DNA of 64,000 nucleotides from Sulfurospirillum diekertiae (GTDB lineage Bacteria; Campylobacterota; Campylobacteria; Campylobacterales; Sulfurospirillaceae): assembly GCF_011769985.2 (NCBI RefSeq), contig NZ_CP039734.2, positions 1,054,001 to 1,118,000 on the forward strand. The letters are read 5' to 3'. Every line of letters begins with the position of its first letter. The first letter of the stretch is position 1. The position numbers were made by a program, and so were the translations under genes. Below are positions 1-64,000 of the stretch, piece by piece. The notes beneath the pieces are model-generated. The model searched no databases. It saw only the letters and a list, made by a program, of their open reading frames with translations, and was not told where the DNA came from.

Positions 1-1
1 C

Positions 2-55
2 AAAGGGTGTTTAGCATGTGCTATATCATCGGAAGGAGGAAACTGTGCCTGCTAA
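2..55 (+). CDS. C-terminal end of an upstream nif-cluster protein (partial)
   Basis: An open frame enters from the left edge and stops with TAA at 53-55. It encodes a Cys-rich tail (KGCLACAISSEGGNCAC). It overlaps the likely GTG start of nifZ by 11 bases, which would fit translational coupling in the nif operon. Two CxxC-like pairs in 17 residues suggest a metal-binding C-terminus. Too little is visible to name the protein, and a chance open frame this short cannot be excluded. Confidence 0.35.
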   Translation, partial: KGCLACAISSEGGNCAC

Positions 56-410
56 TGATGAAATTGTTTTGCATGATAGTGTGACCGCAAAACTTTCGGG
101 GAAAGATGAGCCAAAAGCGAAATTTTTTCTGGGGCAAAAAGTACAACTTTTGGAAGATGTTAAGAATGATGGAACCTATCCTTATCTTAAAATCGGTGAG
201 GTGATGATTAAAAAAGGCTCAGTGGGGTACATTCGTACTATTGGTGAGTTTTTACAAGTCATTCGTGTGTACGAAGTTCATTTTTTAGATGCAGAGGCGG
301 TTGTTGAGGTCATTGGATGTCGGGAACATGAGCTTGAAGCACTTGAGCCTTATCGTGATCTTGAAGCCGAAGAAGTTGAATGGATGATGAATCACTATAA
401 CCAAAGTTAA
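45..410 (+). CDS. nifZ: NifZ, nitrogenase maturation protein
   Basis: NifZ is a small cytoplasmic factor that helps mature the P-clusters of the nitrogenase MoFe protein. The central segment with GYIRTIGEFLQ followed by YEVHF matches the NifZ signature. I place the start at GTG 45 because AAGGAGG at 33-39 sits five bases before it; the frame also opens at GTG 18 but without such a site. This gives 121 residues, within the family's range. The C-terminus is acidic (YRDLEAEEVEW). It is the first of a run of nif genes on the same strand, so the rest of the cluster (nifB, nifE, nifN and others) probably lies left of the window. Confidence 0.85.
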   Translation: MPANDEIVLHDSVTAKLSGKDEPKAKFFLGQKVQLLEDVKNDGTYPYLKIGEVMIKKGSVGYIRTIGEFLQVIRVYEVHFLDAEAVVEVIGCREHELEALEPYRDLEAEEVEWMMNHYNQS

Positions 411-478
411 TCATAAGAGTCATAAAAAAAGTTCTGAAAGAAAACGAATAAAACAAATCTTAGTAAGGAGGAAAAGTC

Positions 479-817
479 ATGGCGAAAGTAATCTTTATGC
501 ATTTTGATAAAGAAAAAGATGGTATCTACGATGCCAAAATAGGCGAACCAGTGGTGCGTTTAGCAAAAGAGAAGGGGATTCCTATCACTTTTGATCCTAA
601 AGACCATTCAACATGTTTGATAAATGTTGAGAATATTAGCGAAGAAGAGCCTACCAGTTACATGGAAGACGAAGAGCTTGATGAGCTTGTAAAACTTGGC
701 GCTATTAGCCAAGAAGATGCTGATATTTGCCAACAGTTCACAGTTAGCCCAAAAGTGCGCATCGCTTCAATGATGATGATCAAGGGCGATGTTTTAATTA
801 AACCATTTAAAAAGTAA
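479..817 (+). CDS. Ferredoxin-fold protein lacking cluster ligands, nif-associated
   Basis: A 112-residue protein preceded by TAAGGAGG (472-478 region). It parallels the 2Fe-2S ferredoxin encoded 10 bases downstream. The plant-type ferredoxin loop that should read Cx4CxxC reads DPKDHSTC, keeping only the third cysteine, and the fourth ligand (LACQ in the neighbour) is replaced (IASM). A further Cys lies in DICQQF. It therefore probably keeps the beta-grasp fold but cannot hold a normal [2Fe-2S] cluster. It lies in the nif operon between nifZ and the intact ferredoxin, so it may be a regulatory or scaffold partner. No gene name is assigned. Confidence 0.7.
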   Translation: MAKVIFMHFDKEKDGIYDAKIGEPVVRLAKEKGIPITFDPKDHSTCLINVENISEEEPTSYMEDEELDELVKLGAISQEDADICQQFTVSPKVRIASMMMIKGDVLIKPFKK

Positions 818-827
818 AGGATCACGT

Positions 828-1124
828 ATGACAACAAGAGTAGAAATTATCAATGATTTTTTAGCAATTAATGTAAAACCGGGCGCAACGATTCAAGATG
901 TTGTTGAAGCAAGTGGTAGTGCGCTTCCTTTTGGTTGCCGTGATGGTCAATGTGGCACATGTGCTGTTGAGATCGTTCAAGGTATGGAGTTTTTGTCTCC
1001 AAAAAATGAAAAAGAAGTTAAAGTGCTTAAAGAGATCTGCTTTGGCACCTGTACTCCAAACACTCGTCTTGCATGTCAGATGAAAATCGACAAGCCAAAC
1101 GGCGTTGTAAGAATTAAATACTAA
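828..1124 (+). CDS. [2Fe-2S] ferredoxin, nif-associated
   Basis: A 98-residue plant-type ferredoxin. The cluster ligands are visible as FGCRDGQCGTC (Cx4CxxC) around residues 35-43 and the last ligand in RLACQ near residue 84. Two extra cysteines occur in EICFGTC, which is unusual and might form a second site. It starts 10 bases after the preceding degenerate ferredoxin gene and is followed by strong hairpins, so it ends this transcription unit. By position it is a candidate electron donor for nitrogenase or cofactor assembly, but the actual partner cannot be read from sequence. Confidence 0.85.
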   Translation: MTTRVEIINDFLAINVKPGATIQDVVEASGSALPFGCRDGQCGTCAVEIVQGMEFLSPKNEKEVKVLKEICFGTCTPNTRLACQMKIDKPNGVVRIKY

Positions 1125-1134
1125 GATTGTTCTA

Positions 1135-1190
1135 AGAGTTCTTGAAGAACTCTAACGTAGTGTTCACAGTAATACTTTGCACACTACGTT
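1135..1190 (+). terminator. Two adjacent stem-loops after the ferredoxin gene
   Basis: Hairpin one at 1135-1153 has 8-bp arms AGAGTTCT and AGAACTCT with a 3-base loop. Hairpin two uses AACGTAGTGT (1154-1163) and ACACTACGTT (1181-1190), a perfect 10-bp stem. Together they separate the nif ferredoxin from rpoN. There is no long U tract directly after the second stem, so they could instead be an RNA-processing or stabilising element. Confidence 0.6.
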
Positions 1191-1322
1191 ATCTCTCCTG
1201 TACCTTTTCATCCAAATTCATATCTACATTGTTATGGTGTTTCTGAAAAATACAAACTATATGCGTAAAAATTAAGCAGCAATAACTTCTAAAAACACCA
1301 GAGCTTTGGGCATAATTTACGC

Positions 1323-2549
1323 ATGAGAAGTATCAACCTAGAATTCAAACAAAAGCAGAGTCTAAACCTCTCTTTAAAACTTTGGCTCCCACTGTTACAG
1401 CTTCCTCTTCAAGAGTTAAGTACGCACCTTGAAACATTGTCGTACGAAAACCCTTTTTTAGAGGTTAAGCGCCCCTTTGAACAAAACCTAGGTTCTAGCC
1501 ATGGTATCGTCGAAGAGTTGGTACTGGGTAGTGAGTCTTTGCATGAAAAAATCATTGAGCAGATTGTACCACCCCTTTTCCCAACACCTATTTCTCAAAA
1601 AGTCGCCCATGAAATACTGTGTGACATTACCGATGAGGGCTATTTTGATGGCGATATGGAAAAAATTGCACAGACGTGTGGTGTGTATACAGAATATGTT
1701 GAGCGTATTCGTCAGCGTTTTTCCAAACTTGAGCCATATGGTGTTGGTGCGCTAGATAGCAAAGAATCGTTTGTTTTTCAATTAGATGCTCTCAGCGATG
1801 ACATTGACGATGAACTATATAATCTAGTTCTCAAGATGATCGATCAGATGGCCAAGGTCGATAAATTTTCAAGGCATGGGCGTTTTGAAGAAGCCAAAGC
1901 GGTCATTAAAAAATTTGCGAATCCGCCCGCTTTAGAGTATCAATCAACACCTAAACAGATTATTCCCGATTTTTTTGTTGAAGTAGATGATGATATTAAA
2001 CTACGTATCAACAACGACTATTATCCTGATATTCTCATCACCGACCCGTTTTCAAGTAAGAGTGAGAACATCAAAGAGAAGCTCAAAGAGGCGCGTGACA
2101 TCGTCAATCTTTTGGAACTTCGCAAAACAACGCTATATAAGATCGTTCTTTTAGTGGTAGAGAGGCAGCTCTCTTTCTTTGTCGGTGGTGAATTAAAACC
2201 ACTCAATATGAGTACACTTGCCGATGAGCTCTCGTTTGCAGAGTCCACCATCTCACGAGCCATCTCAAATAAATACATTGAGTCTAAGCAGGGAATTTTT
2301 CCACTTAAATCGTTCTTTACCAATGCGGTCTCATCCAAAGAGCTTTCATCTTCGGAAATAAAGAATTTTATCAATCAACTGATAGAATACGAAGATAAAA
2401 GTGAGCCGCTCACCGATGATGATTTATTGGAGCGCATTGAAAAACGTTTTAACATTAAGATGGTGAGACGCACCATCACCAAATACCGCAAATTGATGAA
2501 CGTAGCATCATCTAAAGAGCGCAAGAAAATCTATAAGGTACAAGCATGA
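1323..2549 (+). CDS. rpoN: RNA polymerase sigma-54 factor RpoN
   Basis: A 408-residue sigma-54 protein. Region I at the N-terminus (FKQKQSLNLSLKLWLPLLQL) is the activator-responsive Gln/Leu-rich part, the acidic linker follows, and the C-terminus carries an RpoN-box-like MVRRTITKYRK that contacts the -24 promoter element. A helix-turn-helix is visible around LADELSFAESTISRAISNKY. Typical RpoN is about 430-480 residues, so this is slightly short. It overlaps nifQ by four bases (ATGA), tying it to nitrogen fixation. Campylobacterota normally have a flagellar rpoN, so this may be a second, nif-dedicated copy; the nifH upstream region does show a -24/-12 site. Confidence 0.93.
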   Translation: MRSINLEFKQKQSLNLSLKLWLPLLQLPLQELSTHLETLSYENPFLEVKRPFEQNLGSSHGIVEELVLGSESLHEKIIEQIVPPLFPTPISQKVAHEILCDITDEGYFDGDMEKIAQTCGVYTEYVERIRQRFSKLEPYGVGALDSKESFVFQLDALSDDIDDELYNLVLKMIDQMAKVDKFSRHGRFEEAKAVIKKFANPPALEYQSTPKQIIPDFFVEVDDDIKLRINNDYYPDILITDPFSSKSENIKEKLKEARDIVNLLELRKTTLYKIVLLVVERQLSFFVGGELKPLNMSTLADELSFAESTISRAISNKYIESKQGIFPLKSFFTNAVSSKELSSSEIKNFINQLIEYEDKSEPLTDDDLLERIEKRFNIKMVRRTITKYRKLMNVASSKERKKIYKVQA

Positions 2550-2908
2550 ATACAACTACACATGAGAGCAGTGATAGCAGATACAGCAAACTTGAGATGC
2601 TCAAACTTGAGCGCGAAGTGATGGTTTTTTTACAAGGCTATGCCAAAAATCGCTATTCAAAGTATGTCATAGCACCGCATATTGCCGCTATGTCTTTGCA
2701 GATGAATCATCTCTATGAAGCAATGGGGTTTAAAAATCGTGTGCAGATGGGAAAATACATGAGATGCCATTTCCCAAAACTGGCTGAAATTAAACCTGTC
2801 GACAAATTGTGGAAGAAATTTCTCTACGATTCCATCAACAGAGTGGCACCTTTTTGCTTTACATGTAAAGACAATTCGAACTGCTTTGCATGCCAGTTGG
2901 CAGGATAA
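2546..2908 (+). CDS. nifQ: NifQ, molybdenum donor for FeMo-co synthesis
   Basis: NifQ delivers molybdenum, on a Mo-Fe-S cluster, to the NifEN/NifH machinery. This 120-residue protein has the family's C-terminal half: a short HFP segment, then KLWKKFLYDSI and a closing cysteine array CFTCKDNSNCFAC, matching the CxxC...CxxC pattern of NifQ. The N-terminal part is shorter than in proteobacterial NifQ (about 170-180 residues). The start ATG overlaps the rpoN stop. A copy of TTTACATGTAAA (2858-2869) encodes the FTCK of the cysteine motif, so two putative metal-ligand positions lie in the repeat. Confidence 0.85.
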   Translation: MNTTTHESSDSRYSKLEMLKLEREVMVFLQGYAKNRYSKYVIAPHIAAMSLQMNHLYEAMGFKNRVQMGKYMRCHFPKLAEIKPVDKLWKKFLYDSINRVAPFCFTCKDNSNCFACQLAG

Positions 2909-2932
2909 AGCATCTTTAAAAAGGTCAAAACA

Positions 2933-3445
2933 ATGATTCGGTTTGCCGACGAAAATGATTTGGAAGCCATTTTAACAATTTACAATGATGCGATTTTAAA
3001 TACTACTGCTGTTTATACCTATGTGGCAAAAACATTAGAAGAACGACAACAGTGGTTCCACAAAAAGAACGAAGAAGGCTATCCTCTGTGGGTGTATGAG
3101 CACGATGGGAACGTTGTTGGCTATGCAACCTATGGTTCTTTTAGGAGCAGTCCTGCTTACAAATATACGATTGAGCATTCGGTGTACGTTCACAAAGATT
3201 TTCGCAAGCACGGCTTTGGAAGGGCTTTGCTTCAAACCATCATCGACGATGCCAATGCCAAAGGGTACGCCACCATCGTTGCAGGCATTGATGCGTCTAA
3301 TACCAAGAGCATTCATCTGCACGAAAAATTAGGCTTTGTGCTTTCGGGGATTGTCCACAAAGTAGGGTACAAATTTGGTCAATGGCTTGATTTAGCCTTT
3401 TACGAACTTCAACTGGATGGCCCCAAAAATCCTACGGAAGGGTGA
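2933..3445 (+). CDS. GNAT N-acetyltransferase, phosphinothricin acetyltransferase-like
   Basis: A 170-residue single-domain GNAT enzyme that would transfer acetyl from acetyl-CoA to an amine. The acetyl-CoA loop appears as FRKHGFGRALL near residues 90-100, followed by the family-typical GIDASNTKSIHLHEKLGF. This pattern is that of the Pat/MddA group, whose members acetylate phosphinothricin, methionine sulfoximine or related amino acids; the real substrate here is unknown. It follows nifQ on the same strand with a 24-base gap. Eight bases after its stop comes a TTTACATGTAAA copy shared with the convergent VOC gene. Confidence 0.85.
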   Translation: MIRFADENDLEAILTIYNDAILNTTAVYTYVAKTLEERQQWFHKKNEEGYPLWVYEHDGNVVGYATYGSFRSSPAYKYTIEHSVYVHKDFRKHGFGRALLQTIIDDANAKGYATIVAGIDASNTKSIHLHEKLGFVLSGIVHKVGYKFGQWLDLAFYELQLDGPKNPTEG

Positions 3446-3492
3446 GTTTAGACTTTACATGTAAAGCCTTATTCCAGAGCAAAATGCATTTA

Positions 3493-3903
3493 TTATGCGT
3501 GTGTTTCTATTGTAAAAAAAGGGTTGTGCGCGATTTCCCATAAATGACCGTCAGGGTCTTTAAAATAGCCGCTGTATCCGCCCCAGAATACTTTTTGAGG
3601 TTGTTTGGTAGGGGTCGCACCTGCTTTGATGGCTTCTTGAAAGAGTGCATCCACTTCAGCTTCACTGCCAAGCATATGCGCAAGAGTAACACCATGAAAG
3701 GTACTTTCATCAAATGCGACGTTGGCATCTTCTGCGAGTGCTTTTTTCTCATAGAGCGCAAGCCATGTTCCGTTGAGCGTAAAGAATGCAATGTTCTCTT
3801 CATAAGGCTCAAGCCTAGGAAATCCCAGCCCTTTTTGGTAAAACGCAATAGACTTCGCCATATCGCTGACCCCTAAGGTAATCATACTCATGTAGGGTTT
3901 CAT
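3493..3903 (-). CDS. VOC (glyoxalase-like) family protein
   Basis: A 136-residue vicinal-oxygen-chelate protein with two beta-alpha-beta-beta-beta modules: the first from MSMITLGVSDMAKSIAFYQ, the second ending in YFKDPDGHLWEIAHNP, which holds the typical metal-ligand Glu (LWEI). Such small proteins include glyoxalase-like enzymes, dioxygenases and resistance proteins, and the substrate cannot be read from sequence. It lies downstream of the DUF711 gene on the same strand with a TTTACATGTAAA copy in the 23-base gap; its ribosome site GGAAA directly follows that copy. Confidence 0.8.
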   Translation of the reverse strand: MKPYMSMITLGVSDMAKSIAFYQKGLGFPRLEPYEENIAFFTLNGTWLALYEKKALAEDANVAFDESTFHGVTLAHMLGSEAEVDALFQEAIKAGATPTKQPQKVFWGGYSGYFKDPDGHLWEIAHNPFFTIETHA

Positions 3904-3926
3904 TGTTTTCCTTTACATGTAAAGAT

Positions 3927-5159
3927 TTAGAGGACTTTTAAAACCATGCTATTGCACAAATCATCGCTTTCAAACTGTGTCCTATCACCCGCTTTGAGAT
4001 TGGGGACGGGAAAGAGTCTGACGGTGAGGGGTTTATTGAGTCTAAAGGCAAGTGTTCCTGTATCGGCGCAGATAGCGGCAATTTTTTCCACCGATGTGTC
4101 TCCTTCGATGGGTACGGTATCGAGCCCGATGCCACACACTGCGGAGTATTGAAGCAAAGCTCTGATGTCAAATTCATGGCGTGTGGTCGCATCGGCTAAG
4201 CCTTGATCTTCTACAACGGCGAGCATCAATCCTGAAAAACCGATGAGCTCACATCCCTTTTGCGCCTTAAAGACTTTGGTTAACAGGGCAGAAGCTTCAA
4301 GCGTTCCTGCGGCACCAAAGAAAGGCACGCCCAAAAGTTTATAGACATCGACCATCGAAGCGCAGTTTTTTGACGGTGCAGCGGAGGTATCGATGCCCGC
4401 AAAGTTGGTTTTGTAAGGATGCGCATAAGCATGGGTAATGTCAAGAATTTCAGTAATGTGGTACTGTAACGCATCACGCATAATGGCATAGGATTTTTGC
4501 ATTTTAAGATTATGATTTTTTTCTTTTTTGAGACTTTTGAGTGCTTCTACAAGGAGGTCAGGCGTTTCAAGTCCAAGAGCAAAGCAGTTTTCATCATGGC
4601 TGTTATGGTAAGACGCTGGAAAATAGGGAATGTGTGACTTACAGTTATAGTTAATCGTAAAGTTAAAGTTGCCTTCGCCTCGTGGAGTAATGTGACCGAT
4701 CTCTTCTACCGCTTTGGCACAACACAGTGTTAAGTCACGATCAACGATGCCGAGTTCATCGACACTAATATTCACACACGCGTTGCAAATATCGCCAAAG
4801 GCTTTGATCATCTCAGGTAAAAGAGCGATCTCTTCTTCTGTTTTAGCTTCACCGATAGCAAATCGAATACGGATTTTTGGCATAGATGGACTTTTGAGTA
4901 CCGTAGCAAGGGCTTGCATGTCTTTGAGAACAGCATGATATGAAGAGGTATGAAGATACTCTCCAAAAGGATTGGTCACAATGCGAATGGATTGAACATG
5001 GTAACCATGCGTTTTAAATTCATGTGCTAAATCGCCACCAAAGCTCGCTGCTTTAAAAATCGCTTCTTCCCAAGTGCTTTTTTCTTTGTCTAATGTCACA
5101 AAGGAGGTAATGGTGCGAATTTTACATAAATCTTTATTTTTGAGGCTTTCTTTTACCAT
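3927..5159 (-). CDS. DUF711 (UPF0210) family protein
   Basis: A 410-residue cytoplasmic protein of the DUF711/UPF0210 family, recognised from its overall pattern: the N-terminal KIRTITSFV and the C-terminal half with FSGLMLAVVEDQGLA and a Gly/Ala-rich FFGAAGTLEA. The biochemical function of the family is not settled. The start ATG has GGAAGATCG before it. It probably forms a two-gene unit with the VOC gene downstream. TTTACATGTAAA begins three bases after its stop codon. Confidence 0.75.
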   Translation of the reverse strand: MVKESLKNKDLCKIRTITSFVTLDKEKSTWEEAIFKAASFGGDLAHEFKTHGYHVQSIRIVTNPFGEYLHTSSYHAVLKDMQALATVLKSPSMPKIRIRFAIGEAKTEEEIALLPEMIKAFGDICNACVNISVDELGIVDRDLTLCCAKAVEEIGHITPRGEGNFNFTINYNCKSHIPYFPASYHNSHDENCFALGLETPDLLVEALKSLKKEKNHNLKMQKSYAIMRDALQYHITEILDITHAYAHPYKTNFAGIDTSAAPSKNCASMVDVYKLLGVPFFGAAGTLEASALLTKVFKAQKGCELIGFSGLMLAVVEDQGLADATTRHEFDIRALLQYSAVCGIGLDTVPIEGDTSVEKIAAICADTGTLAFRLNKPLTVRLFPVPNLKAGDRTQFESDDLCNSMVLKVL

Positions 5160-5292
5160 CGATCTTCCTTGAGCGATTTACAAAATGATAGCTAAATCAT
5201 TTTGAGATGTAAAGGTGTAAAATTGTATTAAATGCTTATTTTATAGGCTGTAAAAGGATATAATTTAAAAGAGTTCATTGAAAAGGGTGCCA

Positions 5293-6063
5293 ATGTTTTT
5301 GAAAGTAATATTTGTGCTTGGATTGTTTTGTTCGTTATATGCGGAAGATGCAATGATTGCTAAACTTTTTGATGATGAAACTATAACAGGGACAATGCTC
5401 ATCGAGTCATTAGACGGTACAGAACACTCTGTGTACAACGATGAGCGCGCCAACATGCCTCTGCTTCCCGCTTCGACGTTTAAAATTCCCAATACACTCA
5501 TAGCGCTTCAAGAAGGTGTGGTTAACGCAGACTCGATCATTGTTTGGGACAAAGTAGAACGAAGTGTGAGAGCATGGAATCAAGACCAAACACTCAAATC
5601 TGCCTTTAAAAGTTCGTGTGTCTGGTGCTATCAGTCTTTTGCACGTAAGATCGGGTTGGAAAAGTACAATGAGTATCTACAGAAGCTTCACTATGGCAAT
5701 GAAACAACAGGGCATAATGTTGAGCGTTTTTGGCTCGATGGAGAGCTCCGCATTAGCGCTTATGAGCAGATAGCCTTTTTGAAAAAGCTTTACAAAAATG
5801 CTTTACCGTTTCAGCAAGAACATATGGATTTACTCAAAAGTATCATGATCGACGAGCAGGGTGAAAATTATATCATTCGAGCGAAAACAGGTTGGGCAGT
5901 ACCAAAAGATGCAGAGCACCATGGCTGGTATGTAGGGTATGTAGAGAGTCCAAAAGGAGTTTATTTCTTTGCGACCAATCTTGTCATTGAATCAACCGAT
6001 GAGCTTCCTCTTCGTAAACTTATGACGGTACAAGCACTAAAAAATAAGGGTATTGTTGAGTGA
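5293..6063 (+). CDS. Class D (OXA-type) beta-lactamase
   Basis: A secreted serine beta-lactamase of about 256 residues. I choose ATG 5293 over the in-frame TTG 5278 because it puts AAAAGGG in ribosome-site position and a clean signal peptide (MFLKVIFVLGLFCSLYAED) at the start. Active-site motifs are in order: STFK (nucleophile Ser and carbamylated Lys), SCV in SSCVW for the SxV motif, YGN, and KTG in AKTGWA. The Trp that supports the carbamylated Lys is plausible in FWLDG. Chromosomal OXA genes of this kind are common in Campylobacterota. Regulation is not evident; it stands alone between divergent and convergent neighbours. Confidence 0.92.
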   Translation: MFLKVIFVLGLFCSLYAEDAMIAKLFDDETITGTMLIESLDGTEHSVYNDERANMPLLPASTFKIPNTLIALQEGVVNADSIIVWDKVERSVRAWNQDQTLKSAFKSSCVWCYQSFARKIGLEKYNEYLQKLHYGNETTGHNVERFWLDGELRISAYEQIAFLKKLYKNALPFQQEHMDLLKSIMIDEQGENYIIRAKTGWAVPKDAEHHGWYVGYVESPKGVYFFATNLVIESTDELPLRKLMTVQALKNKGIVE

Positions 6064-6087
6064 ATTATCTTTACATGTAAAAATAAT

Positions 6088-8364
6088 TTACGAGCTCATG
6101 TGTGGGTGATTTTGCTCAAAAAATTCTTTGAGCGCATCATATCTTAAAGGTTTTGCATAAAAGTAGCCTTGAAACCTGTCACAATCTAAGCTTTTTAGCA
6201 TGGCTTCTTGCTCTTGCGTTTCCACTCCTTCCGCTAAAATATATAAGTCTAAATTTTTACCAATCATAATGATGTTTTGAACCATTTTCTCAGCTGTAAT
6301 ATCATTTAAAATTGTATCCACAAAGCTTTTGTCGATTTTTAACTCATCAATAGGCAACTTGCGTAAGATACTTAAAGAAGAATAGCCCGTACCAAAATCG
6401 TCCATCGAAATATGCAATCCCATACCGCGTATTTTTTGCAAAAGTGGCAAAATGTAGTCAATATCTTCAATAAACAAACTCTCCGTAATTTCAAGGCACA
6501 ATGAAATAGATGCTAGCTTTGCACGATCTATCTCTTTAGTCAGTTTTTCTAAAAAATGGATTTCCATAAATTGTTTGATGGAAATATTGACAGAAGTTTG
6601 AAAAGATGTGCCGAGTTCCATTTGTAATGCTTTCATCTCTTTGAGGGTTGTACTCATAATAAAATGTCCAAGTTGAGGCATAAGTCCGGATGCTTCGGCG
6701 ATAGGGATGAATTGATCTGGAGGAACTAGTCCCAGCTCTTCACTTTGCCACCTTATAAGTGCTTCAACACCATAAATAACGCCATGCTTATCTACTTGTG
6801 GCTGGTACACCATATAGAGTTCATTATTTGTTAGAGCTTTGTGCAGGGCTTGTTCAACATTGACACGGTTAAGGTAGCCTTCTTGCATGGAGGGCAGAAA
6901 AAGATGAACGCTATTTCGCTGTTTTTTAGCTTCATACATGGCAATATCGGAAGCCCGTAAAAGCATATCTAAGGTCGTGCCATGTTCTGGGTACTTGGCA
7001 ATACCGACACTCACGCCAATAACAAAGTTAAATTGTTTGATATGATAGGGCTTTAACAACTCTTTTGTCATATTTTGTATATGTGAAAGAAGCTTAGTGT
7101 CGTCATCTATCAAATAAGAACTCAAAATAATAAATTCATCACCACCTTGTCGAATCACAACACTCTCTTTTTGAACAAGACTTAAGAGACGTTTTGAAAA
7201 TTCAATCAGAACCATATCCCCAAAATAATGACCAAAACTGTCATTGATATTTTTAAAATGGTCCATATCGATATAATAGAGATTAAAAGGTCGAGCTCTA
7301 TGATCCATCCAATCTTGAATGTATTGTTGTAAATAATTACGGTTGGGTAGTTGCGTGAGTGTATCGTGGGTGGCTTGGAACGTCAAATCTGCTCTTCGTT
7401 TGTTCTCTGCATTTGCAACCATTTTGAAGAGTAAAAATAAAATCATATGTATGACGATAAAGATAAGCCCATAAATAATCAAATTTTGAATGAAATCATA
7501 CATAATTTGAGAATGATCTACCTCTGAGAGTATCCATAGTTCGTAACGAGGTTCATATTTAAGAGCGATTTGTATACGTCTTCCCTCAATTGAAGAAGTT
7601 TCAACCGTATAAATTTCACTTTTTTGTTCCATCTCTTCAATCGAAATGTTGTATTTTTGGCTAATATCGTTAAATAGAGTTTGCAAAAAATGATTGGGAA
7701 GAGGTGCTTCGTAAAGATTCTTAGATATTTCATGGTTAGAGGATTGAAATTGGACAAAGTGATCACGATCTCGAATGAGGGTCACAGTATTGTAATCACC
7801 CAAGGAAAGATTTTCGGTATAAATCTTAAAAGCGCCTTCTATTCCAATGCCTGCTGTCATGACGCCAATAGGTTGCTCCAATTCATCATAAGCTGTTTTG
7901 CGAATGGGAATGCCCCAACGCCCGCTCCCCGCAATAAAATAGGTTCTTCCTAGTACCATCTTTTTCTGGGTGAGTGTATAATCGAAGGAGTCTCGTGTAA
8001 CCGCTTCCGTTCTTAAATTGGGACGTTTTGATTTATCAAAATTAGAGCTGGTATAGAGATACGTACCTTCAACATCGGTAAAGCCAAAAGAGACAACCGA
8101 AGGATTAAGAGCACGTAGGTCATCAAAAATACGTGTATTGTGCTCTTTAGCAATTTCATTTCCTAAAATATTGAGCATCATCTCTTGGGTTAGGAAAAGA
8201 GAGTCGGTTGCATTGGAAACAAGCTTGACCAGATTGATTTGATCCGTCTCGTATTTTTGATGGATACTGTTCAGTTGAATGTACGAAACAATGCCTAAAA
8301 AGAGAAGCGCACTTGCTAAAAGGATATAAAAAATAGTCCAAATATTTTTTTGAAGAGTAGCCAA
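6088..8364 (-). CDS. Membrane GGDEF-EAL c-di-GMP enzyme with periplasmic sensor
   Basis: A 758-residue two-module enzyme. The N-terminus has a membrane helix (about 9-30), a roughly 270-residue periplasmic sensor and a second helix (about 296-320). Next come a GGDEF domain with an intact RQGGDEF loop but no RxxD inhibition site in front, and an EAL domain with EALIRW, ITES, DDFGTGYSS, KIDKSF and AEGVET, all expected of an active phosphodiesterase. It could make or degrade c-di-GMP. The start is TTG at 8364, set by AGGAG seven bases before it. It converges on the beta-lactamase gene, with a TTTACATGTAAA copy between the stops. Confidence 0.92.
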   Translation of the reverse strand: MATLQKNIWTIFYILLASALLFLGIVSYIQLNSIHQKYETDQINLVKLVSNATDSLFLTQEMMLNILGNEIAKEHNTRIFDDLRALNPSVVSFGFTDVEGTYLYTSSNFDKSKRPNLRTEAVTRDSFDYTLTQKKMVLGRTYFIAGSGRWGIPIRKTAYDELEQPIGVMTAGIGIEGAFKIYTENLSLGDYNTVTLIRDRDHFVQFQSSNHEISKNLYEAPLPNHFLQTLFNDISQKYNISIEEMEQKSEIYTVETSSIEGRRIQIALKYEPRYELWILSEVDHSQIMYDFIQNLIIYGLIFIVIHMILFLLFKMVANAENKRRADLTFQATHDTLTQLPNRNYLQQYIQDWMDHRARPFNLYYIDMDHFKNINDSFGHYFGDMVLIEFSKRLLSLVQKESVVIRQGGDEFIILSSYLIDDDTKLLSHIQNMTKELLKPYHIKQFNFVIGVSVGIAKYPEHGTTLDMLLRASDIAMYEAKKQRNSVHLFLPSMQEGYLNRVNVEQALHKALTNNELYMVYQPQVDKHGVIYGVEALIRWQSEELGLVPPDQFIPIAEASGLMPQLGHFIMSTTLKEMKALQMELGTSFQTSVNISIKQFMEIHFLEKLTKEIDRAKLASISLCLEITESLFIEDIDYILPLLQKIRGMGLHISMDDFGTGYSSLSILRKLPIDELKIDKSFVDTILNDITAEKMVQNIIMIGKNLDLYILAEGVETQEQEAMLKSLDCDRFQGYFYAKPLRYDALKEFFEQNHPHMSS

Positions 8365-8445
8365 AAGAAACTCCTTTTGTCACAATGATTAATCATAACA
8401 TAATTTCTTGGTCATGTAATAAAAGATGGAATAAAGTGCCAAAAA

Positions 8446-8470
8446 TAAAGAAGGCATTTTGCCTTCTTTA
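8446..8470 (-). terminator. Rho-independent terminator of the OmpA-like gene
   Basis: AAAGAAGGC and GCCTTCTTT form a perfect 9-bp stem with a 5-base loop, directly after the stop of the minus-strand OmpA-family gene and followed on that strand by a short T-rich run. Confidence 0.8.
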
Positions 8471-8471
8471 T

Positions 8472-9545
8472 TTATTCTTTACGTTTTAAAAAGGTTTCGA
8501 TCTCTTCAATGGCTTTTTTATTTGAGAGGTTAAATTTGATTTCAATGCGCCTTGAAGCTTCTTTGTCTTCAACCCCATTTTTAAAGATACGATCACTGTA
8601 AGCTCGTCCATTGGCGCTGAGGTATTTTTGAAGAAGTGCCGTACGTTTTTCATCGAGAGAATAGATAAACGCCATAACCGAATAGGCTCTCTTTTGCGAA
8701 AGATCAAGGTTGTGCATGTAAGACCCATCAGAGTCAGTGTGCCCTTCAATGACGATATGGTCGATATTTTCACGTATCGTAGCATCATTTAACAGTACAT
8801 CAAGGTAGGGTTGCAGTGTCTCTGTCAGTTGTTTTTTCGCTTCAGGTTTAAGCTCATACGAACCGACGTCAAAGAGTACGGAAGCAGGCAGACGAATTGC
8901 ACCACTGTTGGGGTCAATGTTGATTTTTTTGCCCAGTTTTTCTTTAAGTTCTTGTATCACTTTGATGCGAATACCCGTGAGGTTTTTGATACGAGATTTT
9001 GTTAAATTTAGATCTTCAACTAACTGTTGATGCGCAGCAGTGCTCTCCAGCAATTTTGCACTTAACAAAGCAAGCTCACCCTCTTTTAGCTTAAGCGTTT
9101 GGGTCGTTGTCCCAAGTTCCATTTGGCTTGCAACAAGTTCACCTTTCACTTCATCACGAGCAAGCTCTGTGTCAAGCAAGAGTTTTTTGAGGCTTTCAAT
9201 TTCTCTGTCGCTGAGTTGGAGTTTTGCAGTGCTTACATTGAGATCATTCTCTTTTTGAGCAAGTAACTCTTGTGCGATTTGCAACGAAGCACTTGTGACA
9301 TTCATGTCAGAACGTAGCCTTAAAAAATCTTGCTTTTTCTGTATCAACTCTTCTTGGCTAAGCTGCAAAACTCTTTTTTGCTCTTCAAGATCGTTTTTGA
9401 TCCCTTTAAGATCGGTTTGTACATAGACATATTTGACAACAATCGCGCCAATAAGCAAAATAAAAACAAACAACAGTCCTGCCATGAGGTCAGCGTATGA
9501 AACCCAAAAGTTTTGGTCTGAGCTTTGAGATCGGTTGTAACGCAT
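8472..9545 (-). CDS. OmpA/MotB-like protein with one membrane helix and coiled coil
   Basis: A 357-residue protein with a MotB-like layout: a short N-terminus, one membrane helix (about 20-42, after WVSYADLMAGLLFVF), a long coiled coil (about 45-190) and a C-terminal OmpA peptidoglycan-binding domain (VIEGHTDSDG, then LSQKRAYSV). The Asp in SYADLMAG sits where MotB/ZorB proteins carry the proton-binding Asp. Its start overlaps the stop of the MotA-like gene by one base. Together they should form an ion-driven 5:2-type membrane motor unit; there are no flagellar or Zorya effector genes nearby. Confidence 0.85.
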   Translation of the reverse strand: MRYNRSQSSDQNFWVSYADLMAGLLFVFILLIGAIVVKYVYVQTDLKGIKNDLEEQKRVLQLSQEELIQKKQDFLRLRSDMNVTSASLQIAQELLAQKENDLNVSTAKLQLSDREIESLKKLLLDTELARDEVKGELVASQMELGTTTQTLKLKEGELALLSAKLLESTAAHQQLVEDLNLTKSRIKNLTGIRIKVIQELKEKLGKKINIDPNSGAIRLPASVLFDVGSYELKPEAKKQLTETLQPYLDVLLNDATIRENIDHIVIEGHTDSDGSYMHNLDLSQKRAYSVMAFIYSLDEKRTALLQKYLSANGRAYSDRIFKNGVEDKEASRRIEIKFNLSNKKAIEEIETFLKRKE

Positions 9546-10705
9546 TATTTTAACGCATCCATTTTTTGGATAATCTCTTCGGTTTCCGCATCGATGATCT
9601 TCAAGCTCTCTTTGAGTGATTCAACTTCTTCATTCGAAGGTGCTTCATTGTGTGCAACACTCGTTGCTTTAAGGACTCGAAGCATCTCTTGGTTGGTTGC
9701 TATCATCTCTTCATTGCTCTCTGCCATCTTTACATGTAACGTAGTTGTGTTCTCGTTGAATTGGTTGAGTTTGGTGAGCATATCTTCATAAACATGTACC
9801 AAGTCGCGCTGTTTTTCCTGCGATTTTGCAAGCATTTCCATGCCGTCTTTGATGTGCTCAGCACCTCTTTTGACCGCTGCCGCTTCTAGTGTGAGCATTT
9901 CATCAAAGAGCTCAAATTTCGCTTCAATATTTTTACCTAGACGCTCAAAAAAGTCGTTGGAACTAAGGTGTTCAAACATTCTTCCAATGCGATCAAAATG
10001 TTGAAGATTTTCTTGCAAATACGCATGTTCTATCTCTTCTTTTGACCAAAACAGTGATGCGGTTGACTCTTGAATAAGGGCAACTTCTTTATCAAAACGG
10101 CTGAGTCCTCGTTTTTCAAAGAAGATCCACCAAAGTGAGAGTAAGATACCATAGATGGAGACGTAAAACGCTGTGCCAACACCACTTAAAAGAAGGGTTA
10201 TCTCATTTTCCAAAGCGCCTGCTGTTTGCGAAGAAAAATTAGGCAGGGTTAACGCGATAGAGATAAACGTACCTAAAATACCCATCGTTGGGAAGATAGA
10301 AGCCGCAACAGAAGCGTAGTTGTCATTGCGAATGCGTTTGGCATAGGCATCGATGAAATTCTCAAAAGATGCATTGGACTTGACGCTACTACCGATAGGC
10401 ATGAGGTTTTTGGAAACATACTCGTGAAGTTCAGTTTGAAACTCTTTAGCATAGCGAAGAAATGTACAAGCACCCAGTTCACCATTGTGTTTGGCAAAAA
10501 TGAGTGAAACAATGTAGATAAATCCGATAAGAATAATACTATGGATACCTACTTTAAAATGAAGAATGTCTAAAAAACCCAGTAAAAAATAGATATATGC
10601 TAACGTTGGAAGTAAAATGAGCTTCAGATAGACAAAAGCACAGCTACGTTGGGGTGTTTCGAGTGATGCGAGATTTTGGAGTGTTTCGTTCATGTCTTCG
10701 TTCAT
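9545..10705 (-). CDS. MotA/TolQ/ExbB-family proton channel protein
   Basis: About 386 residues from ATG 10705 (longer frame opens at 10789, but 10705 has a better spaced AAAGGC). Membrane helices lie near the N-terminus (LILLPTLAYIYFLL and a second helix), and the MotA/ExbB signature is PTMGILGTFISIALTL followed by LLLSGVGTAFYVSIYGILLSLWW. A cytoplasmic coiled-coil tail of about 150 residues follows. It is the channel partner of the OmpA/MotB-like gene, which it overlaps. A TTTACATGTAAC variant (9729-9740) encodes LHVK in the tail. The process powered is unknown. Confidence 0.85.
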   Translation of the reverse strand: MNEDMNETLQNLASLETPQRSCAFVYLKLILLPTLAYIYFLLGFLDILHFKVGIHSIILIGFIYIVSLIFAKHNGELGACTFLRYAKEFQTELHEYVSKNLMPIGSSVKSNASFENFIDAYAKRIRNDNYASVAASIFPTMGILGTFISIALTLPNFSSQTAGALENEITLLLSGVGTAFYVSIYGILLSLWWIFFEKRGLSRFDKEVALIQESTASLFWSKEEIEHAYLQENLQHFDRIGRMFEHLSSNDFFERLGKNIEAKFELFDEMLTLEAAAVKRGAEHIKDGMEMLAKSQEKQRDLVHVYEDMLTKLNQFNENTTTLHVKMAESNEEMIATNQEMLRVLKATSVAHNEAPSNEEVESLKESLKIIDAETEEIIQKMDALK

Positions 10706-10921
10706 AAAAAGCCTTTGTAAAGTATCTATAATTTCTTTATGGACTATTATAACGCTTCTTTTTATACAGATGCTTAACAAGCGCTTCAAATTGCTTATAA
10801 TTAACGTGAGATTAATATTAAAAGACTACAATTTATCATACTAAAAACTCTGTGGTGAGAGAGATACCGCACTGTGTATCACTTTTCAAATGCCTTTCCT
10901 TAACCTCTTTAAGGTTCATTC

Positions 10922-11809
10922 ATGTCCTCCAAAAAAGATTTTTTAGAACGTCATAGCATTAAGCAGTTGCTTAAAACGACACTTCATGGTACTATTGAAA
11001 ATATTGCGACGCATTTAAAGGCTTTTTTACAAACCAAAGACCCTGAAAGCTTGCATCAGTACCGTGTTTACATTCGCACAGCACGCTCTATTTGCTTGGA
11101 ATTTAGCGAGTTTATGGATGAAAAACGTCAATTTGTCCTTGATAAAACGCTCAAAGTTCTCCAGCAAGAGACCAACGAAATGCGTGATCTTGACGTTTTT
11201 ATAGAGTCGCTTGATGCCTATAAGCAAAAAGTTGACGATCAGTATTGGGATGATGTTGAACATCTCCAAACACAACTTTTGGCAGAAAAGGAGTTGGCGT
11301 ATCGTAGTTTTGAAACAAAATTTACGCCCAAGCTTCAAGCCAAGATCATTGAAGAGTTAACCGAATTACAGAATGATGAAAAGCTCTGCCTTCCTAAATC
11401 CGAAGAAAAACTGTTCCGCCATATCAAAGCCATCATCGAAAAGCGTCTCAAAAAGATTGCTAAACTCTCCAAAAAGCTTGATATAAAATCTTCCAATGAA
11501 AAATTTCATAAACTAAGACTCCACTACAAAAAACTCCGTTATACCTGTGATGCTTTATCTTTCAAACAGTTTGCTAAAAGTTTTAAGCCAATTCAAAATG
11601 CTTTTGGTAAAGTGCAAGACAAAAATACCCAAATCGAGCGTATCAAACGTTATAATAGCGCCAACAGTGTGGCACTCCAAAAGGTCATTGCGCTTTTAGA
11701 AGAAGAAATTGACAATGATAAGCGTGTCTGCATCGAAAAATCGACTAAGGATATCCTCCAAACTATGCACGAAAAATTTGAAAAAATCTTTACATGTAAA
11801 GAGTCTTAA
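10922..11809 (+). CDS. CHAD-domain protein
   Basis: A 295-residue helical protein with the CHAD pattern of conserved His, Lys and Arg: HQYRVYIRTARS near the N-terminus and FHKLRLHYKKLRYTCDAL near residue 200, two repeats of basic helices that in known CHAD proteins bind inorganic polyphosphate. No CYTH/triphosphatase domain is fused. It ends in IFTCKES, where a TTTACATGTAAA copy (11789-11800) provides FTCK. Two bases later the YgjP-like metallopeptidase gene starts, so the two are co-transcribed. Confidence 0.88.
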   Translation: MSSKKDFLERHSIKQLLKTTLHGTIENIATHLKAFLQTKDPESLHQYRVYIRTARSICLEFSEFMDEKRQFVLDKTLKVLQQETNEMRDLDVFIESLDAYKQKVDDQYWDDVEHLQTQLLAEKELAYRSFETKFTPKLQAKIIEELTELQNDEKLCLPKSEEKLFRHIKAIIEKRLKKIAKLSKKLDIKSSNEKFHKLRLHYKKLRYTCDALSFKQFAKSFKPIQNAFGKVQDKNTQIERIKRYNSANSVALQKVIALLEEEIDNDKRVCIEKSTKDILQTMHEKFEKIFTCKES

Positions 11810-11811
11810 TT

Positions 11812-12315
11812 GTGCCAGATTTAGAATACATCGCTCATTATCCTGAACATCTCAAAGATCAGATTCGCCATCTTATTCAAGTAGAAAAATTAGGAGCGTA
11901 CCTACTTTCCAAGTACCCAACCACGCACAATCTGACAAGTGACAAGGCGCTGTATGCTTATGTGATGGAGATACGAACAGAGTTCCTTCGCAAAAGTGAG
12001 CCCATCACCAAAGTGCTCTACGATGGCAAGATCAACGACATCAACGACGCGCTTGGCTTGCACCGTGTTACCATCAAAAACCATGGAGGACGCCTTAGAA
12101 GTAAAAGCGAAATCCGAGTGGCAACCCTATTTAAAAACACCCCAGAGCCTTTTTTAAAAATGATTTGTGTACACGAACTCGCCCATCTCAAAGAGAAAGA
12201 GCACAACAAAGCCTTTTACGCCCTGTGCGAAAAAATGGAGCCGAGTTATCATCAGTTGGAGTTTGACGTCAGGCTTTATTTGACGCATTTGGATTTGTTT
12301 GGGAAGTTGTATTAG
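11812..12315 (+). CDS. YgjP-like (DUF45/M48-type) zinc metallopeptidase
   Basis: A 167-residue protein with a GTG start two bases after the CHAD stop. The zinc site is ICVHELAHLKEKEHNKAFY (HExxH around residues 123-127, with a downstream His), the standard YgjP/WLM layout. The N-terminal half carries an RTEFLRKS-type basic segment and RVTIKNHGGRLRSKSE. Family members are small cytosolic putative peptidases of unclear substrate. TTTACATGTAAA begins two bases after its stop. Confidence 0.82.
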   Translation: MPDLEYIAHYPEHLKDQIRHLIQVEKLGAYLLSKYPTTHNLTSDKALYAYVMEIRTEFLRKSEPITKVLYDGKINDINDALGLHRVTIKNHGGRLRSKSEIRVATLFKNTPEPFLKMICVHELAHLKEKEHNKAFYALCEKMEPSYHQLEFDVRLYLTHLDLFGKLY

Positions 12316-12359
12316 GTTTTACATGTAAAAATAATAGAGAGAAGAAAGGAGTATCTAAT

Positions 12360-13406
12360 ATGGAGCTGAAACTTGAAACTTATGATGAAGTTATAGCACA
12401 TTTAACTAAAAGCAAAAGAACAAAGCACCTACTTTTAGGTAATGGTTTTAGTATGGCATATGATGCAAATATATTCTCATATAATGCTCTGCACCAATTT
12501 ATTGACAAACTTGACAATGACCTTCTTTCTAAGCTTTTTGAAATTATTAATACAAAAAACTTCGAACTAGTAATGAAACAATTAGATAATTTTAGTGAAT
12601 TAGTTGATATCTTTGGTTCTGATGAAGCCTTAAAGAATAAAGTCAAAGAAGCGAGTGCTAAGTTAAAGAATAGCCTAATTAATGCAATTGAAGATTTACA
12701 CCCAGAGCATGTATTTAAAATCTCTGAAGAAAAAAGTGATATTTGCGCTGCATTTTTAAATAGCTATTTGGAAAAAGATGGAAAGATTTTTACAACAAAT
12801 TATGATGTTTTACTTTATTGGGTTTTGATGAGAAATAGAGATAATATTCCTAATGCAATTGATGGTTTTGGAAGAGAGAAAGAAGAAGATATTGACTATG
12901 TGGATGATATAGAATATTCAGAACTACGTTGGGGAAAACATAAAGAAAAGCAAACAATTTATTATTTGCATGGTGCATTACCATTATTTGATACTGGCGT
13001 AAATATTATTAAAGAAGAATATGATTCTGAACATTACATTATGGAAAAAATAAAAAATAGATTGGAACAGAAAGAATATCCTGTTTTTGTAACTGCTGGA
13101 ACTAGTGAACAAAAATTAGAACATATTTTGCACAATTATTACTTATCCTATTGCTATGAAAGCCTTTCTAAAATTGAAGGGTCATTAATTACATTTGGTT
13201 TTAATTTTGGTGAATATGATGAGCATATAATCAAAGCAATCAATATTGCCGCAAAAAATGGTAAAAAGGTATCAGATAAATTGTGGAGTGTTTATATCGG
13301 TGTTTATTCAGAAAGTGATCAAAAACATATTGAAAGAATTAAATCAAAATTTAAGTGTAAAGTACATATATTTGATGCAAAAACAGTACATGTCTGGAAT
13401 ATGTAA
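12360..13406 (+). CDS. DUF4917 family, SIR2-like protein
   Basis: A 348-residue protein with a SIR2-like nucleotide-binding start LLLGNGFSMAYDA (about residues 25-37), then IFTTNYDVLLYW and YYLHGALPLFD, which match the Asn/Asp and His positions of SIR2-type NAD-binding folds. DUF4917/SIR2-like proteins occur both alone and in phage-defence systems. The gene is clearly more AT-rich than its neighbours and has AAGGAG before the start, suggesting transfer. No defence partner gene is adjacent (metallopeptidase before, PhzF after). Function is inferred from fold only. Confidence 0.7.
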   Translation: MELKLETYDEVIAHLTKSKRTKHLLLGNGFSMAYDANIFSYNALHQFIDKLDNDLLSKLFEIINTKNFELVMKQLDNFSELVDIFGSDEALKNKVKEASAKLKNSLINAIEDLHPEHVFKISEEKSDICAAFLNSYLEKDGKIFTTNYDVLLYWVLMRNRDNIPNAIDGFGREKEEDIDYVDDIEYSELRWGKHKEKQTIYYLHGALPLFDTGVNIIKEEYDSEHYIMEKIKNRLEQKEYPVFVTAGTSEQKLEHILHNYYLSYCYESLSKIEGSLITFGFNFGEYDEHIIKAINIAAKNGKKVSDKLWSVYIGVYSESDQKHIERIKSKFKCKVHIFDAKTVHVWNM

Positions 13407-13440
13407 TTACATCTTACAACTAAAAATATAGGACACAATA

Positions 13441-14247
13441 ATGAAATTCTCCAAATTTCCCATCTACATCGTAGATGCCTTTACCAAAGAACTTTTCAAA
13501 GGTAATCAAGCCGCTGTTATGCCGCTAGATAGTTGGTTGTCTGAAAGTATGATGCAAAGCATTGCGTCTGAAAACAATCTTTCTGAAACGGCTTTTTTTG
13601 TTAAAAATAATGAAGGTATTTATGAAATCCGTTGGTTCTCACCGCTGAAAGAGATCGACTTTTGCGGTCATGCGACTTTGGCGAGTGCGTATGTTATTTT
13701 TAACTATCTTGGCGAAAAAGGCACTATCAAATTTTGGGCGAAAGCGGTCAATACTATTGAGGTGAATTTGCGTGACAATGGACTGATTGAAATGAGTTTC
13801 CCCAATCGTGCGCCTGAGCGTGTTAGCGAAGTTCCCGAAGCGTTAAAAACAGGGCTTTTCATAACGCCACTTGAATTTCACAAAAACCAACAAGCGTACT
13901 TTGCGGTGTATGCAAGTGAGGACGATGTTAAAAAGGTCGTACCTGATCTTGAAAAGCTCAAAACCCTTGCCCCTCTTGACGTGGTGGTGACCGCTCCTAG
14001 TGTGGAGTATGACTTTGCATCGCGCTACTTTTGGCCTGCGAACGGTGGCGTGGAAGACCCCGTGACGGGTTCTATCCACGCAGGGTTGGCGCCTTTTTGG
14101 GCGAAGCGTTTGGGTAAAACTGAACTTGTAGCTTTGCAGGCTTCTCAACGTACGGGTGTGCTAAATTGTCGTGTCACGGAAGAGCGTATTTTTATCTCGG
14201 GCGCGTGCAAAGCGTATTTGGAAGGCAGTATTAGTATTCCATTTTAG
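13441..14247 (+). CDS. PhzF-family isomerase
   Basis: A 268-residue PhzF/YddE-fold protein made of two similar halves. The catalytic Glu is in NNLSETAFFV, the binding loops are FCGHATLASAYV and DPVTGSIHAGLAPFW. PhzF enzymes isomerise or epimerise small metabolites; there are no phenazine genes, so this is a generic family member of unknown substrate. The TTTACATGTAAA copy one base after the stop is followed by a GAGACATC hairpin shared with the convergent transporter. Confidence 0.9.
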   Translation: MKFSKFPIYIVDAFTKELFKGNQAAVMPLDSWLSESMMQSIASENNLSETAFFVKNNEGIYEIRWFSPLKEIDFCGHATLASAYVIFNYLGEKGTIKFWAKAVNTIEVNLRDNGLIEMSFPNRAPERVSEVPEALKTGLFITPLEFHKNQQAYFAVYASEDDVKKVVPDLEKLKTLAPLDVVVTAPSVEYDFASRYFWPANGGVEDPVTGSIHAGLAPFWAKRLGKTELVALQASQRTGVLNCRVTEERIFISGACKAYLEGSISIPF

Positions 14248-14260
14248 CTTTACATGTAAA

Positions 14261-14280
14261 GAGACATCATCCGATGTCTC
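14261..14280. terminator. Hairpin between convergent PhzF and EamA genes
   Basis: GAGACATC and GATGTCTC form an 8-bp stem with a 4-base loop directly after a TTTACATGTAAA copy. The stop codon of the minus-strand EamA gene lies in the stem. The same arrangement, palindrome then this hairpin, recurs at 16199-16230. Confidence 0.65.
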
Positions 14281-15163
14281 TGGTTTTCTCAAACACTCTT
14301 TTGAACTTAAAATTACTACCAAACGTATTGATAATAAGCCCTAAGATAATCAAAAAACAAGCGCTAATCTTTAAGCTTCCGATTGGCTCGTTGAACACAA
14401 AGTAAGAACCAAGAAGCCCAAATATAGGCACTAAAAGTGACAGAGGTGCGACGCTTGATGCTGGGTATTTGTGCAGGAGTGAGTTCCAAACCCAGTAGCC
14501 CATGAGGGTTGTAGGGTACACTTGAAAGAGAATGGAAAAGATGGCTTTGCCATCAAGATTTTCGAAAAAGTTTACAAACACACTATCGCCTTGCGTAAGG
14601 TACGCCAACAAAAAAAGAGGAATCGGCGAGAAGATACTCGCATAAATTAAAAACGCAAAGACCTCTTTAGTTCCTGTTTTTTTAACAATGATATTAGCGA
14701 TACTCCACGAGATAGCACCTACAAGTACCAGAGAAAGTCCTAAGTAAGTGACCGTGCCATCGGTAATGCTGATGATAAAAGCAATACCCACAAGCGCTGT
14801 GACAAATCCTAACTTTTTATGCAGTTGGATTTTTTCATGTAAAACAATAGAACCTAAGATGACCGTAAAAAAAGCACTCAGTTGTAACACCAAAGAAGCA
14901 ACGCCCGCTGATATGCCAAAGTAAATGCCCAAAGAGACCATACCCCACAGTCCAACGCCAAAGATGAGCCCATAACTTGCAATATGCACCATTGAGACAT
15001 TGGGCTTTTTGATAAAAAAAATGAGCGGTATGGCACAAAGCAAAAAGCGAAGCCCTGCGAGCATAAAGGGATTTAAGGAGAGGAGTCCTAGCTTGATGAT
15101 GGAAAAATTAATCCCCCATACAAATGTAATGAAAACCGCCAGTAAGAAGTCTTTTTTTTGCAT
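14267..15163 (-). CDS. EamA/DMT-family transporter
   Basis: A roughly 298-residue integral membrane protein with about ten helices in two EamA repeats (AVFITFVWGINFSIIKLG opening the first; SWSIANIIV opening the second). Such proteins export amino acids or other small metabolites. I choose ATG 15163 because GGGAG lies just before it; an in-frame ATG 36 bases upstream lacks a site. It is divergent from the AraC regulator gene, which may control it. Confidence 0.88.
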   Translation of the reverse strand: MQKKDFLLAVFITFVWGINFSIIKLGLLSLNPFMLAGLRFLLCAIPLIFFIKKPNVSMVHIASYGLIFGVGLWGMVSLGIYFGISAGVASLVLQLSAFFTVILGSIVLHEKIQLHKKLGFVTALVGIAFIISITDGTVTYLGLSLVLVGAISWSIANIIVKKTGTKEVFAFLIYASIFSPIPLFLLAYLTQGDSVFVNFFENLDGKAIFSILFQVYPTTLMGYWVWNSLLHKYPASSVAPLSLLVPIFGLLGSYFVFNEPIGSLKISACFLIILGLIINTFGSNFKFKRVFEKTRDIG

Positions 15164-15314
15164 GAAATGCTCCCAATAATTTAGTATGGGTGAAATCATA
15201 TCCGTAAAAAAAAATTAATTCTTCACTAGTGTTGCTCTAAAAGTTATCTATTTGTGCTCATAAAATTATTATATTTTGCTAAAATTCTTACATGTAACGT
15301 GAAAGGATGCGCAA

Positions 15315-16196
15315 ATGCGACGAAAAGAGACCAATCTAACGCATAGTAAATTAGCCAATGATCTGCTCAATTACATCAATAATCATATTGAAACGCAGAT
15401 CAATATTGACGAGTTGGCGGCTGAGTTTGGGTTGAGCAAATTTCACTTTCACCGCATTTTTAAAGAGCAAACGGGTAGCAACATCTACGAAACGATTCGC
15501 TCTGTCAGATTGCAAAAAGCGTCCAATCTACTCATCACAAACAAATACTCAACCATCACGCAAATCGCCAATATGTGTGGGTATAGCTCCCAAACTTCAT
15601 TTATTCGGGTGTTTAAAGAGCGCTTTTCCCAAACCCCAAAACTGTGGCGCAATGGCGGCTACAAAGCGTACTCCAATGCCATTTTAAGTGGCACATGTAA
15701 TGCCTTACTCACCCATACCGACTTTTCACATTTGGAAGCCAAAATAGTCAAAACAAAACCCAAAAGTGTTTACTACATCAGGCAAAAAGGTTACAACCGT
15801 CAAGCGGTACAAATATGGCAAAAGATGATGGCTTGGGTTTATACCAACGAGATAGAGCAGTACGAGCAGATCGCCATCTACCATGACAATCCCATCATTA
15901 CACCACTTCACGAATGTTCTTACGTAGCGTGCATTGCGCCCATGGATGGCAAAAAATTGAAAAATACGAGCTTACCTATTTTTGAGATGTACGATGGACT
16001 TTGCGCAACGTTTGAGGTAGAGGGGCAATACAACGATATGCTTAAACTCATTCAATGGGTTTACCACGAATGGCTTCCTGAGAGCGGATATGAAGCGATC
16101 ACGATTCCCTCATACACTATCTTTGAAAAGAATCATTTTTTAAGTGATGATGGACTTTTTAAGTGTACGTACTATCTGCCGGTGAAGTATGTTTAG
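15315..16196 (+). CDS. AraC-family regulator with GyrI-like effector domain
   Basis: A 293-residue regulator. The N-terminal 110 residues hold two helix-turn-helix motifs (INIDELAAEFGLSKFHFHRI and ITQIANMCGYSSQTSFIRVF, the latter with the family's GYSSQ signature). The C-terminal half (from about 135) is a GyrI/BmrR-like small-molecule-binding domain. This order matches the Rob/SoxS-type branch. Its start has AAAGGATG upstream, and a palindrome variant lies at 15289-15300 in the promoter region. By divergence it may regulate the EamA exporter gene. Confidence 0.88.
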   Translation: MRRKETNLTHSKLANDLLNYINNHIETQINIDELAAEFGLSKFHFHRIFKEQTGSNIYETIRSVRLQKASNLLITNKYSTITQIANMCGYSSQTSFIRVFKERFSQTPKLWRNGGYKAYSNAILSGTCNALLTHTDFSHLEAKIVKTKPKSVYYIRQKGYNRQAVQIWQKMMAWVYTNEIEQYEQIAIYHDNPIITPLHECSYVACIAPMDGKKLKNTSLPIFEMYDGLCATFEVEGQYNDMLKLIQWVYHEWLPESGYEAITIPSYTIFEKNHFLSDDGLFKCTYYLPVKYV

Positions 16197-16210
16197 CGTT
16201 TACATGTAAA

Positions 16211-16230
16211 GAGACATCAAGTGATGTCTC
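16211..16230. terminator. Hairpin between convergent AraC and hydrolase genes
   Basis: GAGACATCA and TGATGTCTC form a 9-bp stem with a 2-base loop, directly after the palindrome at 16199-16210 and followed by T-rich sequence. It repeats the arrangement seen at 14249-14280. Confidence 0.7.
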
Positions 16231-17144
16231 TACTTTATTTTTTTCTCTTCCAAAAATTTCAACAACGCTTCTACTACAACCTTTGGTTTCTCTTCCGGTA
16301 CAAAATGCCCGCAATTTTCTACCCCAAAGCCTTGAACGTCGCAGGCGTATTTTTGCCAGCCTTCTAAGACATTCCAGATATTGCCAACCACGCCATTGGC
16401 TCCCCAAAGAACGAGGAGAGGTGTTTTGATGGTAAAAGGTCTGTCGATTTTATCGTGTTCTAGGTCAATGGTATTTGATGCTCTATAATCTTCGCTAATG
16501 CCATGCACGGTTGCCGGATTACTGTAATGGCGAATGTACTCTTGCAAGACATCTTCAGGAAAGTTTTTTTGCGCCTCAGGTGTGGCTTTTTTGAGGAGAT
16601 TGTTGCGGATGAAATACTCAGGATCAGCTCCCAAAAAACGCTCAGGAAAGTCATATGCTTGGATGTAGAAAAACCAGTGCCAGTATTTGGTTGCAAACTC
16701 ACGATTGGTCTGTTCGTACATGTCGAGCGTTGGGAGTATGTCCATCATCGAGCAGGTGAGTACTTTTTCAGGATGGTCAAGCATGAGGCGGTGACATACT
16801 CGCGCACCTCGATCGTGCCCCACAATGTGAAACTTTGAAAAGCCTAGTTTTTGCATCACGCTCACTTGGTCTTGTGCCATCACACGTTTAGAGTAGTTAG
16901 AGTGATCAGGCAAGCCTTTGGGTTTGGAGCTATTGCCATAGCCTCTAAGGTCAGTGGCAACAACGGTATATTTTTTGGCAAGCTCAGGGGCAATGTCTCG
17001 CCAGATGAGGTAACTTTCAGGATGCCCATGCAGCAGTAAAATGACCTCTTCACCCTTACCACCGATGAGGGTGTTGATCTGTACATTATCACCCACGTCG
17101 ATCATTTTTCGCTCAAACCCTTTGAAATAATCCGTTATAGCCAT
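16230..17144 (-). CDS. Alpha/beta hydrolase, fluoroacetate-dehalogenase-like
   Basis: A 304-residue alpha/beta hydrolase. The oxyanion region is LLHGHPESYLIW, the nucleophile elbow is VGHDRGARV with Asp rather than Ser, and the catalytic His is in ENCGHFVPEEKP. DRGAR supplies the two Arg that bind a carboxylate in fluoroacetate dehalogenases, and KYWHWFF offers the His-Trp of the halide pocket; SEDYRAS and HDKID also match. It likely cleaves a haloacetate-type ester or halide, cytosolically. The start has GGAGAGG. Soluble epoxide hydrolase is the alternative, but the double Arg favours haloacetate. Confidence 0.85.
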   Translation of the reverse strand: MAITDYFKGFERKMIDVGDNVQINTLIGGKGEEVILLLHGHPESYLIWRDIAPELAKKYTVVATDLRGYGNSSKPKGLPDHSNYSKRVMAQDQVSVMQKLGFSKFHIVGHDRGARVCHRLMLDHPEKVLTCSMMDILPTLDMYEQTNREFATKYWHWFFYIQAYDFPERFLGADPEYFIRNNLLKKATPEAQKNFPEDVLQEYIRHYSNPATVHGISEDYRASNTIDLEHDKIDRPFTIKTPLLVLWGANGVVGNIWNVLEGWQKYACDVQGFGVENCGHFVPEEKPKVVVEALLKFLEEKKIK

Positions 17145-17243
17145 TGCACCTCTCCGTCATTGTAATATGTGATATTTTATCACATGATGAGAATTTCTGC
17201 TTTAAAATCTTTACATGTAACGCTAAAGAGATACTTTTGTGTT

Positions 17244-18119
17244 TCATTTTAACAATAAAAATGTTGCAATGGTAGAAATGGCAATGCCAACACACACTTC
17301 CGCTGAAAGTGTTGCACCTTCAAAAAAATAAAGGAGTAACGCGATGCTTGCAGGGCTAAGATAGATATACGCCATAACTTTTTTAGGACCAATAAGAACT
17401 GTACCTCGTTGGTACAAATATGCTGTGATAAACGTAGCGATTACTGAGAGGTAGAGCAAATAACCTAGGTCTTTTATACTAAGGTTCTGCCATTCTAATG
17501 GAATGTTCCACAACACTTTGGCACCTAAAAGCCAAAACGTACCACTTAAAAGTGTCATCAAAACAAGCACACTCATATCATCCTCTTTTTTGTGGACAAT
17601 CTTCATAAAAATGGAGTAAAGCGCCATGCTCACAACAGCACCCAAAAAGATGAATTCACCTTGCCCGAGTGAAAAACGTAAAAGGAGCTGTATGTCACCT
17701 TTGAAAACGACGATGAGTGTACCGATGATACCGCAGATGTAGATAAAGAGTTGCTTTAAAGGGATGCGATCACGAAAGAAAAAGATACATAAAGTTGCGG
17801 TGACAAGGGGAACAAGCGTGTAAAGTGTACCGGTACTTAGCGCATCGGTGTACTCTAATGCCTTGAAAAATAGAAGAAAATAGAGCACATAAAAAAAGCT
17901 AATAAGCATAGCCCTTGGAAATGTTGAAAAAATGAGAGCGCGTTTTTTCGCATAAAAAAGAACAAACGGTGCAAGGACAAAAGTTGCAATCGTAAAACGA
18001 AGCAAGGTGAGTGAAATAGGGTGAACAATACCTGCAAGTTTTTTGGAGAGGATGAAGGAACCTGCGACCAAAAATGTCGCAAGAAGTACCATCACATGAG
18101 CTTTGAATTCGTTTGACAT
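17244..18119 (-). CDS. EamA/DMT-family transporter
   Basis: A 291-residue membrane protein with ten predicted helices in two EamA repeats (VLLATFLVAGSFILSKKLAG at the start). AAAGGATTTTA precedes the ATG. It is a small-molecule exporter of unknown substrate. It lies downstream of the frameshifted Crp/Fnr regulator on the same strand, with 53 bases between, so the regulator may have controlled it. Confidence 0.88.
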   Translation of the reverse strand: MSNEFKAHVMVLLATFLVAGSFILSKKLAGIVHPISLTLLRFTIATFVLAPFVLFYAKKRALIFSTFPRAMLISFFYVLYFLLFFKALEYTDALSTGTLYTLVPLVTATLCIFFFRDRIPLKQLFIYICGIIGTLIVVFKGDIQLLLRFSLGQGEFIFLGAVVSMALYSIFMKIVHKKEDDMSVLVLMTLLSGTFWLLGAKVLWNIPLEWQNLSIKDLGYLLYLSVIATFITAYLYQRGTVLIGPKKVMAYIYLSPASIALLLYFFEGATLSAEVCVGIAISTIATFLLLK

Positions 18120-18172
18120 TAAAATCCTTTGATAAATCTAGAACGTTATCGTAGCGGATTTTATGGGGATTG

Positions 18173-18779
18173 TCATTTACATAGGTTGAGGCTTTTACGA
18201 ATGCGGCTTAGTTGTGTGGGAGTGATGCCAAGATGACTTGCGATGTGATGTTGCGAAACTCTTTTTTCAATGTCAGGAAATTTTTCGAGAAAGTTTTGAT
18301 AGCGTATGGTCGCATTGTCAATGATGAGGGAAATCTCATTTTTTTTCTTTTTCAATGATCCAATTTTGCTCAAGGTAGCGGATATAAAAGTTTTTAAAAG
18401 CATCGTGCGTATCAATAAGATGACGATAGCCTTCATAATTAATTTCGATGATGGTACTTGGCTCTAATGCCTGAATGCACAAATAGGAATTTTCACCACT
18501 TAAAAGCGAAACAACTGAGGCAGAAAAGTAGTTTTCCATAAAGAGATTTTTGGTGTAGATCGTGCTTTGCTCATGAAGATAATACGTGCGCAACAATCCT
18601 TTGCAAATAAAATAGATCGCATGTGCTGCTGGTGTGTAGTTGTCTTGAAGTAACGTCCCTTTTGGTATGCACTTGAGTTTGAGATGGGGTTTAAGGAGTT
18701 CGAATGCATCATCACTAATGGGCGAATAACGGTTTAGAATTTCATAAAACTGTTCATAATAGCGTGCCTCATTCTCCAT
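18173..18779 (-). pseudogene. Crp/Fnr-family regulator split by a frameshift in an A8 tract
   Basis: The N-terminal part (18779 to about 18340) is a cyclic-nucleotide-type sensor domain with IPKGTLLQDNY and IYFICKGLLRTYY. It runs into a stop after WIIEKEKK. The C-terminal part continues in another frame with NEISLIIDNATIRYQNF and a helix-turn-helix QHHIASHLGITPTQLSRIRKSL. The junction is a run of eight A on the coding strand (18339-18346); with seven A the two halves join as EKEKNEISL, just as in intact relatives. It may be an inactivated gene, a phase-variable one, one rescued by slippage, or an assembly error. Confidence 0.85.
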
Positions 18780-18918
18780 TTAGTCTCCTTTATGAAACAA
18801 TTCTATCATAATCAATTTTAGGTTACATGTAAAGTGCAAAAGCCTATTTTTCAACCACTGCTTTGGCGTAAGTATGGGTATAATGGTGTTCTAGTTATAG
18901 AATTTTTAGGAAAGATAT

Positions 18919-19869
18919 ATGGCAGCATTGATCGCTCTTGGTTTGGTATCGGGTCTTTTTTTTAGCTCTACTTTTGTGCTCAATCGTTTGATGAGTTTAG
19001 AAGGAGGGCATTGGGTCTGGTCAGCATCACTGCGTTATGTTTTTATGATACTGTTTTTACTCATCGTCATTCGCCTTTTTCAGGGGCGTAAAACAGTTGT
19101 AGCGCTTTTGAAACTTTATGTGGAACATTGGCTTTTTTGGACGGTGGCGGGAAGTATCGGCTTTGGGTGTTTTTACGCTCTTTTGTGTTTTAGTGCCGAT
19201 TATGCACCGGGTTGGGTCATTGCGGCAACTTGGCAGTTGACCATTATCGCTTCATTGTTTGTTTTGATGTTTTTTGGTAGGGTATTTCCTAAGCGCATTT
19301 GGGTCTTTTCAACGATTGTTGTGGTAGGAGTTGGTCTTATCAACACGTCTCATATCACGACCTTTCACTTTGTGGAGTTTGCAAAAGGTGCTTTTCCTGT
19401 ATTGATTGCGGCGTTTTGCTATCCGTTTGGTAATCAGCTTGTTTGGGAGTCCAAACATGGGCATAAACATTTTCCTAAAATTGACTCACCTTTGTTGGAG
19501 AATGCTTTTAACAAAGTCTTACTCCTCTCTTTAGGTTCGTTGCCTTTTTGGATTGTCTTGGTTCTTTTTATTGATCCACCGATGCCTTCAATGGGGCAAG
19601 TGCTCAATACTTCTTTAGTGGCACTTCTTTCAGGTTTAGTGGCGACCACACTTTTTTTATTGGCACGTCATCAGGCGCATACGTCCAGCGAACTTGCCGC
19701 TGTCGATGCAACCCAATCCAGTGAGGTGATCTTTGCTCTTTTAGGCGAGATGCTTTTTTTAGGTACAGCGCTACCCAATGCACAAGCATGGCTAGGTATC
19801 ATTTTAGTTTTTATTGGGCTTGGATTTTTTATCTATTTTCAGGAAAAAGAGTGTGCTATTCACGATTGA
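18919..19869 (+). CDS. DMT-family multidrug-efflux-like transporter
   Basis: A 316-residue membrane protein with about ten helices, of the EmrE-related DMT branch rather than EamA. The start MAALIALGLVSGLFFSSTF and the WSASLRYVFM segment are typical. AGGAAAG precedes the start. Substrate unknown. It is divergent from the broken Crp/Fnr gene and followed by a small exported protein gene on the same strand. Confidence 0.8.
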   Translation: MAALIALGLVSGLFFSSTFVLNRLMSLEGGHWVWSASLRYVFMILFLLIVIRLFQGRKTVVALLKLYVEHWLFWTVAGSIGFGCFYALLCFSADYAPGWVIAATWQLTIIASLFVLMFFGRVFPKRIWVFSTIVVVGVGLINTSHITTFHFVEFAKGAFPVLIAAFCYPFGNQLVWESKHGHKHFPKIDSPLLENAFNKVLLLSLGSLPFWIVLVLFIDPPMPSMGQVLNTSLVALLSGLVATTLFLLARHQAHTSSELAAVDATQSSEVIFALLGEMLFLGTALPNAQAWLGIILVFIGLGFFIYFQEKECAIHD

Positions 19870-19917
19870 TTCATAATAATGCGTTACAATACTACAAAAT
19901 ATAGAAGGATTTGAGGA

Positions 19918-20442
19918 ATGAAAACGCTTAAAAAAGCATGTTTGATTTTAGGTTTAGCTTTAGGGGCGTGTGTGTATGCTGAGACTCCTAAGATGGCGTT
20001 GCCATTTAACATTACTCCTGAGATGTATGCAACGTTTATGGCTCAAAATTTAGCACCTAGTTTACCGCATACTTTTACGCAAAAAGATCTATCGCTTGTT
20101 GTGACAAATGTCCATGCTGAGCAAAATAAAGTCTTTTTTCACTCAAAAACGACTCAGTACAAACAAATTCTCGCCGAGTTAAATAAATACCATACCTTGC
20201 CAGATGATTTGAAAAAGCAATGTAAAGACTTTTCCAAAATTGCGATGGTCGATAAAGGGGTTGAATACTATTTAAGTGTTGAAGAAAATGAGAAAAAATT
20301 TGTTGTGAAATATGATAAAGAAGCATGTTCTGAAAGCTTCGATCCCGCACAAAAAATCTTCATCGGTGGATACAACCGTTATGGTTATGACATCAACGGT
20401 GCGAGCAAAAAAGACAATTTTGCTAAACAATCTTTACATTAA
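19918..20442 (+). CDS. Exported hypothetical protein
   Basis: A 174-residue protein with a clear signal peptide (hydrophobic LKKACLILGLALGACVYA, cleavage before ETPK). The mature part is soluble with two cysteines (KKQCKDF and KEACSES) that could form a disulphide. I recognise no family. AAGGATTTGAGG lies before the start. It overlaps the end of the convergent GGDEF gene by four bases. Confidence 0.7.
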   Translation: MKTLKKACLILGLALGACVYAETPKMALPFNITPEMYATFMAQNLAPSLPHTFTQKDLSLVVTNVHAEQNKVFFHSKTTQYKQILAELNKYHTLPDDLKKQCKDFSKIAMVDKGVEYYLSVEENEKKFVVKYDKEACSESFDPAQKIFIGGYNRYGYDINGASKKDNFAKQSLH

Positions 20443-21587
20443 CGAACACAATTACGACCCGCATCTTTTGCTTCATAGAGTTTTGCATCGGCTTTGATGT
20501 AAAGCTCATCAAGCCTTTTAATTTCAGGGGTATACATCGCTAAACCAATGCTGACAGTGAAATTGAGAATTTTGCCTTCATCATAAGGTATTTCAAGGCT
20601 GCTCAGCTCTTTGTTCAAGGTTTCCATCTTAGCTCTGGCTTGCTCTTCGTTTACATGTAAAAGTAAAAAGGCAAACTCTTCACCACCAATACGAGCCATA
20701 ATGTCTGTGTCGCGCAAACTTTTTAAACAGTGCTTGGCAAGCGCTTTTAATACAGCATCGCCTATAGGGTGTCCTAAGGTATCGTTAATACTCTTAAACT
20801 GATCCACATCAAGAACCGCAAAGCAGATAGAACCGTTGTAACGTACAGCGCGTGTAAACTCTTGTTCGGCTACTTCGAGAAAATACCGACGGTTATGGAG
20901 ACCTGTTAAGGTATCGGTTTGGGCGAGGTATTGCAGTTCTTTTTCTAATTCAATACGTTGTCCTATCTCTTCTTTGAGATTCATTTGCTCTAAAAAAAGT
21001 GCTTTGTGGCTTTTCATAGACTCTTGTTGATAACGTGAACGATGATACTCAACCCAACTACTAATAAATGCAACGGTCATATAAGTAACACTAAAACGCA
21101 CTTGAAAAGGAATGCTATACGTCGTATGAATTTCGGGGACAATGCCAAACAGTCCAATGATCATGCCTAAAAGCACACAACTGTACAAAAAACCAAGACG
21201 ATTGCCAAATAAAAATATGGTTCCAATAGGATAAACATATGCCCAAAGAATACGTGAGTTGTCTGTATCGGTAGCATTGAAAATCATATAGAGAATTAAA
21301 AAAGCATAAAGTAAGTTGGAAATATGATAGATTAAAGATGTCTCTTTCATCTTAGGAATAAAGACTAACGATCCGATAAGATGTGTGGAAAAGAGAATCA
21401 CCAAAAAAGACAATGTAAAATTGTGGATATAAGCATTGTAAGCGCTCGTTCCTAGTGCTACTGGTGCCATCAAAAGGGTAATCCAAACATAATGATTGAG
21501 TCTTGAAAGTTCCGTTTTGTCCTGACATGATGATTTGGCAACGATAATATCAACAAAATACTGAATGTTTTTGGCAAGTGTAATCAT
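20439..21587 (-). CDS. Membrane diguanylate cyclase (GGDEF)
   Basis: A 382-residue protein: cytoplasmic N-terminus, about six membrane helices (35-190), then a GGDEF domain. The active loop is RIGGEEF and the RxxD inhibition site (RDTD) stands five residues before it, so this should be an active, feedback-inhibited c-di-GMP synthase. A TTTACATGTAAA copy (20650-20661) encodes LHVN inside the catalytic domain. The first 34 residues are closely matched by a gene remnant at 31522-31623. Confidence 0.92.
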   Translation of the reverse strand: MITLAKNIQYFVDIIVAKSSCQDKTELSRLNHYVWITLLMAPVALGTSAYNAYIHNFTLSFLVILFSTHLIGSLVFIPKMKETSLIYHISNLLYAFLILYMIFNATDTDNSRILWAYVYPIGTIFLFGNRLGFLYSCVLLGMIIGLFGIVPEIHTTYSIPFQVRFSVTYMTVAFISSWVEYHRSRYQQESMKSHKALFLEQMNLKEEIGQRIELEKELQYLAQTDTLTGLHNRRYFLEVAEQEFTRAVRYNGSICFAVLDVDQFKSINDTLGHPIGDAVLKALAKHCLKSLRDTDIMARIGGEEFAFLLLHVNEEQARAKMETLNKELSSLEIPYDEGKILNFTVSIGLAMYTPEIKRLDELYIKADAKLYEAKDAGRNCVR

Positions 21588-21699
21588 AATAGTTGTTATT
21601 CCTTAAAGTGTACATTCTAAAATGCAGGAAAGAAGGCTCCTTTTTACATGTAAAGCAAAATGAGGGCAATAGAAAAGTTTTATTGCCCTTGATATTGTT

Positions 21700-22554
21700 T
21701 TACGCGTTAGCTTCTTTAAGAGCGGCTTCGACATACAATGCACGAAGTTTTTTAACCATTTCACCAGGTTTTCCGCTACCGATAGGCTTACCATCAATCT
21801 CAATGATCGGAAGAAGGAAAACGGTTGCACTTGCCATAAACGCTTCATCGGCATTGAGTGCTTCTTCAATGCTAAAGAGACGCTCTTCGACTTTGATACC
21901 ATGGGTATGCGTGATTTCCATCAACACTTTACGACGAATACTTGGCAAAATAGCATGAGAAAGTGGACGTGTGATAATCACGCCATTTTTAATGATAAAT
22001 GCCGCAGAAGACGTTCCTTCTGTGACAAAACCATCTTCAACCATCCAACCCTCATATGCGCCTTTTTGGTGGACTTCTTCTTTTGCCAAGACTTGACCTA
22101 AGAGTGAAATAGACTTGATGTCACGTCTTTTCCACCTAATGTCCGCACAACTGACAACCTTCACACCAATTTCTGCAAGAGGATGGTTGATAACCTCTTT
22201 TTTAAAGGTAAACGCCATAAACGTTGTTGGGGTATTTTCAGGGAAATAAAATTCACGAGGTGCAACACCACGTGTGACTTGCATATAAATACCACCTTCG
22301 ACGATGTCATTCTTTGCAATCAACGTATCTAAGATGGTAATAATCTCTGTTTTACAAAAAGGTGCTTTAAGACCAATTTTGCTCATACTTCCTTCAAAAC
22401 GCTCAAAGAAAGGCGCTTTGTCAATCACTTTACCATTGATAACAGGTACCACTTCGTAGATACCATCACCAAAAAGGTAACCACGATCAAAAATAGATAC
22501 TTTCGCATCTTCCTCTTTACAAAAATCTCCGTTTAAAAAAACAATACTGCTCAT
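21700..22554 (-). CDS. D-amino-acid transaminase (aminotransferase class IV)
   Basis: A 284-residue PLP enzyme of fold type IV. The start VFLNGDF with DRGYLFGDGIYEV, the PLP Lys in RWKRRDIKSIS, EGWMVEDGFVTEGTSSAAFI and the C-terminal phosphate-binding segment match D-alanine transaminases, which interconvert D-amino acids for peptidoglycan. I choose ATG 22554 (GGAG upstream); the frame also opens 12 bases earlier. Branched-chain or aminodeoxychorismate enzymes are alternatives. Its last eight residues (AALKEANA) recur in a remnant at 24974-25000. Confidence 0.88.
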   Translation of the reverse strand: MSSIVFLNGDFCKEEDAKVSIFDRGYLFGDGIYEVVPVINGKVIDKAPFFERFEGSMSKIGLKAPFCKTEIITILDTLIAKNDIVEGGIYMQVTRGVAPREFYFPENTPTTFMAFTFKKEVINHPLAEIGVKVVSCADIRWKRRDIKSISLLGQVLAKEEVHQKGAYEGWMVEDGFVTEGTSSAAFIIKNGVIITRPLSHAILPSIRRKVLMEITHTHGIKVEERLFSIEEALNADEAFMASATVFLLPIIEIDGKPIGSGKPGEMVKKLRALYVEAALKEANA

Positions 22555-22684
22555 TACAGACTCCAAAAAAAATAATACGATATTGTATCAAAAGGTTTCT
22601 TAGCCATCTGTGCAATAAGTAGGCAGAAGTTTCTTTTTTACATGTAAAGCGTTGAAAAAGAAGTTTGGGTGATTTTCTATTTTG

Positions 22685-22782
22685 GTTTTAAAGATCAAAG
22701 AGATATTATTTTGACAGGCATTGGAGTTTGGGTTGAATTGGCTTTACATGTAAAAGTTAAAACTCAAGCCCTGACCCCTAAA
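22685..22782 (+). repeat. Dispersed repeat A, copy 1
   Basis: A roughly 98-base element sharing the string GATATTATTTTGACAGG, TTGGAGTTTG and, at its end, AGCCCTGACCCCTAAA with copies at 26859-26950 and 31830-31926. A TTTACATGTAAA copy (22743) lies inside and a variant at 22803 just after. No gene is convincing in 22567-22842; the open frames there are short and repeat-derived. Confidence 0.75.
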
Positions 22783-22842
22783 CTTCTAGTGCTTGCTAAA
22801 CTCTTACATGTAAGAATTTTTGTATCAAAAAAAGTTAAGAAC

Positions 22843-24240
22843 TTAATTTTGATCTTTTTTTTCTAGTGTGTTCATCCATACTTCTTTTAAAAGTGCGACT
22901 CCTTCGCGGATTTCTGTTTCGCTCAATCCTCCAAATCCCATGCGGATAGCTTCCCAATCGTTTCCGTAATAATCACTCGCAAGATAGAGTTTTATGCCTT
23001 TTTCTAAAGCGTTTTGTCTTAAAACATTTAAATTAATTGTGTGCGTGGGGCGCATCAAAATGGCTAGTCCTCCGCCTTCGCTGATGATTTCAATCATTGA
23101 GCCAAACGTCTTTTGCAGGGTTTCTTTCATCACGTCGTGTTTTTTGCGATTGAGCGTGCGAATTTTGCGCAAGTGCCTCTCCCAATGTCCACCCGCCATA
23201 AAAAGTTCTAAAGTTTTTTGCGTTGAAAGCGACACGGAACAGCGTTGGTGACGGGTAAGAAATAACATTTTATACTTATCAAGATACCGATGTGGAAGGA
23301 CTAGATAACTGACACGAAGGGCAGGGGAGAGCGACTTGGAAAAGGTTCCGACATAAATGACTCTATCGTCCTTATCTAAGCCTTGGAGCGATGGAATCGG
23401 GCGATTTTGATACCGCAGTTCGCTGTCGTAATCATCTTCAATGATGATGCCTCCTATTTGTTTTGACCAATTCAGAAGTCGTATGCGGTTACGAATGGGC
23501 ATGCTCACTCCCGTTGGGTATTGATGCGAGGGCGTGATGTAAACCAGATTTGAAGGCGATACTTCAAGCTCATCGATGACTAAACCATCTTGATCGACAT
23601 GAATGGGCACCGTGGTATAACCATAATCATTAAAGAGAGAACGGACAATCGGAAAACCCGGATGTTCAATCGCAATATGGCTACATTGTTTTTTTAAAAG
23701 CGTCGCTAAAATGTGCATCGAATCGGCAAAACCGCCACAAATAATGACATGTCCAGCATCGCAGTTTACGCCACGCGACTGCATCAAATAGCGTGCTATC
23801 TCTTCACGAAGGCCGATTTCACCTTGTCTATCGCCGTACGCTCCAAAATCAAGCTCCGCTCCCATCGCTTTGATAAAAAGCCGCTTCCAGAGTTTTAAGG
23901 GAAACGCATCAGGCGTCAGTCTTGCGGGAATAAAATCATAACGTATCGAAGGCGATGTTTTTGTGTTGAGCATGTAAATTGTTTTGATTGGCGGGTCTTG
24001 TTCTAAAGGCATATCGGCAACAAAATACCCACTTTGGGGCGCACTTTCGATATATCCTTCCGTGTAAAGTTGTTTGTACGCCAACTCAGCCGTGTTTTTA
24101 CTAATGGAATATTGCGAAGCGACGTTTCTAATTGAGGGGAGTTTGTCGCCATATTTTAGCGTCGTTACAATCTCTTTTTTCATGGCTTCGTAGAGTTGCA
24201 AATAGAGCGGCTTATTGCTTTCTTTGTCTAAAACATACAT
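22843..24240 (-). CDS. MocR/PdxR-family regulator (GntR HTH plus aminotransferase domain)
   Basis: A 465-residue regulator. The first 75 residues form a GntR winged helix (YGDKLPSIRNVASQYSISKN), and from about 110 on it has an aminotransferase-I domain with the PLP Lys in GTFSKSLSPALR. Such proteins sense PLP or an amino-acid adduct and control vitamin B6 or amino-acid genes. It is divergent from an FMN-binding pyridoxamine-phosphate-oxidase-like gene 99 bases away, its likely target, with inverted repeats between them. Confidence 0.9.
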   Translation of the reverse strand: MYVLDKESNKPLYLQLYEAMKKEIVTTLKYGDKLPSIRNVASQYSISKNTAELAYKQLYTEGYIESAPQSGYFVADMPLEQDPPIKTIYMLNTKTSPSIRYDFIPARLTPDAFPLKLWKRLFIKAMGAELDFGAYGDRQGEIGLREEIARYLMQSRGVNCDAGHVIICGGFADSMHILATLLKKQCSHIAIEHPGFPIVRSLFNDYGYTTVPIHVDQDGLVIDELEVSPSNLVYITPSHQYPTGVSMPIRNRIRLLNWSKQIGGIIIEDDYDSELRYQNRPIPSLQGLDKDDRVIYVGTFSKSLSPALRVSYLVLPHRYLDKYKMLFLTRHQRCSVSLSTQKTLELFMAGGHWERHLRKIRTLNRKKHDVMKETLQKTFGSMIEIISEGGGLAILMRPTHTINLNVLRQNALEKGIKLYLASDYYGNDWEAIRMGFGGLSETEIREGVALLKEVWMNTLEKKDQN

Positions 24241-24262
24241 AACTGTCCCCTAAAATTTTTAA

Positions 24263-24292
24263 CAAACTGGCTCTTGTAACCAGTACAGTTTG
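24263..24292. promoter_or_regulatory. Inverted repeat, probable MocR operator
   Basis: CAAACTG (24263-24269) and CAGTTTG (24286-24292) are inverted repeats, with a nested ACTGG/CCAGT pair. They lie between the divergent MocR and FMN-protein genes, where such regulators bind. Assignment is by position. Confidence 0.5.
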
Positions 24293-24339
24293 GGATTATA
24301 ATACCAAATATTTTATGAAAAAGTATAAGGATTGAAACG

Positions 24340-24939
24340 ATGCGACGAGCAGAATTTGAAGTAAACGACCCAAAACTCTTAGAAGAACTCTTATCGAGCT
24401 GTGAGTATGGAACGCTGTGTTTGATTGATGGTGATGAGCCTTACAGTGTACCACTGAATTTTGTATGGCATGATGGGTGCATCTGCTTTCATGGTTCAAA
24501 AGAAGGACGTAAGATGGACACAATGGCAAAAAATACAAACGCAAGTTTTAGTGTGGTGAAGCCTCTGTCTTTAATTCCTTCGTATTTTAGCAATACCCGC
24601 TCCGCTTGTCCTGCCACGCAACTGTTTATCTCTGCGCATTTTTCAGGTCATGTGGAAAGTATAGACGATGCGCAACAAAAGTGCGATGTTCTGAATGCGC
24701 TCATGCAAAAATTGCAACCAGATGGAAAATACGATGTGATTGAAGTCGAAAATCCCATGTATAAAAAAGCTATAGAGACGATAGGTATTGTTCAATTAAG
24801 TCCAAAATCTATCTCATTAAAAATCAAAGCAGGGCAAAATTTGAATGCAGAACGCAAGGCGTTGTTGATCGAAAAATTGCGTGAACGTGGAGAAGCTCTT
24901 GATATACTGAGTATTGAGCTTATAGGACAGATGAGTTAA
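24340..24939 (+). CDS. Pyridoxamine 5'-phosphate oxidase-like FMN-binding protein
   Basis: A 199-residue split-barrel flavoprotein, opening MRRAEFEV and followed by YGTLCLIDGDEPYSVPLNFVW, FHGSKEGRKMD and FSGHVESI, the layout of the NimA-like/PNPOx-like family. Members bind FMN or haem and reduce small molecules; NimA relatives are linked to nitroimidazole resistance. Function here is not specific. AAGGATTG precedes the start. It probably responds to the divergent MocR regulator. A 26-bp palindrome follows the stop. Confidence 0.82.
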   Translation: MRRAEFEVNDPKLLEELLSSCEYGTLCLIDGDEPYSVPLNFVWHDGCICFHGSKEGRKMDTMAKNTNASFSVVKPLSLIPSYFSNTRSACPATQLFISAHFSGHVESIDDAQQKCDVLNALMQKLQPDGKYDVIEVENPMYKKAIETIGIVQLSPKSISLKIKAGQNLNAERKALLIEKLRERGEALDILSIELIGQMS

Positions 24940-24940
24940 A

Positions 24941-24966
24941 AAGAGGCTTTACATGTAAAGCCTCTT
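24941..24966. terminator. 26-bp perfect palindrome containing TTTACATGTAAA
   Basis: The palindrome extends the 12-mer with AAGAGGC before it and GCCTCTT after it, so the whole 24941-24966 is self-complementary. It starts one base after the FMN-protein stop codon (24939) and is followed by TGGTTATTT. It is a likely terminator whose core is the dispersed 12-mer. Confidence 0.7.
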
Positions 24967-24973
24967 TGGTTAT

Positions 24974-25000
24974 TTAGGCATTGGCTTCTTTGAGCGCTGC
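24974..25000 (-). pseudogene. C-terminal remnant of a D-amino-acid transaminase gene
   Basis: On the minus strand this reads AALKEANA then TAA, identical in residues to the end of the transaminase encoded at 21700-22554 but with different codons. Upstream of it the similarity decays within about 15 bases and a repeat A fragment begins at 25020. It looks like the scrap of a second copy. Confidence 0.6.
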
Positions 25001-25019
25001 TTACACGCACGAGAGAAAA

Positions 25020-25047
25020 GGGGTCGGAGCTAAACTTTTAACTTTTG
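25020..25047 (-). repeat. Repeat A, 3' fragment (inverted)
   Basis: On the minus strand this carries AAAAGTTAAAAGTTTAGC then TCCGACCCC, matching the 3' end of repeat A. It directly abuts the transaminase remnant. Confidence 0.65.
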
Positions 25048-25133
25048 CCAATTTGTTAAAGTATAGGTCATAAGAATAAAGGTGAGAATGGGGATTGTTC
25101 CTATGAGCTTATAGTTTTATTGAAGTAAAAGAG

Positions 25134-25610
25134 CTACTTAAAATTCAAGAGGTAGACTAACCTCTCTCCTCTATTTGTCAAAATAGTTTTTTCGTATTTG
25201 AGTCCAAGCTTTTCTAAGCATTTGATAGAAGCAACATTTTCAGGATACACTGTTGCAATCGCTCTGTTTTTAAATAAAGAATTTTTGATTGATTCAATTT
25301 GAGCTTTACCAATTTCACTTGCATAGCCTAGTCCCCAAAATCTTTTTGCTAAGATAAAACCGAATTCATAGTCATCTTCTTGCAAATAAGAACACGGTAG
25401 AACACCTGCTAAACCAATGATTGCTTTTGTACTATTGTTTTCTAAAACTTTTAAGCCTATTTGTTTGACATACTCATATATATTTTGTTCTGAAATATGA
25501 TCTTTTCCAAAAGTATATTTGATGACATCTTTATCACTAAAAATAAGTTCATATAACGTTTGGCTATCTTCTCGATTGATGTCTCGTAGTCTTAATCTTT
25601 CTGTTTTCAT
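25134..25610 (-). CDS. GNAT acetyltransferase (RimJ/RimL type)
   Basis: A 158-residue GNAT enzyme with the RimJ/RimL order: TERLRLRDI at the start, EFGFILAKRFWGLGYASEI around the acetyl-CoA loop, and NVASIKCLEKLGLKYE near the end. It would acetylate a protein N-terminus or small amine; the substrate is unknown. The gene is AT-rich and flanked by repeats and remnants, suggesting acquired DNA. No strong ribosome site is visible. Confidence 0.8.
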   Translation of the reverse strand: MKTERLRLRDINREDSQTLYELIFSDKDVIKYTFGKDHISEQNIYEYVKQIGLKVLENNSTKAIIGLAGVLPCSYLQEDDYEFGFILAKRFWGLGYASEIGKAQIESIKNSLFKNRAIATVYPENVASIKCLEKLGLKYEKTILTNRGERLVYLLNFK

Positions 25611-25794
25611 TTGGATTCTTTGTATATTTTTTGAAAGGATATTTTATAAAAAAATATCTTATAAACAACGATTGTTGAAAAGTCAAATCCTGAGCATTTT
25701 TGTTTTGTGTGTTCTTTTCATACCGATGCAAACAGATGGTGAAGAAAAGAGTCCATTTCCCCTTCGCTTGACATTTTTTATGTATAATAATTCC

Positions 25795-26814
25795 ATGAAA
25801 AAGACATATACGCATCAAACCATCAATGACGCTGATTTTACATTAAATCATATTCTGGATATTTCAAATCAAGGCTTTTGGGATTGGAATATCACTACAG
25901 GGCATGTTTATCGTAGTATTGGTTGGTTTCATATGTTAGGATATGACTATGATACATGCAAAAATGATGTTTTTACATGGGAAGATATTATTCATCAAGA
26001 TGACTATCCTCATGTTATGGCTCATTTTGAAGCATATGTTACGGGTAAAAGTGATGTATACCAAATCATATATCGATGTCGAAAATGCGATGGTTCATAC
26101 TTATGGATAGAAGACAGTGGAAAAATTGTGCAAAGAAAAGAAGATGGCAGTGTCCTTCGCATGATTGGTGCGCATACGAACATCCATGAAGCTAAACATT
26201 TAAGAGATAGTTTGATTCAAAAAAATAAACTTTTAGCCAATGATAATGCTCAACTTGAAATGCTCGTTAAAGAGCGAACAAAAGAGCTCAATGAAATCAA
26301 TGAAAAACTTAATTTACAGATAGAAGAAGCCCATTATAACGCCTCTCATGATGTTCTAACATCTTTATTGAACAGACGAGAATTTGAACGACTCTTGGAT
26401 AAAGAGATTGATCGGGCTAGACGGTATATGTACCCGCTGAGTATAGTGCTCATGGATATTGATAATTTTAAAACGATTAATGATCAATATGGTCACAAGA
26501 AAGGTGATCAGGCATTGATGGATATGAGTGCTTTTGTAAAAAAGATGATTCGAAGTAGTGACGTGTTGGCAAGGTGGGGTGGTGAAGAGTTTATGATCAT
26601 TTTTCCCGAAAGTAATCTTGCCACAACCGTAGAAAAAGTGGAATTGATTCGAAAAGAAATTGTTCAAAATCTCTTTGCAGAAAATCTCAATATGACATGT
26701 AGTTTTGGAGTAACCACCTATCAAAGTGAAGATACCAAAGATAGCATCTTTTTACGATGTGATCAATTACTCTATATGGCAAAAAATGCCAATAAAAATA
26801 ACGTGCAATCTTAA
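25795..26814 (+). CDS. PAS-GGDEF diguanylate cyclase
   Basis: About 339 residues from ATG 25795; the frame is open much further left, but that part is antisense to the acetyltransferase and is not protein-like. A PAS domain (FWDWNITTGHVYRSIGW to MIGAHTNIHEAK) is followed by a short coiled coil and a GGDEF domain with RWGGEEF and an RSSD inhibition site five residues before. It should be a cytosolic c-di-GMP synthase responding to a PAS ligand. The ribosome site is weak, so the start is uncertain. TTTACATGTAAA begins seven bases after the stop. Confidence 0.85.
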   Translation: MKKTYTHQTINDADFTLNHILDISNQGFWDWNITTGHVYRSIGWFHMLGYDYDTCKNDVFTWEDIIHQDDYPHVMAHFEAYVTGKSDVYQIIYRCRKCDGSYLWIEDSGKIVQRKEDGSVLRMIGAHTNIHEAKHLRDSLIQKNKLLANDNAQLEMLVKERTKELNEINEKLNLQIEEAHYNASHDVLTSLLNRREFERLLDKEIDRARRYMYPLSIVLMDIDNFKTINDQYGHKKGDQALMDMSAFVKKMIRSSDVLARWGGEEFMIIFPESNLATTVEKVELIRKEIVQNLFAENLNMTCSFGVTTYQSEDTKDSIFLRCDQLLYMAKNANKNNVQS

Positions 26815-26858
26815 TAAATCTTTTACATGTAAAAACTTGAAAACGATATATTTTGTTT

Positions 26859-26950
26859 GTAAAGAGATAATGTTTTTGACAGGTGTTGGAGTTTGCGTCA
26901 AATCGGCTTAGCGTACAAAAAAGTTAAAAGTTTAGCCCTGACCCCTAAAA
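26859..26950 (+). repeat. Dispersed repeat A, copy 2
   Basis: Contains TTTTTGACAGGTGTTGGAG and, at the end, AAGTTTAGCCCTGACCCC, shared with copies 1 and 3. The gene-free stretch 26815-27150 consists of a palindrome copy, this element, about 80 bases of unremarkable sequence and repeat B copy 1. Confidence 0.8.
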
Positions 26951-27032
26951 CTCATACCTTTTAAAAATAATCAATTTATTGATGACATGACAAATGCTGT
27001 TTTAACTGTGATGCATCATTAGTAGTAGAATG

Positions 27033-27108
27033 TGACGAGGCTACTGGAAAATTAGAAAATTCAATCTTTACATGTAAAGTGAAAAATTTAAAAAGTAGCC
27101 TGTCCCCT
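27033..27108. repeat. Dispersed repeat B, copy 1 (hairpin with 12-mer in loop)
   Basis: GGCTACT (27039-27045) pairs with AGTAGCC (27094-27100). The loop carries TTTACATGTAAA at 27067. The right end AAAAGTAGCCTGTCCCC is shared with copy 2, and the internal AGTGAAAAATTTAAAAAGTAG is shared with copy 3. Confidence 0.75.
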
Positions 27109-27150
27109 TTTTCTTTCTAAATTTTTTAACGTTATCTAGCAAGGAAAAAT

Positions 27151-27543
27151 ATGAATACTGAAGATTTTTTTCTTCAACTGTGTGATGGAATTTATCGTGC
27201 AGAAGAAAGAGCGCAAAAAGAACGAAAACGTGAATTATTTGGTAATCAATTTGTTCCAGAATTTCTCGTGATGCGGCAAGACAAAGTACGTGTTGAAATT
27301 CGTAAAGAAAATGTCAGCCACAATGCTCCGCATCTTCATATAGTTCACTCTGATAAAATTGATGTTTCAATTAGTCTTATTGATTTTTCAATTCTTGCTG
27401 GCAAGATTGACAGTAAAACAAAAAAGCATTTCTTGAGCCTTCTTGTACCAAAACAAAAACAGTTGAATGCAATATGGCAAGAGTTAAATGAAAAAGACAA
27501 TTCAGTTGGAGCCGAAAAGCTAATTAGTAATCTCAGGTTCTAA
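27151..27543 (+). CDS. DUF4160-like small protein
   Basis: A 130-residue protein. Its middle (VSHNAPHLHIVHS, then ISLIDFSILAGKI and a C-terminal LNAIWQELN) resembles the DUF4160 pattern with the HxPPHxH-like core, although the second proline is missing. DUF4160 proteins are often found beside DUF2442 genes in toxin-antitoxin-like pairs, but no partner is seen. The N-terminus is basic (QKERKRELFG). AAGGAAAAAT precedes the start. The gene sits between repeat B copies 1 and 2. Confidence 0.55.
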   Translation: MNTEDFFLQLCDGIYRAEERAQKERKRELFGNQFVPEFLVMRQDKVRVEIRKENVSHNAPHLHIVHSDKIDVSISLIDFSILAGKIDSKTKKHFLSLLVPKQKQLNAIWQELNEKDNSVGAEKLISNLRF

Positions 27544-27562
27544 TTATGCTAAAAGGACAAAG

Positions 27563-27628
27563 GTGACAGGCTACTTTTACGGAACTAGACAATAAATCTT
27601 TTACATGTAAATAAAAGTAGCCTGTCAC
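27563..27628. repeat. Dispersed repeat B, copy 2 (17-bp inverted repeat)
   Basis: GTGACAGGCTACTTTTA (27563-27579) and its exact complement at 27612-27628 form a 17-bp stem around a 32-base loop holding ACTAGACAATAAATC and the 12-mer at 27600. It is the most intact member of the family and may also terminate transcription. Confidence 0.85.
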
Positions 27629-27643
27629 TTTTATTTCTTTAGA

Positions 27644-27675
27644 GTAGAAAAGTTAAAAGTTTAGCCCTTACCCCT
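27644..27675 (+). repeat. Repeat A, 3' half only
   Basis: GTAGAAAAGTTAAAAGTTTAG followed by CCCTTACCCCT matches the 3' third of repeat A copies 2 and 3, with one base change. It directly precedes the beta-flower protein gene. Confidence 0.7.
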
Positions 27676-27725
27676 ATGGTATGATATATGTTGAATAAAT
27701 AGTTAGGTGCACAAGGAGAGAGAGT

Positions 27726-28043
27726 ATGTTGTCCGTATATAATCTTTTTAATTCAAGTGGTGAGTGGATAGCTTTCCGAATTGGTAAAAACCTTTTCAAT
27801 TCTGAGGCAGAATGGGTTGGGTGGTTTCCTTGGGGCGATGACGATGCCGTAACAACAGATGGCGATTACTTAGGAACAGTCTGCAACGGAAATCGTTTTT
27901 ATTATTTCTCAAACAAGCCTTATCGTGGGTACGCAGGGTATCCCGGTTATCCAGGGTACCCTGGTTATCCGGGCTATCCAGGGTTTGCAGGCTATTCTTC
28001 GTTACCTTCTGGCGCTAGTGATGCAAAGTTTCCCAAAAAGTGA
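27726..28043 (+). CDS. 4-fold beta-flower-like protein with Gly-Tyr-Pro repeats
   Basis: A 105-residue protein. The N-terminal two thirds (LFNSSGEWIAFRIGKNLFNS, WVGWFPWGDDDAV, YLGTVCNGNRFYYF) show the short aromatic repeats of the bacterial 4-fold beta-flower family. A tail of GYP triplets follows (GYAGYPGYPGYPGYPGYPGFAGY, encoded at 27927-27998). The 9-base units use all four proline codons and several glycine codons, so the repeat is maintained at protein level. AAGGAG precedes the start. Role unknown; no signal peptide is visible. It lies between repeat copies like its two small neighbours. Confidence 0.65.
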   Translation: MLSVYNLFNSSGEWIAFRIGKNLFNSEAEWVGWFPWGDDDAVTTDGDYLGTVCNGNRFYYFSNKPYRGYAGYPGYPGYPGYPGYPGFAGYSSLPSGASDAKFPKK

Positions 28044-28089
28044 GTAAAGAGATAAAGGTGGAAACTGTCCTCATTTACGCATTTATCGA

Positions 28090-28157
28090 GGTTACTCTTA
28101 AAGAATTAGACAATAAATCTTTTACATGTAAAGTGAAAAATTTAAAAAGTAGCTAGC
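28090..28157. repeat. Dispersed repeat B, copy 3
   Basis: Holds GGTTACTCTTAAAGAATTAG, then ACAATAAATC with the 12-mer at 28121, and AAAAAGTAGC at the right end. It is the least paired copy. The rest of 28044-28254 shows nothing recognisable. Confidence 0.65.
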
Positions 28158-28254
28158 GCCGAATGACACATGGCTCAAACGCTTTTTTCAACAAAACTGA
28201 TGGATTACGTGGCATGAAAATCAAGTGATTAAAGCCCTAAAATAGGGCTTTAAC

Positions 28255-30396
28255 TTATGTTCTAAATTTATTGAGGATGGCGTTGAGTTGTGTGGTGAGT
28301 TCATTGAGGTGCTCACTCGCCCCTGCGATTTCTTCCACACTTCTGGTATTTTGCGTTGCTAACGTATTGATCTCTTCGATTTTGGAAACGATGGTATCGA
28401 TTTTTTCACCTGTTTGAATGTAGTCATTGACCGTTTTTTCATTGAGTTTGGTTGCAACATTCATCATAGAAACAGTGTTATCCAGTTTGCTTTCCACATC
28501 CCCCGCGAGCGCGTTTAATTCTTGGATTTGTGTTGAATTAACATTCATTCTCTCTGAGCTGTCCGTGATAGCTTGAACAATGACATTAATGGTTGCGTTG
28601 ATTTCAACCAAACTTTTTTGGGTGCGCTCTGCTAAGGTGCGTACTTCATCGGCAACGACTGCAAAGCCTCTTCCATGCTCTCCCGCACGTGCAGCTTCGA
28701 TGGCAGCATTGAGTGCTAGAAGGTTTGTTTGATCAGCAATATCGCTGATGACGGTAAGAACATTTTTAACTTGGTCGGCATCAGAGCTAAGTTGTTGGAT
28801 TTTTTGTGCAAGTTCTTGCTCTGTTTGCGCGCTCTCTTGAACACGCTGTCCCAGTTTTTGAAGGAACTTACGAGCACTTTGGAGTTCATTATTTGCCTTA
28901 ACAATCTCTTCTTTTGAAGCTTTTGCTTCATTGACGGAAGAGACAATTTCTTGTTTGGTCTCGCTTGACATGTGTGTGGCTTGAGAAATGATGATTGAAG
29001 AGTCTTCCACGCGTTTACCCACTTGCAGGGTTGTCGCTGAGAGCTCATGCGCAATCGATGCATTTTCAGAACTGGTGTCTTTTGCTAATTTGATGGTTGA
29101 GTGAACTTTATCGATAAATTGGTTAATCTCATGGGAAGCATCACCAATTTCATCGTGACATTTAATGGCTAATTTTTTGGTTAAATCACCATCACCCGTT
29201 GCCAAATCATGGGCAGTTTCTTTAAGGTTTAAAAGAGGTTTGGCAATAATACTGGTGGTAAGAAAATAGATTGCAATAATAGCCAGTAAAGCAACGATAA
29301 AACCAACGACAACTTGCAACGAAGCATTACTGTAAAGTCGATCGCTCATATCTTTATCAAGCGTCAAAGCTTTAGCCAATATAATTTCCTGTGGTACTTG
29401 AATCAGAACCGCCCAAGGTTTACCTGTCTGTCCAAGCTTGATTGGCGCAACCGCTTCTATCATGCCACTATCATTGTTGATACGAACTAACGCTTTACCT
29501 GCTTGAATAGCTTCATAAATCTTTTCCCACCCTTTAGGCATCACTTGTTTAAAATGACCCCCGATCATAGCAGGATTCTCGCTTTGGGCTACCAACAGAC
29601 CATTGTCTGCAATGATGGATACCTGTCCATGAGCTTCAAACAATTCTGCATCAACTTTTTCGGCAATTTTCTGAACAAAATCTAAGTTATAATCCGCCCC
29701 TGCAACGCCGTAAAATTTACCATTGACGTTAATAGGCACAGACATCGTTGCGAGGAATACTTGCTTACCTTGTACGATATAAGGTAATGGTCCAAGCACA
29801 CTTTCTTTATTCTGCTCACGTGGGGTAATATACCAGCCTCCTTTAAGAACACCGTTAGGATGCTTGTCGTAGGTGTCGTACTCTACTAAAGGTTGAACGG
29901 CAATTTTGCCTTTATTATCACGCGTCCAATAGGGGGTAAAGCGTCCGGTAGTTGGATTGTTGCCGTCTTTGTCTACACGGAAGTTGTCATCAAATCCATC
30001 GATCGCATTTGGCTCCCAACAGGAGTAGGTACCATTAAAGCTTGTGTTACTTTTCAATACATTGAGAAGCACAGCATTGAGCTGATCGCGGCCAATGTCC
30101 AGAGCGCCTTTACCATCTTTATGTTTAAGTTTACTCACTTCAAAGGTGTTAGCCATCGTACGAGCAGCATCCAAAGCCAACTCCAATTCGGACTGAATGG
30201 TACCACTTTGCTCGCCGGCTAAATTTTGCAGTCTCTCCATATTGAGTTCAGTCAACAAAGAAGAAACCTCCTTGGAAACCACATCTTGTGTGCTTTTAGA
30301 TGAATACAACCCATACCCCACCAATAGGATAACGGCTGAAATCAGGCAAAGCCCAGCTATCACAACAATCTTAGTTTGAATTGATTTAAATATCAT
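28255..30396 (-). CDS. Methyl-accepting chemotaxis protein with dCache sensor
   Basis: A 713-residue chemoreceptor. It has membrane helix 1 (about 9-31), a periplasmic double-Cache domain ([10 protein letters not shown] to [14 protein letters not shown]), helix 2 (about 360-385), HAMP, and a long cytoplasmic coiled coil with the CheA/CheW-contact hairpin [20 protein letters not shown]. dCache_1 receptors usually bind amino acids or similar small ligands. The start ATG is preceded at six bases by a run of nine G on the coding strand, which may act as ribosome site and make expression phase-variable. An IS element is inserted 27 bases upstream of the start. Confidence 0.93.
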
Positions 30397-30402
30397 CGTA
30401 AA

Positions 30403-30411
30403 CCCCCCCCC
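30403..30411 (-). promoter_or_regulatory. Poly-G(9) tract in the chemoreceptor ribosome-site position
   Basis: Nine C on the plus strand (30403-30411) next to eight T give an A8G9 run six bases before the MCP start codon. Tracts of this length are classic slippage sites in Campylobacterota contingency loci. Here it lies in the leader, so length changes would alter ribosome binding or spacing instead of the reading frame. Confidence 0.7.
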
Positions 30412-30422
30412 TTTTTTTTATT

Positions 30423-31338
30423 AGACATCTTGCAAAACTCATTTGTATTCCACAGCAAAACCACGGTCAAAGTTGATTAATCCACATATCAAATTAAAGC
30501 GTAGATTGAATCGTTTTCTTCTGTTTCTGTATTTTTGGGTGAGTATCTGAAATGTTTTGATTTTAGCATTCACATGTTCAACACATATTCTAGCACTTGC
30601 TTTTTGTCTGTTTTCCTCTTTTTGCTCCTCACTCAAAGGATGAAGTTTGGAGGCTTTATGGGGAATTTGACAATGGCTATGTTCTTTGGCAATACCCAGA
30701 TATCCCAAATCAACATAAACACAGGTCTTGGGCATCAAGGGGAGATTAGATTCTTGAAACAGTCTAAAATCATGTGTCGTACCTTTAGCGGTATGCACAC
30801 ACATAATCCTCTCCTCTTTATCAATCACAATCTGTCCTTTAAGGGTATGACGCTTTTGCTTACCTGAGTAGTACTCTCTTTGCTTTTTTTGGGTCTTTGA
30901 CAAGGCGTTTCTGTCGCATCAATGACAACAAAAGAGAGGGCAACATCACTTTTATAGAGTTCTCTCTTGCTTGGCAATGAAAATCTACCAGACTTAATCA
31001 ACACTTCTTCTACTTCACATACAATCCTTGAAGCCGTTGATTCACTCACACCATAATCAAATCCAATATGTTCAAGGGTGCGATACTCACGATAATAGCC
31101 AAGCATCAAAAGTACTTTATTTTCTGGTGAAAGAGATCTCCTCCCTCCTACACCTAATCCTTTTTTACGATTCTCATCGTATTGCCTAAACACCTCTATC
31201 ATTGCGTTAAATGTCTCTTCATTAACGCCAATATGGCGCTTAAAATCTTTGGGTTTATGCTTTTGCATTTGTTCATATTTTTTCATGCCTCTTGCCAAGC
31301 ATTTTTAGTGCCTTTTATTTGAGTTTTGCAAGATGTCT
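30423..31338 (-). mobile_element. Complete IS5-family insertion sequence
   Basis: A 916-bp element bounded by perfect 19-bp inverted repeats: AGACATCTTGCAAAACTCA at 30423-30441 and its complement at 31320-31338. It is flanked by the direct repeat ATT on both sides (30420-30422 and 31339-31341), a 3-bp target duplication typical of this family. It encodes a two-frame DDE transposase. The insertion separates the chemoreceptor gene from its original upstream region. Confidence 0.92.
30439..31298 (-). CDS. IS5-family transposase, two frames joined by -1 frameshift
   Basis: The first frame (31298-30825) has an HTH-type N-terminus (LEHIGFDYGVSESTASRIV) and the first catalytic Asp in VVIDATETPCQRPKK. 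The second frame (to 30439) continues with KKQREYYSGKQKRHTLKGQ, the second Asp in YVDLGYLG and the Glu in RICVEHVNAKIK. The overlap contains a run of seven A followed by G (CCCAAAAAAAGC on the coding strand, near 30884-30895), where a -1 slip joins the frames into one DDE transposase. This is the normal mode of expression in this group and not decay. Confidence 0.85.
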
Positions 31339-31480
31339 ATTTAATTTTATATAAAAATATGCAATTAGTTAAACTATCTTAGATGAAAATTGATTCAAAG
31401 TCAATTTGCTATATAGATATTGTGCTTTTTGCTGCCACCTTTTGTATGGATATGTTTGGTTTATGAAATTAGCTAAGAAT

Positions 31481-31510
31481 AAAAGTTGAAAGTTTGACCT
31501 CCTAAAATTT
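31481..31510 (+). repeat. Degenerate repeat A fragment
   Basis: AAAAGTTGAAAGTTTGACC and TCCTAAAATTT resemble the 3' end of repeat A. It lies at the point where the adjacent GGDEF gene remnant loses similarity. Confidence 0.45.
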
Positions 31511-31521
31511 AAATGATACGC

Positions 31522-31623
31522 TACATAATGATTGAGTCTAAAAATTTCCTCTTCATTCTGTGAAAGTGACTTAGCAACAATGAGATCAACAAAATGTTGA
31601 ATTTTTTTAGCCAATAAAATCAT
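31522..31623 (-). pseudogene. N-terminal remnant of a GGDEF gene
   Basis: The 34 residues from MILLAKKIQHFVDLIVAKS to RLNHYV closely match the first 34 of the membrane diguanylate cyclase encoded at 20439-21587; similarity then stops abruptly. A start codon and AAGGAG-type leader (GTCGACTCC on the plus strand) remain. It is a truncated paralogue. The stretch 31299-31988 otherwise holds only the IS end and repeats. Confidence 0.75.
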
Positions 31624-31757
31624 GTCGACTCCTTTTGTTTAATTCTACATCATGTGTGTTACAAAGGCGTTGTAAGGAGAAAAGATAAAGCACAAAAATT
31701 ACTAGATGGAACATTATGCGTCAGTGAGTCGTATACATAGGGATAAATGGGGAGGAG

Positions 31758-31810
31758 GCTACTTTAAGGGAACCAGACTGTCAATCTTTTACATGTAAAA
31801 AAAAGTAGCC
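31758..31810. repeat. Dispersed repeat B, copy 4
   Basis: GGCTACTTT (31758-31766) pairs with AAAGTAGCC (31802-31810) around a loop with GGGAACCAGACTGTCAATC and the 12-mer at 31788. It is followed within 20 bases by repeat A copy 3, as copy 2 is followed by an A fragment. Confidence 0.78.
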
Positions 31811-31829
31811 TATCTTTCAATATCTTATT

Positions 31830-31926
31830 TTTAAAGATGAAAGCGATATTATTTTTGTCGGGTGTTGGAGTTTGTGTTAAATAGGCTTAGGGTAGAAAAG
31901 TTAAAAAATTAGCCCTGATTCCTAAA
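31830..31926 (+). repeat. Dispersed repeat A, copy 3
   Basis: Shares TTTTTAAAGATGAAAG, GATATTATTTTTG, GGTGTTGGAGTTTG and AGCCCTGATTCCTAAA with copies 1 and 2. It precedes the small monooxygenase gene. Confidence 0.78.
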
Positions 31927-31988
31927 GTCATGAAATTGGACAGGTAAACCTGCCAGTGAGCTTAACCGTTATATGTTTCAGGAGTTCG

Positions 31989-32273
31989 GTGTTGGAAAAG
32001 ATTACATTGCAGGGATTTATAGTCGTACCTGATTCGGATCTTGAGGTTGTAAATCGTGAGCTTATTACTCATAAGAATCTCACATTAAAAGAGGCTGGTT
32101 GCTTAACTTTTACTGTAACACCTGATGCAGTTAATCCTAATAAATTTAATGTCTACGAAGAGTTCGTGAATCAAGCTGCTTTTGATAATCACCAAGCCAG
32201 AGTTAAATCATCTAAATGGGGCGAAGTAACTAAAAACGTAGAAAGATACTACCAAATAAGTACTGGCAAATAA
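31989..32273 (+). CDS. Putative quinol monooxygenase (ABM domain)
   Basis: A 94-residue protein with the dimeric alpha-beta barrel of antibiotic-biosynthesis monooxygenases: ITLQGFIVVPDSDLEVV, EAGCLTFTVTPD and NVYEEFVNQAAFDNHQ, then a closing helix. Family members act on quinols or similar aromatics without cofactors; the substrate is unknown. I choose GTG 31989 because AGGAG stands five bases before it. The edges look like those of an integron gene cassette (GTTATAT at 31968, TATAACAAG after the stop), suggesting capture from elsewhere. Confidence 0.75.
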   Translation: MLEKITLQGFIVVPDSDLEVVNRELITHKNLTLKEAGCLTFTVTPDAVNPNKFNVYEEFVNQAAFDNHQARVKSSKWGEVTKNVERYYQISTGK

Positions 32274-32276
32274 ATG

Positions 32277-32299
32277 TATAACAAGTTGTTCAAACGGAC
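32277..32299 (+). other. Integron attC/VCR-like half site after the monooxygenase gene
   Basis: TATAACAAGTTGTTCAAACG followed by GAC begins four bases after the stop codon. From memory this closely resembles the left end of Vibrio-type attC sites (TATAACAAG...TCAA..GGAC). No full-length attC partner end follows; instead an AT-rich hairpin (32314-32334) and the next gene come. It is probably a truncated cassette end. Confidence 0.45.
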
Positions 32300-32374
32300 T
32301 CCTTAAACCTGTCATCTTTTTTGTGTCAAAAGATAAAAGGGACACTTTATTTACTATTTCCTTTATTTAACCCC

Positions 32375-32839
32375 TTAACCCCTAAGCATAACTCCCAAAA
32401 AGATAGCGACAACTCCCAAAACAATATTAAGAGGCAATAAAACATTGGGGAGCAATCGCACCTGTTCTTTGGCACTTGCAAAATCACCCCGATCAAAAAG
32501 CGTTTGTGCATGTGTGCGTTTGATGTACATATAGACATAATTGAGCGTCATAATTGTCCAAAGACTCTCTTTTATATGAACCACCACTCCTGATAAGCCT
32601 GTGCCTTTAAGAATGATAAACCCGCAAAGAACAATCAAGACAATAAAAGGCATGACAAGGTTAAACAACCGACCTACGATGTGTAATGTTTTGCCAAGCT
32701 TTATTTTTGGCTCTTCAATACTTTGAATTACAGGATGAACAGCAAATTTAATCGCAATCATACCTCCGACCCAAATCACGGCTGAGATGATATGTAAAAA
32801 TAGGATAATCGTTTTGTAATGCTCAAAAAGTGCCTGCAT
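32375..32839 (-). CDS. CopD-like integral membrane protein
   Basis: A 154-residue protein with four membrane helices (about 10-32, 58-80, 85-105, 130-152). The first helix contains LHIISAVIWVGGM, the pattern of CopD/DUF2269-type membrane proteins, whose His may bind haem or copper. Function unproven. Its promoter region faces nifH across 179 bases. Confidence 0.7.
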   Translation of the reverse strand: MQALFEHYKTIILFLHIISAVIWVGGMIAIKFAVHPVIQSIEEPKIKLGKTLHIVGRLFNLVMPFIVLIVLCGFIILKGTGLSGVVVHIKESLWTIMTLNYVYMYIKRTHAQTLFDRGDFASAKEQVRLLPNVLLPLNIVLGVVAIFLGVMLRG

Positions 32840-32963
32840 CTTTTCTCCTTTTCCATATTATATAGCGATTGATTATACCCCACTATTCACCTTTGAACAT
32901 TGACATTTTACATGTAAATATTTCGCTTTATATTTTTTATTTTTTTCAAAAGTATTTTTCTAC

Positions 32964-32977
32964 GGAACACTATATGC
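32964..32977 (+). promoter_or_regulatory. Sigma-54 (-24/-12) promoter of nifH
   Basis: GG at 32964-32965 and GC at 32976-32977 are separated by exactly ten bases (CGGAACACTATATGCAAA), matching the sigma-54 consensus with a weakly matching -12 part. The site is 41 bases before the nifH start. I see no perfect TGT-N10-ACA NifA box upstream; a TTTACATGTAAA copy lies 46 bases before the -24 element. Confidence 0.78.
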
Positions 32978-32997
32978 AAAAGTGTGTGGTGAAATAA

Positions 32998-33930
<933 letters not shown>

Positions 33931-33946
33931 TAACCGAAGAAAACTC

Positions 33947-34015
33947 TGCCAACGTCGTTGGCAAGCTTTAGCGCCCCAGTGGCAAACGTAGTCAAAAGAG
34001 CTTTGCCCTTTTGAC
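33947..34015 (+). terminator. Stem-loops between nifH and the next gene
   Basis: TGCCAACG and CGTTGGCA (33947-33963) form an 8-bp stem with one unpaired base between the arms. GTCAAAAG (33991-33998) pairs with CTTTTGAC (34008-34015). A competing pair GGCAAA (33981-33986) with TTTGCC (34002-34007) could form instead. Such structures after nifH commonly stabilise its mRNA or attenuate read-through so that NifH exceeds NifDK. No U tract follows the last stem. Confidence 0.55.
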
Positions 34016-34045
34016 GTTATAAAAAAATAAAAAGAGGAGCACACC

Positions 34046-34405
34046 ATGTTTATATGCGGATACCACTTCCCAGCATCTTTGGGAAATAAAATTAGTCATG
34101 AGCAAGTCGTAGAGAGAGTCACAGCAGAAGTTGGCGATCTTTCAGATGTTAGTTACGCAGTCCTTACCAGTGAAAACCGTGATGGTATCAAACAAGAAGA
34201 CCTACGTGTTGAAAAAGGTTCATTCCTTTTCACAGCATTGGCTGATTACTATAAAAAATCAGACATTGAAGGCGAATATAAAATGATTTTTTATACCAAC
34301 AAGTATCAAATGAGTGAAGTTTCTAAAGCAGTCGATGGTGGTAAAACAGCAGACGTTTGTAAAAAACTTGACGATATGCTTCTCTACAGGGTCAAAGTCG
34401 CGTAA
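34046..34405 (+). CDS. Unidentified 119-residue protein between nifH and nifD
   Basis: A soluble, mixed alpha/beta protein with AAGAGGAG before its start and 30 bases to nifD. It opens MFICGYHFPASLGNKISHEQ and has Cys only at position 4 and in ADVCKKLDD. In archaea and clostridia two PII genes (nifI1, nifI2) occupy this position, but this protein lacks the PII T-loop and nucleotide motifs. Its place inside the nifHDK unit argues for a nitrogenase-linked role, such as regulation or protection. I do not recognise the family. Confidence 0.75.
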   Translation: MFICGYHFPASLGNKISHEQVVERVTAEVGDLSDVSYAVLTSENRDGIKQEDLRVEKGSFLFTALADYYKKSDIEGEYKMIFYTNKYQMSEVSKAVDGGKTADVCKKLDDMLLYRVKVA

Positions 34406-34435
34406 GCGTACTTTTTAAATAGAAAGGAAAATAGC

Positions 34436-35890
34436 ATGACAACAGAAACATTGCTAAGCCAACAAGAAGCCGCAATTGCGGAAGTGCTTGCTGCTTACCC
34501 TGAAAAGGCGAAAAAAAGTAGAGAAAAACACCTTGGCGTTGATATGCCAGAGGGTGTTAAAGGTGCTTGTGATTCAACCAAGAGTAACAAACAAACCGTT
34601 CCAGGCGTTATGAGTCAACGTGGTTGTGCTTATGCAGGAAGTAAAGGTGTTGTTTGGGGCCCAGTGAAAGATATGATTCATATCTCTCATGGACCGGTTG
34701 GTTGTGGTCAATATAGCCGCGCAGGTAGAAGAAACTATTACATTGGTACAACAGGCGTTGATACCTATGTAACGATGAACTTCACAACCGACTATAATGA
34801 AAAAGACATCGTTTTCGGTGGCGATAAAAAGCTTAAAGCGGCACTCGCAGAAATTGATGCACTTTTCCCACTCAATAACGGTATTTCCATTCAAAGTGAA
34901 TGCCCCATCGGTTTGATTGGTGATGATATTCAAGCAGTAGCCAAAGGCTACAAAAAAGAGTCTGGCAAGCCTACGGTTGCGGTTTCTTGTGAAGGTTTCC
35001 GTGGTGTTTCACAAAGTTTGGGTCACCATATTGCGAACGATATGATTCGTGATGAGGTACTTCCAGATAACTCTTATAAAAAAGATTTTGTATCAACTCC
35101 GTATGATGTTGCCATCATCGGTGACTATAACATCGGAGGGGACGCTTGGAGTTCAAGAATTTTACTTGAAGAGATGGGTCTTCGTGTTATCGCTCAATGG
35201 AGTGGTGATGCTACTTATAAAGAGTTAACGATCGCTCCAAAAGCGAAAATAAACCTTCTTCACTGCTACCGAAGTATGAACTATGTTGTTCGTCACATGG
35301 AGCAAGAATTTGGTGTGCCTTGGATGGAGTATAACTTCTTTGGTCCAAGCAAAACAACAGAGAGCTTACGCAAAATTGCAGCGTTCTTTGATGAGACAAT
35401 TCAAGCTAAAACAGAAGCGGTTATCGCTAAATATACTGAAATGACCGATAAAGTCATTGCAAAGTATCGCCCTAAATTAGAAGGCAAAACCGTCATGTTA
35501 TATGTCGGTGGATTACGTCCTCGCCACGTTATTGGTGCTTACGAAGATTTGGGAATGAAAATTATCGGTACAGGTTATGAGTTCGGACATGGTGATGACT
35601 ATAAACGTACCAAAGATGAGCTTAGTGGCTCAACCTTGATCTATGACGATACCAACGAGTACGAATTAGAGCAATTTGTCAAAAGACTGAAACCTGATCT
35701 TGTAGCAAGCGGTGTAAAAGAGAAGTACGTTTTCCAAAAAATGGGATTACCATTTAGACAAATGCACTCTTGGGATTATAGTGGTCCGTATCATGGATAC
35801 GATGCCTTTGCAATTTTTGCAAAAGACATGGATTTGGCGTTGAACTCCCCAGTATGGGCTCACACCAAAGCACCATGGGAATCTAACTAA
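34436..35890 (+). CDS. nifD: Nitrogenase MoFe protein alpha chain NifD
   Basis: A 484-residue alpha subunit that binds FeMo-co and shares the P-cluster. Ligand regions are visible: P-cluster Cys in [12 protein letters not shown] and GPVGCGQYS and in [11 protein letters not shown]; the FeMo-co Cys lies in the [20 protein letters not shown] region and the FeMo-co His in [13 protein letters not shown] near the C-terminus. AAAGGAAAA precedes the ATG. NifD and NifK are 10 bases apart. The set indicates the molybdenum-type enzyme. Confidence 0.97.
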
Positions 35891-35900
35891 GGAGAGCACA

Positions 35901-37454
35901 ATGCAAGACGTAGAAAACATAGTAAATGGGCAAAAGCTCTTTTTAAAACCAGAGTATCAAGAAGTTTTCAAAAACAAAAAGCAATTTGAAAGTAACGCAG
36001 GTTCAACAAACCCTGATAAAGTCATTGAAATTGCTAAGTGGACAACCACATGGGAATACCGTGAGAAAAACTTAGCACGTGAGCACATCACGATCAACCC
36101 AGCCAAAGCATGTCAACCTTTGGGCGCTGTTATGGCAGCTCTTGGGTTTGAAAATACCATGCCGTATGTTCATGGTAGTCACGGTTGTGTGGCGTACTTT
36201 AGAAGCTACTTTACACGTCACTTTAAAGAGCCAACACCGTGTGTTTCTGACTCCATGAGTGAGAGTGCGGCGGTATTTGGTGGTCTTTCAAATATGAAAG
36301 AGGGTTTACGTAACTGTAAAGCGCTTTACAAACCAGATATGATCGCCGTTTCTACGACATGTATGGCAGAAGTTATCGGTGATGACTTGAACGCGTTTGT
36401 CATCGGTGCTCGTAAAGATGCTGAGGGTGAGTTAGATAACACACCAATCCCAGCAGCCCATACACCTTCCTTTGTTGGTAGCCACGTCACAGGTTATGAC
36501 AATATGATGAACGCGATTCTTCAAGAGCTTAACATGGTTGAAGAGGGCGTTGAAGTTGAAAAAGATGCTGAACGTATCAACATCATCCCTGGGTTTGAGC
36601 CATACCTTGGTAGCCTTAAAGAAGTGAAAAAAATCGCTTCTATGTTCAGTGACAAAATCGTTATGATCGGTGATCATGAAGACCAATGGAATACACCAGC
36701 AGGTGAGTACAAACTTTATGCAGGTGGCACACCTTTAGCGGTTGCTAAAACAGCGAGCACTGCAAAAGCAACTATCTCTCTTCAAAGATACTCTACACAG
36801 GCTACTGCGAAGATGATTAAAAATGATTGGAAACAAACCTACGCTACATGTAACCCCATCGGTTTAGGTGGCACAGATGAGTTTGTTATGAAACTCAGTG
36901 AACTTACCGGTAAACCTGTTCCTGCAGAGCTTACAAAACTTCGCGGTCAACTGGTCGATGCAATGCAAGATAGCTACCCGTATATGCACGGTAAAAAATT
37001 CGCTATCTGGGGTGATCCTGATTTCTTACTTGGTGTGGTTTCATTCTTGGTTGAAATGGGAGCGATTCCAGTTCATGTTCTTTGCCATAATGCGCCTCGT
37101 AAAAACTGGGAAAAAGAGATGCAAGCAATCTTAGAAAAATGTACATTCAAAGAAGAGTGTCACATTTGGGGTGGTAAAGACTTGTGGCATTTAAGAAGCC
37201 TTCTCTTTACAGAGCCTGTTGATTTCATGATCGGTAACGTTTATGGTAAAGAGTTGTACAGAGATACAAAAATACCATTGATTCGTATCGGTTTCCCAAT
37301 CTTTGATAGACATCACCTCCACAGATACTCTATCAGTGGATATGAGGGTGCACTCAACCTTTTAACTTGGATTACCAACTCCGTCTTAGACGCATTGGAT
37401 GAAGAGACAAAAGAGATCGCAAAAACAGATTTCTTCTTCGACTCAATTCGATAA
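35901..37454 (+). CDS. nifK: Nitrogenase MoFe protein beta chain NifK
   Basis: A 517-residue beta subunit that shares the P-cluster with NifD. Ligand segments are NPAKACQPLGAV, HGSHGCVAYFRSYFTRHFKEP and STTCMAEVIGDDL. The N-terminal extension before the first Cys is present, as in the Azotobacter-type subunit. AAGGAGAG precedes the ATG. It is the last gene of the unit, followed by a strong terminator. The ACATGTAA in the gene (36845) is not a full 12-mer copy. Confidence 0.97.
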   Translation: MQDVENIVNGQKLFLKPEYQEVFKNKKQFESNAGSTNPDKVIEIAKWTTTWEYREKNLAREHITINPAKACQPLGAVMAALGFENTMPYVHGSHGCVAYFRSYFTRHFKEPTPCVSDSMSESAAVFGGLSNMKEGLRNCKALYKPDMIAVSTTCMAEVIGDDLNAFVIGARKDAEGELDNTPIPAAHTPSFVGSHVTGYDNMMNAILQELNMVEEGVEVEKDAERINIIPGFEPYLGSLKEVKKIASMFSDKIVMIGDHEDQWNTPAGEYKLYAGGTPLAVAKTASTAKATISLQRYSTQATAKMIKNDWKQTYATCNPIGLGGTDEFVMKLSELTGKPVPAELTKLRGQLVDAMQDSYPYMHGKKFAIWGDPDFLLGVVSFLVEMGAIPVHVLCHNAPRKNWEKEMQAILEKCTFKEECHIWGGKDLWHLRSLLFTEPVDFMIGNVYGKELYRDTKIPLIRIGFPIFDRHHLHRYSISGYEGALNLLTWITNSVLDALDEETKEIAKTDFFFDSIR

Positions 37455-37457
37455 GTT

Positions 37458-37482
37458 GAGAGCTTCGGCTCTCTTCTTTTTT
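37458..37482 (+). terminator. Rho-independent terminator after nifK
   Basis: GAGAGC and GCTCTC form a 6-bp stem closed by a stable TTCG tetraloop, followed by TTCTTTTTT. It starts four bases after the nifK stop codon. Confidence 0.92.
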
Positions 37483-37593
37483 AGTTTCGATACGTCTTTA
37501 TACCCTAAATCATCTCCTCTTTACAATTAATACAAATTTCACTGTAAATATATATAATGAGTATATAAATTTGACACGAGTGAGAAAGTATCT

Positions 37594-37890
37594 ATGCTTA
37601 AGGTTATGATAATCGAAGATGAGCCTCTTATCGCCTTGAATCTTACAAAGATTTTAGAAAAAAAAGGCTTTGAAGTCACAGGACATGCGGGTAATTTTGA
37701 AGATGCTCACACTCTTTTTGCGACCAATATACCTGACATTATCCTCAGCGACATCAAACTTGAAAATGATGAATCAGGGATAGACGTCATTCAAAACTTG
37801 AAGAGGATGAGTGACTTTTGTGTCATATACCTTACCTCTTATGGTGATGATGCGATGATTGTCAGACGAAGTGCTAAACTCGTCAGTTGA
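37594..37890 (+). pseudogene. Truncated response regulator (receiver domain only)
   Basis: The first 95 residues form a CheY-like receiver: MIIEDEPLIALN with the acidic pair, the phospho-acceptor Asp in IILSDIKLE, and the Thr/Ser-type switch in IYLTSYGDD. The Lys-containing end of the domain is lost: reading runs from MIVRRSAKL into the IS21 terminal repeat at 37880 and stops at once. Any output domain is lost. Such receivers often pair with PAS-kinases; none is present here. Confidence 0.85.
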
Positions 37891-37984
37891 AAATGTAATT
37901 TAAGAGTTGCATTTTGATTTAAAACCTTAAGAAACCAAGTTAGATTGGTTAAACTCCATTTTCAGATTTACGGAAAGGAGTTTG

Positions 37985-39100
37985 GTGTTAAAAAAAGGTG
38001 AAATTAAAATGATAAAGAAGTTTTTAGCTGAGGGATTGAGCAAGAGTGCCATTGCACGAAAGCTTGGTATTTCACGAGATACCGTAAGGCGTTATGCCAA
38101 TCTTCCTGATGATTATGTTCCCCATATCAATCGACCTCCCATGATTAATAGTGTTGATCCCTATTTACCGCATATTGCAAAAATGCTAGAGATGTCAGAG
38201 CAAACGAAAAGTGAAATCCCATTAACGGTTATTTATGAAGAGATCAAGAAGCTTGGATACGATGGAAGTTTACGCTGGCTACAACAAGTCATTGGGCGTT
38301 ATGAGCTTAGAGCTCGGGCAAAGAGTGATGAACCTATTATTCGCTTTGAAACCAAACCTGCCCAGCAGATGCAAGTGGATTGGATAGAGTTTCCAAAGGA
38401 TAATTTATCGGCATTTGTGGCAACGATGGGTTATAGTAGAGCTTCGTATGTTGAGTATGTCAATAATGAAAAAATAGAGACGCTTATTGGGTGTCACATG
38501 AATGCCTTTAACTACTTTGGAGGTGTTCCAATGGAATGTTTATATGACAATATGCGAACCGTCATTTTAGGACGTAATAGCTATGGTCGAGGTAAACATA
38601 AACTCAACCCACTCTTTGAAGACTTTGCCAAACATTGTAGATTTAGCATTAAAGTCTGCAAACCTTACCGTGCTAAGACCAAACGAAAAGTAGAAAGATT
38701 TAACCACTATCTACGCTATAACTTTCATAATGGACTGCGTGTAAAACTTGGAATGAAAAACTATGCACTGACCTTGGAAAATGCCAATGCAGAAGTGCTG
38801 AAGTGGCTAGATACAACAGCCAATCGTCGTATTCATAAAACGACATTGCAAGTACCCTTTGAATTGTTGGCACAGGAGCAGCTGCAACTGCATCCAATGC
38901 CTAAAGCCTATCAAGGAATCCACCCCAAAGCTTTGATTGAAAGTGTAGCTAAAAAATATTCTCCAATCAATTCATATCATGACATCGATAAACTCTATAT
39001 TCCTAATCGTGATATTCAATGTTACGATGAGTTCATCCCAATGGTTGCTAATATCGTTCTGCCTATTAGTATTTACAGTGGGAGTGTATTATGGAATTGA
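37985..39100 (+). CDS. istA: IS21 transposase IstA
   Basis: About 371 residues from GTG 37985, which has AAGGAG five bases upstream. The N-terminus is a resolvase-type HTH (GLSKSAIARKLGISRDTVRRY), and the integrase core carries the DDE residues in MQVDWIEFP, ECLYDNMRT and RKVERFNHYLRY. It cleaves and joins DNA ends of the element together with IstB. It appears intact. Its stop overlaps the istB start. Confidence 0.92.
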   Translation: MLKKGEIKMIKKFLAEGLSKSAIARKLGISRDTVRRYANLPDDYVPHINRPPMINSVDPYLPHIAKMLEMSEQTKSEIPLTVIYEEIKKLGYDGSLRWLQQVIGRYELRARAKSDEPIIRFETKPAQQMQVDWIEFPKDNLSAFVATMGYSRASYVEYVNNEKIETLIGCHMNAFNYFGGVPMECLYDNMRTVILGRNSYGRGKHKLNPLFEDFAKHCRFSIKVCKPYRAKTKRKVERFNHYLRYNFHNGLRVKLGMKNYALTLENANAEVLKWLDTTANRRIHKTTLQVPFELLAQEQLQLHPMPKAYQGIHPKALIESVAKKYSPINSYHDIDKLYIPNRDIQCYDEFIPMVANIVLPISIYSGSVLWN

Positions 39101-39910
39101 TCTCATCTATTGAAGAGCTCTGTAAAGAGCTGAGTCTCTCCACGATTGGGAGCCAATACCATGATATAGCAACTTTGGCAGCGAAAGAGAACTGGCAGTA
39201 TGTTCAGTTCCTTGAGGAGTTGCTACGCAATGAAGCTGATAGCAGATTGGGGCGTTCTACAAATACCTTAACAAAGCTTGCAGGATTTCCTGCTATTAAA
39301 ACCCTAGAGCAATTTGATTATACTTTCTCCGTAGGCGTGAACCGTAAACAGATTGAAGAGTTATCCAATCTAATATTTGTAAAAAAACATGAAAACATCA
39401 TCCTCTTAGGGGAAAGTGGCGTGGGTAAAACCCATCTTGCTATTGCGCTTGCGTATAAAGCCGTACAGCATCGCTACAAGGTTAGGTTTACGACTATTAG
39501 CGAGCTTTTAAGCAATGCCAACAAAGCCAAAAAAGAGAAGAAATACGATAGCTTCCTCAAAGCAATCACAAGCCCATCGGTATTGGTCATTGATGAGATT
39601 GGATACTTTAATATGAGTAAAGAAGAAGCCAATCACTTTTTTCAGATTATCTCGAAACGTTATGAAAAAAAGTTCTACCATCTTTACATCAAATTTAGTA
39701 TTCAGTCAATGGGTTCAAGTATTTGCAGGGGATAAAATAGTTACAACGGCTATATTAGATCGCGTGTTACATCACTCACATATCATAAATATTCAAGGAG
39801 ACAGTTACCGACTTAAAGAGAAGAAACAAACAGGAGTTTTACACTCAGAAATTTATAAGTTTGAAGCTAAATCTTCAAACCAAGGCAGTCAAAATCAAGA
39901 GGTGGTTTAA
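39091..39910 (+). pseudogene. istB: IS21 ATPase IstB, frameshifted in an A7 tract
   Basis: IstB is the AAA+ helper that presents target DNA to IstA. The Walker A motif is GESGVGKTHLAIAL and Walker B is VLVIDEIGY. After SKRYEKK the frame goes wrong and stops at 39735. Another frame then gives the expected STIFTSNLVFSQWVQVF and LDRVLHHSHIINIQGDSYRLKEK. The junction is a run of seven A (39665-39671); with six A the normal RYEKSSTIFTSN is restored. The copy is therefore probably inactive, unless slippage or an assembly error is involved. Confidence 0.87.
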
Positions 39911-39948
39911 GTTTCAATTCGCAACTTTTTTACATTAAAAACTGACGA

Positions 39949-40841
39949 CTTCTGCGCTTCGCTTGACATCTCAGGGCTATGTTGTGGTCGCAACCGATTA
40001 TTATTTAGGGTATGCTCGCTCAAACTATCCCTATCATCCTTTTATGCATGCAGACACCACCGCCAACACGGTGATGGACTCACTCCGCGCAGCACGCAAT
40101 ACGGCACATCTTCGTGGTATAACCCTCAGTGATAAAGTTATGTTAACAGGCTTTTCGCAAGGGGGACATGCATCACTGGCGACACAGCGTAGGATTGAGG
40201 CAGACCATACAGGAGAATTCAATGTCGTGGCGACTGCGCATTTGGTTGGACCGTATGAAGTCTCTAAGGCTTTGATTAACGGTGTGAGTCAACCCATTGG
40301 TGGTGTGCAGGCGCTAGTGCCGTTTCAAATTATCTCTTGGCAGAAAATTTACGGTGATGTCTACGCACAGGCATCGGATGTTTTCAATGCACCGTATGAT
40401 AGCACCATAGAGACACTGATGCCGATAGTAAATTATCCACTTGATTTGGGAAAGCTCCCAAGAGGAACGCCAGAAGAGGCCAAAAATGCAATGTTTAAGC
40501 CAGCGTATCTTAGGGACCTTGTAGAAAATCCTGCCAATGGCACTATTGTTGCCGCGAAGAAGCAGGATGTATTGGGCTGGGACCCCAAAGCTCCTATGAT
40601 GTTATGTTCAGGAAAAAATGACCCCGTTGTTAAATTTTTTCATGCGCAAGATGCCTTCGATGATTTTAGAAGTCGTGGGATGAAGAATATCGCGTTAGTC
40701 GATGTCGATAAGAACATTGCACAGACCTTTGGTCATGTGCGAGACACTGATATGCCGACCTATCTTAGGGAATACCATGGCACCTATGATTTCCAGTTTT
40801 GCACGCAGGTTGCGAAACACTTTTTTGATGCGTATCAGTAG
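39949..40841 (+). pseudogene. 5'-truncated secretory-lipase-like alpha/beta hydrolase
   Basis: The open frame runs straight out of the IS21 end. The preserved part holds SQGYVVVATDYYLGYARS, the nucleophile elbow LTGFSQGGHAS, the acid region MMLCSGKNDPVV and a C-terminal FGHVRD with a possible catalytic His. It resembles the secretory-lipase (LIP) family, whose members are 350-450 residues with signal peptides; here about 100 N-terminal residues and the export signal are missing. A TTG at 39963 could start a shortened protein, but a functional product is doubtful. Confidence 0.75.
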
Positions 40842-40893
40842 AAGATGAGCTTATGTGATGCCTGAGGTCTGTTTATTTACTAAAGGAGAAAAA

Positions 40894-42369
40894 ATGAATA
40901 AAAGTACATCCGTTCGATGTGTATTGATGCTCTTGAGTATCATGGTTTGGATCAGTTGTGGCAATGCGTCTGAGATAGCGCAACTCGATGAGAAAAATGT
41001 CAATCTCATTTTTGTGGTTAGCCCCGATTTAGCGTACCATACGTCAGGCGATATTGACAAAAATACCGCCAATCTCACGCCCCAAGGGCTTAATCGCTCT
41101 TTACAAATGGCAACCTACCTGAAAAAGAACCTTCTTCGTTCAAAAAATGCTACGAGTATTTATACCCTAGCGCCCATGACGCATTTACAAACCTCCCATG
41201 ACTATCCCGATATGACCTCCATTGGCTATATCCAACAGTTTGCTCTTTTGAACCAAACCACGTTGCCTATCAGTGAAACATCATTTTACACGGCAAATAC
41301 ATTGCCCATTAAGGTTTCATACCCTGAGGGCTCTGTGCCTCAAAATGTCTCTGTGCCGTCTTCGTTTTGTACCAATTGTTCAGGACTCGATTTTAAAAAT
41401 ACGAATGGCAGTAACGATGCGTTGGTATCGCATCTTATTCAACAGAACCAATCAGGGTTTTATATTTTCTCCGCGCCATGGGAGACAATCCATGCGATGA
41501 TGCAAGCTCTGAATGTGCGTTACGGGCATAAACTGGGTCTACCACTTGAGTATCAAGGCTCAAACTATCTCTATGCGATCTCAATTTCTCCCAAGGATGA
41601 AGCTCAGCTTATGGTTTATGATAGCCAACTCAAACCATCCAAGGATTACCCTAAATTGCCCAAAAAGGTTGTCAAGGCTTTTTGCAACCATACGCTTCAG
41701 CCCTATTTTAATGCGAAACGAACAGGCGGTGTAAGTGATGTTGTGGTTCCTTCCAATGCCAATCAAAATCAAACGGTCTATATCGTGCGTCACGCAGAAG
41801 CGCATCCGGATAAAGCGTTTAAGTTTGAAGATGGTAATTACGTTGCCGCAGGTCAGTGGCGTGCTTTGGAACTTTACCGTGCGCTGAAGGGTAAAATGAA
41901 CCCCGATATGGTCTATTCGATTGATCCCGCACAGTGGTATCACGCAACAGGAGCGTTTAATTTCTCCTATGTCAGACCCTCTCTTACCGTCTGGCCTTTT
42001 GCCATTGCCAACAATCTGCCTTATTTTTTGGTCAGCGAGTTTCAACTGATGACAAAGGCAACCGATGTGCCGACCGCTCAAAAAACAAGCGATTTTTTCT
42101 TTACAGGCGGTAAGTTTTCCAATAAAACGATCTTGCTCGCATGGGAATCAGGGCATATTAGACCACTCTTAAAATATCTTTTGGATTCGTACGGTGGAAC
42201 TAATGTAACAGAACTGGATATCGACCTTCCCAATACTGGCTGGCCAGGCAACGACTACGATACGATCTGGCGCGTGAAGCTTGATCATCAAGGCAATCTC
42301 ATCGTTGATAACGTACTGTGTGAAGGGATAGAAAGTAATCGTTTACCATCCACCGCGCCGATATTTTAG
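40894..42369 (+). CDS. Exported histidine-phosphatase-superfamily protein
   Basis: A 491-residue protein with a signal peptide (VRCVLMLLSIMVWISCGNAS). AAAGGAG lies before ATG 40894, which I prefer over the ATG at 40855. The C-terminal half has the phosphohistidine motif TVYIVRHAEAHPDK (around residue 300) and a later WESGHIRPLL that can supply the second His; the N-terminal half looks like a degenerate copy of the same fold (LIFVVSPDLAYHTSG). Substrate unknown. It follows the truncated lipase on the same strand, and both may once have formed one exported-enzyme unit. Confidence 0.75.
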   Translation: MNKSTSVRCVLMLLSIMVWISCGNASEIAQLDEKNVNLIFVVSPDLAYHTSGDIDKNTANLTPQGLNRSLQMATYLKKNLLRSKNATSIYTLAPMTHLQTSHDYPDMTSIGYIQQFALLNQTTLPISETSFYTANTLPIKVSYPEGSVPQNVSVPSSFCTNCSGLDFKNTNGSNDALVSHLIQQNQSGFYIFSAPWETIHAMMQALNVRYGHKLGLPLEYQGSNYLYAISISPKDEAQLMVYDSQLKPSKDYPKLPKKVVKAFCNHTLQPYFNAKRTGGVSDVVVPSNANQNQTVYIVRHAEAHPDKAFKFEDGNYVAAGQWRALELYRALKGKMNPDMVYSIDPAQWYHATGAFNFSYVRPSLTVWPFAIANNLPYFLVSEFQLMTKATDVPTAQKTSDFFFTGGKFSNKTILLAWESGHIRPLLKYLLDSYGGTNVTELDIDLPNTGWPGNDYDTIWRVKLDHQGNLIVDNVLCEGIESNRLPSTAPIF

Positions 42370-42418
42370 GCATATTAGTCCAATGGGTTTTATGGACTCA
42401 TTTTCGTGCGTGTGATTG

Positions 42419-42451
42419 TTTACATGTAAGGTTTTAATCCTTACATGTAAA
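42419..42451. terminator. Double-palindrome hairpin between convergent genes
   Basis: TTTACATGTAAGG (42419-42431) and CCTTACATGTAAA (42439-42451) are exact complements around a 7-base loop. Two copies of the 12-mer core thus pair into one 13-bp stem between the phosphatase and GMC genes. The rest of 42370-42560 shows nothing else. Confidence 0.7.
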
Positions 42452-42560
42452 CTCTTTTTGAAGGGCATATCTTCAAGAAGATGATTGGTAGAGAAGTGAT
42501 TAAGTAGCACAAACACACGATAAGTCAAGATAAATCTAGCAAGAGATAAACCAATCTTTT

Positions 42561-44219
42561 TTACGTTTTCAATAAAGTGTCGAAATTCTTTTGAATATAA
42601 TCTGCAACGCGAAAGGCATTGGCGTAAATCGTCCATGTATAAGGGACACTTCCTCCCGTTGGCATGAAGCTACCGTCGGTTACAAAAAGATTGTGTATGT
42701 CATAGCTTTGACAATAACGATTGAGTACGTGTTTTTTCGGATCATTTCCAAAACGACATCCTCCTGCTTGAAGATTTTGCGGAGGTAGTGGTGAGATAGC
42801 GTAGGTAATATTTTTTGCTCCCATTATCTCAAGCACTTGTACCGCTTTTTTGGCTAAAAATTCTCCTACTATGACATCTTGAGGGTGTGCTCCTATACGA
42901 ATATTTGCAACAGGAATACCGTATTTGTCCTTGTATGCTTCATCAACAGAGACAAAACAGTTGTCATTGGGCATCCAATCATTAAAGACTTCAAAATTGA
43001 GTACCCTTTTTGTTGTTAAGGTTTGAAAAATTTTATCTTGAAGTTTTTTCCCAAAGATCAATGTCCCATCTTCTCTTTTCAGGCTGTTTGCACGTCGTAT
43101 CGGATTGGCATGTTCAAATAAAAAATCAACAACGCCCCCTTTAAACTCTTTCGTAAAATACCAATCTTTGAGCGCACGATTGACAAAAAGCCCTGCTTGT
43201 AACAGTGCCTCTTGATTGAAATGGCTTAAATCAAACTCTCCTGAACCGATACCTCCACCTGAAAAGACCATATTTTTTCCAACAGCCCCTGATGAGTTTG
43301 CAAGTCCTTTTGGAAATGCCTTGTTTTTTGAATTTAATAATAAGCGCGAACTCTCCACCGCTTGTGCTGCAAGGATAAAAAGCTTAGCATGGACATACTT
43401 TTTCGTCCCTTCTTGTGTGAGGTACTGGGCTCTTTTAATGGTACGGGTGTTATCTGTTTCCAATTTCACAACAAACGCATTGGCGATAATATGCAGATTT
43501 CCCGTCGCTAAAGCGGGCTGAATAAGCGCAGCACGTGAACTTCCCTTTGCTCCACTTGAACAAGCATACGAACCGCAGTAATTGGAGTAATAACAAGGGT
43601 TTCGTCCTTCCTTGGGCTCTGAGAGAATAGCCCTAGGCGTTTTAAAAGGCGTAAAATGCAAAGCCTTGCAAGCCGTGTCAAAATTTTCAACAATAGGATG
43701 TTCCGCTAAAGGAGGGTACGGATATTGCGTGGTACTGCGTGGTTCTTGGTGCGCGTACTCTGTTATCTCGCCTGAGACACCTACGATTCTCTCTGTGCGT
43801 TCATAAAAAGGTTCAAGCTCTTCATACGTAATAGGCCAATCTTCAATAGTGGCTCCTTCATAAGCCCCATAAAGAGTTTTTAATTTAAAATCATTGGGTT
43901 TGAGGCGATGAAAAAATCCACTCATAAAGTTTGAAGAGCCTCCTAAAAGGCTACCGTTCCAGAAACTCCAGTTATTTTCATACGAAGGTGTTTTGACCCA
44001 TTTCCCCTCTTCAAAGCTCTCAATGACATGGTATTCGTCTTTTAATTTTGGGGTAAAAACATCACGCTTGGTATAGGCTATCTCATCTTTTGAAAAATCT
44101 TTTTCACTGTAGATGTCTCCTTTTTCAAGAATCACCACTTTTTTACCCGCACGAGAGAGTTCATAAGCAAGAGGCCCAGCACCTGCGCCGCTTCCTACAA
44201 TACACACATCATATGTCAT
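42561..44219 (-). CDS. GMC-family oxidoreductase (gluconate 2-dehydrogenase-like large subunit)
   Basis: A roughly 552-residue flavoprotein. The FAD site is CIVGSGAGAGPLAYELSRAGKK at the N-terminus, the family's GGSSNFMSG follows, and the C-terminus has GGCRFGNDPKKHVLN and VTDGSFMPTGGSVPYTWTIYANA, with the catalytic His/Asn region. It resembles membrane-associated sugar-acid or alcohol dehydrogenase large subunits. I choose ATG 44219 (GGGAGAAAA upstream). It overlaps the small-subunit gene by four bases. The usual cytochrome c subunit is not encoded nearby. Confidence 0.85.
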   Translation of the reverse strand: MTYDVCIVGSGAGAGPLAYELSRAGKKVVILEKGDIYSEKDFSKDEIAYTKRDVFTPKLKDEYHVIESFEEGKWVKTPSYENNWSFWNGSLLGGSSNFMSGFFHRLKPNDFKLKTLYGAYEGATIEDWPITYEELEPFYERTERIVGVSGEITEYAHQEPRSTTQYPYPPLAEHPIVENFDTACKALHFTPFKTPRAILSEPKEGRNPCYYSNYCGSYACSSGAKGSSRAALIQPALATGNLHIIANAFVVKLETDNTRTIKRAQYLTQEGTKKYVHAKLFILAAQAVESSRLLLNSKNKAFPKGLANSSGAVGKNMVFSGGGIGSGEFDLSHFNQEALLQAGLFVNRALKDWYFTKEFKGGVVDFLFEHANPIRRANSLKREDGTLIFGKKLQDKIFQTLTTKRVLNFEVFNDWMPNDNCFVSVDEAYKDKYGIPVANIRIGAHPQDVIVGEFLAKKAVQVLEIMGAKNITYAISPLPPQNLQAGGCRFGNDPKKHVLNRYCQSYDIHNLFVTDGSFMPTGGSVPYTWTIYANAFRVADYIQKNFDTLLKT

Positions 44220-44704
44220 ATTTTTCTCCCATAGGTACTTTTTGGACGCGGGTCTCCGTTTACATGTAAAACAGATTTCCATCCCATTTCCTCTGTGTTT
44301 CCCCCGTAAATTGGATCACCGAACATTGCTTCAAGCGTGTAATAAATCAGCCGTGAGAGCCATTGCTCCAAATACGCATCCTCACTTGCTAGCTCTACGA
44401 TACGGTATTGAGCTTCTGCATTTTCTTGAAAAAAATGAGAAAATTTTTGGTTAAAAACAGAAGCCCCTTCGATCAAAAGTTCCAAATCATTTTGATCAAA
44501 ATAGGAGCTGGTGCTATTGACGATTAAAAAGGAAAGGGCATTGACATTTTTTGCAGAGGGCATCTGCTCGGTTGCAGGCAGTAAGACTTCTTGGACACTT
44601 TCGATGGTTCTCCACACAGAAGCAGGAACATCTTTAGCATACGCGTCTATGCTTAAAAAAAAAGGTGATGAAGCACTCAGTGCCATAAATGTACGTCTAT
44701 TCAT
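44216..44704 (-). CDS. Gluconate 2-dehydrogenase subunit 3-like protein with Tat signal
   Basis: A 162-residue small subunit. The start MNRRTFMALSASSPFFLSIDAYA is a twin-arginine signal, suggesting the folded two-subunit enzyme is exported by the Tat system. The mature part (VQEVLLPATEQMPSAKNV, then a helical C-terminus with FGDPIYGGN) matches the subunit 3 family. It is translationally coupled to the GMC subunit (ATGA). A 12-mer copy at 44259-44270 encodes LHVN near the C-terminus. Confidence 0.8.
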   Translation of the reverse strand: MNRRTFMALSASSPFFLSIDAYAKDVPASVWRTIESVQEVLLPATEQMPSAKNVNALSFLIVNSTSSYFDQNDLELLIEGASVFNQKFSHFFQENAEAQYRIVELASEDAYLEQWLSRLIYYTLEAMFGDPIYGGNTEEMGWKSVLHVNGDPRPKSTYGRKI

Positions 44705-44734
44705 AGGGTGCATTCTAACACATGCATGTAAAAC

Positions 44735-44770
44735 TTTTGTGTAATACGACTACATATTCACTACACAAAA
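44735..44770. promoter_or_regulatory. Inverted repeat upstream of the Cys-Gly peptide gene
   Basis: TTTTGTGTA (44735-44743) and TACACAAAA (44762-44770) are exact 9-bp inverted repeats 18 bases apart, just upstream of a possible -10 TATACT. They could be the operator for the response regulator encoded downstream, or a terminator for the gene on the other side. Confidence 0.5.
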
Positions 44771-44813
44771 TGTCATTATACTGTCACTATCCAAACCCAA
44801 AAGGAGATCTACA

Positions 44814-45047
44814 ATGCAAGTATTTTCAAACGTTAAACCTCTCGCAGCACTCTTCATCGCGGCTATGTTCGTAAGTGGCGCTATGGCAGCTGATAGTAAA
44901 TGTGGTGGTGATATGAACACTACGAAAGATGCGAAAGAGATGAAAAAACCAGCTGACGCTAAATGCGGAGGCGACAAAGCGAGTGATGCTAAAAAACCAG
45001 CTGATGCCAAATGTGGTGCTGCTAAATGCGGTGGCGAAAAGAAATAA
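44814..45047 (+). CDS. HvfA-like Cys-Gly-rich exported peptide
   Basis: A 77-residue protein with a signal peptide (LAALFIAAMFVSGAMAAD) and a low-complexity mature part carrying four KCG units (SKCGGD, AKCGGD, AKCGAAKCGG) among Lys/Asp/Ala. This resembles precursors of HvfA/bufferin-type RiPPs, whose Cys are modified by DUF692 (MNIO) enzymes for copper or stress protection. Neither a DUF692 nor a DUF2063 gene lies nearby, but the DoxX-family partner typical of such clusters follows at six bases, then a two-component system. AAGGAG precedes the start. Confidence 0.7.
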   Translation: MQVFSNVKPLAALFIAAMFVSGAMAADSKCGGDMNTTKDAKEMKKPADAKCGGDKASDAKKPADAKCGAAKCGGEKK

Positions 45048-45053
45048 TCTGCA

Positions 45054-45488
45054 ATGCGGTTATTTCTTGTTAACACAATGCAATCAATCGTATTGTTGAG
45101 CGTCAGAGTTATGTTGGCATATGGATTTTATGAACCATCTGTACGGAAGTGGAGCGATATTCACTCCGTTGCAGAGTGGTTTGAGACACTCAATATTCCT
45201 CTGCCTTTACTCAACGCTTACCTTTGCGCAAGCATTGAGAGTGTGGGTGTTGTTTTACTGATTTTAGGCTTGTTAACGAGATGGATTTCGTTACCATTAA
45301 GTGCTGTTATGGTGGTTGCAATTCTGAGCGTTCATTTAAGCAATGGCTTTAGTGCAACCGATGGAGGTTTTGAAATTCCTCTTTACTATCTGATATTTCT
45401 TGGGGTACTATGTGCCTTTGGCGCAGGAAAAATCAGCGTAGATTATTTTCTTTTTGAGAAAAAAAAGCCATCATCGTGTACGCCATAG
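45054..45488 (+). CDS. DoxX-family membrane protein
   Basis: A 144-residue membrane protein with four helices (about 8-26, 55-78, 83-103, 112-132), with the DoxX feature LRVMLAYGFYEP...KWSD and IESVGVVLLILGLLTRW. DoxX proteins are common partners of HvfA-like peptides. It starts six bases after the Cys-Gly peptide stop and ends in a Cys-containing tail (KKKPSSCTP). Confidence 0.82.
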   Translation: MRLFLVNTMQSIVLLSVRVMLAYGFYEPSVRKWSDIHSVAEWFETLNIPLPLLNAYLCASIESVGVVLLILGLLTRWISLPLSAVMVVAILSVHLSNGFSATDGGFEIPLYYLIFLGVLCAFGAGKISVDYFLFEKKKPSSCTP

Positions 45489-45533
45489 CTTTGCAAAAGG
45501 CTATGGTATAATTGGCTTAAAAGGAAGTGGTCG

Positions 45534-46190
45534 ATGAAAATTTTATTGCTAGAAGATGATCCAATTTTATCTGATATTCTACTCTGTCATCTGAATCGCC
45601 ATCTTCATCAAACGACTCACTTTAGCGATGGGCAGTCGGCTTCTGATGCGCTCAGTATCCAAAAATTTGATCTTTTAATTCTTGATATTAATGTCCCAAA
45701 ACTCAGTGGTATTGATCTTATTAAAGAAATTCGTACCTATAAGGACACGACACCTGCTATTATCATTACCGCATTTCAAGATACGGCTCATTTGAAAAAA
45801 GGATTTGAAAATGGTTGCGATGATTACATCAAAAAGCCTTTTGATCTTGAAGAGCTTGACTTACGCATTAAAAACATTCAAAAACGATTTAACCTTATCA
45901 ATGAACAAGCCATCATTATCGATTCCCATCTTTCATTAATGGCTTCTAAAAACCGCTTGTATGTCAATGAAGTACCTTACACCCTGACGCGTAAAGAGTG
46001 CAAAATCTTACTCTATTTAAGTAACCACAAAAGTAAGGTTGTCTCCTCAGAAGAGCTGATGCAAAATTTATGGGATTATGATGAAATGCCTAGCGAAGCG
46101 ACGATTAGGGTTTATATTAAAAATCTACGCAATATTATTGGAAAAGATAAAATTCAAACCGTTAGAGGGAATGGATATATTTTTGAATAA
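45534..46190 (+). CDS. OmpR-family response regulator
   Basis: A 218-residue regulator with a receiver domain (LLLEDDPIL, phospho-acceptor in LLILDINVPK, switch Thr in IIITAFQ, Lys in YIKKPF) and a winged-helix output domain (LTRKECKILLYLSNHKSKVVS, then IRVYIKNLRNII). It lies 45 bases after the DoxX gene and overlaps the kinase gene by 20 bases. It probably controls the Cys-Gly peptide/DoxX genes through the inverted repeat at 44735-44770. Confidence 0.9.
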   Translation: MKILLLEDDPILSDILLCHLNRHLHQTTHFSDGQSASDALSIQKFDLLILDINVPKLSGIDLIKEIRTYKDTTPAIIITAFQDTAHLKKGFENGCDDYIKKPFDLEELDLRIKNIQKRFNLINEQAIIIDSHLSLMASKNRLYVNEVPYTLTRKECKILLYLSNHKSKVVSSEELMQNLWDYDEMPSEATIRVYIKNLRNIIGKDKIQTVRGNGYIFE

Positions 46191-47337
46191 AGAAGAACAG
46201 GGCGCATTATGGCGATTTTTAATCATCTATGTTACTTCTGCACTCTTTCTCATGAGTATTATTGCTATCTTGTACTACAACAATGAAACCAATAAGCTTC
46301 ATGAAAAACGTTCAATGGAAATTAAAACCGTTGTGATGAGTTACGAAAAAGAGTTGATGCAAGCGGAGATGGATAAAGTGCCGTATCTGTTTCATCCACC
46401 CAAAGAATTTTTCACGGTTGCTTTGTTAAAAGAGGATAAACAGACTCTTTTTTCAAGCTTTAAAACTCCGTTGCTTGATTTAAATACAACACCCTATGCT
46501 GTTCATCAATTAGCAACTCCCATTAATGGCGTAGCTTACATTGTTGTTGATGAAGACATGAGCGAACGAGAGATACTCAGGCTTAAATTTATTATTTTGT
46601 TTACGATGGTTATATCTGCGCTCTTTGTGGGTGTTGAAGGTTACTTTTTAAGCCGTTTGTTGCTTAAGCCAGTTCACTTGCGCATTGAAAAGCTCAATCA
46701 TTTCATTAAAGACAGTTCTCATGAACTAAACACGCCCGTTGCCGCTTTAATGATGAGCGTTTCAAACTTGAAGCAAAGCTCTTTTAAAGATATACGTGTT
46801 ATCAACCATATTTCCATTAGCACAAAACTCATTTCTCAAATTTACAATAGCCTGAGTTATATTGCGTTTCATGATATTGATGAAGTGTTTGAAGAGTCAT
46901 TTGATCTTGCCCTTTTAATTCAAGAGAGTGTTGGATTTTTTAATGAAATAGCTTCCACAAAGGACAATATAATTACGGCACAACTTCAAACAACATTCGT
47001 TTACATGGATAAATCACGTATTCAAAAAGTGATCCATAATCTTCTCTCGAATGCTATTAAATACAGTTATCCCCAAACAGCGATTTGCGTTGAGCTTTCA
47101 GAACATCTTTTAACCGTTAAAAATGAAGGTATTGGCATTCATAAAGAGAATCAAAAGAGCATTTTTAAGCGTTTTGAGAGACGAAGCAATGCGGTGGGAG
47201 GCTTTGGTATAGGGCTGGATATTGTCAATTCTGTTTGTAAAAGGTATGATATAAAAGTATGGGTTGAATCCATCCCAAATAAAGAGACAACCTTCTTTTT
47301 ACACTTTCCTATCACTCACATAGGTGTAAAAGATTAA
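46171..47337 (+). CDS. Sensor histidine kinase
   Basis: About 388 residues from ATG 46171 (GAGGGA just before). It has membrane helix 1 (about 14-36), a roughly 100-residue periplasmic loop and helix 2 (about 130-155). The phospho-acceptor box is DSSHELNTPVAAL (unusual Asn in place of Arg/Lys before TP), and the ATPase domain shows NLLSNAIKYS, NEGIGI and GGFGIGLDIV. It pairs with the preceding regulator. The periplasmic sensor is not of a recognised type; by context it may sense metal or oxidative stress. Confidence 0.88.
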   Translation: MDIFLNKEEQGALWRFLIIYVTSALFLMSIIAILYYNNETNKLHEKRSMEIKTVVMSYEKELMQAEMDKVPYLFHPPKEFFTVALLKEDKQTLFSSFKTPLLDLNTTPYAVHQLATPINGVAYIVVDEDMSEREILRLKFIILFTMVISALFVGVEGYFLSRLLLKPVHLRIEKLNHFIKDSSHELNTPVAALMMSVSNLKQSSFKDIRVINHISISTKLISQIYNSLSYIAFHDIDEVFEESFDLALLIQESVGFFNEIASTKDNIITAQLQTTFVYMDKSRIQKVIHNLLSNAIKYSYPQTAICVELSEHLLTVKNEGIGIHKENQKSIFKRFERRSNAVGGFGIGLDIVNSVCKRYDIKVWVESIPNKETTFFLHFPITHIGVKD

Positions 47338-47436
47338 CTTCATTAATGCATTTATTCAACCAAGCCTAAATTCAAACTGTGCTAAGATGACTCTTATACT
47401 TTTACCTCTATTTTGGAAAAGAAAAGGAATTTTTTT

Positions 47437-49002
47437 ATGGGAAACAGTGACGATTTAAAACAGACAAACAAACTGATACTACGTAATTTAGAACTCGAAG
47501 ATTATGAGCAAGTTAAAAAGATTATGGACAGAGTTTACCCCACTCTTGGGGGTTGGACGATTGCAGAGTTTAGCGCACAACTGAGCACGTTTGCGGAAGG
47601 GCAAATCTGCATTGAAGATGATGGCAAAGTGATAGCCGCGGCACAGAGTTTGATCGTCGATTATGATAAATTTGGCGATCGCCATACCTACAACCAAATC
47701 ACAGACAATGGACTCATCTCCACACACGATCCCAAAGGCAATACGCTGTACGGGTTAGACATTTTTGTTGACCCCGATTACCGAGGGCTTCGCCTAGGGC
47801 GCAGGCTTTACGATGCGCGTAAAGAGCTCTGCTACCGTCTGAATCTCAAACGTATTATCGCGGGAGGGCGCATTCCAGGCTACGCGGAACATGCGCATGA
47901 GATGACCCCTTCCAAATACATTGAACTCGTCAAAGACAAAGAGCTACGGGACCATGTTTTAGGCTTTCAACTGGCCAATGACTTTCATGTCAGGCGTGTT
48001 TTAAAAGGCTATCTCAAAGGGGACGCCGCATCTCGCGAGTATGCCACGCTTCTGGAGTGGAGTAATGTGGACTATGAAGAACCGCATACAAATCCAACGG
48101 TCAATCGTGGTATCGTGCGTGTGGGTATTGTGCAGTGGCAGATGCGCAGTGTTAAAAGTGTCGAAGAGTTTTTGGATCAAGTCGAGTTTTTTGTGGACGC
48201 GATGGCGGGCTACAATGCTGACTTTGTCCTTTTCCCTGAATTTTTCAATGCTCCACTCATGGCTTTACGCTCCGATGAAAACCCTGAAACGGCGATTCGT
48301 ACTGTTGCGGCACACACAGACACCTTAGTTGAGAAAATAGGGCAATTTGCGGTGCGTTACAACATCAACATCATCGCAGGCAGTATGCCCGAATACGATG
48401 GCAATACACTCTACAACGCCAGTTATTTGTGCCGTCGTGATGGTACGAAAGATTCACAGAAAAAACTGCACATCACGCCCGATGAAGAGGCGTACTGGGG
48501 CATGCACGGAGGGGACAAACTCTGCGTGTTTGAAACCGATGTGGGACGTGTGGGCATTTTGGTCTGTTACGATGTCGAGTACCCCGAACTTCCACGCCTC
48601 TTAGCCGATCAAGGCATTGATATTCTTTTTGTGCCGTATTGGACAGATACCAAAAACAGTTACTTACGTGTGCGTCGTTGTGCACAAGCAAGGGCGATTG
48701 AAAACGAGTGTTATGTCGCTATTTCAGGCAGTGTCGGCACGCTTCCAAGGGTTGAAAACATGGATATTCAGTACTCTCAATCCGCGGTCTTTAGCCCGTC
48801 TGATTTTGCATTTCCGCACGATGCCACCATCGCCGAAGCAACGCCAAATACAGAGATGACCTTGGTCGCCGATCTTGATCTCAGTCTTTTAAAAGAGATA
48901 CGTGAACGAGGAAGCGTGCGCAATTTACATGCACGCCGTAATGATTTGTATAGCTTGCGTTGGAAGGGTGACAAAGATGATTTTGTTGTCGTTAGCGGCT
49001 AG
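47437..49002 (+). CDS. GNAT acetyltransferase fused to a carbon-nitrogen hydrolase
   Basis: About 521 residues. The N-terminal GNAT domain (residues 10-190) holds the acetyl-CoA loop VDPDYRGLRLGRRLYDAR. The C-terminal nitrilase-fold domain shows the catalytic triad in LFPEFFN (Glu), QKKLHITPDE (Lys) and GILVCYDVEYPE (Cys). This bifunctional architecture is known in many bacteria. A small amide or amine is a plausible substrate. The start ATG 47437 is preferred over TTG 47413 because AAGGAA sits before it. The RNase H gene starts directly after the stop. Confidence 0.87.
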   Translation: MGNSDDLKQTNKLILRNLELEDYEQVKKIMDRVYPTLGGWTIAEFSAQLSTFAEGQICIEDDGKVIAAAQSLIVDYDKFGDRHTYNQITDNGLISTHDPKGNTLYGLDIFVDPDYRGLRLGRRLYDARKELCYRLNLKRIIAGGRIPGYAEHAHEMTPSKYIELVKDKELRDHVLGFQLANDFHVRRVLKGYLKGDAASREYATLLEWSNVDYEEPHTNPTVNRGIVRVGIVQWQMRSVKSVEEFLDQVEFFVDAMAGYNADFVLFPEFFNAPLMALRSDENPETAIRTVAAHTDTLVEKIGQFAVRYNINIIAGSMPEYDGNTLYNASYLCRRDGTKDSQKKLHITPDEEAYWGMHGGDKLCVFETDVGRVGILVCYDVEYPELPRLLADQGIDILFVPYWTDTKNSYLRVRRCAQARAIENECYVAISGSVGTLPRVENMDIQYSQSAVFSPSDFAFPHDATIAEATPNTEMTLVADLDLSLLKEIRERGSVRNLHARRNDLYSLRWKGDKDDFVVVSG

Positions 49003-49479
49003 GTGATACGACTTTTTAGCGATGGCAGTGTCAATACCCAAACCCACGTTGGGTTTGGCGCGTATCTCATTGTGCTTGAAAATACGACGTTAGAAGCGCT
49101 TAAGACTTTACATGTAAAGGTCAAAGCCTTTACACAAACCTCTTCAACGAAGCTTGAACTTCAGACGTTACTATGGGCATTGGACGAGGTCAAAGATTTG
49201 GCGGATGAGATTGTGATTTACACCGATTCCCAAAATATTATCGGTTTGCCGAGCAGAAGAGAGCGGTTTGAGCGCAATGAGTATGCGACAAAACAGAAGA
49301 AGGTTCATGAGCATGCCGCGTTATACCAAACGTTTTACAGGGTAATGGATGAACTGAAGTGTTCTTTGGTGAAAGTAAAAGGGCATAAGCTCTCATGCGA
49401 TAAAGATGAAATCGATCAGTACTTTACCTTAGTAGACCGTGCCTCGCGTGAAGCCCTTCGAAAAAGTAGTCTTTCCTAG
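49003..49479 (+). CDS. RNase H-like protein
   Basis: A 158-residue RNase HI-fold protein beginning with GTG immediately after the previous stop. The carboxylate set is visible: RLFSDGSV (Asp), TKLELQTLLWAL (Glu), IYTDSQNI (Asp) and a last Asp in TLVDRASRE. A His-Lys segment (KGHKLSCDKDE) precedes it, as in RNase HI. It may degrade RNA in RNA-DNA hybrids. The 12-mer at 49107-49118 encodes LHVK in a loop not conserved in the family, and another copy begins right after its stop codon. Confidence 0.82.
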   Translation: MIRLFSDGSVNTQTHVGFGAYLIVLENTTLEALKTLHVKVKAFTQTSSTKLELQTLLWALDEVKDLADEIVIYTDSQNIIGLPSRRERFERNEYATKQKKVHEHAALYQTFYRVMDELKCSLVKVKGHKLSCDKDEIDQYFTLVDRASREALRKSSLS

Positions 49480-49492
49480 TTTACATGTAAAA

Positions 49493-49529
49493 CACGAAGA
49501 GAAAGTTAGGGGAGAACTTTCTCTTCGTG
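49493..49529. terminator. Strong bidirectional terminator
   Basis: CACGAAGAGAAAGTT (49493-49507) and its exact complement AACTTTCTCTTCGTG (49515-49529) form a 15-bp stem with a 7-base loop between convergent genes, directly after a 12-mer copy. Confidence 0.85.
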
Positions 49530-49540
49530 AGTGGCAAAAA

Positions 49541-49831
49541 TTATTTGCCGAAATGTTTTGAAGCGTGGTGAAGCGTCGATTTGGTGGATTGCCAAATAGA
49601 TTCAACCCCTTTTTTCATCTCATCAAATTTCTCTTCGCTTGCATCGGCAAGCTCTTGAAGTTTGGTTTTACCCTCACTCATTTTTTCTTCAAGTTGTTTG
49701 ATCTGTTTATGCATCTCTATTTGAGCATTGGCACTCGCACCTGAAGCTTCCGCTTTAAATTTATCTACTTGTGCTTTGCAGGTGTCAAATTCTGCTTGTA
49801 TTTTTTGTTCGTAAAGTTTTTTATCACTCAT
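49541..49831 (-). CDS. Small coiled-coil protein
   Basis: A 96-residue hydrophilic protein predicted to be almost entirely one coiled coil (heptads from KKLYEQKIQAEFDTCKAQVD to KLQELADASEEKFDEMKKG), with a C-terminal WQSTKSTLHHASKHF. No signal peptide or membrane helix. AGGATCGAAT lies before the start. It is a paralogue of the next gene upstream; function unknown. Confidence 0.75.
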   Translation of the reverse strand: MSDKKLYEQKIQAEFDTCKAQVDKFKAEASGASANAQIEMHKQIKQLEEKMSEGKTKLQELADASEEKFDEMKKGVESIWQSTKSTLHHASKHFGK

Positions 49832-49900
49832 ATTCGATCCTTTAGTTGTTTGTTATCATAAATATTGATGCAGATGCACGACACACAATGGAATAGAAAA

Positions 49901-50197
49901 CTATGCAGTAGCTTTGAATCTTACAGAAGCATCTTCGAAGGCAATGACAATAGAATCCCACGTCTCTTCAAAGCTTTTTTTAGTTGATTCAAAGTTGCTT
50001 CCTGTCGTTTTATTGAGCTCTGCAAGTTTGTTTCTCCCTTCTTCAAGCTTACTCTCAAGCATTTTAACATGCTGGTTGAGTTCCACTTGAACATTGGTTC
50101 TAGCTGCAAATGATCGTGTTCGAAAGAGGATCATTCCCATTTTCCATTCGTTAAGTTGCGTCTGTTTTGTTTGTTCGTAAAGTTCTTTACTGCTCAT
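49901..50197 (-). CDS. Small coiled-coil protein, paralogue
   Basis: A 98-residue coiled-coil protein of the same design as its downstream neighbour: it opens MSSKELYEQTKQTQLNEWK (compare MSDKKLYEQ), then LESKLEEGRNKLAELN and SFEETWDSIV. A short segment, ILFRTRSFAARTNV, differs from the paralogue. AAAAAGGATTTCA precedes the start. Probably a tandem duplication; the 69 bases between them hold nothing recognisable. Confidence 0.72.
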   Translation of the reverse strand: MSSKELYEQTKQTQLNEWKMGMILFRTRSFAARTNVQVELNQHVKMLESKLEEGRNKLAELNKTTGSNFESTKKSFEETWDSIVIAFEDASVRFKATA

Positions 50198-50549
50198 TGA
50201 AATCCTTTTTTAGGGTAGATTTTATTCGTGTTAGTGTGATACGTCATCTGTCCTTGGGTTGGTTCGTACGTAGATAGTAAAAAAGTGTTGAAACGTGAAG
50301 TGCGCAGGGCTTACAAATGTTATTGAGCGATTCTTCCTCTCAGGACACGCTCGAATACGCCTCATTGTAAAAAATGACATTTAGAATACGGACGATGAGG
50401 GGTTGTGACTGATGTTACAAAGCCAGTGTTCCTATCAACCTCTTTCACTATACTCTTATTTGAACGATTGTGGTGCTTTTTGAAAATAGAATGGAAATAG
50501 AGGGGCGTTTCTTCTTAAAGTACCCATTATCATTTTTTGAAAACGGTTT
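50198..50549. other. Gene-free stretch with no recognised feature
   Basis: About 350 bases between the coiled-coil gene and the chemoreceptor terminator. No open frame of note, RNA gene or repeat is recognised on either strand. It should contain the promoter of the coiled-coil pair, but no clear -35/-10 was found. Confidence 0.5.
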
Positions 50550-50571
50550 GAGAGGTTACATGTAACCTCTC
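50550..50571 (-). terminator. 22-bp palindrome with GTTACATGTAAC core
   Basis: GAGAGGTTACA and TGTAACCTCTC are exact complements (50550-50571). It lies three bases after the chemoreceptor stop and carries a variant of the dispersed 12-mer with both outer bases changed and paired, so the palindrome is preserved. Confidence 0.7.
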
Positions 50572-50573
50572 TT

Positions 50574-51716
50574 TTAGACTTTAAATTCATTCAGTTTTTC
50601 TTGGAGTGTCACACCCCATTTATCAAGCACGGTTGTAATTTCCATAATCTCTTCACTTTTTTGATAAGTTGCATGAAAGATTGTCTCTATTTGCAGTGAA
50701 GCTTCTTTGATTTGCTCCGTTTCTTCTTTGAGGTTGATGGATTTTGTTGCAATATCATTGGAGAGAGCTATGTTTTTATCGGCTACGTTGACGAGTTGCT
50801 CAAGTACGACGTTCGCATTGGTAGAGACATCTTGAAGAATGTTGATCTCAGAAGCATTGTCTTTCATCTGCTGACTGATGGAGGTGATGGAGCTCACGAT
50901 GGAGGTAATGGTTGTATTGATCTCTTCAAGGCTTTTTTGTGTCTTCTCTGCCAAAAGTCTTACTTCATCCGCAACAACGGCAAATCCACGACCGTGTTCG
51001 CCTGCACGCGCTGCTTCAATGGCAGCATTAAGTGCCAATAAATTGGTTTGATCGGCGATATCGTCGATGACGCTGAGAATATTTTTGGTCTCTTGGGTAT
51101 CTTTACTCAAAGCGTTGAGTTGTATGACGAGAAGATTCTCTTTTTGAACACTTTGAGCAATCTTTTCACCTAATTCGATGATGTTTCTTTGTGTATCGCC
51201 AAGATACGTACCGATCTGTTGCATCTGTGTTTTACTCGCATGCGCGTTGTGACTGATGTCGTCAAAAACAACTTGCATATTGTTGACATGCTTAGTACTC
51301 TCATCGATGATGATCTTCTCTTTTTGGGTTTGAGCATGAAAAAATGAGACGATGTGTTGCAGTTGCGCTGAGATTTGACTGTGCGTTGTGGCATGCGCTT
51401 GAAAGCCAAGAATGGCATGTCTGATTTTCTCTTTGAAAAAGACAACAGAGTCAAGCATTCTGGCAGATTCAGCATTGAAGCTGGTGTTGATCTTGATCTC
51501 TTTGGTCAGATCCATTGAGGCTAAAGCTTGGTTTATTTTAACACTGAGATCCACGCCCCATTTTTTTTCATCAATATCATGCACGATGAGGATCACGGCA
51601 ATAGCGTATTGAATGATAGCTCCTAGTGTGCTGGTTGTAAAAAAATAGGCATTGAGTGGAAGGATCAAAAAAGCTGCAATGTGGATAACTCTCATTCTAA
51701 GAAACAGAGATTTCAT
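50574..51716 (-). CDS. Chemoreceptor without periplasmic domain
   Basis: About 380 residues from ATG 51716 (AGGAGA upstream; the frame opens at 51746). Two adjacent membrane helices (about 9-25 and 29-48) are joined by a few residues, so there is no periplasmic sensor. Next come a cytoplasmic linker and a methyl-accepting signalling domain with [20 protein letters not shown] and [20 protein letters not shown]. It probably senses an internal or membrane-state signal such as redox. No C-terminal CheR-docking peptide is evident. The chemotaxis kinase genes are elsewhere. Confidence 0.88.
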
Positions 51717-51853
51717 TGTATTTCTCCTGTATGAAATAGAATTCACATTCTACTTCATACGCAAAAATAAAAGATTGATCTGTATCAAAAAATAAGATAA
51801 TTTTACTCTCTTTTTAAAATAAACAGTTAAAAGTCTTTACATGTAAAAAATAT

Positions 51854-51881
51854 GAAGAGAAAATATGAATACTTTCTCTTC
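51854..51881 (-). terminator. Terminator of the TupA-like gene
   Basis: GAAGAGAAA (51854-51862) pairs with TTTCTCTTC (51873-51881), a 9-bp stem, followed on the minus strand by ATATTTTTT and a 12-mer copy at 51836. Confidence 0.75.
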
Positions 51882-51892
51882 GTTTTGATAGA

Positions 51893-52732
51893 TTAGCGGT
51901 CGTATTTTTTAGCGTACTCCGCATCATTATAAATAGCTTCACCGTAAAGTTCTTTACCAAAGCTACGGATCACTTTTTGTCCATCCCCTTTGGTCACAAA
52001 TTCAATAAACTTAGCACTCATGTTTTTTTGAGGTGTCTCTAAACCATTTTGTTTGAGAGCGTTATAGGTATTGACTAAGAAAATATCACCTCTAAAAAGG
52101 ATTTTCATGTTTTTAAGCTCTTTTTGTGCTGCGACCCATGTGCTACTATCGGTCATAAAGTAAGCTCCTGTGGTATCGGCTTTTTTTAGCGTTGCTAACA
52201 TGAAATCTTTGTTGATGGTATACCAACTACCTTCAGGTGAAATATTGGCTTTTTTCCAAATTTCAAGCTCTTTTTTATGCGTTCCTGAGTTGTCTGCACG
52301 GGTATAAAAAAGGGCTTTTTTGGCAGCAATGCGTGAGTATGCTTCGACGACACTGGAAGAGTCTTTAATGAGAGCCGGGTCTTTTTTGGGACCTGTAATG
52401 TAAAATTCATTCGACCCAATGAGAGAACGATCGCTTGCCCAGCCCTCTTTAAGAGCCTCTTTTTCGCCCTTTGGCGCATGCACCATAATCAAATCAACCT
52501 CTTTGTTTTTAAGCAATGAGAGAGATTCTCCCGAACCTGCTTTGATCCAACACAGTGACATATCATTTGATTTTGCAAACTCTTCCGCTAAGGCTTTAAC
52601 AAGACCCAATTCCCCAGGGCTTCCTGTTGCAAGTTTGATCTCTAGTGCGCCCTTGCCATAACGCTCTGTGCAGTTTGCCGCAAACATGACACTACACAGT
52701 GCCAGTGTGGTAATGAGAACTTTTGTAAGCAT
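51893..52732 (-). CDS. TupA-like tungstate/molybdate-type substrate-binding protein
   Basis: A 279-residue periplasmic binding protein with a signal peptide (KVLITTLALCSVMFAANC). The mature part has LATGSPGELGLVKALAEEF, VDLIMVHAPKGEKEAL, FYITGPKKDPALI and a RADNSGTHKKELEIWK stretch that matches the TupA oxyanion-binding pattern. TupA proteins deliver tungstate to TupBC, but no permease or ATPase gene is adjacent, so it is an orphan. Phosphate- or sulphate-type proteins are less likely. Tungstate or molybdate uptake would fit the nearby nitrogenase and hydrogenase. Confidence 0.78.
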   Translation of the reverse strand: MLTKVLITTLALCSVMFAANCTERYGKGALEIKLATGSPGELGLVKALAEEFAKSNDMSLCWIKAGSGESLSLLKNKEVDLIMVHAPKGEKEALKEGWASDRSLIGSNEFYITGPKKDPALIKDSSSVVEAYSRIAAKKALFYTRADNSGTHKKELEIWKKANISPEGSWYTINKDFMLATLKKADTTGAYFMTDSSTWVAAQKELKNMKILFRGDIFLVNTYNALKQNGLETPQKNMSAKFIEFVTKGDGQKVIRSFGKELYGEAIYNDAEYAKKYDR

Positions 52733-52879
52733 AGAAACTCCTTTGATATATGTTTAGAATAACGTATCGCAAAGTTACTAATCTCTCATTTAAAAAGATG
52801 CGTTTGGTAGTAAAAAAATGACAAATGTTATAAATGAGCCTATTTCTGTTTCTCAAAGAAGCAATCAACCCAAAAGCTT

Positions 52880-54304
52880 TTACATGTAAAGCTTCTGATC
52901 CTCAACGAGTCCTAGTTTTCGTGCGATTGCCACAGCGGCTTCTCTGCCATCAAGGGCGGCATTGACCACCAAGTTTGCACCTCTGACTACATCGCCTCCT
53001 GCAAAGATAAATGGATGAGAGGTCTCTTTATGTTCATCCACAATCAGCGTATTGGATTTACCAATGGCGAGGTTGAGTTCATCGTAAAAGTCAAAATGTT
53101 TAGCTTGAAAGCCAAGGGCAAGAATGATACTGTCGGCGGGTAGCGTTTGAAAGCTTTGCGGTTTAGTTTGAAGACGGTTATTTTCATCGGTATAGGTTTC
53201 AAGAATTTCAAGCCCAACGACACGATGCTCAGCATCCACAATCGCTTTTTTAGGCAGTGCGTTAAAGATAAACTGCACCCCTTCTTCTTTGGCGTTAATC
53301 ACTTCTGCTCGACTTCCCGGCATACTCGCTTCATCTCTTCGGTACACACAGGTGACACTTTTGGCTTTATGACGAATGGCAGTACGAAGGGCATCCATCG
53401 CAGAGTCACCACCACCGATAACGACAACATGTTTATTGCGTAAGATTGATTTTTGAAGCGCATGGTCGAAAAGATTTTTTTGCGTCTGAGTGAGTAGGGT
53501 CATGACTTGATAAACCCCATTGGCATCTTCATTTTCCATGTCGGCACTGCGACCTTTAGGCACACCAAGCCCCAAAAAGACGGCATCAAATTTTTCTTGA
53601 AGCTCACTGAGGCTTACATCTTTTCCCACTTCGGTATTAAGATGCACTTTCATGCCTGCTTCTTTCATCCACTCAAAACGTCTTAAGATGACGCTTTTAG
53701 GAAGTTTAAAATTAGGAATGCCGTACATTAATAGCCCACCTACACGGTTTTCTCGTTCAAACATTTCCACTTCAATGTTGGAGCGCAGTAAAAAGGTCGC
53801 GCAGCTAAGACCTGCTGGTCCACTGCCGACAACGGCAACTTTAAACTTTCGTCCATCTGCTTGACCATAATCAGGAATAGCCCCTTGCTCATACGCTTTT
53901 TCATTGAGAAAGACTTCCACATTACCGATGGAAACGGCATGATACTCTGTTTTTTCGAGTGTACATGAACTTTCGCACAGTCCTTTTTTAGGACAAACGC
54001 GACCCAGAATTTCAGGAAAAGGAGATCTGGCATTGGAGAACTCAAACGCTCCTAGATAGTCGTGTTCATAGGTTTTTTTAAGCCATCTTGGAATGTTGTT
54101 ATTGAGAGGGCACCCCGTGCGACAAAACTTGAATTCACTCTCAAGTCCACGTAAAAGATCAATGGGGCATTGCAAACAACGGCTTGCTTGCGCCTTGGCT
54201 TCACTTTCTTCAAAGTTGTGATAGATCGGGTAATAATCCTCAATGCGCTCAACGGCGGGGCGTTTTTTTGGATAGGCTTTTGCGATTGTTTTATATTCTC
54301 TCAT
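52880..54304 (-). CDS. GltD-like NAD(P)H flavoprotein of the hydrogenase operon
   Basis: A 474-residue GltD/NfnB-type subunit. The N-terminal domain has Cys motifs for two [4Fe-4S] clusters (ASRCLQCPIDLL, FCRTGCPLNNNIP, GRVCPKKGLCESSC). Then come an FAD site (VAVVGSGPAGLSCATF), an NAD(P) site (HVVVIGGGDSAMDA) and the C-terminal FAGGDVVRGANLVVNAALDGREAAVAIA. It starts one base after hypA and closes a seven-gene hydrogenase operon, so it may pass electrons between NAD(P)H and the hydrogenase. The stop codon TAA lies in a 12-mer copy (52879-52890). Glutamate synthase is unlikely as gltB is absent. Confidence 0.85.
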   Translation of the reverse strand: MREYKTIAKAYPKKRPAVERIEDYYPIYHNFEESEAKAQASRCLQCPIDLLRGLESEFKFCRTGCPLNNNIPRWLKKTYEHDYLGAFEFSNARSPFPEILGRVCPKKGLCESSCTLEKTEYHAVSIGNVEVFLNEKAYEQGAIPDYGQADGRKFKVAVVGSGPAGLSCATFLLRSNIEVEMFERENRVGGLLMYGIPNFKLPKSVILRRFEWMKEAGMKVHLNTEVGKDVSLSELQEKFDAVFLGLGVPKGRSADMENEDANGVYQVMTLLTQTQKNLFDHALQKSILRNKHVVVIGGGDSAMDALRTAIRHKAKSVTCVYRRDEASMPGSRAEVINAKEEGVQFIFNALPKKAIVDAEHRVVGLEILETYTDENNRLQTKPQSFQTLPADSIILALGFQAKHFDFYDELNLAIGKSNTLIVDEHKETSHPFIFAGGDVVRGANLVVNAALDGREAAVAIARKLGLVEDQKLYM

Positions 54305-54305
54305 G

Positions 54306-54653
54306 CTATTCCTCTATGATCTCTATACTTTTTACATGTAACTCTTGTCCGCCTATCATGGCGACATCCTCGCTATAACATTTCGGACAGATAAAATGGT
54401 TCTCTTTTACGACACTTTGCTCATGACACGAGGCGCACAAAAGTACCACGTCACACAGCTCTATACTCAGCGTGGCATCATGGCAGATGGTCTCTTCTTT
54501 AAAGGTATCAAAACACTGTTCTAAAAAATGAATTTCAATGCCACTGAGCCTTCCCACACTGATTGTAAGGCTTTTGATTGCTTTGGCATGATGCCTCTTC
54601 GCCTCTTTTTCGCACAGATCAATGAGTGAAGCGACGATGGAGTATTCATGCAT
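54306..54653 (-). CDS. hypA: Hydrogenase nickel-insertion protein HypA
   Basis: A 115-residue HypA: the N-terminal MHEYSIV carries the Ni-binding His2, and the zinc site is made of CASC and CPKC (LLCASCHEQ, HFICPKCYSED). It delivers nickel to the hydrogenase large subunit with HypB. It sits inside the hydrogenase operon, seven bases after the ferredoxin gene and one base before the flavoprotein gene. The C-terminal LHVK is encoded by a 12-mer variant (54330-54341). Confidence 0.93.
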   Translation of the reverse strand: MHEYSIVASLIDLCEKEAKRHHAKAIKSLTISVGRLSGIEIHFLEQCFDTFKEETICHDATLSIELCDVVLLCASCHEQSVVKENHFICPKCYSEDVAMIGGQELHVKSIEIIEE

Positions 54654-54659
54654 AAAAAC

Positions 54660-55133
54660 TTAGCCTTTTTGCGCCATCAATTTTGTGTATTCGTCATAAT
54701 CCACTACCGAAATAGCACTGGTTGTGCAGACACGAATGCACGAAGGTCCCTCTGGGCGTTTAAAGCAGAGATTGCATTTCACAGCGATACGACGATCTTC
54801 TTTTTGAATCATCGTAATAGCGCCATATGGGCACACCAACGAACAACACCCACACCCAACACACGCCTCCTCATGAATCTTGATAAAATCATCCATTTTT
54901 TCAATGACACCATGCGGGCAGACCGCTAAACACGAAGGTGATTCGCAGTGCATACACTGAAGAGGGGACGTTTTACCTTCAAACTTGATCACACGGTTAC
55001 GCGAAATAAGCGGTACTTTGGTTTCATAAGCTTCTTCAAACGTAATGCCTTGAAAACTGGCCGCACAGGCTAACTCACAACTTAAACATCCGACACATTT
55101 GGTACTGTCAGCAAAGATAAAATGGTTTCGCAT
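54660..55133 (-). CDS. HycB-like polyferredoxin
   Basis: A 157-residue protein with four cysteine clusters typical of HycB/HydN electron-transfer subunits: CVGCLSCELAC, CMHCESPSCLAVCP, CVGCGCCSLVCP and CNLCFKRPEGPSC. Each pair binds a [4Fe-4S] cluster. The start ATG 55133 lies one base after the stop of the large-subunit gene; the frame extends further left but overlaps that gene. It should link the hydrogenase module to a redox partner such as the GltD-like subunit. Confidence 0.88.
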   Translation of the reverse strand: MRNHFIFADSTKCVGCLSCELACAASFQGITFEEAYETKVPLISRNRVIKFEGKTSPLQCMHCESPSCLAVCPHGVIEKMDDFIKIHEEACVGCGCCSLVCPYGAITMIQKEDRRIAVKCNLCFKRPEGPSCIRVCTTSAISVVDYDEYTKLMAQKG

Positions 55134-55134
55134 C

Positions 55135-56223
55135 TTAACGCTCGGTACAAGAGATACAAGGATCGATGCTATTAAAAATGAGTGCAACATCCTCAATATT
55201 ATTGTTTGGCATCATCACTTTAAGCGCCTCCCAGTTCATGTAGGTCGGCACGCGCCACTTCATACGCTCTGGTTTTTGGGTGCCATTGGTTTTGAGATAA
55301 TAAACCAGCTCACCGCGTGGTGCTTCGGTGCGAGAGACAGCTTCACCTTCAAGAATGTGTGTGCGTGTTGGAAGTACAACATCTCCCGTTGGCATGGAAT
55401 CCAGTGCCTGATGGAGCAGTTTCATGGACTCTAAGATTTCATACAGTCTTACTTTGGCACGTGAAAGCACATCGCCATCTTTTTGGAGTGCAACATCAAA
55501 GTGTAGGTTGGCATATGCGGCATAAGGAGCGCGTTTTCGTACATCATTGTTGACACCACTTGCACGTGCTACTGGACCTACAACGCCTAGTCTCAGGGCA
55601 TCTTCATAACTAAGTACGCCAACTCCTCCAATACGCACGATCAGCGTTGGGTCAGTTTCAAACAGAGCGATAAACGCTTCAATTTTAGGTTTATTTTTAT
55701 CCAGCGTCGCTTTGATAGAAGCGATCAGTGTAGCGTCCAGATCAAACTTCACGCCACCAATCGTATTGGCACTTAAGTCCATGCGATTGCCCCAAATGGC
55801 TTCTTTCAGGTCTTGAAAATCTTCACGTGTCTCTAAAAACTGTGTCATCAAGGTTTTGTTATGAATGAGATGGCTAAGCATACCAAGGTTAAAGAGATGA
55901 CTGGCTATACGTTTGATCTCATCGGCCACAACACGTAAGTAAAGGGCGCGCTCAGGCAGGCTGAGTCCTGCGATCTTCTCCACCGCCATGCAGTAGGTAA
56001 AGGGATGGTTGTTGGAGCAGAGTGCACAGACTTTCTCAGTGATGATCAGGTTTTGTAAGAAGTTTCGTTGAAGCACGATAGATTCAATGCCACGATGAAC
56101 AAACCCGTTGATCATATCAACACTGTGAATCGTTTTTCCATCACTGTTGGGTTCGATTTTAAAGTAAACGGGCTCTTCAAGCGCCACGTCAAAAGGTCCT
56201 AAAATCACTTTTGTTTTATCCAC
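55135..56223 (-). CDS. [NiFe] hydrogenase large subunit, group 4 type
   Basis: A 362-residue catalytic subunit. The N-terminal Ni-ligand motif is EKVCALCSNNHPFTYC, and the C-terminal motif is DPCISCTER, directly followed by the stop. Both CxxC pairs are intact, so Ni-Fe binding is expected. As in Ech- or CooH-type subunits, there is no cleavable C-terminal tail, so no maturation protease would be needed. It overlaps the NuoC-like gene by eight bases. It resembles HycE minus its N-terminal NuoC part, encoded here separately. Confidence 0.9.
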   Translation of the reverse strand: MDKTKVILGPFDVALEEPVYFKIEPNSDGKTIHSVDMINGFVHRGIESIVLQRNFLQNLIITEKVCALCSNNHPFTYCMAVEKIAGLSLPERALYLRVVADEIKRIASHLFNLGMLSHLIHNKTLMTQFLETREDFQDLKEAIWGNRMDLSANTIGGVKFDLDATLIASIKATLDKNKPKIEAFIALFETDPTLIVRIGGVGVLSYEDALRLGVVGPVARASGVNNDVRKRAPYAAYANLHFDVALQKDGDVLSRAKVRLYEILESMKLLHQALDSMPTGDVVLPTRTHILEGEAVSRTEAPRGELVYYLKTNGTQKPERMKWRVPTYMNWEALKVMMPNNNIEDVALIFNSIDPCISCTER

Positions 56224-56710
56224 GGTTGATCCCTTCTTCTGCTTTAACTTTACTCCAAAGTTCTTGGCTTACTTTGCCACTCATGGCTGAAGAGAGCGAG
56301 TAATACTCTTCAAGTACGCTCTCCTTAATGGACTCATCCAAAAAGAGGCGTTTGGGATTGGGATGGTTCAAGATGGCTATACCATAGATTTCGCTAAGCT
56401 CCCTTTCTGTCCAGTCGGCACTTTTAAACAGAGGCGTGATGGAGGGAACGCTTTTGTCGGTGATGTGCAGTTTCACATTGAGCATGATGCCATCAAGGTC
56501 AAAATGGTAGACCAGCTCATGCCCCTTTTCTTTTTCATAAGCAGTGATCATACAGACTCGAGCGTTCATTGTCTGTAAGATCTCTGCAAGTTGTGAAAGC
56601 ATATTTTTAGCATCTATCTCGCACCAAAGACTGTCACCTTTTACGTCAAAGTGAGCATTAATTTTGAGTGTGGAAAGAATATCGTTTAACTTTACATGTA
56701 AAGATTTCAT
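56216..56710 (-). CDS. NuoC/HycE-N-like hydrogenase subunit
   Basis: A 164-residue protein of the NADH dehydrogenase 30-kDa subunit family. The signature is FKSADWTERELSEIYGI, then NHPNPKRLFLDE. It corresponds to the N-terminal part of HycE. A 12-mer copy (56691-56702) overlaps codons 3-6 and encodes SLHVK close to the start codon. The last gene stop and this start are nearly adjacent. It likely stabilises the large/small subunit interface. Confidence 0.87.
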   Translation of the reverse strand: MKSLHVKLNDILSTLKINAHFDVKGDSLWCEIDAKNMLSQLAEILQTMNARVCMITAYEKEKGHELVYHFDLDGIMLNVKLHITDKSVPSITPLFKSADWTERELSEIYGIAILNHPNPKRLFLDESIKESVLEEYYSLSSAMSGKVSQELWSKVKAEEGINRG

Positions 56711-57136
56711 TTAAAGGACTCGCTTTGCAAAAGTATGGTCACGTCTGCATTTAGGACAGAGGTTAAAGAGCGATACAAGCTCTTCACTCACGTTTTTAAA
56801 CCCTTTTTGCAGCATGGTTTGAGGTACATTTATCATGGGTTCATGACATTTTTGGCATTCACCATATTCGACCATATTGGCAGTAATGGAGGTGTATTTT
56901 TCATTTTGCGGTGTTGCTTCCGCCAAGGTATTACTTAAAGCAATAGCGCCTGTGGGACAAAAATAAGTACAGTTACCGCATACGGTACAGGTGTTGTGCC
57001 AAATAATAAAGTCATAGCTTTTGTGTGGCTCAACACAGGAGATATTAATCGCTCCAGCAGGGCAGACAAACACACACGTTTGGCAGAGCACGCATAGCTC
57101 TTTGTTAAAGGTGATTTTTCCTTTGTAGGCATTCAT
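56711..57136 (-). CDS. HycF-like 2x[4Fe-4S] ferredoxin subunit
   Basis: A 141-residue protein from ATG 57136. It has two ferredoxin motifs (LCVLCQTCVFVCPAGAI and NTCTVCGNCTYFCPTGAI) and, in its second half, two additional CxxC pairs (GECQKCHEP and FNLCPKCRRD) that look like a zinc or rubredoxin-like site, not present in HycF/EchF. It overlaps the small-subunit gene by ATGA and ends right before the NuoC-like gene. Likely an internal electron wire of the hydrogenase. Confidence 0.85.
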   Translation of the reverse strand: MNAYKGKITFNKELCVLCQTCVFVCPAGAINISCVEPHKSYDFIIWHNTCTVCGNCTYFCPTGAIALSNTLAEATPQNEKYTSITANMVEYGECQKCHEPMINVPQTMLQKGFKNVSEELVSLFNLCPKCRRDHTFAKRVL

Positions 57137-57546
57137 GCGTTCACCTTCTCTTTCCAAAGCGAACACGCTTGAATGAGTCCATCCACAATGCTCTGAGGGG
57201 AAGGAGGGCAACCTGCGATGTTGACATCCACATTCACAAAACGATCGAGTGGTCCTTCGATAGAGTAGCTATCGCGAAACACGCCACCCGTTATTGGACA
57301 AATTCCCATCGCAACCACGACTTTTTCATCAGGCAAACGTTTAAGCGTAGCTTCTAAAAAAGGTTTGGAACGTGTGGTGATAGAACCCGTGACGATGACA
57401 ATATTTGCCTCTTCAGGATTGTTTGTGTAGGTGCAATGAAGGGTATCAAAACCAAATTTAGGAACAAGGATGCTTGCTAAGAGCTCGACATCACAGCCAT
57501 TGCAGGAACCTGCGTTGATACGATAAACGTTGATATTATCTACCAT
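57133..57546 (-). CDS. [NiFe] hydrogenase small subunit, group 4 (HycG/EchC/NuoB-like)
   Basis: A 137-residue small subunit with the proximal [4Fe-4S] ligands in NAGSCNGCDVELL, AMGICPITGG and IAGCPPSP, as in NuoB-type subunits. It is the first gene of the seven-gene operon (small subunit, HycF-like, NuoC-like, large subunit, HycB-like, HypA, GltD-like). No membrane subunit gene (NuoH/NuoL type) precedes it: the upstream gene is on the other strand. Confidence 0.9.
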   Translation of the reverse strand: MVDNINVYRINAGSCNGCDVELLASILVPKFGFDTLHCTYTNNPEEANIVIVTGSITTRSKPFLEATLKRLPDEKVVVAMGICPITGGVFRDSYSIEGPLDRFVNVDVNIAGCPPSPQSIVDGLIQACSLWKEKVNA

Positions 57547-57617
57547 AAAGGGTCTCTTTAAAGTGCAATTTTTTAAAAATTAATTAATTAAATCTGTAAA
57601 GATTGAATTAAAGTTTG

Positions 57618-57632
57618 TATTGTAACACAATA
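57618..57632. promoter_or_regulatory. Inverted repeat in the hydrogenase operon promoter region
   Basis: TATTGT and ACAATA separated by AAC (57618-57632) lie 72 bases before the small-subunit start codon, in a 200-base AT-rich divergent region. This is a possible regulator site; no protein can be named. Confidence 0.35.
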
Positions 57633-57746
57633 ATGAATGATTTTAGAAGATTTAATCATGTATTACATCACAAAAAAAGCGCTATAGTGCAAAGAATTTT
57701 GGGATGAAAAAGGTAAAATACTCTATTTTACATGTAAAGGATAAAA

Positions 57747-58310
57747 ATGCCAAAAAGAGAAGAGGCGTTTGCTTTGCTTAAAGCCTATAACGGCGATGCG
57801 CTTGTGACTCATGGTCTTGCCGTTGAGGGAACGATGCGTTACTTTGCAACCAAAGCGGGTGAAGATGAAGAAACATGGGGTATTGTTGGGCTTTTGCACG
57901 ATATTGACTATGAAAAATTCCCTGAGCTTCACTGTCACAAAGGTGCGGAAATACTCAAAGAACAGGGGTATTCAGAAGTCATTATTCGCGCGATGATGTC
58001 CCATGGATGGGGTATTTGCACCGACGTTGAACCACACAGTCAAATGGAAAAAACGCTTTATGCAGTGGATGAACTGACCGGTCTTATTACTGCGTGTGCA
58101 CTGGTTCGTCCTAGTAAATCAGTCATGGACTTAGAGCTTTCATCGGTGAAGAAAAAGTTTAAGACAGCCTCTTTTGCGGCAGGTGCGAGTAGGGAAGTGA
58201 TTCAAAAAGGCGCAGACATGCTTGGTGTGAGTCTCGATGAACTTATCGTTGATGTGATCGCTGCCATGAGAGCAATCGCACCAAATCTTGGATTAGAGCT
58301 CAAAAACTAA
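57747..58310 (+). CDS. HD-domain hydrolase
   Basis: A 187-residue cytoplasmic HD phosphohydrolase-type protein. The metal residues are in VTHGLAVEGTMRYF (His), IVGLLHDIDYEKFP (His-Asp pair) and the later Asp in YAVDELTGLI. Related proteins act on nucleotides or phosphorylated metabolites. Its substrate is unknown. A 12-mer copy ends eight bases before the start codon, immediately followed by the ribosome site AAAGGAT. Confidence 0.85.
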   Translation: MPKREEAFALLKAYNGDALVTHGLAVEGTMRYFATKAGEDEETWGIVGLLHDIDYEKFPELHCHKGAEILKEQGYSEVIIRAMMSHGWGICTDVEPHSQMEKTLYAVDELTGLITACALVRPSKSVMDLELSSVKKKFKTASFAAGASREVIQKGADMLGVSLDELIVDVIAAMRAIAPNLGLELKN

Positions 58311-58311
58311 T

Positions 58312-59100
58312 TCAGCGACGACGCCTTTTGGAAGGCGCAGGGGCTTTTTTCACAATAGGGCGGTAATCGACGATGGTTGCTGTCCCTTTTCCCGGGTAAC
58401 GATTCATCTCAAAATGCTCACCGAGTTTGGCAAGAAGTGATGTGATCTTACTTGAACCATAGGTGCGTGGGTCAAAGTCAGGCGATTGACGTTTGATGTA
58501 CGCACCCGCAGCCGATACACTTGCCCAACCCTCATCATCTTGAGTCTTTTCCCATCCGATGAGTAGTAGTTTGATAAGCTCTTTGAGACCATCGTCATTG
58601 GATGCTTTATTGGTGGTTTTAATTTCTTCTGGCACATCCTCAAGGGGTTCGGCATTGACACTAAGATTTTCGGTGAAGATAAAATCATCGCAGGCATTAC
58701 GAAACGAAATAGGTGTTTTGTGTTCGCCAAATCCGAAGACATAAATCTCTGATTCTTTCAGGCGAGAGGCAAGCTTGGTAAAGTCACTGTCACTGGAGAC
58801 CAGTGCGAAGGCATCAAACTTTTGGGTGTAAAGCAGATCCATTGCATCAATAATCATGGAAGCATCTGTCGAATTTTTCCCTGTTGTATAAGCAAACTGT
58901 TGAATAGGCTGTACCGCAAGCTCGTTGAGAATCTCTTTCCAGTTTTTAAGGTAACTGCTTGACCAGTCACCATAGGCTCGCTTAACAATGATATGACCAT
59001 GGGTGGAGAGTTCTGCAAGAATCAGTTCGATCTTGCTTTGTTGGGCATTATCTGCATCTATGAGGACAACAATTCGTTTTTCTTCACTAATATTTTTCAT
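58312..59100 (-). CDS. NYN-domain (LabA/DUF88) protein with OST-HTH-like domain
   Basis: A 262-residue putative RNase. The N-terminal PIN-like NYN domain (1-145) shows VVLIDADNAQ, TGKNSTDASMIIDAMD and LVSSDSDFTKLASRL, holding four conserved Asp for metal. A C-terminal winged-helix (OST-HTH/LOTUS-like) follows with WASVSAAGAYIKRQSPDFDPRTYG and LLAKLGEHFEMNR, ending in a basic tail (KKAPAPSKRRRR). This is a common bacterial architecture with RNA as likely target. It is convergent with the HD gene, one base between the stops. Confidence 0.88.
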   Translation of the reverse strand: MKNISEEKRIVVLIDADNAQQSKIELILAELSTHGHIIVKRAYGDWSSSYLKNWKEILNELAVQPIQQFAYTTGKNSTDASMIIDAMDLLYTQKFDAFALVSSDSDFTKLASRLKESEIYVFGFGEHKTPISFRNACDDFIFTENLSVNAEPLEDVPEEIKTTNKASNDDGLKELIKLLLIGWEKTQDDEGWASVSAAGAYIKRQSPDFDPRTYGSSKITSLLAKLGEHFEMNRYPGKGTATIVDYRPIVKKAPAPSKRRRR

Positions 59101-59139
59101 CGAAATGCCTTTAAATCTAATGGAAGCATTATAGCCTAG

Positions 59140-60363
59140 TTATGATCTCTTAGCGTTTTGTATGCTTCTCCATAAGTAGGGCAAAAAGAGTGCGATGATA
59201 AGAAGAGCAGAGCATCCCTCTAAAATAAGAGTTTCCTCTGCTCCTATATAATGAGAAATCGTTCCGATCAAGAGTGCACCGAGAGGTTGCATACCAAAGA
59301 AAGCCATCGCGAAATAGCTAATGACACGCCCCCGCATTTCACTTGAAGAGGTGGTTTGAAGCAAGGTATTGATGATGGTAACATGTAACATCATACCAAA
59401 GCCCGCAAGGGTGCAAAATAAAAAAGAAAAGCTGAGCGTATGGGAGAGGGCAAAAAAGAGTATGCCTAAGCCAAAAAGCGTGGTAGCGATGATCAGTAAT
59501 TTTCTGAGATTGTTATTGGTTCTTAAAGAAGCCAACAGTATGGCGCCACTTAAAGCTCCCACGCCCACAAAACTGTTCAAATACCCATAAATCGTCGCAT
59601 CTCCTCCTAATGTTTCCTTGGCAATAATGGGAAACAAGGTTGTATAAGGAAGTACGAGCAGACTCATAAGAGAAAGCAGTAAGACCAAGACACCAAGAGA
59701 GGGCGTTGATTTGAGATAATGCAAACCGTCTTTAAGATCAGCAAATATTTTTTGTGTATGCGCTTGGGGAATATACGCGGGTAATTTCATTGCAAGCAGT
59801 GAAACAATAACCGCAATAAAACTCAGAGCATTAAGCATAAAACAGATACCTGCTCCAAACGTTTCGAGGATAAAACCCGCAACAGCAGGACCGATGAGAC
59901 GGGCTAGATTGACCATGGTCGAATTCAGTGCTATCGCATTGCCCACATCTTCCTTTCGCTCAACCATGTAATGTACTAAAGATTGACGTGCTGGGACATC
60001 AAACGCATTGACAATGCCCAATAGGACACTAAGAACAATAAGCTCTACCACCGAATAATCCGTAAAAACAACCACCAACGTCATCGCAATGGCTTGTACC
60101 ATCGAAGCAATCTGAGTGAGGAGAAGGACTTTAAAACGATCATACCTATCGGCGATCGTACCGCCAAGCAGTGAAAATAGAAACGAAGGAAATTGGCTTG
60201 CAAACACACTAAGACCTAGTATAAAAGCAGAGTTCGTTTGCATGTAGATAACCCAATAAACGGCAGTACGTTGCATCCATGTGCCCATCAAAGAGATGGA
60301 TTGTCCTGAAAAAAAGAGTCGATAATTGCGGCTTTGAAAAGCCCTGAAGGTGTTGATGTTCAT
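59140..60363 (-). CDS. MFS exporter (EntS-like)
   Basis: A 407-residue major-facilitator permease with about 12 helices; motif A appears as GGTIADRYDRFKVLL. The NYRLFFSGQSISLMGTWMQRTAVYWV start is typical of the MFS_3/EntS branch. It is the last gene of a marR-isochorismatase-MFS unit, suggesting export of an aromatic or antimicrobial compound. The substrate is unknown. Confidence 0.87.
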   Translation of the reverse strand: MNINTFRAFQSRNYRLFFSGQSISLMGTWMQRTAVYWVIYMQTNSAFILGLSVFASQFPSFLFSLLGGTIADRYDRFKVLLLTQIASMVQAIAMTLVVVFTDYSVVELIVLSVLLGIVNAFDVPARQSLVHYMVERKEDVGNAIALNSTMVNLARLIGPAVAGFILETFGAGICFMLNALSFIAVIVSLLAMKLPAYIPQAHTQKIFADLKDGLHYLKSTPSLGVLVLLLSLMSLLVLPYTTLFPIIAKETLGGDATIYGYLNSFVGVGALSGAILLASLRTNNNLRKLLIIATTLFGLGILFFALSHTLSFSFLFCTLAGFGMMLHVTIINTLLQTTSSSEMRGRVISYFAMAFFGMQPLGALLIGTISHYIGAEETLILEGCSALLIIALFLPYLWRSIQNAKRS

Positions 60364-60372
60364 TTTTTGCTC

Positions 60373-60948
60373 TTATTTTCTATTGCGTAATGCTGCAACA
60401 ATCTGATCTGTATCTCCTATCTCCCCAATACGAGGGAAAATAGTGTTAATACTGTGCTGATGTGCCTCTAAAATTGAGTCACTCATCGCATCGATTGCAA
60501 AGCTAATGTTGTAGCCAAGCTCACTGGCTGCGCGTGCTGTTCCTTCCACTCCAATACTTGTGGCAATTCCTGCTAAAACAATGCCTGTGATATTTCGCTT
60601 TTGTAAAGCTTCATGCAAAGGTGTATTGTAAAAAGCATTCCATGTCTGTTTGGTAATAAAAACATCCTCAGGCTTTGTGTGAATCTCTTCCACAATTTTT
60701 GTAAAATCAGCACTTAGTGTTGGCGAAGAATGTTGAGCATTACCCTCTTTGCGTGACTTTGTCCACGGTGCATTGGTTGGATCAACATTAACGATGACAA
60801 TGGGGAGTGTTGCGATACGAAAAGCATTGATGAGGTCTATTACTTTGGCAAGAAGTTCTTTTCTTGGGTGAATACGAGGGACATGCACGATACCTTCTTG
60901 TAAATCAATTAAAATAAGGGCAGTATGCTTATCAAGAGCTGTTATCAT
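60373..60948 (-). CDS. Isochorismatase-family hydrolase
   Basis: A 191-residue cysteine-hydrolase-fold protein. The catalytic Asp is in LILIDLQEGIV and the Lys in FITKQTWNAF. At the position of the nucleophilic Cys the sequence reads AGIATSIGVEGTA, so Gly replaces Cys, as in true isochorismatases that lack the nucleophile. It may hydrolyse a vinyl ether or be a modified amidase. It lies between the MarR gene (10-base gap) and the MFS gene (nine bases), in one unit. Confidence 0.83.
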   Translation of the reverse strand: MITALDKHTALILIDLQEGIVHVPRIHPRKELLAKVIDLINAFRIATLPIVIVNVDPTNAPWTKSRKEGNAQHSSPTLSADFTKIVEEIHTKPEDVFITKQTWNAFYNTPLHEALQKRNITGIVLAGIATSIGVEGTARAASELGYNISFAIDAMSDSILEAHQHSINTIFPRIGEIGDTDQIVAALRNRK

Positions 60949-60958
60949 GGCAATATCC

Positions 60959-61390
60959 TTAGTCTTGTTGGTCTATGAGTTTATGCAAAATAGGGAGTGC
61001 TTGTTCCAAGAGTAAAACTTCTTCCTCATTCAAGACAGCTTCAATCGTATTTTTCAGCCATTCATTTTTATCTTTTTTCATCTTCTCTAACATTTGTGTG
61101 CCATACGCAGTGAGAGAAATATAGATTTTACGTTTATCTTTTGAACAAGGTTTTCGTTGAATCAACGCATCATTTTCGAGTTTATGCAGTATTTGTGACA
61201 TGGATTGTGTTTTCACACGTGTTAATGTCGCAAGTTGTGAAGGTAGCAAAGCAGGGTTTTTTGATAAATGTGCGATGGTTTCTAACTCTGTCATAGAATA
61301 GATACTGACCAAGGAGATATGCTTGCGTAATTCTTTATGAAGTGTTGTGATCGTTCTTTGCAGAGAAGAAGAGAGCTCAAAAATATCCAT
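60959..61390 (-). CDS. MarR-family regulator
   Basis: A 143-residue winged-helix repressor (LPSQLATLTRVKTQSMSQILHKLENDALIQRKP, then the wing DKRKIYISLT). It heads its own operon with the isochorismatase-like and exporter genes and probably autoregulates through the large palindrome 11 bases upstream, being released by an aromatic ligand as in other members. Confidence 0.88.
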   Translation of the reverse strand: MDIFELSSSLQRTITTLHKELRKHISLVSIYSMTELETIAHLSKNPALLPSQLATLTRVKTQSMSQILHKLENDALIQRKPCSKDKRKIYISLTAYGTQMLEKMKKDKNEWLKNTIEAVLNEEEVLLLEQALPILHKLIDQQD

Positions 61391-61401
61391 AATGCATCCT
61401 T

Positions 61402-61433
61402 TTATTCGTTAAACTTGTAAGTTTAACGAATAA
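61402..61433. promoter_or_regulatory. 32-bp palindrome, probable MarR operator
   Basis: TTATTCGTTAAACTT (61402-61416) and its exact complement (61419-61433) flank a two-base centre. The site lies 11 bases before the MarR start codon. Size and position fit an autoregulatory operator. Confidence 0.75.
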
Positions 61434-61775
61434 AATTATAACGTTATTTATGCTAGTAGTCAATAAAAATGAATTCAAATAAGTATAATTTTATGTACTA
61501 TTATATGTAAATCATACAATAGACTTCACACAATATCGAAGAGCGATGGTATAAAAAGGCTTTACATGTAAACATCAAGTAGATATGCAAACACCAATAC
61601 TACGTTTTTATGGCTAGAAAAAGACTTTGTTAAAAGACTCACCTTATGGGTACTTTATTTTAAGAACCTATACGTAGCGTACAAATATCTTTGTCTTTTA
61701 CCAGCCATTTTTTAATTTGAGGAGAAAAAGACCGCCAATTGAAGGTTTTATCTGTAGCGGTCTTTTGCGTGTTAT
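61434..61775. other. Gene-free stretch with a terminator and a 12-mer copy
   Basis: It holds a 12-mer at 61561-61572 and, at 61726-61766, a hairpin (AAAAGACCGC pairing with GCGGTCTTTT, 10-bp stem, 21-base loop) that ends the slyD transcript. No gene is recognised in the remaining AT-rich sequence. Confidence 0.6.
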
Positions 61776-62250
61776 TTATCTTGCGTGCTCTTCTTTGATC
61801 TCTTTTGCGGTAGCTTTACGCACGTCTAATACTTTGGCTTTAAAGATAACATCAATGCCTGCGAGTGGGTGATTGCCATCTAACGTGACATTGTCTTTGG
61901 TGATCTCTTTGATGGTGTAAGAAATTTTTTTGATCTTCCACGGCATCGTCTTCATCTTCAATGATTTCAACAAATTGCTCTCCAACAAAGATTTGGTCAT
62001 CAAATTCACCACGCTCTTCGATGGTGACTAACGATTCATCGTATTCACCAAAGGACTCTTTTGGGCTTAGTTGTACACTGATGCTATCGCCTACTTTTTT
62101 GCCATCAAGCTCTTTTTCGATTTTAGCAAAAATATCGTTGTAGCCACCGTGAAGATAGATGAGCGGATCAGCGCCTGAATCAAGCAAGTTTTTTGTTGTA
62201 TCGGTAATGGTATATTCAAGTGTTACCACCGAATTTTTTGAAATGGTCAT
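61776..62250 (-). pseudogene. slyD: SlyD-like FKBP peptidyl-prolyl isomerase, frameshifted in an A7 tract
   Basis: SlyD is a cytosolic prolyl isomerase and nickel-handling chaperone. The N-terminal part shows VVTLEYTITD, DPLIYLHGGYNDIF and LSPKESFGEYDESL. After EDEDDAVEDQ the frame fails in a run of seven A (plus-strand T at 61925-61931). Another frame continues with ISYTIKEITKDNVTLDGNHPLAG and VIFKAKVLDVRKAT, the expected SlyD end. With six A the two parts join as EDQKISYTIKEIT. The His-rich metal tail of E. coli SlyD is absent. Mutation, slippage rescue or assembly error are all possible. Confidence 0.88.
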
Positions 62251-62280
62251 CGTTCTTCCTTCTGTATATTTGAGTGGATT

Positions 62281-63399
62281 TTATCTTCTTTTGGACAAAT
62301 AATCCCTGAGTCGTTCAATGCCTTTTCGCATATGTTCTATATTTCGTGTGTAGGCAAAGCGAAGGTAGCGGTTTGTGCCATTGCTTCCAAAGTCAATACC
62401 CGGTGTTGTCGCAACATGGATATTTTCTAAGAGTTCTTTAGCAAATGCAAAACTATCATTGGAATATTTCGAAATATTGGCCCAGATGTAAAATGCTCCC
62501 TCAGGCTTTGCATCAATCTCAAAAAGTGTGGAGAGTTCGGTGTATAAAAAATCACGTCGGGCTTTGAATTCGGCTTTTATTTCTGTGAGATACGCTTCAT
62601 CAAAGGCTTCAAGTGCTCCGTATTGGCTAAGCGTGGGTGCTGAGATGAAAAGGTTTTGCGCGACGATTTCGGCATGGCGAACTTTTTCTTTAGGAACAAT
62701 CACCCAACCCAAACGCTGACCAGGCATACAGTAATACTTCGAAAAGCCATTAATAACCAAGACATTTTTGCTAAACTCAAGCGCACTGTGGGCGTTTTCT
62801 TCATAGGTTAACCCATGGTAAAGCTCATCGGAGATAAAGGCGATATTTTCTTTTTCGCAGTACTCAACCAACGCTTTGAGATTCTCTTTTTTATAAATAT
62901 TGCCCGTAGGATTGGCAGGTGAAGAGATTTGAAGGGCATCAAGTTGATGTGGTTTTAAATCCTTTACATGTAATTCAAACTCATCTTCTTTACCGATGGA
63001 CATAAACAGAGGTTTGATATCAAGAAGATGTGCAAAATTTTTGTAACACGGATAGGAAGGATCACTTAGTCCAAGTGTTGCGCCACCTTTGAGGGTGAGG
63101 GCATAGGCGATTAAAAAAGCACCGCTGGTTCCTGGAGTTAAAAAGATTTGATCGATGTCTATGCTTACACCATAGGTTGTCGCATAATGGTTCGCTATTT
63201 TTTCACGAAGTGCTATAAGACCGTGACTTTGTGTATATGAAAAGCGGTTTTCATCAATGCTTACATGTAACGCTTTTTTAACCTTAGGAGAGGGCGGAAG
63301 GTCGGGCTGACCAATCTCAAAATGGATACTATCTTCAAACTTTTCAGCCTCTTTGACAATGTCCATAACAATAAAAGAACTCATTTCGTTGCAACGCAT
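62281..63399 (-). CDS. PLP-dependent aminotransferase class I
   Basis: A 372-residue fold-type I aminotransferase. The PLP Lys is in NGFSKYYCMPGQRLGWV; ISSPANPTGNIY and FISDELYHGLTYE supply the Asn and Asp/Tyr cofactor contacts, and the Arg in RYLRFAYTR binds the substrate carboxylate. The exact amino acid is not clear; aspartate/tyrosine-type or MalY-like are possible. Two 12-mer variants (62963, 63261) fall inside the gene and encode LHVK- and LHVS-type segments. It stands alone. Confidence 0.88.
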   Translation of the reverse strand: MRCNEMSSFIVMDIVKEAEKFEDSIHFEIGQPDLPPSPKVKKALHVSIDENRFSYTQSHGLIALREKIANHYATTYGVSIDIDQIFLTPGTSGAFLIAYALTLKGGATLGLSDPSYPCYKNFAHLLDIKPLFMSIGKEDEFELHVKDLKPHQLDALQISSPANPTGNIYKKENLKALVEYCEKENIAFISDELYHGLTYEENAHSALEFSKNVLVINGFSKYYCMPGQRLGWVIVPKEKVRHAEIVAQNLFISAPTLSQYGALEAFDEAYLTEIKAEFKARRDFLYTELSTLFEIDAKPEGAFYIWANISKYSNDSFAFAKELLENIHVATTPGIDFGSNGTNRYLRFAYTRNIEHMRKGIERLRDYLSKRR

Positions 63400-63449
63400 A
63401 TACTTACCTTTTGATTTTAAAGCGGATATTATAGCTCATTTGAAAGCAG

Positions 63450-63469
63450 AGGGAAGTGAAGGCTTCCCT
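63450..63469. terminator. Hairpin after the CobW-type gene
   Basis: AGGGAAG (63450-63456) pairs with CTTCCCT (63463-63469), with a 6-base loop, nine bases after the stop of the minus-strand CobW-family gene. No strong T run follows. Confidence 0.5.
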
Positions 63470-63477
63470 GAAAAAGT

Positions 63478-64000
63478 TTACGAAGCTACGGTTTGAAGAA
63501 ATTCGGTTTTGAGCTTTTCGTAAGGCAGATAACGACCAATGACGACAAGTAAAGATTTGCGCTCGCCCTCAAAAGGTGCTCCAAAATCAAAGCCAACGAC
63601 TTTATGAACCCCTTGAACAATTAACCGTCGCTCATCGCTAGAAACCGCTAAGACACCTTTGTAGCGTAGCATATCGTTTCCATACTCTTCAACAAGGTTT
63701 TCCATAAAGGTACCGATTTTTTTGATATCAAGTTCTCCCGCCTCAAAGACATAGGAAGTAATATCATCATTCCAAGATTGTGTCTGTTTTTGAGCACTAA
63801 AACTCTTAAATTGGATGTTTTGAACATCACGAGCTTGATAGAAACCTTGGTTTACATGTAAAGCATCACTCAGATCAAACGCTCCAATTCCTATCCAAAT
63901 CTCTTTTGGGAGTGCGCCATTAAATGCTTCAAAAATCTCAGCTTTAGAGTTGATGGCATTAACACGTGAGAGTACACGCTCTTTATGCGTTTCATCAACG
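63478..64000 (-). CDS. CobW/COG0523-family GTP-binding metallochaperone (partial)
   Basis: The visible C-terminal 173 residues run in from the right edge without a start, beginning around VDETHKERVLSRVNAINSKA. The closing domain MLRYKGVLAVSSDERRLIVQGVHKVVGFDFG is the CobW C-terminal signature. The GTPase core with the nucleotide motifs and the CxCC metal site is outside the window. COG0523 proteins deliver zinc, cobalt or other metals to client enzymes. The 12-mer at 63851-63862 encodes LHVN in this gene. Confidence 0.88.
   Translation of the reverse strand, partial: VDETHKERVLSRVNAINSKAEIFEAFNGALPKEIWIGIGAFDLSDALHVNQGFYQARDVQNIQFKSFSAQKQTQSWNDDITSYVFEAGELDIKKIGTFMENLVEEYGNDMLRYKGVLAVSSDERRLIVQGVHKVVGFDFGAPFEGERKSLLVVIGRYLPYEKLKTEFLQTVAS

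Follow-up and report, generated by a model that had tools for sequence, protein, structure and literature searches.

The ten-letter palindrome TTACATGTAA looks like a recognition signal of this Sulfurospirillum genome, perhaps one for the uptake of kin DNA. Across the whole genome (2,777,717 bp) it was counted 1220 times, about one copy per 2.3 kb, whereas the reversed word was found 8 times. Copy numbers of uptake sequences, too, run from hundreds to thousands and far exceed chance. It is tentatively read here, at somewhat less than even confidence, as a genome-wide signal whose likeliest role is in DNA uptake (transformation): a palindrome bound where a curved loop has its apex, and propagated through biased uptake.

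Copy number and extent of the core

In the window, the whole stretch of 64,000 nucleotides that was analyzed, the 12-mer TTTACATGTAAA occurred in 28 exact copies, compared with a mean of 0.00 in 100 dinucleotide shuffles. The over-represented palindrome reported in the sequence-only reading was thus recovered in full. When up to two mismatches to the 12-mer were allowed, 50 sites were obtained against 7.5 expected. Nested counts in the window were 53 for ACATGT, 40 for TACATGTA, 39 for TTACATGTAA and 28 for TTTACATGTAAA, and 39 of the 40 TACATGTA carried TTACATGTAA. The true unit is the ten-letter palindrome; the 12-mer, which had been taken as the unit, is its commonest form. The sites in the window are as follows (strand in brackets).

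2858..2869 (.), TTTACATGTAAA, exact match
3454..3465 (.), TTTACATGTAAA, exact match
3912..3923 (.), TTTACATGTAAA, exact match
6070..6081 (.), TTTACATGTAAA, exact match
9730..9739 (.), core TTACATGTAA, T..C flanks
11789..11800 (.), TTTACATGTAAA, exact match
12318..12329 (.), TTTACATGTAAA, exact match
14249..14260 (.), TTTACATGTAAA, core conserved in the alignments of L042-L045 and L066, one core change in L065 (G011); in or beside a GC-rich hairpin
15288..15297 (.), core TTACATGTAA, C..C flanks, conserved in L042-L045
16199..16210 (.), TTTACATGTAAA, in or beside a GC-rich hairpin
17211..17220 (.), core TTACATGTAA, T..C flanks, conserved in seven aligned relatives and lost from L049 (G017)
18823..18832 (.), core TTACATGTAA, G..A flanks
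20650..20661 (.), TTTACATGTAAA, within a predicted gene
21643..21654 (.), TTTACATGTAAA, exact match
22637..22648 (.), TTTACATGTAAA, exact match
22743..22754 (.), TTTACATGTAAA, exact match
22804..22813 (.), core TTACATGTAA, C..G flanks
24948..24959 (.), TTTACATGTAAA, within a GC-flanked hairpin-like inverted repeat
26822..26833 (.), TTTACATGTAAA, part of a repeated unit
27067..27078 (.), TTTACATGTAAA, part of a repeated unit
27600..27611 (.), TTTACATGTAAA, flanked by the arms of inverted repeat I1
28121..28132 (.), TTTACATGTAAA, part of a repeated unit
31788..31799 (.), TTTACATGTAAA, part of a repeated unit
32907..32918 (.), TTTACATGTAAA, out of phase
42420..42429 (.), core TTACATGTAA, T..G flanks
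42441..42450 (.), core TTACATGTAA, C..A flanks
44259..44270 (.), TTTACATGTAAA, exact match
49107..49118 (.), TTTACATGTAAA, within a predicted gene
49480..49491 (.), TTTACATGTAAA, immediately 3' of a predicted gene end
50556..50565 (.), core TTACATGTAA, G..C flanks
51836..51847 (.), TTTACATGTAAA, exact match
52879..52890 (.), TTTACATGTAAA, exact match
54332..54341 (.), core TTACATGTAA, T..C flanks
56691..56702 (.), TTTACATGTAAA, exact match
57727..57738 (.), TTTACATGTAAA, exact match
61561..61572 (.), TTTACATGTAAA, exact match
62964..62973 (.), core TTACATGTAA, T..T flanks
63261..63270 (.), core TTACATGTAA, C..C flanks
63851..63862 (.), TTTACATGTAAA, exact match

A 464-kb sample of the genome contained 296 ACATGT, 231 of them within TACATGTA, and 204 of these 231 extended to TTACATGTAA. 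The other 65 were scattered over 15 flank contexts with 2-7 copies each, so that no prominent second form of the motif was apparent in this sample. Outside TTACATGTAA, the half-sites carried T/A at positions ±6 in 80% and C (left) or G (right) at ±7 in 51%. In 444 kb of chromosome, 203 TTACATGTAA were found, where an order-3 Markov model predicts 0.69.

Helical phasing of the flanks

AT content around TTACATGTAA oscillated with a period of 11.2 bp, and the phase was held to about ±100 bp. This period was set using an initial sample and afterwards tested on new stretches. In total, 324 of 384 sampled sites were in phase, compared with 2003 of 4000 random points. The phasing was symmetric, with AT maxima at whole helical turns from the dyad, and its amplitude was 0.059 at coding and 0.064 at intergenic sites. 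Judged from this A/T phasing, the DNA around the core is probably curved. Two small control sets reached comparable amplitudes, though at other phases: 10 ACATGT outside TACATGTA in G005 (0.055) and 7 TACATGTA in G009 (0.043).

Conservation and decay at orthologous sites

Between motif-rich species, the core was identical at 73-92% of the alignable orthologous sites (7/7 in one small pair) while the flanks drifted. It was kept at 41/48 sites from G000 to G005, 38/52 from G005 to G000, 22/27 from G000 to G003, 24/26 from G003 to G005 and 23/27 from G005 to G003; these counts exclude sites without a good alignment (for G000 to G005, 48 of 74 were aligned). Flank identity predicts a core retention of only 6-16% in these pairs, and random 10-mers were kept in 21.3% of 347 cases (G000 to G005) and 15.7% of 172 (G005 to G003). 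The constraint was limited to about ±6 bp around the dyad. The helical phase was maintained between rich species despite base turnover. Neither this conservation of the core nor the phasing had been among the observations of the sequence-only reading.

In two motif-poor related species, both core and phase had decayed. Phase at orthologous places was lower in poor targets, with ranges that nearly touch: the lowest rich value was 0.035 (G005 to G000, bootstrap sd 0.006) and the highest poor value 0.029 (G000 to G017, bootstrap sd 0.008). Orthologous 10-mers changed mainly by substitutions, with small gaps or inserts in a minority (8 of 40 among those listed for G000 to G009). Gain and loss by substitution, with strong maintenance while active, is the behavior of an uptake sequence. 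An insertion or mobile repeat (REP/BIME) was rejected, because the alignments showed substitutions instead of unit insertion and empty sites.

With somewhat less than even probability, the signal has two levels, a fixed palindrome of 10 bp and a DNA shape that extends over about 200 bp. Bases would be free in the shape, and the rotational phase of its curvature conserved. Such a loop-apex element would differ both from a plain uptake word and from a plain protein-binding site, and it would be gained and lost as a whole.

Distribution and repeated loss

TTACATGTAA was present in 24/24 Sulfurospirillum genomes searched, with 49-1496 copies per genome, but across the phylum only 31 of the 397 genomes reached 30 copies or more. 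Together with the genome-wide count and the orthologous conservation, this bears out the earlier proposal of a genome-wide signal; the copies are neither confined to the window nor reproduced by shuffling. Copy number dropped sharply in G017 (238, compared with 1496 and 1309 in its neighbors G005 and G008), in G009 (49, compared with 1099 in G003 and 1127 in G016) and, outside the genus, in G182 (48, compared with 367 in G137 and 380 in G377). Comparisons beyond the genus drew on 18-57 sites per genome. No prominent substitute motif was seen in motif-poor G009; in motif-poor G083 there was a weak excess around TCATGA, whose phasing was not clear. Phage carriage was rejected: in a scan of viral contigs for close 12-mer pairs, 10 stretches came up, each holding 2-6 cores and none of them motif-rich.

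Proposed interpretation as an uptake signal

The uptake reading would work as follows. A symmetric receptor, in the simplest case a minor pilin of the type IV pilus acting as a dimer or in two copies, would read the palindrome, and would do so best when the palindrome occupies the apex of a curved segment of about 200 bp. At the dyad, the minor groove would face the inner side of the curve, so that the DNA would enter as a folded loop. Fragments with core and curve would be taken up and recombined more frequently, and this bias alone could spread and maintain both at about 1200 mostly dispensable places. In a lineage that lost the specificity, core and curvature would decay. Since many sites are kept singly and more than half of those sampled lie in genes, we infer that biased uptake with recombination is an easier explanation than separate functions.

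The uptake sequences of Pasteurellaceae (USS) and Neisseria (DUS) resemble the motif in their thousand or more exact copies per genome inside and between genes, their strong core with weaker flanks, substitution-wise evolution and patchy loss. According to excerpts of PMC1626085 and PMC1939737, uptake sequences occur about once per kb, competence is sporadic and often lost (both PMC1626085), and uptake sequences evolve by substitution and not by unit insertion (PMC1939737). USS of Pasteurellaceae also have AT tracts about one helical turn apart. In contrast to these known uptake sequences, which are not palindromic, TTACATGTAA is a perfect palindrome. Its phasing is symmetric and reaches about ±100 bp, while that of USS is strong only within about 35 bp. 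In 381 USS, strong AT tracts were found at +2..7 and +15..19 and weak ones on the 5' side; beyond 35 bp no more than a faint signal remained on the 5' side (0.021 at 35-68 bp, compared with 0.020 for the control word GTGCGG). PMC1626085, in the same excerpt, proposes that helically spaced AT flanks allow stiff DNA to be kinked for sideways entry, an idea that the phased flanks of TTACATGTAA would extend. Among the literature matches listed, there was no description of an uptake motif in Sulfurospirillum.

Several results do not fit the uptake reading well. A 39.9-kb plasmid contained 14 TACATGTA (0.5 expected) but with different flanks, and two genomes of family f8 carried the core with no clear phase (7/18 and 15/25 sites in phase). 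The nearly touching phase ranges of rich and poor targets also count against it. Divergence between two genomes of the same species did not drop near the sites; a recombination footprint, hinted at by a smaller data set, was therefore rejected.

The candidate reader proteins likewise gave no receptor. ComEC and T2SSE-family ATPases were each present in 36/36 genomes of the panel and N-methylated pilins in 22/22, motif-poor genomes included, so that the presence of competence genes does not discriminate rich from poor, and loss of ComEC or the pilus was rejected as a general cause of motif loss. ComP is a specific uptake-receptor pilin. ComN is a predicted receptor pilin in the excerpt of PMC12616744. 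Comparison of pilin sets gave no candidate separating motif-rich from motif-poor genomes, and a pilin of about 300-330 amino acids, aligned from 14 genomes, showed no clear difference between them. Two suggestive breaks in ComEC or pilus genes were noticed, yet the motif-rich, fragmented G020 likewise had a disrupted ComEC.

Should TTACATGTAA prove to be an uptake signal, the few known uptake sequences would gain a lineage, the Campylobacterota, and a new design, a palindrome with built-in curvature, and the sideways entry of stiff double-stranded DNA could be tested directly.

Possible alternative: chromosome architecture and gyrase

The main alternative, less probable but of some weight, is a wrapping site for a dimeric DNA-binding protein, or for gyrase that this protein guides; contact with the palindrome would be made on the concave side, and about 200 bp would be wrapped. 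The chromosome would then hold about 1200 scattered wrapped points or plectoneme tips, selected because wrapping sets supercoiling or nucleoid structure. Positive supercoils gather between convergent genes, and convergent intergenic regions had the highest site density. Maintenance of phase despite base turnover is as expected of DNA-shape reading. Like gyrase sites, the motif has a symmetric center, flank composition oscillating at about 11 bp and, on this alternative, wrapped DNA. The E. coli gyrase motif, as given in an excerpt of PMC6379681, is symmetric and degenerate, spans 130 bp and has a flank period of 10.75 bp; for gyrases of three species, the excerpt of PMC12324340 gives 10-11 bp. 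The symmetric flanks of TTACATGTAA, with their period of about 11.2 bp, AT peaks at whole turns and 324/384 sites in phase, agree with this pattern.

The fixed 10-bp core sets the motif apart from the degenerate gyrase motif, and at about ±100 bp it also reaches farther than the latter, which spans -63 to +66 bp. The core preferences of gyrase (-4G/+8C and -2A/+6T in the excerpt of PMC12324340) conflict with the core: by our own reading of that numbering, G is expected at dyad -6 and A at -4, and the motif has T at both. PF00521 gave a single match in 34/36 genomes and a second partial or weak match in the other two. GyrA of motif-poor G017 was close to that of motif-rich G005, so that gyrase itself does not track the motif; with no GyrA split between rich and poor neighbors, gyrase was rejected as the changing factor. 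Lrp/AsnC was rejected as the wrapping protein, PF01037 being matched in 2/29 genomes and unmatched in 27/29. Repeated loss and strong conservation of single genic sites would also be harder to explain by a nucleoid function. Sites of Noc, SlmA and MatP are likewise palindromic binding sites scattered over the chromosome, but they number tens per genome, unlike the 1220 copies found here, more than half of those sampled in genes.

If the motif is an architecture site, each chromosome would offer about 1200 phase-defined wrapping points, with related species lacking them, for a test of why an 11-bp A/T periodicity of unclear role is found in bacterial genomes (PMC3940949, in excerpt).

HIP1-type repeats and methylases

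It is improbable that the motif is an iterated palindrome of the HIP1 kind, made and kept by a DNA methylase and by repair bias, directed at the palindrome or at an internal portion of it such as CATG. Like HIP1 of cyanobacteria (GCGATCGC), which goes with orphan methylases (PMC4390886, in excerpt), it is a short palindrome, genome-wide and patchy among relatives. However, motif-rich G184 (567 copies) and G149 (340) had neither a PF01555 nor a PF02086 match, G000, G005 and G003 had no PF01555 match and G013 (934) had no PF02086 match. The pattern of beta-class and D12 methylases therefore does not fit the motif, and the methylase site suggested earlier is not supported for these two classes. 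Repair bias that acts on a short word leaves a phase co-maintained over ±100 bp unexplained, and 159 HIP1 of a Trichormus plasmid showed no helical phasing (amplitude 0.006).

Gene context and base composition

Genes were called with a purpose-written script instead of a standard caller, and 113 of 203 sampled TTACATGTAA lay within predicted genes. Site density per kb was 4.4 between convergent genes (19 sites over 43 regions), 2.5 in divergent regions, 1.7 in tandem ones and 0.28 in coding sequence. Every intergenic class was denser than genes, and with more than half of the sites in genes the earlier suggestion of a standard 3'-end element proved too narrow. A transcription element, either a terminator stem or a global-regulator site, is very improbable: convergent regions are densest and GC-rich hairpins hold or adjoin some copies (window 14249, 16199 and 24948), but the genic sites, the richness of divergent regions and the equal phase at coding and intergenic sites speak against it.

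The density of TTACATGTAA tracked GC content per 20-kb stretch (r = 0.74, n = 41), low-GC stretches being sparser, as if the motif were absent from foreign DNA. Short spacings between neighboring sites (14, 19, 21, 22, 23, 32, 32, 36, 36, 38, 42 and 46) were judged by eye to be unphased.

Abundance and genomic placement of the motif

The sequence-only reading had singled out a 12-bp palindrome as massively over-represented, and its abundance stood up to control: 28 copies lie in the window versus none in 100 shuffles. The proposal of a genome-wide signal was likewise borne out, with 1220 copies of the ten-letter core TTACATGTAA in the whole genome (2,777,717 bp; a chromosome of 2.74 Mb and a second contig of 39.9 kb) compared with 8 of the reversed word. 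In a 464-kb sample, the shorter inner word TACATGTA extended to TTACATGTAA in 204 of 231 cases, and the motif unit is TTACATGTAA. Beyond this core, half-sites carried T/A at ±6 in 80% and C/G at ±7 in 51%. A chromosome sample of 444 kb contained 203 TTACATGTAA, where 0.69 were expected from an order-3 Markov model. Placement was analyzed in this same sample, using 472 genes predicted by our own script.

Placement of chromosomal sites
Convergent intergenic DNA: 19 sites, 4.4 per kb
Divergent intergenic DNA: 25 sites, 2.5 per kb
Tandem intergenic DNA: 44 sites, 1.7 per kb
Predicted genes: 113 sites, 0.28 per kb
Stretch edges: 2 sites, no density given

Even within genes, site density was ~100 times the genome-wide density of the reversed word. 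Counts per 20-kb stretch were near random (mean, 8.6; variance, 11.0), and density tracked GC content (r = 0.74, n = 41 stretches of 20 kb). Most of the lowest-GC stretches were motif-poor although the word is AT-rich, which would fit depletion in acquired DNA. Three regions of the window were recorded separately.

26813-31924: motif-bearing repeated units between small ORFs, some with inverted AGGCTACTTT/AAAGTAGCCT arms; looks like a small gene array bounded by repeats
32919-42419: longest gap without the motif; holds nifHDK-like genes and an IS21-type transposase pair
37488-47332: ~9.8 kb that does not align with G004, a genome of the same species with ~2.5 kb at this place

Helical phase of the flanks

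The AT content of the flanks oscillated symmetrically about the core with a period near 11.2 bp, its maxima lying a whole number of turns away from the dyad and weakening outward to about ±100 bp. Between 9 and 104 bp the amplitude was 0.060, compared with at most 0.019 at 12 other six-base palindromes; nine control words gave at most 0.015. In the same genome, sites one mismatch from the motif showed little phasing (0.014), and ACATGT outside TACATGTA showed none (0.002 at 11.2 bp). Single sites were in phase in 200 of 236 cases versus 2003 of 4000 random points, and in 124 of 148 cases in 360 kb of fresh sequence; all chromosome sequence used from this genome gave 324 of 384. The signal persisted at 61-104 bp alone (mean, 0.034; s.e., 0.004).

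The same phasing was found in the motif-rich genomes G005, G003, G011, and G007, in G004, and in the 17 leftover sites sampled from motif-poor G017. It was also present in G346, from another family (44 of 57 sites in phase). In two core-carrying genomes of family f8 it was absent or weak (7 of 18 and 15 of 25 sites). An ambient 11-bp AT periodicity was detected away from sites in our genome, in G005, and in motif-poor G009 and G083, and over whole stretches it was strong in G346 and weaker in the f8 genomes G137 and G149 (stretches L021-L034 and L384-L389 plus our own genome). The sites therefore have a constant rotational position on DNA whose composition is periodic to begin with.

Distribution and conservation

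At least 30 copies of TTACATGTAA were present in 31 of 397 phylum genomes, all others having 0-19. Of the 31, the genus supplies 15 and the rest of its family 5; the remaining 11 are dispersed across two further families. Counts across 24 genus genomes ranged from 49 to 1496. In a GyrA tree of 29 sequences, some of whose forks are weakly supported, poor genomes adjoin rich ones several times, which suggests repeated loss of the motif property.

Orthologous sites with identical core (alignable sites only; G000 is the genome under study)
Within species: 27/27
G000 to G005: 41/48
G005 to G000: 38/52 (lowest rich pair)
G000 to G003 and G003 to G000: 22/27 each
G000 to G011: 18/20
G011 to G000: 21/23
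G011 to G005: 12/15
G003 to G005: 24/26
G005 to G003: 23/27
G000 to G007: 7/7
Towards poor G009: 0/40, 1/42, 0/27
Towards poor G017: 10/42, 9/44

From flank identity, 6-35% core identity was expected between species, and random 10-mers were identical in 15.7-37.5% (four between-species pairs tested). Constraint on sequence reached only about ±6 bp, the outer bases diverging like their surroundings. Phase amplitude at orthologous places was 0.035-0.059 in rich targets and lowered in poor G009 (0.012-0.021) and G017 (0.022-0.029), nearly touching the rich range. The flanks conserve shape, not letters.

Nature of the signal

The perfect palindrome, the AT minor grooves on one side at the dyad and every turn, and a shape kept without its bases together suggest that the reader is a symmetric protein complex bending or wrapping ~200 bp. 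A drive best explains why so many sites are kept, over half of those sampled lying within genes. Biased DNA uptake is the known drive of such form according to passages in PMC1939737, and passages in PMC1626085 propose that uptake-sequence flanks may help kink DNA too stiff for sideways entry; curvature over ±100 bp would do so here. A palindromic DNA-uptake signal is therefore ranked first, as a tentative candidate. A site for a DNA-wrapping chromosome protein comes second and is rather unlikely. A methylase-linked iterated palindrome, ranked third, is improbable: the comparable HIP1 lacked helical phasing (amplitude 0.006 at 159 copies, from 250 kb of Trichormus plasmid sequence). A transcription element, ranked fourth, is less probable still; phasing was alike at coding (0.059) and intergenic (0.064) sites.

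Several findings count against an uptake signal. No receptor for it was found, several motif-poor genomes have intact pilus and ComEC genes, divergence from the same-species genome did not drop near sites, and two f8 genomes gave no clear phase. As a known uptake sequence, 381 AAGTGCGGT in 605,577 bases of Pasteurellaceae were analyzed. In these, AT tracts are strong at +2..7 and +15..19 and weak on the 5' side, where they reach to about -33. Farther out, at 35-102 bp, the period-11.0 amplitude came to 0.010 (3') and 0.009 (5'), where the null sd is 0.005. The highest distal value, 0.021 at 5' 35-68 bp, resembled that of the control word GTGCGG (0.020). Among the open-access papers listed as matches, none concerned the motif in these bacteria.

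Competence genes, exchange, and plasmid

In G009, the motif-poorest of the genus, one PilT-like ATPase gene has an in-frame stop (G009:C1:240531-241331, L159), the only above-cut-off match with a stop among the matches listed; relatives have intact copies. ComEC of motif-poor G022 (168 copies) is split over two contigs (residues 1-237 and 301-420; C207:23692-24393 and C56:14049-14408) by an insertion or an assembly gap. G020, a motif-rich but fragmented assembly, also has ComEC with stops. Between G000:C1:1054001-1164500 and G004, divergence formed a mosaic of 0.3% to 13.6% per 4-kb block, which suggests homologous exchange.

The 39.9-kb plasmid contained 14 TACATGTA where 0.5 were expected. 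Just 4 of these have the full TTACATGTAA (L020:1-20000, L035:1-19868), so its flank rule differs from that of the chromosome. Its first 20 kb matched S. diekertiae pSDIE1 at 99.6% identity across 48% of the length. A D12 (DNA adenine) methylase gene holds four TACATGTA; five fall within 0.9 kb at a gene whose position suggests that it matches an S24 peptidase of pSDIE1.

G083, a member of a same-family genus, is nearly devoid of TTACATGTAA (7 copies). It had an excess of TATCATGA (62 versus 15.6 expected) and TCATGATAA (28 versus 5.0; L028-L034), neither with clear helical phase, and perhaps carries an unrelated weak palindrome.
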